From a virus: 28,154 nucleotides of DNA. The notes under the pieces were generated by a model, which had not been told where the DNA came from, did no database searches, and was given only the letters and a program-made list of their open reading frames with translations. A program made the translations under genes and the position numbers. Positions 1-28,154 of the stretch are shown here, piece after piece; within the stretch, counting starts at the first letter, position 1; each line of letters begins with the position of its first letter. The DNA is taken from the IMG/VR virus record IMGVR_UViG_3300049216_000624, positions 1 through 28,154 of that record; one strand, written 5' to 3'.

Positions 1-312
1 TTACTGGCTGGGGCTGGTCGGCTGGCCGTTAATGGTCGGGATGACAATCCCGTTGATAATGCCCTTGTGGGTCGGAGCACCGGTAATACCGGGGGTCATC
101 GCGCTGTTACCCGCACCATTGGTCATGGAGCTGCCGGGGGATTGCTGGCGGGGCGTACCGTTTGCGTTGATACCGTTCACCCGGTCGATATTCGGGCCGG
201 AAATCGCGCCGCCATCGGAATTGATTCCGGAATCGACCCCGCTCCCGACCTGGGCCTCGGCAAAATTGGCGCTGCACAGGGTTAAAACCGCAACCAGCAT
301 CCAACGCGACAT
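1..312 (-). CDS. Small secreted protein, probably host
   Basis: This 103-residue protein has a likely Sec signal peptide: Met-Ser-Arg, then a hydrophobic stretch (about residues 5-15) and an Ala-Glu-Ala cleavage region near residue 20. The mature part is rich in Gly, Asn, Ser and Pro and shows no motif I recognise. The stop codon occupies the first three bases of the window, so the gene is complete. The ATG at 312 is preceded on the minus strand by GGGAG at good spacing. It lies outside the tRNA-derived attachment fragment at 412-457, so I place it in host DNA; that placement is inference. Function is unknown; a periplasmic or exported small protein is the most that can be said. Confidence 0.55.
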   Translation of the reverse strand: MSRWMLVAVLTLCSANFAEAQVGSGVDSGINSDGGAISGPNIDRVNGINANGTPRQQSPGSSMTNGAGNSAMTPGITGAPTHKGIINGIVIPTINGQPTSPSQ

Positions 313-324
313 GAACGTCTCCCA

Positions 325-348
325 AATGGCCAGCGTGATCCGGCCATT
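325..348 (-). other. Short hairpin upstream of the secreted protein gene
   Basis: A 7-bp inverted repeat (AATGGCC / GGCCATT, loop of 10 nt) sits between the tRNA fragment and the Shine-Dalgarno of the gene at 1-312. On the minus strand it is followed by TTGGGAG. It could be a terminator for the original tRNA transcript or a leader structure. It has no long T tract, so the role is uncertain. Confidence 0.3.
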
Positions 349-411
349 AAAGATATCGTCGAGTTTGCGCCGCGTTCAAGGACTTGGATCAACCGGAGGA
401 TGAAAGAAGTA

Positions 412-457
412 TGGTGGGTGCTGTAGGGATCGAACCTACGACAAGCTGATTAAGAGT
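412..457 (-). other. attL-like site: 3' fragment of tRNA-Lys(CUU)
   Basis: Read on the minus strand this is a perfect tRNA 3' portion, from nucleotide 31 through the anticodon loop CTCTTAA (anticodon CTT, Lys), the 3' anticodon strand TCAGC, variable loop TTGTC, T arm GTAGG-TTCGATC-CCTAC, acceptor strand AGCACCC, discriminator A and encoded CCA. The D arm and 5' acceptor strand are absent: the sequence beyond 457 does not pair with the anticodon or acceptor strands. Known integrases often use tRNA 3' ends and leave exactly such a displaced duplicate at one junction. The orientation predicts host DNA to the left and the element to the right, with the intact tRNA-Lys at the far right end. Confidence 0.8.
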
Positions 458-493
458 ACGCTCCTCACCTACAAAAGCGCTGTATATCAATGC

Positions 494-527
494 CTTGTGG
501 CGTGTGTCATCAGGTACACACCACAAG
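494..527. repeat. Imperfect inverted repeat (hairpin or operator)
   Basis: The arms 494-507 (CTTGTGG, CG, TGTGT) and 516-527 (ACACACCACAAG) pair over 12 bp with a two-base CG bulge and an 8-nt loop. There is no T tract on either side, so a rho-independent terminator is unlikely; an operator or RNA hairpin is possible. The right arm overlaps the first GGTACACACC copy. Confidence 0.45.
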
Positions 528-604
528 AAAGCCTAATGAAATCAATGGCTGCATATCTGGCCACGGAGCAAAAAGATACACAGTGGTACACACCCCTGTC
601 TCGT

Positions 605-618
605 TTAACCATGGTTAA
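605..618. promoter_or_regulatory. Perfect 14-bp palindrome, candidate operator
   Basis: TTAACCATGGTTAA is its own reverse complement and lies 20 bases upstream of the helicase start codon at 639. Its length and symmetry fit a dimeric HTH repressor site. I saw no second exact copy in the window. The binding protein is unknown; the small HTH protein encoded at 3704-3985 is one candidate, by inference only. Confidence 0.5.
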
Positions 619-638
619 TTGTCTGCTATAGGAGCCAC

Positions 639-2183
639 ATGATGCTCGTCCACACTGATACCCGGAAGATCGTGCTCAAGATCGACAACCCTGCGCGTGT
701 GATGAACGTCATCCCGTCTGCTCGGCAGTTCCAATTTCAAGGTCACGACCTGATCGCGGTGCCTCATAAGCTCGACGAGACAAAGGTGCTCCGCAACCTG
801 GGGTTCGATACCCCCTCACCCATCAGGTCGCAGTATAAGTGGTCGGGGCAGTACACCCCCATGGCCCACCAGTTCGAGACCTGCGACTTCCTGACGATGA
901 ACCGGCGCGCGTTCTGCCTGCTCGATATGGGCCTGGGCAAGACGCTCTGCACCCTCTGGGCCTACGACTATCTGCGGTCGATCGGCCGGATCAAGTCCAT
1001 GCTCGTTATCTCGCCGCTGTCCACCCTGGAGCCCACCTGGGCCAATGAGGTCTTCCGGCACTTCCCACACCTGACCTTCGGCGTCCTGCACGGCAGCAAG
1101 GACCGGCGTGAGAAGTTGCTGGCAGAAGATTTCGATGTCTATCTCATCAACCACGACGGCATCAAAACCATGCTCCCGCCCCTCAAGGCGAAGAAGGGGA
1201 TCGACCTCGTGGTCGTCGATGAGATCGCATCGTTCCGCAACGCCAAGAGCGATCGGTGGAAAGCCCTCAACCAGATCACCGCCGGTAAGGATTGGGTCTG
1301 GGGCCTGACCGGCACCCCCACACCCAACGGCCCCGAAGACGCATGGGCGCAGGTCCGGCTCATATCCCCCGAGCGGGTCACGCCGTTCGCTGGCAAATGG
1401 CGCGACCAGACCATGCGCCAGGTCGGCACCTTCAAGTGGCTGCCACGCGAGAACGCCACCGAAATCGTAGCTCAAGCGATGCAGCCCGCCATCCGGTTCA
1501 AGCGCGACGACGTGCTCGACCTGCCGCCCTGCACCCTGCTCGACCGGCACGCGCCGATGTCACTCGAGCAGGCTTCGGCGTACAAAGAGATGTTGACGAA
1601 GCTCAAGACCGAGGCATCCCAGAGCCAGATACTCGCGGTCAATGAGGGGGTGAAGTTGGGCAAGCTGGTCCAGATCGCGTCGGGCGTGGTGTACGATATT
1701 AAGGGCGAGCCGGTGGTGCTGGGTGCCGAGAGCCGGTTGAAGGTGGTCCGCGAGGCGATCGAGCAGAGCGGGTCCAAGTCGATCGTGTTCGTGCCGTATA
1801 CTGGCGTTTTGAATTACGTTGCTACTGAGTTGGGCAAAGACTATCACGTTGCCGTCATCAACGGTTCCACGCCGAAGGGTGAGCGGGATCGTATCTTCCA
1901 GACCTTCCAGCACACCAATGAGATCGACGTGCTCGTTGCACAACCTGCTGCCATGTCACACGGCCTCACACTGACGAGTGCGTCAACAACCATATGGTGG
2001 TCTCCGATCACTAGCCATGAGACTTATGCACAAGCTAACGCGCGCATCACCCGCCCGGGTCAGCGGCACCATCAGTTCATCGTGCGCGTCGAAGGCTCGG
2101 CTGTGGAGCGGAAACTCTATGCGACGCTGGAAAAACGGCACACGACCCAGGGCCTCCTGCTTGAAATTTTGCAGAACAGTTAG
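639..2183 (+). CDS. SNF2-family (SF2) DNA helicase/ATPase
   Basis: The 514-residue protein has the two RecA-like lobes of SNF2-type helicases. Visible motifs are Gln78 in a Q-like region (YTPMAHQ), Walker A DMGLGKT at 96-102, motif II DEIA at 194-197 (instead of the usual DEAH), motif III TGTP at 224-227, and motif VI QANARITRPGQ at 465-475. It should bind duplex DNA and use ATP to translocate or remodel it. Such compact helicases are common in phage replication modules, where they probably assist replication or recombination. The start is the first of two ATGs, with AGGAG five bases upstream. It heads the plus-strand early module and follows the palindrome at 605-618. The family call is firm; the exact role is inferred. 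Confidence 0.92.
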   Translation: MMLVHTDTRKIVLKIDNPARVMNVIPSARQFQFQGHDLIAVPHKLDETKVLRNLGFDTPSPIRSQYKWSGQYTPMAHQFETCDFLTMNRRAFCLLDMGLGKTLCTLWAYDYLRSIGRIKSMLVISPLSTLEPTWANEVFRHFPHLTFGVLHGSKDRREKLLAEDFDVYLINHDGIKTMLPPLKAKKGIDLVVVDEIASFRNAKSDRWKALNQITAGKDWVWGLTGTPTPNGPEDAWAQVRLISPERVTPFAGKWRDQTMRQVGTFKWLPRENATEIVAQAMQPAIRFKRDDVLDLPPCTLLDRHAPMSLEQASAYKEMLTKLKTEASQSQILAVNEGVKLGKLVQIASGVVYDIKGEPVVLGAESRLKVVREAIEQSGSKSIVFVPYTGVLNYVATELGKDYHVAVINGSTPKGERDRIFQTFQHTNEIDVLVAQPAAMSHGLTLTSASTTIWWSPITSHETYAQANARITRPGQRHHQFIVRVEGSAVERKLYATLEKRHTTQGLLLEILQNS

Positions 2184-2184
2184 C

Positions 2185-2213
2185 TTGACATAATGTGTTA
2201 GCAGGTGTATCAT
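2185..2213 (+). promoter_or_regulatory. Sigma70-like promoter with internal TGTTAGC
   Basis: TTGACA at 2185-2190 and TATCAT at 2208-2213 are separated by exactly 17 bases, close to the ideal sigma70 arrangement. It begins just after the helicase stop codon and would start transcripts near 2220, upstream of the start at 2244. The spacer contains TGTTAGC (2196-2202), the heptamer repeated through the window, so a protein binding there would block polymerase. Confidence 0.75.
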
Positions 2214-2243
2214 ACGTTACATCATCACACTTGGAGAGCCGAC

Positions 2244-2627
2244 ATGTCTAATCAACTGGATAAATTCGTTGCTGCTTACATCAAGTTGCGTGACGCCAAG
2301 GCGGCTCTCGCAGCAAAGTATAAAGAACAGCTTGTACCGATCGAGACCGCTATGGGGAAGATCGAAGCGGCGCTCTTGCAAACCCTGAATAGCCAGGGCG
2401 CGCAGAGCGTAAAGACGCCGGAGGGCACTGTCTACAAGACATCGCGGACCAGCGCGACAGCTTCCGAGTGGGACACCTTCCTCGCCTGGGTGCGCGAGAA
2501 TGAGCATTGGAACTTTCTGGAGCGCCGTGTTAGCAAGACGGCGGTCGAGGAGTACCGCACCGAGTTCCAAGATATCCCTCCCGGCATCTCTGTCCGTGAG
2601 GAAGTCACCGTCAACATCCGTCGCTAA
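2244..2627 (+). CDS. Conserved phage replication-region protein, unknown function
   Basis: This 127-residue protein is predicted helical in its first half (Lys/Ala/Glu-rich, about residues 1-50) and mixed in its second half, with a segment reading SVKTPEGTVYKTS near 55-67 and a terminal VTVNIRR. The pattern resembles a small conserved protein often found between helicase and ssDNA-binding-type genes in short-tailed phages; I do not know a proven function. I chose the ATG at 2244 because GGAGA precedes it at good spacing and because the in-frame ATG at 2205 lies inside the -10 element of the promoter at 2185-2213. It is followed 11 bases later by the next gene, so the two are likely co-transcribed. 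Confidence 0.75.
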   Translation: MSNQLDKFVAAYIKLRDAKAALAAKYKEQLVPIETAMGKIEAALLQTLNSQGAQSVKTPEGTVYKTSRTSATASEWDTFLAWVRENEHWNFLERRVSKTAVEEYRTEFQDIPPGISVREEVTVNIRR

Positions 2628-2638
2628 TAGGGGCCGAC

Positions 2639-3649
2639 ATGAACAACATCGTACCATTCGAGCAAGGCGGTCTTCCCGCCCACTTACAGGGCAAGCCTGT
2701 AGATAACACCGAGTTCTCCTCCGGCGTCGCCGGGGGCTATGCGGTCCTGTCGCTTAAGGGCAAGGTCTGGCACATCGTCCAGCACGGTGAGCGCACCCTC
2801 GTCACCCGGCCGGATGATCCGAACGAGCCCGCCACCAGCCTGCTGGTCGTGCTGCTGCGCGCCAACAAGCACCTGTCGAAGCTGTATTATAAGAACGGCC
2901 ACGTCGAGGGGTCGACCGAGAAGCCGGACTGCTATTCCAACGACGGGATCACCCCGGCGCTGGACGCGCAGGAGCGCCAGGCCGAGAAGTGTGCCGTGTG
3001 CCCGCACAACGCCTGGGGCTCGAAGGTCTCCGAGAACGGGTCCAAGGTGAAAGCCTGCTCGGACAGCCGCCGCGTGGCGGTCTGCCCCGCCGGATCGCCT
3101 GACGCCCCGATGCTCCTGCGCGTGCCGGCGGCCAGCCTGCGCGACCTGGGGGCTTATGCCGGCATGCTCGCCAAGCGCGGCGCGGCGGTGAACGCCGTCG
3201 TCACCCGCATGTCGTTCGACCATTCGGTCGCGTACCCCAAGCTGGTGTTCAAGCCGGAGGGGTGGCTCGATGCCGATGCCTACTCTCAGGTTCTTGAGGC
3301 GACGAACAGCGATCTGGTCGAGCAGATCGTCGCGGTCGGCACGGGTATCGAGACGGGTGAAGCGCCTGAGCCCGACCCGCTGGGTGAAGCTCCGGCGCAT
3401 GTGAAGGCTGCCGCCACGCCCGCGCCTGTGGCCACCAAGCCCGTTGCCACCCAGGCAGCTACCCCTGCCAAGACCACCACCTCCAGCGCGGCAGCCGCGG
3501 CGTTCGGTGGGGTCAAGCAGGCGGCCCCTGCGGCCAAACCTGAGCCTGAGAGGCAGGCCCCGAGCGCGGATATCGACGAGGGGCTGGGCGACATCCTAGC
3601 GGGTGCCAACGAGGCCCTGGCTAGCGTCCTAGCCGATCTGGACAATTAA
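2639..3649 (+). CDS. Candidate phage ssDNA-binding protein with Cys cluster
   Basis: The 336-residue protein has an N-terminal globular part (about 1-230), a low-complexity Ala/Pro/Thr/Lys linker (about 245-305), and a strongly acidic, hydrophobic end (from about 310, including DIDEGLGDIL and finishing in ADLDN). Cysteines at 98, 118, 121, 140 and 149, including CAVCPHNAWGSK, could bind zinc. A folded DNA-binding core, flexible linker and acidic tip is the architecture of single-stranded DNA-binding proteins, whose tails recruit replication enzymes. The position between the helicase and the primase-helicase fits. The SSB role is inference from architecture and context; no OB-fold signature can be proven by eye. 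Confidence 0.6.
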   Translation: MNNIVPFEQGGLPAHLQGKPVDNTEFSSGVAGGYAVLSLKGKVWHIVQHGERTLVTRPDDPNEPATSLLVVLLRANKHLSKLYYKNGHVEGSTEKPDCYSNDGITPALDAQERQAEKCAVCPHNAWGSKVSENGSKVKACSDSRRVAVCPAGSPDAPMLLRVPAASLRDLGAYAGMLAKRGAAVNAVVTRMSFDHSVAYPKLVFKPEGWLDADAYSQVLEATNSDLVEQIVAVGTGIETGEAPEPDPLGEAPAHVKAAATPAPVATKPVATQAATPAKTTTSSAAAAAFGGVKQAAPAAKPEPERQAPSADIDEGLGDILAGANEALASVLADLDN

Positions 3650-3657
3650 GGCTCTCA

Positions 3658-3687
3658 CCCCGCCACCCTCACACGGTGGCGGGGTTT
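3658..3687 (+). terminator. Terminator-like hairpin after the candidate SSB gene
   Basis: CCCCGCCACC (3658-3667) pairs perfectly with GGTGGCGGGG (3675-3684) around a 7-nt loop and is followed by only TTT, then CG. The stem is very stable but the T tract is short, so it probably attenuates rather than fully stops transcription into the HTH gene. It lies 9 bases after the stop codon of the upstream gene. Confidence 0.7.
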
Positions 3688-3703
3688 CGTCCGGGGAAAC
3701 ACC

Positions 3704-3985
3704 ATGCACGACGACATCGAACTGTTCCGCCAAGCGTCCCTGACGCCGGCAGATGTAGCTGACCTTCTCAACGTGAGCCGCGTCACAGGGAGCCGCTGGC
3801 TCAACGGGCACTTCCAACCGCACGCTCTCATCCGAGATCGGGTCTCGGACCTGGCAGGTCGGGTTAAAAATTTGTTAGATAACGGTAGCCTCCCCCTCGC
3901 CACCGCCGCTAAATCTAGTGGTCGGTACGCTGCACTCCGCAGCATGTTGTATGGCGACAACCCGACCGGCCCGAGCGAAGTGTAA
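3704..3985 (+). CDS. Small helix-turn-helix DNA-binding protein
   Basis: This 93-residue protein contains an HTH-like segment at about residues 12-36: LTPADVADLLNVSRVTGSRW followed by a short tail, with the spacing of an XRE/Cro-like or MerR-like recognition helix. The rest is Ala/Ser/Leu-rich and unassigned. The ATG is preceded by GGGGAAA at usable spacing. It lies between a terminator-like hairpin and the primase-helicase gene, so its expression may be set apart from the upstream genes. It is the only plausible sequence-specific regulator in the window and is therefore a candidate for binding the palindrome at 605-618 or the dispersed TGTTAGC sites. That link is inference. Confidence 0.7.
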   Translation: MHDDIELFRQASLTPADVADLLNVSRVTGSRWLNGHFQPHALIRDRVSDLAGRVKNLLDNGSLPLATAAKSSGRYAALRSMLYGDNPTGPSEV

Positions 3986-4055
3986 GCAATAAAAAATCAA
4001 GGCTGGCGCTAACACTTTTCGCCTGATACCCTGCCTCCCCCACCGGAGATCGCCA
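3986..4055 (+). promoter_or_regulatory. Leader of the primase-helicase gene
   Basis: This 70-base gap contains an A-rich run, one GCTAACA site (4008-4014) and GGAG seven bases before the TTG start. A TGATAC hexamer lies near 4024, but no convincing -35 partner is visible, so I do not call a promoter. Confidence 0.35.
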
Positions 4056-6914
4056 TTGAATACCCAGGAATTTCTTGAGGCGATTGTGCCTGCGGGCTCA
4101 AACGTCGCCATCGCCATGCTCCGTCCTGACGGGACGATGGGCCAGAAGTTTTTCCCCACCCATGCCGAGGCCGCCGCGTTCGTCGCCAAGGCCATCCCTG
4201 CAAACATCCCGGTCTATCACGGCTGCGCAGGCTACGGGCCGGAGTCCGGTGGACGTAAGGCGGAGAACGTTACCGCCATCGGCGCGCTCTGGCTCGACAT
4301 AGATGTCGGCCCATCGAAGCCGTACCAAAATAAAAACGATGCTTTTATCGCGCTCGCTAATTTCGTAACGACGCTGGGTATGCCTAAGCCTTTGGTGGTT
4401 GATAGCGGCTATGGGCTGCACGTTTACTGGCCGCTGGCGCGGGCCGTCACGCGGGCCGAGTGGTTGCCGGTGGCCCGAGCCCTCAAGTCTGCCGCCGTGG
4501 CGCTGGGCCTGGGCGCTGACCCAACACGCACGGCCGACGCCGCCAGCGTCCTGCGGCCGGTCGGCACGTTCAACCGGAAAGACCCGGCCAACCCCAAGCC
4601 CGTCCGGTTCGCCGCAGGGTACGACGCGCACTACCTGCTAACACACTATCACACAATCTTGGGCGTCGAGCCCGACCCGCTGGGCGACATGCCGGCGCAC
4701 ATCCAGCGCAACACCACCATGAACGCAGACTTCTCGGCGGGCACCACAGGCTCCGGCGACGCTGCACAGTTGGATGATGTGCTCGCGGTCTGCGGGCAGC
4801 TACGGGCCATGCGCGACGCCCCCGAGAGCCAGAGCTATCCCGAGTGGTATAGTTGTCTGGGGGTGCTGGCCTTCTGTGAGGGTGGCGAGGATATCGCGCA
4901 CGAGTGGAGCGCCGGCCATCCCGGCTATCGCCGGGCGCAAACTCAGAAGTTCCTTGATAAATGGCAGACACTTACGGGCGGCGCGACCTGCGCGAAATTT
5001 AAATCGGACAACCCCGCCGGATGCGCAGGCTGTACCTTCACGGGCAAGTCCCCGCTTGGCGCACCGCGCAAACAGATCGTCGTCCACACCCTGGCCGATG
5101 GCACCACGATATCCCAAGCCGTGCGCAAATCGGTCGGCGACCCGGCGGGCTACGGCACGTCGGATCAGGGTATCTCCCGCACATACAAGGACGACTCCGG
5201 CGCATGGGCGAACGAGTTAATCTGCACCCGGTTGTTCCGCCCCATTGCAGCAATAAATACAAGCACCCAGCAAGGCATTGGCGTTGCGCATCACGTTGAA
5301 TTTGAGGTAATCTATCAGAAAGCTGGGGGTGTTACTCAGCGTAATACCTTCACGATACCGGGCGACACGCTCGCGAAACAGCAAGGCTTCCTTGAGGCGA
5401 TCGGAAAGCATTTGATATACCCTGCACCAAACAAGGAACGCTTCGTCCACGAATACGCCAAAGCGTATGTGATGAAGCTTCACTCTGAGAAGGACGACAT
5501 CAAGAGCGTCGATCACTTCGGCTGGCATGACGATGACTTCGTAGTGGGCCGCACGGTCTACAAGGCTGACGGTACCAATGAGGAGGCCGTGCTGATGGGC
5601 AGTGCCGTCAGCTTGGGCGGGAACCTGGGGCCGATGACCAACGACGCTCATGCCTGGGTGGATGCGGTGGATAAGGTGATGCAGCTTCCGGGCAACGAGG
5701 CGATGCAGTTCGCTCTACTCTGTTCTTTGGCTGCGCCGATCTGGGCTTTTTCACACGACGTACCTGGCGTGATGGTCCACTACTACTCGCCCGACAGTGG
5801 CCGTGGTAAAACCACCGCCCAGCGCATCGGTCTGTCTGTCTGGGGCCGGCAGGACCGGATGATGCTCACCGGCAACGGTGCCACCCCTAACGCCTTCGTC
5901 GCCACCGTCAGCACCTACAGCAACCTGCCAGTGGCCTACGATGAGTTGACGATCTCTAAGACCTTCACCCCTATGGACCTGCTGTACCGGGTGTCCCAGG
6001 GCAACGAAAAGACCCGGATGACCAGCAACGCCGTGCTGAGGGAAGTCACCGCCTCCTGGCGCACCATCGTCATGAGCACCGCCAACAACAGCATGTCGTC
6101 CCAGATCAAGGGCGAGATGGCGAACACAACCGGCGGCCGGGCTCGGCTGTTCGAGGTGCGGATCGGCGAGCGGGCTGAGGTGCCGGACGCTCTCAGGGTG
6201 TTCAATACCATCTATGAGAATGGCGGAACGATGGTTCCGATCTACGCGCCGTATCTGGTTGCTAACCGTAAGCAGCTAACAGATGAAGTCTTCGCAACCC
6301 GTGAGGCGCTAACAGATAAACTTAATTTTTCCAGCGATGAGCGCATGTGGCATCACTTGTTCGCGAGCGTACTGGTCACCTACAAGCATGTAAAAAAGTT
6401 GGGCATGATCCGGTTCAACTCCGACCGCCTGCTTGTCTGGATGGTGGCGCGGTTGGCCGAGAACCGCAAAGACCTGCGCGCACAAAAGGCTGATTACCTT
6501 GATGTATTTGCTGACTTCATGAACAGCATCGCGCAAAGCTGGCTGGTTACAACAGGGATCGGTAACGCCGTGAAGGCAGATGGCCGCGAGGATACTCACG
6601 TTATTAAAGACCCATCGCGTGAACTTCTCGTCCGTGTCGTGTACCCAGAGAAGCCTGGTGATCCAGCCTACTTCGAGGTCGCACAGAAGACGATCGAGGC
6701 ATGGGGACGCAAGGCGGGCGTTGACATAACTGAGCTTAAGGCGTTACTGATTTCTAAATCTTTATTTAACCGCAGCCGTAAAGATCGGCTCGGCAGGGGC
6801 GTGCGTAAGTGGTCGAGCGGGTTGCCGACCACGAATTGGGAAATAGACTTGTCTGCGATCGTTGATGCCCGCAGCCTTGGACGTTTGAATTTGATTTCGG
6901 GAGGAAAGATATGA
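4056..6914 (+). CDS. Primase-helicase: AEP-like primase fused to DUF927-type ATPase
   Basis: The 952-residue protein joins two replication activities. The N-terminal part resembles archaeo-eukaryotic-type primases: metal-binding DID at 81-83 in LWLDIDVG, SGYGLHVYW at 117-125, and DPTRTADAASVLRPVGT from 155. A Cys-containing linker follows (C312, C323, C326). The C-terminal part is a DUF927/SF3-like ATPase with Walker A PDSGRGKTT at 579-587, Walker B-like VAYDE at 626-630 and a TGGRAR stretch at 692-697 that may hold an arginine finger. It should unwind the origin or fork and lay primers. The start is TTG at 4056, supported by GGAG seven bases upstream; the next in-frame Met is at residue 21. 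The stop overlaps the following start (ATGA). Confidence 0.9.
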   Translation: MNTQEFLEAIVPAGSNVAIAMLRPDGTMGQKFFPTHAEAAAFVAKAIPANIPVYHGCAGYGPESGGRKAENVTAIGALWLDIDVGPSKPYQNKNDAFIALANFVTTLGMPKPLVVDSGYGLHVYWPLARAVTRAEWLPVARALKSAAVALGLGADPTRTADAASVLRPVGTFNRKDPANPKPVRFAAGYDAHYLLTHYHTILGVEPDPLGDMPAHIQRNTTMNADFSAGTTGSGDAAQLDDVLAVCGQLRAMRDAPESQSYPEWYSCLGVLAFCEGGEDIAHEWSAGHPGYRRAQTQKFLDKWQTLTGGATCAKFKSDNPAGCAGCTFTGKSPLGAPRKQIVVHTLADGTTISQAVRKSVGDPAGYGTSDQGISRTYKDDSGAWANELICTRLFRPIAAINTSTQQGIGVAHHVEFEVIYQKAGGVTQRNTFTIPGDTLAKQQGFLEAIGKHLIYPAPNKERFVHEYAKAYVMKLHSEKDDIKSVDHFGWHDDDFVVGRTVYKADGTNEEAVLMGSAVSLGGNLGPMTNDAHAWVDAVDKVMQLPGNEAMQFALLCSLAAPIWAFSHDVPGVMVHYYSPDSGRGKTTAQRIGLSVWGRQDRMMLTGNGATPNAFVATVSTYSNLPVAYDELTISKTFTPMDLLYRVSQGNEKTRMTSNAVLREVTASWRTIVMSTANNSMSSQIKGEMANTTGGRARLFEVRIGERAEVPDALRVFNTIYENGGTMVPIYAPYLVANRKQLTDEVFATREALTDKLNFSSDERMWHHLFASVLVTYKHVKKLGMIRFNSDRLLVWMVARLAENRKDLRAQKADYLDVFADFMNSIAQSWLVTTGIGNAVKADGREDTHVIKDPSRELLVRVVYPEKPGDPAYFEVAQKTIEAWGRKAGVDITELKALLISKSLFNRSRKDRLGRGVRKWSSGLPTTNWEIDLSAIVDARSLGRLNLISGGKI

Positions 6915-7102
6915 TCCAGATCGACAGCATCGACGCCGCGCTTAACAAAATCCTCGCCGAACATAACCTCGACCTCGATGCGCTACCGTCTCTCGCTGGT
7001 GTTAGCGAGACGGTTAATGAGATGGATGACGAATACTTTGGAGAGGAAGCACACGCAATGCGCGAAGTTACTGCGCCCGCCCTTCATCCATCCCTTGGCT
7101 GA
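6911..7102 (+). CDS. Small acidic protein, unknown
   Basis: This 63-residue ORF starts at an ATG overlapping the primase-helicase stop codon (ATGA), with GGAGG upstream, so it is translationally coupled. It is acidic in the middle (EMDDEYFGEEAH at about 37-48) and resembles no family I know. Its last 35 bases overlap the 3' end of the oppositely oriented 2066-aa gene. Good ribosome-binding signals argue that it is real. Confidence 0.6.
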   Translation: MIQIDSIDAALNKILAEHNLDLDALPSLAGVSETVNEMDDEYFGEEAHAMREVTAPALHPSLG

Positions 7103-10100
7103 ACTCGGTAAGCGGGCTGAACCCGGCGATGTCCTGGCCCTTGAGCGACACGCCCCCGCGCAGCATCGCGGCACTCTGGTAATAAGTCTGCACGGCTTTC
7201 TGTAGCGCCTCGGGCTTGATCGCGTGGTTCGACTGATTGGCCTGATAGCGATCCTTATTGAACTGCTGGATGTTATCCAGCGCCGCGCCAACATCTCCGC
7301 CCTCGGTTACAGCCCGCAGGTATTCCTGAGTGAGTGCGGTCTGACGATCCTGTAGCTGCTGCTGCTCGGTATAAAGATACTCCCTCGCCGCCTCAGCCCG
7401 CTCGACCTTCTGCGGCTGGAAGCCCATCGCCTGAGCGAAGACATCAGAGTCGGTGATGTCTTCCGGGGCGACCTCAAGCTGGCCCGAGGTCGAGCGCACG
7501 CCGTAGGTTGCGAACCGTGCGGCCTTCGATACATCCCGCATCGCCTTGGGCATAATGTCTTCGGCTGCGCGCCAGGTGTTCCCGTCGCGGGTGTCCTGGT
7601 ACGCATCGAACACCTGGCCGATCAGCGAGCCGGTCGAGCCGAGCACCATGCCTCCAACATATTGCAGGAAGTTGTCTGAGTTGATCTCGCCGGTCGGGTT
7701 GCCGGGTGAGAACAGATCGCCGAGGCCGATACGGTTGGTCACGTCGGCCGGTAAAATGTTCTTGATGATCGGCAGCGAAAACAGCAACCCGCTGTCGATC
7801 GCCTGAGCCATCGGTGCGCCGAACTCTTTGGTCATCATCTCGCGGAAGCTGGCGTCGGCGTCGAACGGCTCGTCGTGGTTGCCGACGAACTGGTTGTAGA
7901 TATCCATCAGGCCGGTCGCCACCCCGTATAGCGGCATACCCATCACGCCGGCAGCTAGGAAGTGGGTCGCCATGAGGCCGAGGAAGGTGCGGCGGGCGAC
8001 GCTGCGCTGGTTCGGGTCGTGGTCCTTGAACGCCTTCACGGCATTGTTAACAAGTTCATACATCATGTTCTGCTGATATTTCTTAAACTGGAACATGATT
8101 TTCTTCGGTACGAACCCGCCAGGCTTACTGAACAGGCCAGAGGTGTTAGCTTGGTTGTAGTCGGTGTGTGAGCGTGTCACCATGTCCTCGGCGTGCATGG
8201 TGCTGGCGTATTGGCCGGGCGTCATCGCTTGCGCGATCGCATCGTCCTTGAAGGTCTGGCGGAAGCGGTTGTAGGCGTCCATGTCCAGGGGTGCCACAGT
8301 CTTCTCCTGGTCCATCCGGTAGGCAGCGAGCGCCGTGATGATCCGGTTATAGCGTTCAGTATGATGTGGCATATAGCTGGCAGCAACCATTGCGTTCCGG
8401 CCAGCCGCCGACAGGCCGCCCGCACCTACCAACTCGTCGAGCCGCTGGCGCGCGTCCGTGTCCCCGAAGTGCCCTTGTGCATCGAGGTGGGAGAGCATCA
8501 GCTTCTCGCCAGCCGTCTTGCCGAACGCCGTGATGTCGTCGTGCGCCGGGCCGTTACCCGAGAAGCGGCTCTGGATATCTCCCGCCACGCCGTGGCTCCC
8601 GAAGTACCTGCCGCTGATGTCTTTCATCGCCGTGCCCAGAGCCATCCATGAGCGGGCCTGACCATGGAAAGCGCCAAGCATTTGCGTGGTGACGAGCGGG
8701 GTCTGCATGAAGTGCATGAAGGTGAACGCTGGCGAGAACGCAAGCTGGTAAACATAGCCCACGTTGTTGATGAAGTTCTGGATCGGGGTGTGATCGCCGC
8801 TCAAGCTGGACTCGTAGTTCTCCTTAAGCTGGCGGTACACCTGGTCGAGCCGCGAGTTGGTCTTGCTCTTGGCGCGGGCGTCGGCGCGGATTTCCTGCAA
8901 CGCGGCGCGGGCCTTGGCACCGGACTTTAGGTTGGCGATCATACGGGCGTTGCGCTTGGCGCTGATGTTCAGCGCCTCGCCCATATCGTCGATGTGACCA
9001 GCTACGCCCTCGGCTTTGATCGTCTTCTTCATGATGCTGCCTTCGGGCAACATGCGAAGCATGATCTGACGGATTTCATCTACCTGACCGCGGAGTAGAT
9101 CAGCCGCATCACGGTCGCCCGCGCGCTCCAGCGCCGAGGCTTTGCTCTCGATCGAGTCCTGGAGTTTCGCGCCGAACTCCTCGAAGCCAGCGTGGCCCTG
9201 CATCCCGTACTCGTCGGAGCGGAAACGCTTGGTGTCGTAGCCTTCCTTGCTGATGTCGGAGGCAAACTTATCCGCCTCACCGATGGACTTGAACGCCCGC
9301 ACGATCCGGTCGCCGTTCGCGTGCTGCGCCACAGCGATGTGCTCACCCTCGCGGACGTAAGGCACGTAGACCTTGAGGTGGCCGAACTGGCGGATCACAC
9401 TCTCGATGTACGCCGCAGCCTTTGGCGCGTCGGCAGCGAGGTCTTCGGCGGCCGACTTGAACGCATCTACGATGGTGGCGCGGTCGTCCTTGAAGTGCTG
9501 AATGAATTGATCGTAGGTCGCGCGGCCGGCTGGCGAGAGCTTGGCGTACTCTGCGGCCAGTGCCGAGCCAGGCTCGCTCGCCAGGTCTTGCATCTCACGG
9601 GACTGCACCAGCAACTTACTGGTTGCCTCACGCTCGGCCACGGTCAGGTGACGGTATTGATCGAGCGGCGCGACCGCGCGCTGGGCGGCGTTGCTGATGT
9701 CGGTCTGTTTGCGGCTCATGATATCCACGAGGGTCCGCGTGGCCGGCAGGTCTTTCTCGTACCCGTCGCGAAGCTGGCGGTTGGTGATGGCGTGGATGAT
9801 CGCGCCCTGCACCTTCTCAACAGCCGTGCGGCCGGCAATCTCGCTCCGCTCTTTCAGCCGGTCGGCGTACTGGCGCGTGCTGTCAGTGGTCGAGCGAAAT
9901 CGTGGCGCGCTCGCGAGAGCATCCCCCGGCGCGCTGCGCGCGGCTTTGGTAGCTGCCTGGAGAATGCGAACCACGTCGCCGTCCGAATAGTTTTTGACGA
10001 GGCCCATGCGGCGGCCGATGTCGCGCACCACCCCGAGCACCCGGCGGAACGCGGCTTGCAGTGGGTAAGGCTTGGCTGGGCCTGACTCCTGCATCTGCGC

Positions 10101-13100
10101 CAGCGCCTCCTCCGCAGCGCGGGCCTGGAGGTGCGGACTGTCCCGGTACATGCTGGGGTTCTCGCTCATCCATGCGTCAGCGGCGCGGCGGATCGTGGGG
10201 TTGGTTTTGTAGATGTCCCCCATCACCTCGTCGAGTTTGGAGCCGAACTGTTTGGCGAGGCCGTAATGGCCAAGTGCCTCGTGGAACAGCGTGGCTTTGG
10301 CGTCGGCGGGGGTGCTGTGGTTGTCGGCGATGAGGTGGACGGTGCCGTTCTCGTAGATGCCTTTGGCGGTCTGACCCACTTCGCGCAGGTGCGCGGGCAG
10401 GTCGGCAGCGTGCTGCACCACGTTGACCTTCGGCCCCTGATTGTTGAAGCCGGTCTCATCCACCACCTTCTGCACATCTTCGCGGGCCATGCCGGTGGGC
10501 TGGTCATCGGTGCCACGACGGCGGGCGGATGCGGTACGACGCTGGGCCGAGGCCAGGATCGCCTGGGCTTGGGAGATGTTATCATCGCCGCCCTTGTTGA
10601 GCAGGTCGCTCACCTCGGCGTGGTCGGATGCCTCAAGCGCGCCGGAGCGATGACCTTCGTCGGCGATGTCCTGCAAGTTCTTGACGCGAGTATCGGTCTT
10701 CGCGTTCGAGCGTTTCACCGCGGCGGTGAGCGCATCATCCACCGCCGGGTTCTCTATCTCGGCCAGCCGGTCGCGCAGTTCGCCGTGCTGCGCTGGATCG
10801 TCAACCATCTTCTGGAGACGCTGGCTCTCATCGTCAGTGATCTTGTCCGCGTCTACAGCCTTGCCGATGCGGTCGTTCAGGTCGGCGGTGTCGAGCGCGG
10901 CCTTCACCGAGGGGTGCGCCGGGTCTTTCTGGAGCAGGCGCGAGAGGCCCGCGTGCTCCTGCGGGTCCACCTTACCGTCAGCGAGGGACTCGTTTAGGCG
11001 CTCCTGCAATGGCGAGAGGTTCTTGGTGCGGAGCGGGACTACAGTTTTTTGCGTCCCCTCGGCCGGGCCACGTCCCGCAACTGCTTGCGGAGTGGGTTGG
11101 GCAACTTCTCCTCCCCGTCCTTGCGCTTCGACTTGCTGGTCGGCTGGTTCAGCCGGTCCTGCACTGGCGGGTGCCGGCGTGGCAAGTCCTTCCTCAGATG
11201 GAACACCATCGGTTTTCTCCTGCATACCGCCAACGAGTTTACGAGCGACGGCGAATTTACGAGCGACGAGCGCCTGCGTCACGGCACGCACGTCCTCAAG
11301 GCTGGCTTTGCCGGTGGAGTGCAGGTCGATCGCTTGGCGCACCAGGTCTTGTGAGGTCTTACCCTGCACCATGGCACCGAGGCCCTGCGCCTCATCGCGC
11401 TCGCCGGCATGGATGCGCGCCTGCTGGGCGGTCACTTTGTCCGCAGCCTGGTTGATAACCTGTTGTGCAGCGTCGAGCGCGGCTGAGTTCTGGGCGATGC
11501 CCTTGGCGCTGATCGAGCGGTTGGCCTCAATCGCCTGCCTGTGGTCGTCGAGCACGGCCTGGGCCGCGTCGATATCGCCGGACATGAGATGCTGTGAGAG
11601 CGATGAGGCGAGGTTGACGAGGCCGGAGGTGGACGGGAGCAGCTTGCCGCCCGTGGGTATGGCCGCAGCCTGCAAGGTGTGGAGGATCGTGCCGGTGGTG
11701 GGGATGCTGGCGTCGTGCGCCGCAGCCTGGGCCTTGGGTAGCACGCCCAGACCTTGGACGACAGGTGTGCTGTCGGGGCCGCCGCGCGCCTCGGGCGCGG
11801 CAGGGAACAGGTCGTTCGATACCGGCGGCGCGGCCGGTGCGGCGGGGGGCTTGGGTGCGGTTGACTGCTCCAGCGGCAGCGACATCTGCCCGGCGGGCGG
11901 GGGTGTTTGGGTGGGCGCGGTCGGGAACAGATCGCCCTGGGGTGCCGTGATGGCCGCCGGGGTCGGGGCTTGTGGAGCAACCTGCTGCGGTGCGTTGGGT
12001 AACAGATCGCCCTGTGTGCCGGGTGGCCCCTGCACAGTGGGTAGTGCCGCCTGATGCTGTGCGGCGATCTGCTGCACCTGCTGATCGTTGTACCTCTGGC
12101 CTGCCTGCTGGAGCGCCGAGCTTGGCAGGAAGGCGCGTCCCTGGCTGTCTACGGGGATCGTAGGTGCGGGTGCTGGTGCCGGGAGGGCGAGCATGGGCTG
12201 GGGGGCTGGCGCTTGTGCTTGGGCAGCCTGCGCGGCCTGGTTCGCTTGGGCCTGCTGGACCATCGGGTCAAGCTGTGCCTGACCAAGCTGTGGTTCGTTG
12301 TGGATACCGAGCGCGCCAACCGCGCCCATGCCACCACCCACCAGCGCGCCGCCGGCAAATGCCTGGGCAAGCTGATCGAAACCGTCAGGGCTCTGGTATG
12401 GGTTGGCCCCCACCGAGGCGTCAGACGCCTGCTCGATGCCGGTCTGTCCAACCGCCACAGCGCCCTGCTTAACCGCGTTGCCGGCAACGGTTCCACCGGC
12501 GCGGAGGAGCGCGCTGTTGCCCCCTGCCAGCTCGAAGCCATGCACCAGCGCGCCGCCAGGGCCGACCGTGTTGAGCAGGGCGTCCGGCAGGCCCAAGGCC
12601 ACGGCGCTGAGGAGATCAGTATGCCCGCCCGATGCTTGCTGGTTCTGGAGCAGATTGCCGATCGTGGGAGCCGCTGTTGCCAGGGTGCCCACACCTGCGC
12701 GGGCGATGTTATTGCCGATTGCCTGAGCAACAGCATCGGTGGCTTGGCTGCTGGCGGCGGCCTCGGGCACGCCCGCTGCGACGAGCCGCCCCGCGCCGTT
12801 CTCAATGGCACTCTTGCCGAAGGTGCGAAGGATAGAGCCACCCAGCGCACCGTCGAGTGGAACGGCTGCACCGCCCGTTGCGCCATCTGCGGCGGCGATC
12901 AGTGCGGCCGTGGGCGCGGCAGATGCCAGTGCGTGGATACTGAACCCGAGCGCGCTGCCGAGGCCATGCACGTCGCTGATGTTCTGTGTCAGCCCAGACC
13001 GCGCGGAGGCCGCGTCGGACACCGCCTGGGTCTCCTGAGCCATCAGGTCTAGGGTGTTGTTCGGAGCGCCTAGCCGATCTCCAATGGCTCCACCGAGGGC

Positions 13101-13268
13101 CAGTATGCCAGCGAACGGGTTCGCGATCGCCTGGGTTGCCTCATCTACAGCGGTGCCGAGCACGCCATCTGTCTGCGGCGGTGGGCCGTAGCTCGGGCCG
13201 TTATAGACAGGCGCTCCATACGTGCCATCCGCACGGAGAACCTGAAACGGGCTGGGTGCTGTGGCCAT
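7068..13268 (-). CDS. Giant polyvalent-type ejected virion protein with HExxxH motif
   Basis: The 2066-residue protein is far larger than its neighbours. Residues 1-330 are Ala/Gly-rich and may contain membrane-active helices. About 330-530 is a Pro/Gln/Ala linker with DLFP-like short motifs. A zinc-peptidase-like segment contains LFHEALGHYGL with His996, Glu997 and His1001 (HExxxH) and is followed by RAAEEALAQM. The C-terminal half is helical and contains segments such as VYVPYVREG near 1300 and a hydrophobic stretch near 1770. This matches the large polyvalent proteins of phages and conjugative elements (Iyer, Aravind and co-workers), which are thought to enter the host with the DNA. It is last in the late operon, reached through a TAACGAATG junction. 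The class is well supported; the peptidase activity is unproven. Confidence 0.8.
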   Translation of the reverse strand: MATAPSPFQVLRADGTYGAPVYNGPSYGPPPQTDGVLGTAVDEATQAIANPFAGILALGGAIGDRLGAPNNTLDLMAQETQAVSDAASARSGLTQNISDVHGLGSALGFSIHALASAAPTAALIAAADGATGGAAVPLDGALGGSILRTFGKSAIENGAGRLVAAGVPEAAASSQATDAVAQAIGNNIARAGVGTLATAAPTIGNLLQNQQASGGHTDLLSAVALGLPDALLNTVGPGGALVHGFELAGGNSALLRAGGTVAGNAVKQGAVAVGQTGIEQASDASVGANPYQSPDGFDQLAQAFAGGALVGGGMGAVGALGIHNEPQLGQAQLDPMVQQAQANQAAQAAQAQAPAPQPMLALPAPAPAPTIPVDSQGRAFLPSSALQQAGQRYNDQQVQQIAAQHQAALPTVQGPPGTQGDLLPNAPQQVAPQAPTPAAITAPQGDLFPTAPTQTPPPAGQMSLPLEQSTAPKPPAAPAAPPVSNDLFPAAPEARGGPDSTPVVQGLGVLPKAQAAAHDASIPTTGTILHTLQAAAIPTGGKLLPSTSGLVNLASSLSQHLMSGDIDAAQAVLDDHRQAIEANRSISAKGIAQNSAALDAAQQVINQAADKVTAQQARIHAGERDEAQGLGAMVQGKTSQDLVRQAIDLHSTGKASLEDVRAVTQALVARKFAVARKLVGGMQEKTDGVPSEEGLATPAPASAGPAEPADQQVEAQGRGGEVAQPTPQAVAGRGPAEGTQKTVVPLRTKNLSPLQERLNESLADGKVDPQEHAGLSRLLQKDPAHPSVKAALDTADLNDRIGKAVDADKITDDESQRLQKMVDDPAQHGELRDRLAEIENPAVDDALTAAVKRSNAKTDTRVKNLQDIADEGHRSGALEASDHAEVSDLLNKGGDDNISQAQAILASAQRRTASARRRGTDDQPTGMAREDVQKVVDETGFNNQGPKVNVVQHAADLPAHLREVGQTAKGIYENGTVHLIADNHSTPADAKATLFHEALGHYGLAKQFGSKLDEVMGDIYKTNPTIRRAADAWMSENPSMYRDSPHLQARAAEEALAQMQESGPAKPYPLQAAFRRVLGVVRDIGRRMGLVKNYSDGDVVRILQAATKAARSAPGDALASAPRFRSTTDSTRQYADRLKERSEIAGRTAVEKVQGAIIHAITNRQLRDGYEKDLPATRTLVDIMSRKQTDISNAAQRAVAPLDQYRHLTVAEREATSKLLVQSREMQDLASEPGSALAAEYAKLSPAGRATYDQFIQHFKDDRATIVDAFKSAAEDLAADAPKAAAYIESVIRQFGHLKVYVPYVREGEHIAVAQHANGDRIVRAFKSIGEADKFASDISKEGYDTKRFRSDEYGMQGHAGFEEFGAKLQDSIESKASALERAGDRDAADLLRGQVDEIRQIMLRMLPEGSIMKKTIKAEGVAGHIDDMGEALNISAKRNARMIANLKSGAKARAALQEIRADARAKSKTNSRLDQVYRQLKENYESSLSGDHTPIQNFINNVGYVYQLAFSPAFTFMHFMQTPLVTTQMLGAFHGQARSWMALGTAMKDISGRYFGSHGVAGDIQSRFSGNGPAHDDITAFGKTAGEKLMLSHLDAQGHFGDTDARQRLDELVGAGGLSAAGRNAMVAASYMPHHTERYNRIITALAAYRMDQEKTVAPLDMDAYNRFRQTFKDDAIAQAMTPGQYASTMHAEDMVTRSHTDYNQANTSGLFSKPGGFVPKKIMFQFKKYQQNMMYELVNNAVKAFKDHDPNQRSVARRTFLGLMATHFLAAGVMGMPLYGVATGLMDIYNQFVGNHDEPFDADASFREMMTKEFGAPMAQAIDSGLLFSLPIIKNILPADVTNRIGLGDLFSPGNPTGEINSDNFLQYVGGMVLGSTGSLIGQVFDAYQDTRDGNTWRAAEDIMPKAMRDVSKAARFATYGVRSTSGQLEVAPEDITDSDVFAQAMGFQPQKVERAEAAREYLYTEQQQLQDRQTALTQEYLRAVTEGGDVGAALDNIQQFNKDRYQANQSNHAIKPEALQKAVQTYYQSAAMLRGGVSLKGQDIAGFSPLTEFSQGMDEGRAQ

Positions 13269-13271
13269 TCG

Positions 13272-15293
13272 TTAATTCATCATCATCATGGGGACATACG
13301 GGGCCATCGGGCTCGACGAGTCCGTGCTATCTGTGCTGCCGGTAGATGTGCCTCCGCCCTGCGCACGAAGCTGTGCGAGGAGTTGGTCGATCTGATCTTG
13401 CGACATCGGCGGTGAAGCCCCGGCCGGTGCGTTACTCGCGCCGCCCGCAAGGCCAGCGCCCATTCCGGTATTGTTGCCGAAAGCACCTGGGCCTGCGGGC
13501 GCATACATGGCACCTTGGCCATTCAGCACAGGGCCGCCTGCCATACCGGAGGTAGCTGCCGCACCCAGACCATATTGGACCCCACCCGCCTGAACTGGAG
13601 GGGTGTAGGTTGGGGAAGCCGCCTGCGGTGCGGAGGGGCCGACGATGCCGGGTGCGCCCTGCTGGGCCGGCATTGGTGCGGGTGCTGCGCCAGGAACCGT
13701 GCCGTTGACACCAGCAGGTTGTGCTCCGCCGCGCACGCCAAGGAAGCCCTGGTTCGGTGGCGGGGTGAGACTGGTGGCTGTGACGGGCGCGATTTGTTTT
13801 GCGGCGACACCAGCTTGGTAGAGGTACTGCGCATCGGTCATCGGGTTGCCAGACATGCCGGCATTACCGTGTGCGTCCATGACGCCGTAGCCGCCGCCGG
13901 GCAGCGCGCCGAGCGTGGCACCGATCGCCTTACCGTATGGGCTTGTCAGGGTGTTCTGGATTTGCGGCGTGGGCGTGATGTTGCCCTGCGCATCCATGGT
14001 GCCGAGGCGCGTGCCGTCCATGCCTTGCACGAAGTACGAGCCAGGTACTTGAGGGTTTGGCACGAGAGGTTGCAGCGCGGGCGGAAGTTTCCCGGCCTTA
14101 AAGAGTTCTTGGTAGACCTGAGCCCTGGCCGTGGTCGGCGTGCGCGGGTCCATCAAGACGCCCTGCGCCGTGGCGACCACCTGCTGGTTGGCCTGGTTAA
14201 TTTTCATACCGTTAGTCTGGGCGGTGAAGTAGTCGGTCTTCGCACCGAGGTTCGCGACCTGCGCCTTGTTTGCAGCAATGACGCCGGGTTCCTCAGACGC
14301 CTCGATGTTCGCCCGCGCCACGTCAGCGGCAGCACTCTCGCCCTGGGCCTGCGCGCCAGCGAGCGCAGCCATTGCCTCGATGTGGCCGTTCTCGTTCTGC
14401 GCCGCCGTGAGGTTCGCGTTGATCTGCTCCGAGCGCATCTTCTGGTAGCCGTCCGGGGTGGCAGCCGCCGTCACTTGGTCGAGCCAACCCATCTGCGTGC
14501 CATCGGCCGAGCCGTGGAATGGTATCGGTGCTGATGGCGAACCGATCATCATGCCGCGTGAGTTGAACGTGGATGTGGTGATTGAGTTGGTCGTCGGATC
14601 GTAGTTGAACTTCTGGGTGTAGCCGAAGTCCGTGTTGCTGTCTGAGAAGTCCTTATTGTAAAGCTGGTTTGCCAGCGCGACAGCGCCCGCCGGGTCGGTC
14701 GCGGCCTTTGCCTGGATGGATTGAATATCCATCTGGCGCTGCTGCTGGTTGATCTGTTGTTCCTGGGACCGCTGGGTGTCGATGTTCGACAACATACTCT
14801 GGCCCTGCGCCATGTAGTCTGGCAGGCCAGAGGATATCATCGCTTGAGCAGCAAGGGCTTGGCCGTAGAACTTATCGGCGCGGATCGGCGCGTTGGTTGC
14901 GCTGAGTTTGCCTGTCTCTGGGTCGGTATAGAATTGCACGCTGGCGACGGCGTTCGCGTTGGGTGCCTTGGCGAGAGCGGCATTGATCGCGTCGGGGTTC
15001 TGACCGAGCAGCTTCGTCAGGTCTTTACCTGAGTAGCCGGCAGCCTTGAGCGCCGCGGTGGGGTCGAGCGTAGTCGTCATCATCACCGGCTGCCCGTTAG
15101 GCCCGAGCACCGGCTGCCCGTTCGGTCCCAACTTGGGCGTGGGAGGTGCGGTGCCGATGATGTCGCCCGGCTTGATCTGCTGAGCTTGGCGAATTTTTGC
15201 CGTGGTCTGCGCCTTGATGAAGTTTGAGTATAAGTCTTTGAGGTCCGCGGCCTGATTGAAAGCGCCCGCAGCAATGCCGAAGTTGAAGGCCAT
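13272..15293 (-). CDS. Putative internal virion (ejection) protein, Ala/Gln-rich
   Basis: The 673-residue protein is mostly low-complexity: helical Ala/Gln/Asn-rich stretches (about 100-370, including a Gln-rich coiled-coil candidate QRSQEQQINQQQRQMDIQ) and a Gly/Pro/Ala-rich C-terminal third. It contains a short tandem repeat, LGPNGQPV twice, near residue 55, and ends in MMMMN. I recognise no enzyme domain. Between two other large virion-type proteins at the end of a late operon, it fits one of the two or three internal proteins that short-tailed phages eject to build a DNA channel. Its ATG shares a base with the upstream stop (TAATG). The role is inferred from position and composition. Confidence 0.65.
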   Translation of the reverse strand: MAFNFGIAAGAFNQAADLKDLYSNFIKAQTTAKIRQAQQIKPGDIIGTAPPTPKLGPNGQPVLGPNGQPVMMTTTLDPTAALKAAGYSGKDLTKLLGQNPDAINAALAKAPNANAVASVQFYTDPETGKLSATNAPIRADKFYGQALAAQAMISSGLPDYMAQGQSMLSNIDTQRSQEQQINQQQRQMDIQSIQAKAATDPAGAVALANQLYNKDFSDSNTDFGYTQKFNYDPTTNSITTSTFNSRGMMIGSPSAPIPFHGSADGTQMGWLDQVTAAATPDGYQKMRSEQINANLTAAQNENGHIEAMAALAGAQAQGESAAADVARANIEASEEPGVIAANKAQVANLGAKTDYFTAQTNGMKINQANQQVVATAQGVLMDPRTPTTARAQVYQELFKAGKLPPALQPLVPNPQVPGSYFVQGMDGTRLGTMDAQGNITPTPQIQNTLTSPYGKAIGATLGALPGGGYGVMDAHGNAGMSGNPMTDAQYLYQAGVAAKQIAPVTATSLTPPPNQGFLGVRGGAQPAGVNGTVPGAAPAPMPAQQGAPGIVGPSAPQAASPTYTPPVQAGGVQYGLGAAATSGMAGGPVLNGQGAMYAPAGPGAFGNNTGMGAGLAGGASNAPAGASPPMSQDQIDQLLAQLRAQGGGTSTGSTDSTDSSSPMAPYVPMMMMN

Positions 15294-16351
15294 TACTTGA
15301 TCTTCCCGTAATCAACCATGAGGTAGCCGCTGCCGTGCAGGCCGACCGCCTTGGGATTTTTCTTCAAGGCTTCCTGCGCCATGACGCCCATATGTACTGC
15401 GTGCGTCGGGTCCGCTTTGTAGCGGTAGGTGTAGATGTTCAGGCCGCCCTTAGTCTTGCCGACCGGCTCGATGTCGGTCTTGAGCCGCCGATCGGAGAAC
15501 AGCGTCGCTGCGTTTGCCGACCCAGCAAATGACCCGAGGCCCTGGAACACGCCACCCACCAGCGAGCCAAGCCCTCCAGAACTGGCCGCCGACATCTGCG
15601 CGTTGGCTCCCAAGGACGAGCTATCTAGGCTGGAGTACGCCGACAAGTTGTTGCCGTACCCTGTGAGAGCTTGGCCGTAGCCAGTTTGCTCAACGCTTGC
15701 GCCGGAGTTCGCGGTGCCTACACCGCCCGAGGCGATGCTCGATGCGTTCGATGCTGCGTTCGACGCAACGCCCGCGGTGGTGGCGGCGTTGGCGACGCCG
15801 GAGTTTGCGTAGTTCGCGGCGTCCGCCGTGACTTGAAGGCCCATCTGCTGCGCCGAGTTGCGCGCCATGGTGTTGGCCGCTGCCTTGTTGGCGGCTGTGG
15901 TGATCGAGGCATCCTGCGCCGCGGCGATAGCGCCCGGCGATGATGGGTTAATGCCGCGGGACGCCAAGGTCTCATTAAGCTGCTGATTGGCAGAAGCCGT
16001 GGCTGCGCCTACGTCGCCTGCTGCGAGGTCGCCCTGCTGAGCCTGGTAGTTCGGCGAGGAGAACTGCTGCGCCTGCTGGTAGTAAGCGACCTGGGCCGGG
16101 GCACCGTACTGCTGGTATTGAGCAGCCGTGGTCTGAGCTTGCGGCAACTCCAGCGAGTAAAGTTGGTTCTGCTCGGCCGTGGACTGGTTGGTTTGCGCCG
16201 TGCTGGCGGCCAGGGCCGGAGCCACATACTGGTTGAAGTAGCTCTGCGCGAAGGACAAGCTCTGCTGAGAGGTCTGAGCGTTCTCCAGCGCGGCCTGGCC
16301 GACCTGTGGATCATACGACCCTTGTGTGCTTGAAGAACCGCCGCCGCCCAT
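15293..16351 (-). CDS. Virion protein with C-terminal S74-like chaperone domain
   Basis: Residues 1-280 are Ala/Gln/Ser-rich and helical, like internal virion or tail proteins. The last 69 residues begin with LFSDRRLKTDIEPVG (Ser286, Asp287, Lys291) and continue with IYTYRY, GVMAQEAL and YLMVDYGKI. These match the intramolecular chaperone domain of endosialidase-type tail proteins (peptidase family S74), which helps the protein trimerise and cuts itself off just before the conserved Ser-Asp. The domain looks short but ordered. The start shares a base with the acetyltransferase stop (TAATG), and the stop shares a base with the next start. Whether it cleaves itself is not known. Confidence 0.75.
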   Translation of the reverse strand: MGGGGSSSTQGSYDPQVGQAALENAQTSQQSLSFAQSYFNQYVAPALAASTAQTNQSTAEQNQLYSLELPQAQTTAAQYQQYGAPAQVAYYQQAQQFSSPNYQAQQGDLAAGDVGAATASANQQLNETLASRGINPSSPGAIAAAQDASITTAANKAAANTMARNSAQQMGLQVTADAANYANSGVANAATTAGVASNAASNASSIASGGVGTANSGASVEQTGYGQALTGYGNNLSAYSSLDSSSLGANAQMSAASSGGLGSLVGGVFQGLGSFAGSANAATLFSDRRLKTDIEPVGKTKGGLNIYTYRYKADPTHAVHMGVMAQEALKKNPKAVGLHGSGYLMVDYGKIK

Positions 16352-16773
16352 TATCGCGCCCTCATGCGTTCGATCAGCGCCGCCCCGGCGCTTTCTGTAA
16401 GCACGTATGTTAGCCTGTTAGCAGGTTCTTGGGAATAGGTTTCTTCACCTGCCAACGCAAACCCCGCCTTTTCCAGAAACCGCCTTGCTGGCAGGTTGTT
16501 GTCATATGTTACGGCTAGGGTGCGCTTGCACTTGAACCCCCCGTAGATGATCGAGGCGGCTGTGAGCACCGCCCGGCGGCTGCACCAGAGCGGCGTGGTT
16601 GAGGCTGCGCCTAAGTACGCATAGTCGCCCTCGACCCAATCGTAGATGCAGGCCGCGCCGATCAGGCGTTCCTTGTTGAATACGCCGAACGAGATTACCC
16701 GCTCGACGGGGCCACCACCTGGCGAGTTGGCTTGTATCCAGGGGAGGTAGTCACCGAAGACGATCACGCTCAT
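16351..16773 (-). CDS. GNAT-family N-acetyltransferase in the virion operon
   Basis: The 140-residue protein has the fold signature of GNAT acyltransferases: a beta-strand pair (VISFGVFNKERLIGAACIYDW, about 26-46), a helix region after SRRAVLTAA, then VTYDNNLPARRFLEKAGFALAGE (about 88-110), typical of the acetyl-CoA-binding half. Substrate is unknown. Small GNAT-like proteins occur in late operons of several podoviruses next to internal virion proteins, so it may be packaged or may modify virion or host proteins; this is inference. The ATG overlaps the TGA of the upstream fibre gene (ATGA) with GAGAGG upstream. Two TGTTAGC sites (16408, 16416) lie within its coding sequence and one (16773) at its start. 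Confidence 0.8.
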   Translation of the reverse strand: MSVIVFGDYLPWIQANSPGGGPVERVISFGVFNKERLIGAACIYDWVEGDYAYLGAASTTPLWCSRRAVLTAASIIYGGFKCKRTLAVTYDNNLPARRFLEKAGFALAGEETYSQEPANRLTYVLTESAGAALIERMRAR

Positions 16774-18695
16774 GTTAGCCTCTCGATGATCTCGTTTATG
16801 ACCGATATGATTTCTAGGTTCGTGGCGGTGGTGGGCAGCGCGGTGGGTGTGTTGCTCCCGGTGGCGTTGCCGTTCATCTGCTCGACCGACGCCTTCAACG
16901 CCTGGAGGAAGGCGTACATCGCGGACGTTGCCTGCGGTGGCACCGAAGGTATCTGGGTGCTGGTGGCGACGGGCGTGGTGGGTGCCTGGGTGCCGGTGCT
17001 GAGGGTGACGTAGCCGGTCGCCACGCCGGAGGCGCTGGGTAGTGGGGTCGTGGTGTTGATGGTGCCCGTCGCCTGGGTCGTTGAGGCGTGGGCGGTAGGG
17101 ACCGGCGTGACCGCGCTGATGGCGGCCGAGGCACCTCCCGCCGAGCCAGCGGCGGCTGCGGTCGGTATGGGTGTCGTGGTGTGGATGGTCGCCGAGGCTG
17201 CTGAGGCGGTGGCTACGACCGCTGCGGTAGGTACTGGCGTCGTCGCGCCGATGACTGCTTTGGCGGTGGCACTGGCGGCTGCCGACGCTGTGGGCAGCGG
17301 CGTGGTCGTTGCGATCGCGGCAGCGGCAGTCGCTGAGCCATGTGCTGAGACTGTGGGTAGCGGTGTGGTGGCGGATGCTGCGGCTTGGGTCGTTGCGCTG
17401 GCGGCTGCTGAGACTGTGGGCTTGGGCGTGACCGCGCCGATGGCCGCCTGAGTTGTGGCGCTCGCGGCGGCCGAGACCGTGGGGATCGGTGTGGTGGCTT
17501 TGATGAACGTGAACCCGGCGAAGTAGCCGGCGATCGAGTCCATGCCGATGCCTGTGCCGCCGATGGGTGTCGCGGTGGGGGGCGCATAGGGTGCTGAGCC
17601 GCTGGTGGCCACCGCGGACACGGTGGGCTTGGGGGTCGTTGCTGACGCCGCTGCTTTGGTCGTGTTCGAGCCGATAGCAGCAGCGGTTGGCATGGGGGTC
17701 GTGGCTGCTACGGCCGCGTCGGTGGTGGCGCTCCCGACTGCTGAGGCGGTGGGTACGGGTGTGGTGGCCGCGACCGTACCGCTCGATCCCAAGGGTAGGT
17801 AGGTGATGACAATGATACCGTTGGCACCAGCGCCGCCGTTATCGTTGCCGGTGCCGCTCTCGCCCGCCGAGCCGCCGCCGCCGCCATACAGGCCGCCGTT
17901 GCCGCCGTTGGCGGGTGTGGAGTTGTTGCTGAGGCCCCCTGAGCCACCGCCACCACCGGCACCTGCGACCTGGCTAAGCGAGCTTGTCCACTCCACGCCA
18001 TTGCCGCCAGCGCCGCCCGTACCTGCCTGGTTGGTGCCGCCGTTCGACCCGAAGCCACCACCACCGCCGCCGCCATTGGTGCCCGCCCCGCCGTTGATCG
18101 AGGACGACGTGCCCCCCGCGCCCGCGCCCGAACCGGAGTAGTTATTGCCGCCGTTAGGGGGTGTTGACGTGGGTGAGGCTGTGCCGCCGCCGCCACCGCC
18201 CCCGCCGGTCCCTTGATAGTTGAAGCCGGATGCGCCCGAGTTCGCGCCCGCGCCGTTCGGGCCAGCCGCGCCGCCGCCGCCGGTATAAGCTGAGGCGTTG
18301 CCACCACCGCCACCATAGAGCGTGGTGCCGACCGCGCCCGTGGTCGAGCCGCCTTGGCCGTAGCTATTATCCCCGCCGTAGCCGCCATTTGAGCCGACCG
18401 ACGAGGTGGCGAGGGAGGTGCCGTTGAACCAGGTGCCGCCGCCGTTGCCTGAGAGCGTGTTGCTGCTCTGAATATATCCAGTGCCGCCTACGCCCACCGT
18501 GAAGTTGATGGTGGCACCTGGGGTAAGCGCAAGGTTCGTGATCTTCGAATAACCGCCACCACCGCCACCACGGCTCGACAACGCGCCACCGCCACCACCT
18601 GCACCTAGGGTTTCGATAGAGTTGGACGCGCTGTTCCAATCGGCAGGGACCGCCCAAGTTCCCGTCGTGTAAAGGAATATGACCTTGTTGGTCAT
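16770..18695 (-). CDS. Tail fibre with Gly-rich head and Thr-Pro repeat stalk
   Basis: The 641-residue protein has three parts. Residues 1-300 are a glycine-rich domain starting with TGTWAVPADWNSASNSIETLG, a type common in phage receptor-binding tips, with many GGGGG runs. Residues about 310-570 are about 11 tandem repeats of 21 residues with consensus TTPxPTxSAxxSATTxAAxxA. A final segment of about 70 residues is helical near the end. It should be a fibre or tail-associated adhesion protein. The repeats suggest an extended stalk or a surface for protein interaction. No Shine-Dalgarno is obvious, only six bases from the upstream stop, so coupling is likely. Fibre identity is well supported by the Gly-rich domain; receptor unknown. 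Confidence 0.78.
   Translation of the reverse strand: MTNKVIFLYTTGTWAVPADWNSASNSIETLGAGGGGGALSSRGGGGGGYSKITNLALTPGATINFTVGVGGTGYIQSSNTLSGNGGGTWFNGTSLATSSVGSNGGYGGDNSYGQGGSTTGAVGTTLYGGGGGNASAYTGGGGAAGPNGAGANSGASGFNYQGTGGGGGGGGTASPTSTPPNGGNNYSGSGAGAGGTSSSINGGAGTNGGGGGGGFGSNGGTNQAGTGGAGGNGVEWTSSLSQVAGAGGGGGSGGLSNNSTPANGGNGGLYGGGGGSAGESGTGNDNGGAGANGIIVITYLPLGSSGTVAATTPVPTASAVGSATTDAAVAATTPMPTAAAIGSNTTKAAASATTPKPTVSAVATSGSAPYAPPTATPIGGTGIGMDSIAGYFAGFTFIKATTPIPTVSAAASATTQAAIGAVTPKPTVSAAASATTQAAASATTPLPTVSAHGSATAAAAIATTTPLPTASAAASATAKAVIGATTPVPTAAVVATASAASATIHTTTPIPTAAAAGSAGGASAAISAVTPVPTAHASTTQATGTINTTTPLPSASGVATGYVTLSTGTQAPTTPVATSTQIPSVPPQATSAMYAFLQALKASVEQMNGNATGSNTPTALPTTATNLEIISVINEIIERLT
16995..17770 (-). 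repeat. Tandem 63-bp (21-aa) coding repeats
   Basis: About eleven degenerate units of 63 bases, in frame, encode TTP(V/M/K/I/L)PT followed by Ala/Ser-rich residues. The third unit from the N-terminal side is interrupted by about 27 extra residues containing GIGMDSIAGYFAGFTF. Units are similar but not identical at DNA level, so the array looks old or under selection rather than freshly amplified. Confidence 0.8.
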
Positions 18696-18701
18696 GCGGG
18701 C

Positions 18702-19205
18702 TTAAGGGATTGTCGCGCTCGCAGGCGGCAGCGTGGTGGACGATCCGTTGATGCACTTGAGCGCACCAGCCACAAACGCGGAGGCAGCGAGGGCGAAAGG
18801 CTTGAACTGCGCTACAGTGAAGTTGTGGATCACCCCCGATGTGTCAGGCCATGCGACGCTCTGCGTGCCGTCACAAAAAGCGCTGGTGGCAACTAGCGAA
18901 AGAAATTCCGCCATGAAGTGTGGAATCGAAGTAGCATCTACTGCGTAAGTGCCATTTAAGCTGGGCGTGCTGACGCTAGTGATGGTGATGCCATTGTTTA
19001 CCAGCGTGTTTGCTTGCTGCGCGAGGCCCGGTGTGGTTGGGGCGGGCGGCGGTGCCATGCCTTGAACTAAGGTCGAAGGGTAGGGGCCAAGAACTGCGCC
19101 GAGAGGGGTCGTGAAGACATACGAACCTTGCGCGCCCGTAATTATGACATCAGGGTCGAAGGCGTATTGCTGGTTGTTATCGGTGGGATCATAGAAAAAT
19201 TGCAT
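18702..19205 (-). CDS. Tail-associated protein with DUF4376-like C-terminus
   Basis: The 167-residue protein starts with MQFFYDPTDNNQQYAF, a phage tail-fibre-linked type of N-terminus, has a Pro-rich hinge (MAPPPAPTTPG, about 50-60), and a C-terminal half containing VAWPDTSGVIHNFTVAQFKPFALAASAF that resembles the DUF4376 domain often found on fibre or assembly proteins. It lies between two fibre-type genes. GGGAG precedes the ATG and overlaps the end of the upstream gene. It may be a fibre-assembly partner; the exact role is unknown. Confidence 0.65.
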   Translation of the reverse strand: MQFFYDPTDNNQQYAFDPDVIITGAQGSYVFTTPLGAVLGPYPSTLVQGMAPPPAPTTPGLAQQANTLVNNGITITSVSTPSLNGTYAVDATSIPHFMAEFLSLVATSAFCDGTQSVAWPDTSGVIHNFTVAQFKPFALAASAFVAGALKCINGSSTTLPPASATIP

Positions 19206-19208
19206 CGC

Positions 19209-20258
19209 TTACCACTCCCACCAGAGATCAATTGTGATTGTTCCCGTGATTGAGTTTGTCACCTCGTAGGTCTGCCCTGCCGGGACGATCATCATGAGCA
19301 TGATGTACCCTGTCGCGCTCGAAGAATAAATAATGTTCCCGTTGACGTAGCCGTTGGCGGATGCAGTGGAAGGCACGTTTAATGCGATTGATAAAACCCT
19401 GGGGCGTCCGCTCGAATTGGTGTACATCGTGCCTATCGCGCGAGAGCCCGACACGTTCGAGTAGCTATTCGATGAGACACCACCGAGAACTTGCCCGATC
19501 TGCACAGCCTCATTCACATTCACCGCTTGCGCTACAACCGCGCGGCCCGTGGTGCTTGCGCGCCAGTTGGTGCCGTCGGCAACCAAGAAAATTTCTTGGT
19601 TGTATGAGATGGGCATCACGTAGCTGGCCGTGGCTGTCCCATCAGGTAAAACAATCGCGCCCGCCGGGGCTGTAATCGTTACAGCATACGATCCGTTTCC
19701 ATAGACAGAATAATTTAACCCAGCCGCATTGGTCGGCAGCGTGTATGTCGCTGCTCCGGTAAGGCCCGTTGACAAGATCGTGCTGCCAGACTGAGCGGCG
19801 GTGAGTGTGGTTGACGCGCTCAAGGTGATGATATTCGACCCGTCCGCGCCGTTCTTCGTCACCTGCGCCAGCATGGTGTTGTCGATGAGGCCGCTCGCGT
19901 TCAGCGCGACCGGGATACCTTGGCTGCCTGAGCCCGCGCTGGTCTGGACCGGCGACGGCGAGACCACCTGGATATCGCAAGTGGCCCCGGCAAAGCTAAC
20001 GAGCCCACCTGCGTTTGAACTCTCGATCACTGTAGCGCGTGTGAACGAGTTGCCAGATGTTGTGTAGATACCTTTACCGATCTCCCACGCATTATTCGCG
20101 TAGTCGAAGATGCCGTAGATAATCTGCGCCCCGTTGGTGATCGTGCTCGTAAAGGTCTGGAAGCCGCCAACCTGTGCGACGCCAGGCAGCGCGACAGCGC
20201 CCGTGCCTGTGACGGTGCCGCGCTCCCACACCCGCGCCTTGAACAGAGTGGCTGTCAT
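19209..20258 (-). CDS. Putative tail fibre/tail spike-type protein
   Basis: The 349-residue protein begins with a region (about 8-100) of alternating Gly and beta-strand residues, including RVWERGTVTGTGAVALPG and YANNAWEIGKGIYTTSG, a pattern seen at the N-terminus of many phage fibre proteins that attach to the tail. The rest is beta-rich with few charged residues and ends in IDLWWEW. It is three bases downstream of the 137-aa gene and directly upstream of other tail genes. No catalytic motif is seen. Fibre identity is inferred from the N-terminal pattern and neighbours. Confidence 0.7.
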   Translation of the reverse strand: MTATLFKARVWERGTVTGTGAVALPGVAQVGGFQTFTSTITNGAQIIYGIFDYANNAWEIGKGIYTTSGNSFTRATVIESSNAGGLVSFAGATCDIQVVSPSPVQTSAGSGSQGIPVALNASGLIDNTMLAQVTKNGADGSNIITLSASTTLTAAQSGSTILSTGLTGAATYTLPTNAAGLNYSVYGNGSYAVTITAPAGAIVLPDGTATASYVMPISYNQEIFLVADGTNWRASTTGRAVVAQAVNVNEAVQIGQVLGGVSSNSYSNVSGSRAIGTMYTNSSGRPRVLSIALNVPSTASANGYVNGNIIYSSSATGYIMLMMIVPAGQTYEVTNSITGTITIDLWWEW

Positions 20259-20261
20259 TTA

Positions 20262-20675
20262 TTAGCCTTCGGTGATGACGCAGGAGGTGACGTTGACGGG
20301 AGCGCCCGACGTGATCGTATCCGGCGTCATGATGACGCTGGTGCCGCTGGTGCCGCAGTCCAGGTCAACCACGCCCACGCCAGCCGAGGTGCAGATGCGT
20401 GCGAAGCCCGGTGTGCCGGTGGCGACCCCGTTAGCAGATGTGATGGCGTTGGCCGTCAGGTACGCTGACGCGCCGCCCGAGACGCCGTTGGTCACGGTGC
20501 CGAAGGTGGCCGAGCAGGACAGGGTGGCGAGCAAGGTTCCTGCTGGCGTCACAGACGCATCGGCCGGCGGGGAGCCGGTGTAAAACTTAATCAGCCCGCT
20601 CGCGCCGATGGCGGTGAGGATCGCGGAAGCGCGGGCCGACTTCACGGTGACGGCGTTGAAACTGCAAACAGCCAT
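20262..20675 (-). CDS. Small beta-rich tail-associated protein
   Basis: This 137-residue protein has the pattern IKFYTGSPPADASVTPAG followed by LLATLSCSATFG and ends in VTSCVITEG. I have seen this layout in conserved phage proteins encoded next to tail fibres, generally annotated as hypothetical. It is Thr/Ser/Ala-rich with little charge, consistent with a structural role on the virion surface. AAAGGAC precedes the ATG at good spacing. The function is not established. Confidence 0.65.
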   Translation of the reverse strand: MAVCSFNAVTVKSARASAILTAIGASGLIKFYTGSPPADASVTPAGTLLATLSCSATFGTVTNGVSGGASAYLTANAITSANGVATGTPGFARICTSAGVGVVDLDCGTSGTSVIMTPDTITSGAPVNVTSCVITEG

Positions 20676-20687
20676 GGGCTTTGTCCT

Positions 20688-22508
20688 TTACTGGAGTTCT
20701 CGTACTGAGGGGGCTACCGCGAGGCTCGTGACCTCGATGTTGCCAGTGACCTGCATCGTCAGGCTATGCGTGCGGAAAGGTGGGATACGCTGCGGGTTCT
20801 CGCTGTACATCGTCAGCGCGATCTGCACGTCGTTGTCCTCGTCGATAAGCTGGACCTGCACATAGGCGGTCAGGCTTGCGTTCGGGATCGGGGTAAGCTG
20901 GGAGTCGGCGATCCGATACTGGCAGATGCGTGAACCGCAGATCGGGTTGCTCGCCTGCCCGGCGGTGATGAGCGCCTGGTTGGTGGCCTCGATCCCAGCG
21001 AGAGCCTGCGCGTAAAGCTCCTGCACCGTGGTATTGGAGTAGTCCGCGTCAACCTTGATGGCGCTGAACGTCGTATCGTGGCCCAGGTAAAATCGTTTCG
21101 ACTGCCAGATATAATTCACGGTGGTCATCTCGTTGCCGTCGAACTGGTAGATCGCATTATCGACCGAGTTCACGTAGTAGAAATCCCGGTTCGCCTGATC
21201 GACCGTGACCGCCGTTGGTGTGATCGAGAGGAACGTCAGGTTTGGCATGTCGGATGGGTCGAGCATCAGACCGCCCGAGGCGCGGGTGGCCCCGTCGAAG
21301 AACGCGACGTACTCGTTGTCGTACATCAGCGCGGTCATCGAGGCTGGGTTGAGGGCTTGCCAGTCCTGGCGGCGGAACCACTTGGTCGATACCAAGTCCT
21401 GCTTGATGTAGCCGATCTGGACGATGCCCTCGGGTGACGCATAGACCGAGCCGTACTCCGAGGACGCGATCGACCGCTTCGAGATGCAGGGTTGCGGCAA
21501 CGGAACATTCTGGATGCTGAACGTCGTCGGGTCCGTACCGGCAAGCAGGTAGGGCTGCACGTCGGTCAGGATTACAAGCGTCTGGCCCCACACGCTGAGG
21601 CCGACCACATTCGCCGCGAACGATACCGCGTAGCTCTCGGGCCAGGCGTGATGGTAGTAGGGCACGCAGAAATACACAGTGTTCCCCGCGAAGCCTGCCA
21701 TCAGACCGCCCGGCATGTCCACGATGCCGATCATGGTGGCCGGTGGCTCGTTCCAGCCCAGGCTCGGGAGCGGTTGGCCCAGGCTGATGGCCGGCACATT
21801 GTCGGTGAAGGTGTACGGCAGCGGGTGCGCTGCGAAGTCTACCTCAGCAACCTGTAGGAAAGTGACCTCACCGCTGGTCCCGGTGGTGGCGCGATAGATG
21901 CGCAAGCCCGTGATATTGTACCCGGAGGTCGGTGGTGAGGCGAAGTTGCTGATGGCAACGGTGCCATCCACCGTGATCGTGACTTGGGCACTCGCGGGTG
22001 ATGGTGCGCTCTCCTCGACGATCGCGCCGAAGGTGCTGATATACGTGTAAACGTAGGTCAGCGTTTGATAGTATGTCGAGGTGCCGTTGGTCCCGACGAC
22101 GGTGGGTGCGCTGGTCGGTGCGGCCACGCCCATCTTGAGCCAGGCGTTCGGTCGGCCCGCGCCGCCGGTCGCCATGGCATAATTGGTTTTCTTCGGGAAG
22201 CTATCTCCGGTGTAGTAGATGCGGCCGTCGCTTGTGTCGGCAAGCTGGCCCTTGGCGACATCCACATCCGTAGCCCAGCCCAGGAAGACAGGCGACATGG
22301 ACGATCCCTGGGGTGGGTACAACCGGAAGATTGAACGGCAGTTGGTGACCGGCGCTGCCTGCATGTAGAGCGGCCCGTTGAACGGGCGGATGCTGCCGGC
22401 GTAGAGTTTTGCATCGCGCGTGGTAGACGCGCCATTCGGCGGCAGAGCCGTCGCGTTTAACCGCGGCGTCTCCCCGTCGAAGGACGAAATCTTTATCGCG
22501 CCGGACAT
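20688..22508 (-). CDS. Large tail/nozzle-type structural protein
   Basis: The 606-residue protein is beta-rich. The middle contains NTVYFCVPYYHHAWPESY, VVGLSVWGQTLVILTD, CISKRSIASSEYGSVYASPEGIV (about residues 290-370), a pattern typical of large podovirus tail proteins that form the lower tail tube or nozzle. A fibronectin-like stretch (about 150-230) precedes it. It probably assembles onto the adaptor ring formed by upstream gene products. Its ATG lies three bases after the stop of the preceding gene (TAACACATG), so coupling is likely as there is no good Shine-Dalgarno. Tail identity is strong; equivalence to a specific model protein such as T7 gp12 is only structural inference. Confidence 0.75.
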   Translation of the reverse strand: MSGAIKISSFDGETPRLNATALPPNGASTTRDAKLYAGSIRPFNGPLYMQAAPVTNCRSIFRLYPPQGSSMSPVFLGWATDVDVAKGQLADTSDGRIYYTGDSFPKKTNYAMATGGAGRPNAWLKMGVAAPTSAPTVVGTNGTSTYYQTLTYVYTYISTFGAIVEESAPSPASAQVTITVDGTVAISNFASPPTSGYNITGLRIYRATTGTSGEVTFLQVAEVDFAAHPLPYTFTDNVPAISLGQPLPSLGWNEPPATMIGIVDMPGGLMAGFAGNTVYFCVPYYHHAWPESYAVSFAANVVGLSVWGQTLVILTDVQPYLLAGTDPTTFSIQNVPLPQPCISKRSIASSEYGSVYASPEGIVQIGYIKQDLVSTKWFRRQDWQALNPASMTALMYDNEYVAFFDGATRASGGLMLDPSDMPNLTFLSITPTAVTVDQANRDFYYVNSVDNAIYQFDGNEMTTVNYIWQSKRFYLGHDTTFSAIKVDADYSNTTVQELYAQALAGIEATNQALITAGQASNPICGSRICQYRIADSQLTPIPNASLTAYVQVQLIDEDNDVQIALTMYSENPQRIPPFRTHSLTMQVTGNIEVTSLAVAPSVRELQ

Positions 22509-22511
22509 GTG

Positions 22512-22799
22512 TTAGGACTTCGCGGCGTCCACGCCGAGAGCACCCTTGGGTGCCGGTGCGGGCGGTGCCGGTGGGTTCTGTCCAGACTGCTGCGCGGCGG
22601 TCGCCGCGGCAACCATATCGGCCTGCACCTTCTCGCGGATGCGATCGGCAAGCTCCTCACCATCCTCGGTAAGCTCGAAGGCGTGGGCTGTGCGTTTGGC
22701 GAAGCACACGTTCCCGCGACCGGGCACGAGCGCGATGACGTGACCGCCGACAGAGTGACCGCCGGAAAACTCGACGATCTGATCCCAGGTGATATCCAT
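22512..22799 (-). CDS. Small conserved phage protein, unknown
   Basis: This 95-residue protein starts MDITWDQIVEFSGGHSVGG and carries a charged helix (TEDGEELADRIREKVQADM, about 42-60) and a Pro/Ala tail. I chose the ATG at 22799 because it shares a base with the stop of the small upstream ORF (TAATG) and has AAAGGA upstream; an in-frame ATG 42 bases earlier would overlap that ORF. The function is unknown. It sits in the run of small genes between the collar fibre and the large tail protein. Confidence 0.6.
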   Translation of the reverse strand: MDITWDQIVEFSGGHSVGGHVIALVPGRGNVCFAKRTAHAFELTEDGEELADRIREKVQADMVAAATAAQQSGQNPPAPPAPAPKGALGVDAAKS

Positions 22800-22939
22800 T
22801 AGATGTTTGATCCTTTTTTCATGGTTGGGGGTTTCGGCCACTTGGCCGCGTCCTTGCTCGGCACCTTGTTCGTGGTGCGGACAAGCTTTGGTTTCGGCGG
22901 GGCCGGCGGCTTAGGCGGCCCCTTGACGCTGCGGCCCAC
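22799..22939 (-). CDS. Tiny Pro/Lys-rich ORF with GTG start
   Basis: A 46-residue reading frame starts with GTG two bases after the stop of the gene at 22942-23133 and ends in TAATG, sharing a base with the next start. The peptide is basic and Pro-rich (KGPPKPPAPPKPK near residues 6-18). The close packing at both ends is the main evidence that it is translated; there is no strong Shine-Dalgarno and no recognised family. The alternative is that it is spacer that happens to be open. Confidence 0.45.
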   Translation of the reverse strand: MGRSVKGPPKPPAPPKPKLVRTTNKVPSKDAAKWPKPPTMKKGSNI

Positions 22940-22941
22940 GC

Positions 22942-23133
22942 TTAGCTCTGCGGGGCTTTGCCGCCATAGGGGCCGTCGAGCAGCACGCCTTTGACGCTGG
23001 AGATTTTCTTCGCACCGGCTTTCTTGCCGTTGAGTTGCAGCATGTCAGATGTCGGCACGCCGTCGCCGCCACTCATCTTGGTGCCCATCGGGTTAACGGG
23101 CTTCATCTTGGTGGTTCCGCTGAGGGACTTCAT
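22942..23133 (-). CDS. Small Lys/Gly-rich phage protein
   Basis: This 63-residue protein (MKSLSGTTKMKPVNPMG at the start) is basic and Gly/Lys-rich, with no cysteines and no membrane segment. AAAGG precedes the ATG. Small basic proteins of this kind are common in late operons and may be minor virion components or DNA-associated. I recognise no family. Confidence 0.55.
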   Translation of the reverse strand: MKSLSGTTKMKPVNPMGTKMSGGDGVPTSDMLQLNGKKAGAKKISSVKGVLLDGPYGGKAPQS

Positions 23134-23199
23134 GGCAGGAGCCTTTCATAAATCTGTGAGCATGTGTTAGCAGATTGCCTGTTGGTAGGCCAGAACTAT
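23134..23199 (-). promoter_or_regulatory. Intergenic gap with a TGTTAGC site
   Basis: This is the largest gap in the late operon (66 bases). It holds one TGTTAGC heptamer (23165-23171) in the extended form ATGTGTTAGCAG shared with the promoter spacer near 2196. No promoter hexamers are clear on the minus strand. Confidence 0.4.
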
Positions 23200-23493
23200 C
23201 TAGGTGCGCCGGGAGGTCTGGATGGCGCGGGTGAGGCGTTCTTCCATCTTCTGGAAGTCTTCCTTGGTTGGTAGGGACGCCACGCGGTCAATGATCCCCT
23301 CACGATGGAGGCGGTTCGTCTCGCGATCGAGTTCGATTTTCTTGTCCAATGCCGCCTCCATTACCTGCGCTTCTGCCCGCAAGCGGTTCTCCACCTCAGC
23401 GATCCGGCCGTAGATGTGCAGCGCCACGGTGCCGATGCCTCCGAGGATTGCAAAAACGATCGAGACGATCTCGAAGAACGTTGCATCTGTCAT
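23200..23493 (-). CDS. Single-membrane-span coiled-coil protein, possible holin
   Basis: The 97-residue protein has one N-terminal hydrophobic segment (about residues 6-28, FEIVSIVFAILGGIGTVALH) followed by a charged coiled-coil candidate (about 32-90, rich in Glu, Arg and Lys). One membrane span plus a coiled coil is seen in small phage lysis or membrane-anchoring proteins. It could be a holin, or a tail or membrane protein of the DUF2730 type. No endolysin gene is recognised beside it, which weakens the holin reading. AGAAGGTG lies upstream of the ATG. Confidence 0.6.
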   Translation of the reverse strand: MTDATFFEIVSIVFAILGGIGTVALHIYGRIAEVENRLRAEAQVMEAALDKKIELDRETNRLHREGIIDRVASLPTKEDFQKMEERLTRAIQTSRRT

Positions 23494-23523
23494 CTAGTGC
23501 CGTCACCTTCTGGGCTAGAGTAG

Positions 23524-23658
23524 TTACTTGCCCTTCTTCGCAGGCGGCACGCCGAGCATCTTGTCGAGCTTTTTATCTGTCTTCGAGCCGGGCTTGATGC
23601 CTGCCTTCTTGTCCATCTTGGCATCTTGCTTCGCGCTCATCTTCGGTTTCATGGTCAT
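23524..23658 (-). CDS. Tiny lysine-rich phage protein
   Basis: This 44-residue ORF is very basic (about one third Lys; MSAKQDAKMDKKAGIK near residues 7-22) and ends in KKGK. AAGGGA lies seven bases before the ATG at 23658, a convincing ribosome-binding site; a second in-frame ATG two codons later is possible. It is packed between the collar fibre and the membrane protein gene. The composition suggests nucleic-acid or capsid contact. Function unknown. Confidence 0.6.
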   Translation of the reverse strand: MTMKPKMSAKQDAKMDKKAGIKPGSKTDKKLDKMLGVPPAKKGK

Positions 23659-23672
23659 CGTTGTATCCCTTC

Positions 23673-24923
23673 TTAGTAACTGATGCAGATCAGTACTGCC
23701 ATGTTCTTCGGTGCAGTCTCCGCGCCACCAGCGTTTACGTTGGTGAGGCCGATATTGGCGTAGGACGCGGTGATTGAGATGCTGGCATATCCGGTGCCTG
23801 TGGTGTTGCCGTTCGTGACTTCGCCATTGGAGCCAGAGTTGATGTTGCTCTCAAACGAACCGTAGCCATTACCTTGCAGTATTTGTCCGGGCACAGTGTG
23901 CGTGTGCCCGCTGTCACTACCTCCGTGGGTGTGCGCAGTCTGTGACAGGTAGTTGGCGTGCTGGTGGGTGGCGTACATGTCAGCTTGGTAGCTGGCGAAT
24001 GTGCGGCCTGGATCGAGCCCGCGGCCGTTGTCCCAGCCCCGCAGGAACATGCCACGGTAATCTGGCAGGTTGAAGGTGGTTGACCCATCTCCTACGCCGT
24101 ACGTCGCGCCGATCTGTGCGAACAGGCGGGCATAGGTCGTGCGGCTGACGACCGCGCCATTGGCGACGAGCCACCCGGCGGGCGGTGTGATCCCGGCAAA
24201 TGCGTCGATCCTGCCGGGCGGGTTCAGGATGCTGGGTGGTAGTTTACCTTGGGAGTTCGTGATGAGCACGAGGCCACCAGCGCCCGCGTTCAGGGTCGAT
24301 AGGTACACAACCTCGGCGATGCCGCCGCCGATGACCTCGCCACCGGAGAGCGGGTTCTGCGCAAGGTCGTAAACCGGCAGCGCGGTTAGCCCGTTCGCAA
24401 CGAGTGTGGTGGGGCCTGTGTTGTTGACAGTGGTGCCGATGCGTAAAGCCATGCCGTTCACCCAGGAGGTGAAGGCGGGGGATGTGACCACGTTCATCGC
24501 GTTGGTGGCACCCGTATCTACACCGAAGATCAGGCCACCGGCCTGCACCTGGCTGGCCGGAACCGCGTCGTTCTCGGCCGTGGCCACAGCCACCGGCAAC
24601 GGGTTCGCGACGGTAAAGCCGCTCTGCAAGAAGGCGTTTAAGTCGGCCGCGGTGATCCGCTGCTCGATGCTGTCACCGATGTTGAACGTGCCGGCCGTAG
24701 TACCCTGTTGCGCGCGAACTACTGTGAGGGTGTCCGAGGCGTTAGCTGTGACCCTGACGATCTCGTAGGTGCTGGCGTTGTACAGCACGGCATAGAAAAA
24801 GTTGCCGCCCGATATCGTGGGGAACAGCGCGCCCTGACCTGACTGGAGATAGATCACGGTGGCACCAGGTGCCAGCGCGTTGGTCAGCTTGCCCAGGGCC
24901 TCGTTGGCATAAAGAGCTACCAT
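23673..24923 (-). CDS. Tail fibre with phage tail collar domain
   Basis: The 416-residue protein has an N-terminal beta-rich region and a C-terminal collar domain, recognised by FAGITPPAGWLVANGAVVSR, YARLFAQIGATYG, TTFNLPDYRGMFLRGWDNG and the closing GGAETAPKNMAVLICISY. His-rich HQHANYLSQTAHTHGGSD and HTHT segments resemble the metal-binding tips of such fibres. It should act in host recognition. I set the start at 24923 because CGAGGAT precedes this ATG, one base after the upstream stop (TAACATG); the in-frame ATG 39 bases further upstream overlaps the previous gene. Confidence 0.88.
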   Translation of the reverse strand: MVALYANEALGKLTNALAPGATVIYLQSGQGALFPTISGGNFFYAVLYNASTYEIVRVTANASDTLTVVRAQQGTTAGTFNIGDSIEQRITAADLNAFLQSGFTVANPLPVAVATAENDAVPASQVQAGGLIFGVDTGATNAMNVVTSPAFTSWVNGMALRIGTTVNNTGPTTLVANGLTALPVYDLAQNPLSGGEVIGGGIAEVVYLSTLNAGAGGLVLITNSQGKLPPSILNPPGRIDAFAGITPPAGWLVANGAVVSRTTYARLFAQIGATYGVGDGSTTFNLPDYRGMFLRGWDNGRGLDPGRTFASYQADMYATHQHANYLSQTAHTHGGSDSGHTHTVPGQILQGNGYGSFESNINSGSNGEVTNGNTTGTGYASISITASYANIGLTNVNAGGAETAPKNMAVLICISY

Positions 24924-24924
24924 G

Positions 24925-25629
24925 TTAGACGATCCTCGGTGGGCGCGCGATGATCGGCCCACGGGTCAAGCCCTGGTTGCGAGCCATCTTTGCGCGGCTG
25001 ATGCCGGTCTGGAAATAAGCGCGGAACTTCGCCGCTGCGCGCTCGTTGTAGTAGGGTTGGTTCGGCGTATCGTGCAGCCTGGCGCGTGCCCCGAAGGCGA
25101 TGATCTCGAACCACTTCTCGTACAGCGACGCATCAACCGTCGTGGCCGAGCGCACGGGTCGTAAGCTGGCGATGGATGTCACCGCGTCGGGTTCAGCGAC
25201 GATCGGCCATGGCGCGATAATCACTGAGCTATTTACGATCTGTGTGTAGCATGACGGGATGCCGCTGACCTGCCTCCAGTCGAACCCGTAGGTCTCAGCG
25301 ATCTGCTCCATTGGCAGACCTTTGAGTTCGTACCCGTCATAGGCCAAGTACATGATCTGAGAGACTTCGTAGGCCCCACCTGTGGGAAGCGAAAGCACAT
25401 ACTCGGCTGTTTGGCCTGTCAGGTTGATCCCGGCGGGTTCATACAGCAGCCAGTTGGTACGCTCGCAGAACTCGATTACGGCCGAGGCAATCGCCGCCAC
25501 GGCGACAAGATCGGCGCAGCCGTTCACGTAGGGCAGCACGTCCGGCAGGAATTGTGTGTAAGGGACTTCATTGGTGCCGACCGCGCTGAGGCTGCCGATC
25601 ACGCCCTCATATTGGGTGTTGCCACTCAT
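24925..25629 (-). CDS. Second head-tail adaptor/connector protein
   Basis: The 234-residue protein follows the adaptor gene with a stop-start overlap (ATGA). It contains FLPDVLPYVNGCADLVAVAAI (about 28-48), EFCERTNWLLYEP and a C-terminal helix (about 175-220, KWFEIIAFGARARLHD then FRAYFQTGISRAKMARNQG). This arrangement is typical of podovirus connector or tail tubular proteins that seal the portal and join it to the tail. Its place between the adaptor and the tail genes supports the role. The family is not named with certainty. Confidence 0.7.
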   Translation of the reverse strand: MSGNTQYEGVIGSLSAVGTNEVPYTQFLPDVLPYVNGCADLVAVAAIASAVIEFCERTNWLLYEPAGINLTGQTAEYVLSLPTGGAYEVSQIMYLAYDGYELKGLPMEQIAETYGFDWRQVSGIPSCYTQIVNSSVIIAPWPIVAEPDAVTSIASLRPVRSATTVDASLYEKWFEIIAFGARARLHDTPNQPYYNERAAAKFRAYFQTGISRAKMARNQGLTRGPIIARPPRIV

Positions 25630-26312
25630 TCCTCAGCCGCCTTGGTTTGGGGGTTGAAGCCTGCAAGCGTGGCGTTGATGTTCTCCAGGCTGAGGTCTTT
25701 CGCATTGCTGCCGACGAAGGCCATGAATGACTGCATGTACATCTGCGCGTATTGGAGGCCGGCCGCCGCATCGCTGTCCTTCGCGTGCGCGCGGGCCATC
25801 ACATAATCGAACAGCGGGGTCTGATAGATATCTGGCAGCGCAAGGTTCTGCGTGTCGGATGTCAACTCGGTCGGCATCTGTGCGTAGTTGATCTCGACAT
25901 AGCCGGTGCCGTCATTCGGCGGATACACATAGTAGCTGCGCGGGTCTTCATTGTTGAAGACATAGTTCTGTACGGTCGGCGATGCTGGCGCGGAGTGCCA
26001 GCCTGGCAGGATTGTATCCAGCAGATCGCGGCGCACCAGGCGCGTGGCGGCACCGGGGGTTTGCCCATCCGTGCCCATGTTCCGGTACATGCTGAGGAAG
26101 GCGTAGCCGCCGGGTGGGATCGCCTGCCGCGTTCCGGCGCTTAGTTGAAGCGGCACGACGACAGAGGCGGTGCTGGCGTCTGCTCCGGCGATCGTGCGCT
26201 GACCATCTGACAGCCAGCCCAAAAGCTCGGCGTCGGTCCAGCGTTGAACCACGCCGTTGTCTGCAAGCTGGTTGCGAACCTTAGTGAGAACGACAGACGC
26301 GGCAACGGACAT
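25626..26312 (-). CDS. Phage adaptor protein (DUF6682-like)
   Basis: The 228-residue protein has the layout of a conserved phage adaptor: QRWTDAELLGWLSDGQRTIAG (about 23-43), ATRLVRRDLLDTILPGWH, DPRSYYVYPPNDGTGYVEINYA and IYQTPLFDYVMARAHAKDSDAAAG. In this family the protein binds under the portal ring. CGAGG precedes the ATG at five bases. It follows the capsid gene after a strong hairpin (26329-26352) and overlaps the next gene by four bases. Confidence 0.78.
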   Translation of the reverse strand: MSVAASVVLTKVRNQLADNGVVQRWTDAELLGWLSDGQRTIAGADASTASVVVPLQLSAGTRQAIPPGGYAFLSMYRNMGTDGQTPGAATRLVRRDLLDTILPGWHSAPASPTVQNYVFNNEDPRSYYVYPPNDGTGYVEINYAQMPTELTSDTQNLALPDIYQTPLFDYVMARAHAKDSDAAAGLQYAQMYMQSFMAFVGSNAKDLSLENINATLAGFNPQTKAAEE

Positions 26313-26328
26313 TTGAACCTCGATAGTA

Positions 26329-26352
26329 CCGGGCGGGAATTACCCCGCCCGG
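26329..26352 (-). terminator. GC-only hairpin after the capsid gene
   Basis: CCGGGCGGG (26329-26337) pairs with CCCGCCCGG (26344-26352) around a 6-nt loop. On the minus strand it lies between the major capsid stop and the adaptor start and lacks a T tract, so it is more likely an attenuator or 3' mRNA stabiliser that raises capsid mRNA over downstream genes than a full terminator. Confidence 0.65.
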
Positions 26353-26362
26353 ATTGTGGGCT

Positions 26363-27337
26363 TTACTGTACGAGGGCCATCGCCAGAGCGGTCGGCTTCA
26401 AGGTCTGGAAGCCGAAGACGTTGAGGCCGCGGAGCAGGCTGCCGAAGTCGTTGGGGTTCGGCAGCGTCTCCACCTTCTCAATCTGAGAGGCGAAGGTGAT
26501 CGCGGCTTTGTGGCCGGCGAGGATGGCGGTACGCGCCAGCGCGCCGGTCAGGGTGTTGCCGAAGAAGTCCTGGCCCGCGAGGGCTTTCGGCAGGTTGTTG
26601 CTGACGTAGATCGTGAAGCGGTCGATCATCCCGATCTTGCCGTTACGCAGGATCGACTGGCTATCGCCGGTCACATATGCCTGAGACAGCGGGGACTGCA
26701 TCAGGATGTTGCGGAAGTGCGGGGTGATGATGATCCAGCGATCTTCGGTCGGAACGTTCTGCTCGTCGAGTACACTGGACATCCCGGTCACGAGTGGGAG
26801 TACCGTGGTCGAGGAGAGGACCACGGGGGCCAGATCGGTCCCGAGGTTGACGGACTGCGAGAAGACGCCGGCCGTGGCACCTTTGTTGTTCGCGTCGCCG
26901 GTATTGTAGCTATACAGCAGAACATACTTGTCGATGTTGATCGCAAGCTGCTTCGCAGCGTCGCTGGAGAACATGTCCATCAGGTTCGGCTGCGACTGCG
27001 CTGCGAGCACATCGCTGACCTGAACGGAGAACGACCGGGCCTGGTTGATCTGTAGCTCGATCGTGTTCGGGGTCGGCACCTGATAGGTCAGGCCCGAGCC
27101 GATGGTGTAGGTGGAGATCGCAACGTCGGGGACGTTGTTGATGATGACGCTATCGCCAAGACCCTTGATCTCGCCCTCGTAATCGGTGTTGCAGATTTCA
27201 CCGAATACCGTGGTGGCATAGAACTTAACGTTCAGCTTGCCAGCCCACAGGGTGGGGATGAAGGTGCCGGAATAGCTCGGGGTCGTGTTGAACGGCGCGG
27301 CTACGGGGGTAGTGGCGGCGGGGGTAATTGTGGTCAT
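26363..27337 (-). CDS. Major capsid protein, P22-coat-like family
   Basis: The 324-residue protein shows the conserved beginning of the P22 gene 5-like coat family: FIPTLWAGKLNVKFYATTVFG (about 26-46), DYEGEIKGLGDSVIINNVPDV (about 53-73) and QINQARSFSVQVSDVLAAQ (about 95-113). It forms the HK97-fold shell. It lies between the scaffold and adaptor genes, as expected. GAGGAA precedes the ATG at five bases, but that Shine-Dalgarno is part of a perfect hairpin (27343-27379). No signal or cleavage site is apparent. Confidence 0.9.
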   Translation of the reverse strand: MTTITPAATTPVAAPFNTTPSYSGTFIPTLWAGKLNVKFYATTVFGEICNTDYEGEIKGLGDSVIINNVPDVAISTYTIGSGLTYQVPTPNTIELQINQARSFSVQVSDVLAAQSQPNLMDMFSSDAAKQLAINIDKYVLLYSYNTGDANNKGATAGVFSQSVNLGTDLAPVVLSSTTVLPLVTGMSSVLDEQNVPTEDRWIIITPHFRNILMQSPLSQAYVTGDSQSILRNGKIGMIDRFTIYVSNNLPKALAGQDFFGNTLTGALARTAILAGHKAAITFASQIEKVETLPNPNDFGSLLRGLNVFGFQTLKPTALAMALVQ

Positions 27338-27342
27338 CTGTT

Positions 27343-27379
27343 CCTCGGTTGCGTGGTGTTAGTGGGGACGCAACCGAGG
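27343..27379 (-). promoter_or_regulatory. Hairpin sequestering the capsid gene Shine-Dalgarno
   Basis: CCTCGGTTGCG (27343-27353) and CGCAACCGAGG (27369-27379) form a perfect 11-bp stem with a 15-nt loop. On the minus-strand mRNA the downstream arm ends with the GAGG that is the capsid Shine-Dalgarno, so folding would hide it. The upstream gene stops about ten bases before the stem, so a terminating ribosome could open it. Confidence 0.7.
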
Positions 27380-27389
27380 AAAGGATGTG

Positions 27390-28154
27390 TTAGCGGATCA
27401 TCCCCTTGGCTGCGGCGGCGTTAATCTGGGCTTCGATGTTTGCCTGTTCGCTCTCGCGGCCGCGGTAGTGCCCGCGCGAGACATCATCGTAAAAACGTTT
27501 GACCTGCGCGTGCGTGAACGAAAGCTGCTGCGGTTCGGTCGGCGGTGTCGGCGAACTCTGTGGCGACCGGCCCGGAGATACCTGGCGCTCCAGTTCCGCG
27601 CGTGCGGGGTTGGGTGCCGGCGGCTGGGGTTGCGGGTGCTGCTGCATCGGGGCCTGCTGCCCGCTCACCGCCTTATAAGCGTTGAAGATTTGCGCGAGCC
27701 GGTTGGCGTCAGAGTTCTGCAAGGCTTGGTTCAACAGTGCTTGGCGCTGGATGCCCGTGAAACCTTCCTCCTCCGCGAGCCAAGCATGGAAGCCGGGCTG
27801 AACGTCGATCTGCTGGTAATCGGGGACAAGCTGGCCAAGGCGCTGGAGGCAAAGCTCCTGCTCGGTCTTCTGCTGCTTGGCGACCGTCGTTCCGGTTTCG
27901 CCGCGAAGGGATACGATCTCGCCGCGTAGCTCTGCTATGTGGCCGCTAATGTTCGATAGGTACGAACGGGCGACATCATTGGCGATACGCTGGACGAACT
28001 CTGCCAGGTCTGCGCCGAAAGTTTCGATATCCTTCGGGGACGCTGGGGTAGTCGTTGTCGGTTCACGCGCGGGCTCCGGGGCCGTGGCTTTCAGCCTTTC
28101 GATCTCGGCGAGCGTTTCGCGAAGCTGGCCCTGTAGCTTGGGCACTTCGGCGTT
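27390..28154 (-). CDS. Scaffold/capsid assembly protein, 5' end outside the window
   Basis: At least 254 residues are visible; the frame stays open to the window edge, and the GTG at 28145 is probably internal, so the N-terminus is missing. The protein is charged and helical, with a long coiled-coil candidate (HIAELRGEIVSLRGETGTTV region), a Pro/Gln-rich linker and a C-terminal KRFYDDVSRGHYRGRE helix near the end, the type of basic helix that scaffolds use to bind coat protein. It directly precedes the capsid gene. Identity is inferred from position, coiled coils and this C-terminal pattern. Confidence 0.75.
   Translation of the reverse strand, partial: NAEVPKLQGQLRETLAEIERLKATAPEPAREPTTTTPASPKDIETFGADLAEFVQRIANDVARSYLSNISGHIAELRGEIVSLRGETGTTVAKQQKTEQELCLQRLGQLVPDYQQIDVQPGFHAWLAEEEGFTGIQRQALLNQALQNSDANRLAQIFNAYKAVSGQQAPMQQHPQPQPPAPNPARAELERQVSPGRSPQSSPTPPTEPQQLSFTHAQVKRFYDDVSRGHYRGRESEQANIEAQINAAAAKGMIR

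Follow-up and report, generated by a model that had tools for sequence, protein, structure and literature searches.

Repressor sites dispersed through the genome are well studied mainly in actinobacteriophages. In the Cluster A mycobacteriophages L5 and Bxb1 they are asymmetric, 13-14 bp long and present in 20-30 copies per genome, a few of them in promoters and the majority in short gaps, and are read by a two-domain repressor (183 aa in L5) (PMC6550527, PMC9283540). The Start-Associated Sequences (SAS) of Cluster K mycobacteriophages contain a Shine-Dalgarno core, lie 3-7 bp from start codons and do not extend into the structural half of the genome; extended SAS form inverted repeats whose consensus is specific to the subcluster (PMC3203893). 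In alphaproteobacterial phages, CtrA sites cluster at genome ends or in large gaps and are read by the host (PMC9437464).

Here we describe a dispersed heptamer, TGTTAGC, in a 28,154-nt stretch of viral DNA (the window). A tRNA 3' end read in the sequence at about 411-460 suggests an integrated prophage; the window covers part of it, and no recognisable L5-like immunity repressor was found there. No relevant paper emerged when the literature was searched for phage operators containing TGTTAGC.

Enrichment of TGTTAGC in the window

There are 13 exact matches to TGTTAGC on the two strands (Table 1), all at the positions and in the orientations given in the initial annotation, and its rough chance expectation of about two agrees well with dinucleotide shuffles of the window (mean 2.08, sd 1.41, maximum 6; n = 100). 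With expected counts from Markov models of order 2 and order 3, TGTTAGC is the top 7-mer of the window (13 versus 1.7 and 1.2), and the leading 8-mer is GTGTTAGC (8 versus 0.5 and 0.3). Noncoding DNA makes up 2.8% of the window and holds three or four of the 13 copies, and 3 copies in 679 noncoding windows compare with 0.08 expected (P = 7.5e-5). Codon-aware resampling predicts 3.05 genic copies where 10 are observed (P = 0.0017). When all 7-mers are ranked under a codon-aware model with noncoding DNA fixed, the heptamer is still enriched (13 versus 6.1, P = 0.0096), but it ranks 79th and is not among the top words, as the initial annotation had proposed it should be; because of this rank the evidence within the window is moderate, and it is the comparison with relatives that carries the case.

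GCTAACA is in the transcript sense in 10 of the 13 copies, as had been noted, although this bias taken alone has P = 0.09. The genic copies do use uncommon codons: CTA accounts for 35 of 635 leucine codons, and with 52 Leu-Thr dipeptides 0.41 CTA-ACA pairs are expected where five are present, a 12-fold excess (P = 7e-5). The intragenic copies are statistically the weakest class, yet they are the class most in need of a stoperator explanation.

Table 1. TGTTAGC copies and neighbouring features of the window
Feature	Coordinates	Strand	Context
SNF2-family helicase	639..2183	+	syntenic anchor
Sigma-70-type promoter TTGACA-N17-TATCAT	2185..2213	+	consensus match 11/12
TGTTAGC	2196..2202	+	promoter of Gam-like gene, -35/-10 spacer; orthologous site in G001, G003, G004
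Mu-Gam-like protein	2244..2627	+	first gene downstream of operator-bearing promoter (putative operator)
TGTTAGC	2528..2534	+	within Gam-like gene, codons GTT AGC
Helix-turn-helix (HTH) protein, 93 aa	3704..3985	+	best candidate reader of TGTTAGC
AAGTGTAAGC	3978-3987		imperfect inverted partner of 4008 copy
GCTAACA	4008..4014	-	gap between HTH and primase genes; primase start 48 nt on
DUF927 primase/helicase gene	4056..6914	+	
GCTAACA	4637..4643	-	within primase gene, CTA ACA
GCTAACA	6275..6281	-	within primase gene, CTA ACA
GCTAACA	6308..6314	-	within primase gene, CTA ACA
TGTTAGC	7000..7006	+	small ORF following primase, GTT AGC
TGTTAGC	8144..8150	+	late gene of 2066 aa; sense strand reads GCT AAC
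Direct pair TGTTAGCC-TGTTAGCA	16408..16422	+	8-bp spacing; close to end of N-acyltransferase-like gene
TGTTAGC	16773..16779	+	ATGA stop/start overlap joining two late genes, CTA ACA TGA
TGTTAGC	23165..23171	+	late-region gap; 38 nt ahead of - strand gene starting at 23133
Major capsid protein	26363..27337	-	
Inverted repeat, 20 nt, 90%	27335..27387	.	ahead of major capsid gene; 13-nt loop carries second GTGTTAG word
TGTTAGC	27388..27394	+	covers upstream gene's stop codon; major capsid start ~50 nt on

Location of the sites

Within positions 1-8000 the best sigma-70 match is the promoter that precedes the Gam-like gene, and its spacer does contain the copy at 2196, as the initial annotation held. 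TTGACA is kept at this position in most relatives, and the pre-Gam site recurs in G001, G003, G004 and others, usually within or adjoining the same promoter. The copies at 4008, 23165 and 27388 lie in gaps or at gene ends, and sites ahead of the primase gene are also present in G027, G028, G030, G035, G039 and G047. A site ahead of the capsid gene like that in the window is absent from G001-G004, and the idea that a conserved element, RNA or operator, precedes this gene was dropped since the relatives do not share it.

An extended form of the word, ATGTGTTAGCAG, had been suggested; TG-TGTTAGC is indeed present at 2196, 4637, 23165 and 27388, but not at the remaining copies, and the clade-wide form is TGTTAGCAnnT. 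No clear second half-site is seen at the TGTTAGC sites of the window, where the dyad is weak.

Comparison with related phages

Among 608 intergenic segments from 73 deduplicated relatives, TGTTAGC (56 versus 11.7 expected from Markov models) and GTTAGCA (54 versus 10.1) are the top-scoring 7-mers and TGTTAGCA is the top 8-mer (33 versus 2.9). With the window and G001-G004 left out, they rank sixth (TGTTAGC) and fourth (GTTAGCA), with 27 genomes contributing. The closest relative, G004, has 13 copies, 8-9 of them intergenic. Intergenic sites (n = 53, in 31 genomes) lie mostly 20-60 nt 5' of start codons, and GCTAACA is in the sense strand at 36 of 49; this 36:13 bias is not strict, and its P value (0.0014), like others across these relatives, is optimistic given their phylogenetic non-independence. 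The conserved core is 8 bp plus a T at +10, and an abutting inverted half-site is weak across the clade (z 3.8).

The word is linked to integrase. Genome-wide enrichment has a median of 3.0x in phages with an integrase versus 0.87x in those without (P = 0.003), and TGTTAG precedes Gam in 8/10 integrase-positive versus 2/11 integrase-negative phages (P = 0.009), with a TTGACA-type element in most; both P values share the optimism noted above. The Gam promoter is retained with or without integrase, and the putative TGTTAG operator occurs mostly where integrase is present. In a comparison of gene content only integrase itself stands out (10 word-bearing versus 0 other genomes); an uncharacterised family of 175-196 aa, with no Pfam or PHROG match, also tracks the word (12 versus 4 genomes). 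Neither a tyrosine or serine integrase nor ParA was detected in G002-G004, which are enriched and are the nearest kin among full records, and a serine integrase or ParA partition was rejected as an explanation of the enriched integrase-negative phages, neither having been found. Many TGTTAGC hits in AT-richer marine relatives were not accepted as operators, as they belong to GCTAACAC, a coding sequence conserved in the capsid gene, and a 28-bp motif obtained by unsupervised expectation-maximisation was discarded when it drifted to A+T-rich DNA.

Many relatives have a dispersed intergenic word of their own, often palindromic. Clear palindromic dispersed sites with inverted half-sites are present in G018 (where GGTTATCCCGGGATAACC is a loopless perfect dyad), G006, G023, G033, RHph and G022. 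Dispersed phage-specific palindromes are also found where no integrase was detected (G006, G019, G020, G023, G033 and RHph), and some integrase-negative phages have even stronger ones (54 copies in RHph, 20 in G006), so the system is not strictly tied to lysogeny. The change of word from phage to phage is as would be expected of co-evolving repressor-operator pairs.

A candidate reader and a proposed model for silencing

The 93-aa protein encoded just upstream of the primase gene is predicted to have an HTH fold of the XRE/LacI-headpiece type. Structure prediction gives an HTH (pLDDT 83), and a profile of the family finds the FruR headpiece at E 1.4e-5; the best fold matches are small repressors, none of them at E <= 0.001, and single-sequence Pfam hits fall below the cut-off. 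Direct viral searches with the HTH protein and the primase of the window alone gave no matches. The protein is missing from the word-bearing G001 and G003 and is found in phages with other words, and its absence from G001 and G003 weakens its candidacy as sole reader. We name it as the likeliest reader, but only tentatively and at less than an even chance; otherwise the reader would be a repressor whose gene lies in prophage DNA that the contig does not include.

We favour, with modest confidence, the interpretation that a phage-encoded HTH regulator silences the prophage through DNA operators with TGTTAGC(A) as their core, the putative regulator probably being a phage repressor. In a lysogen, its binding to the promoter-spacer copy at 2196 would block initiation of the early Gam-primase operon. 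Copies in short gaps and genes (4008, 23165, 27388, 16408/16416/16773 and others) would reinforce the silencing at a further level, possibly by hindering elongation in the manner of L5 stoperators.

A broader generalisation, which we regard as possible but rather doubtful, is that a widespread proteobacterial clade with SNF2 helicase, Gam-like and DUF927 primase genes uses genome-wide operators (TGTTAGC, TGTTAGT, GTTACCTn4AGGTAAC, ATTTACCsGGTAAAT, GGTTATCCCGGGATAACC and others) that switch between phages and are read by a fast-evolving small HTH protein whose gene adjoins that of the primase; this would be a silencing and immunity system like that of L5, evolved independently outside actinobacteriophages. 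If true, the clade would be a second, probably independent case of dispersed repressor sites, superinfection-immunity groups would be predictable from DNA alone, and the link between dispersed operators and temperate life would become testable.

Alternative explanations

Composition and codon use could account for most intragenic copies as by-products, leaving the three or four intergenic copies as the only relevant ones. Codon-aware resampling does expect some three genic copies, and the overall rank of the word is low; with 10 genic copies seen and CTA-ACA pairs in such excess, we think this unlikely, though it is the alternative we take most seriously. Slightly less probable still is that the phage encodes an activator or timing factor for its lytic programme that reads the sites, with the spacer copy stimulating or scheduling the early promoter. 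Sites do precede both early and late genes, and phage-specific intergenic palindromes occur in relatives with no detected integrase; against this, a site placed centrally in a near-consensus -35/-10 spacer is better explained by a repressor, and the TGTTAGC form is commoner in relatives with integrase.

The reader could be a host transcription factor, of which CtrA is an example in alphaproteobacterial phages, and could couple the prophage to the state of the host. Such intergenic host-factor sites have precedent in phages (PMC9437464) and divergent phages have the same core, but the word is absent from related phages of similar G+C, and its variation from phage to phage fits co-evolution with a phage protein; we consider a host reader quite improbable. 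Least credible, and very unlikely in our judgement, is action at the RNA level, whereby a translational regulator would bind GCUAACA in 5' untranslated regions at positions like those of SAS. The prevailing sense-strand GCTAACA near start codons (36/49 intergenic sites) fits such a regulator, but 13/49 are reversed, the promoter copy at 2196 among them, some copies occupy a -35/-10 spacer, ahead of the transcript, an Rfam search gave no match, and loopless perfect dyads in relatives (as in G018) suit DNA better than RNA.

Comparison with described systems

The TGTTAGC sites resemble CtrA sites in being intergenic, promoter-associated and putatively of the transcription-factor type, but are spread genome-wide and their word differs among related phages. 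Like SAS they include repeats shortly 5' of start codons, and extended SAS resemble the phage-specific palindromes of this clade; unlike SAS, they have no Shine-Dalgarno core, lie mostly 20-60 nt upstream, and also occur before late genes, within genes and in a promoter spacer, and we do not class them with SAS.

The closest parallel is with the operators and stoperators of L5 and Bxb1 (PMC6550527, PMC9283540). Near-identical short dispersed sites occur above chance in the window and its relatives, they are found in a promoter (2196) and in gaps or at gene ends (4008, 23165, 27388), one orientation tends to prevail, the carriers are probably temperate, and the consensus differs among related phages. 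The differences are a core of 7-8 bp, 13 copies in 28 kb, a less strict orientation, palindromic words in several relatives, and the lack of a recognised L5-like repressor in the window. The stoperator-like reading of the initial annotation is partly supported, as regards dispersal, apparent asymmetry, strand bias, location in promoters, short gaps and genes, the prophage setting and integrase-linked enrichment, and is qualified by the palindromes, some of them in phages where no integrase was found; for this reason we prefer the term dispersed operators, possibly stoperators. We regard a stoperator-like block to elongation as plausible, and the resemblance to stoperators of the L5 family as a likeness in layout, with no claim of identity.

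Enrichment of TGTTAGC in the window and its relatives

The 13 copies of TGTTAGC (complement GCTAACA) listed in the initial annotation are all present, where 2.08 are expected and none of 100 shuffles reached 13. Under both second- and third-order Markov models, no 7-mer of the window scores above TGTTAGC and no 8-mer above GTGTTAGC. Three copies are wholly noncoding (0.08 expected), and the 10 genic copies compare with 3.05 expected on synonymous-codon resampling (P = 0.0017); five are read as the uncommon codons CTA ACA, as had been noted, a pair expected 0.41 times. A codon-aware ranking of every 7-mer, the check proposed in that annotation, placed the heptamer only 79th, and the case from the window alone is moderate.

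About 160 related viral loci were gathered by capsid and helicase searches, and full records were read for 5 relatives and then 24 more. The closest by capsid (G004, 65%) is syntenic with the window and also carries TGTTAGC 13 times, with 8-9 copies intergenic; the counts are 16 in G001 and 7 in G003. When 608 intergenic segments from 73 deduplicated relatives are pooled, no other 7-mer scores as high as TGTTAGC and GTTAGCA, which come above Shine-Dalgarno and -35 words; without the window and G001-G004 they rank sixth and fourth, with 27 genomes contributing. Of the 53 intergenic sites in these relatives, most stand 20-60 nt ahead of a start codon. An A after the core and a T at +10 are their common extension, and GCTAACA is on the sense strand in 36 versus 13 in reverse; a weak inverted half-site, TGCTAACA, immediately abuts the core.

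Site positions and prophage layout

The copy at 2196 does fall within a promoter spacer (TTGACA-N17-TATCAT), before the Gam-like gene. Most relatives have a TTGACA-type element upstream of this gene, with spacer-position counterparts in G025 (TTGACATGCTGTTAGTCTCACACTATAAT) and G022 (TTGAAGCACTAACACATGTTAGTTATAAT) and, with weaker hexamers, in G018 (TTGACGACTGTTAGCTAGTGGGGTAGTAT) and G004 (TTGACAACCGGCTAACACATAGCGTAAAC); in G001 and G003 the site is immediately upstream of the Gam start codon, not in the spacer. A second recurring position is upstream of the primase gene, in the window (4008), G027, G028, G030, G035, G039 and G047; this site is absent in G001, G003 and G004.

The early genes stand to the right of a tRNA remnant, read from the sequence at about 411-460 on the - strand, which probably marks the left attachment site of a prophage; ARAGORN called no complete tRNA in the window. 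The late genes occupy the - strand between a 2066-aa protein, which has a DarB-like match, and the major capsid protein. The window is the entire 28,154-bp IMG/VR contig, and the prophage right end, the expected place of the integrase and perhaps the repressor, is absent from it. In the capsid gene leader, an inverted repeat has GTGTTAG in its 13-nt loop, the second occurrence of this word there and 31 nt away from the other.

Features of the window and of related phages and loci, with dispersed words as observed versus expected copies
Record	Feature	Coordinates	Strand	Remark
Window	tRNA gene 3' end with CCA	411-470	-	beside host-like DNA
Window	SNF2 helicase	639-2183	+	early
Window	Gam-like	2244-2627	+	early
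Window	protein without assigned function	2639-3649	+	early
Window	HTH protein, 93 aa	3704-3985	+	early
Window	DUF927 primase	4056-6914	+	early
Window	major capsid protein	26363-27337	-	late
Window	inverted repeat	27335-27387		20 nt (90%)
G001	Arc-like repressor	10640-10807		55 aa
G004 (L089)	small phage protein	9084-9464		Bac_DnaA_C, E = 9e-13
G021	PrtN-like (pyocin-activator)/excisionase-family protein	29909-30166
L131	AlpA-type HTH gene	9681-9884
L031	TGTCTAATT cluster	1451-1738
L028	TGTCTAATT cluster	2477-2724
L016	TGTCTAATT cluster, plus TGGATTAAT	2166-2742
Rhizobium phage RHph_TM3_14A (MN988472; L082/L083)	GTTACCT-n4-AGGTAAC			half-site GTTACCT, 54 vs 3.8
G006 (L101-L103)	ATTTACC-s-GGTAAAT			20 vs 0.5
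G018 (L263-L265)	GGTTATCCCGGGATAACC			half-site 25 vs 2.5
G023	AATTGCC-n4-GGCAATT			dispersed intergenic dyad
G033	GATTGCAC-n2-GTGCAATC			dispersed intergenic dyad
G028	CTAACG-TGTTAGA			own intergenic word
G037	TGTTAGT			own intergenic word

Integrase association and candidate regulators

With integrase status assigned by a Pfam search of full records, records with an integrase have a median TGTTAGC enrichment of 3.0 and those without one a median of 0.87 (P = 0.003), and TGTTAG precedes the Gam-like gene in 8/10 integrase-positive versus 2/11 integrase-negative phages with this gene order (P = 0.009), both P values being optimistic because the phages are related. G002-G004 are exceptions, being enriched with no tyrosine recombinase, serine recombinase or ParA detected. 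The PrtN-like protein of G021 adjoins the integrase and has homologues in G022, G026 and G037.

It is very likely that the TGTTAGC site is a genuine regulatory element. Because the short core occurs in a promoter spacer, is repeated before other genes and is biased in orientation, it is best explained as a putative operator core for a DNA-binding regulator, and the integrase association favours a repressor. The best candidate is the window HTH protein, a predicted compact HTH (pLDDT 83) whose family is present in 21/31 records, typically adjoining the primase, and gives a profile match to the FruR headpiece (E = 1.4e-5); counting against it, G001 and G003 have TGTTAGC without a member of this family. 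An Arc-like repressor is a possible alternative reader in the G001-G003 branch. The gene pair that holds it in G001 starts 38 nt after a TGTTAGC site (10483), and homologues are present in G002 and G003.

The small G004 protein is mainly a DnaA-type DNA-binding domain. In L131 and similar marine loci the AlpA-type HTH gene immediately follows the helicase, with a TGTTTACATGTnAACACA-like dyad upstream, near the start codon.

Phage-specific dispersed words

A search of every full record for intergenic words peculiar to it points to a larger finding, a clade-wide pattern of putative dispersed operators specific to each phage; the window heptamer falls in one of its branches. Many records have a dispersed word other than that of the window, in many cases a palindrome, and G019 and G020 likewise each have their own dyad; in G024, G034, G036, G040 and G041 the top words are Shine-Dalgarno-like, of low complexity or weak. 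Over its whole genome RHph_TM3_14A has a much stronger dispersed-operator-like signal than the window, its GTTACCT copies standing mostly in the full dyad or degenerate forms, many 5-18 nt before start codons. GATTGCACn2GTGCAATC is among the example dyads of the group comprising G018, G006, G023, G033, G020 and G019. The tight TGTCTAATT clusters look like the iterons of replication origins, and L031 has CACACTACCCGCTAGTGTG dyads near its cluster.

Comparison with known systems

When bound, the stoperators of mycobacteriophage L5 stop elongation. In anatomy, the TGTTAGC sites agree with the stoperator-like system proposed initially and with the operator/stoperator sets of Cluster A (PMC6550527, PMC9283540): they are dispersed, lie at a promoter and in gaps, are biased in orientation, and have a consensus that differs among related phages. 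Unlike those sets, the site is shorter and its orientation not strict, and a repressor of the Cluster A family was not recognised in the window contig, which lacks the prophage right end. On these grounds, and with elongation arrest by the gap and gene copies no more than possible, we would not claim Cluster A membership; stoperator-type action of the window sites is plausible, if only partly supported. The sites are also unlike Start-Associated Sequences (PMC3203893), from which they differ in distance and content, and unlike the phage sites read by CtrA (PMC9437464), since their distribution differs and the word switches among related phages.
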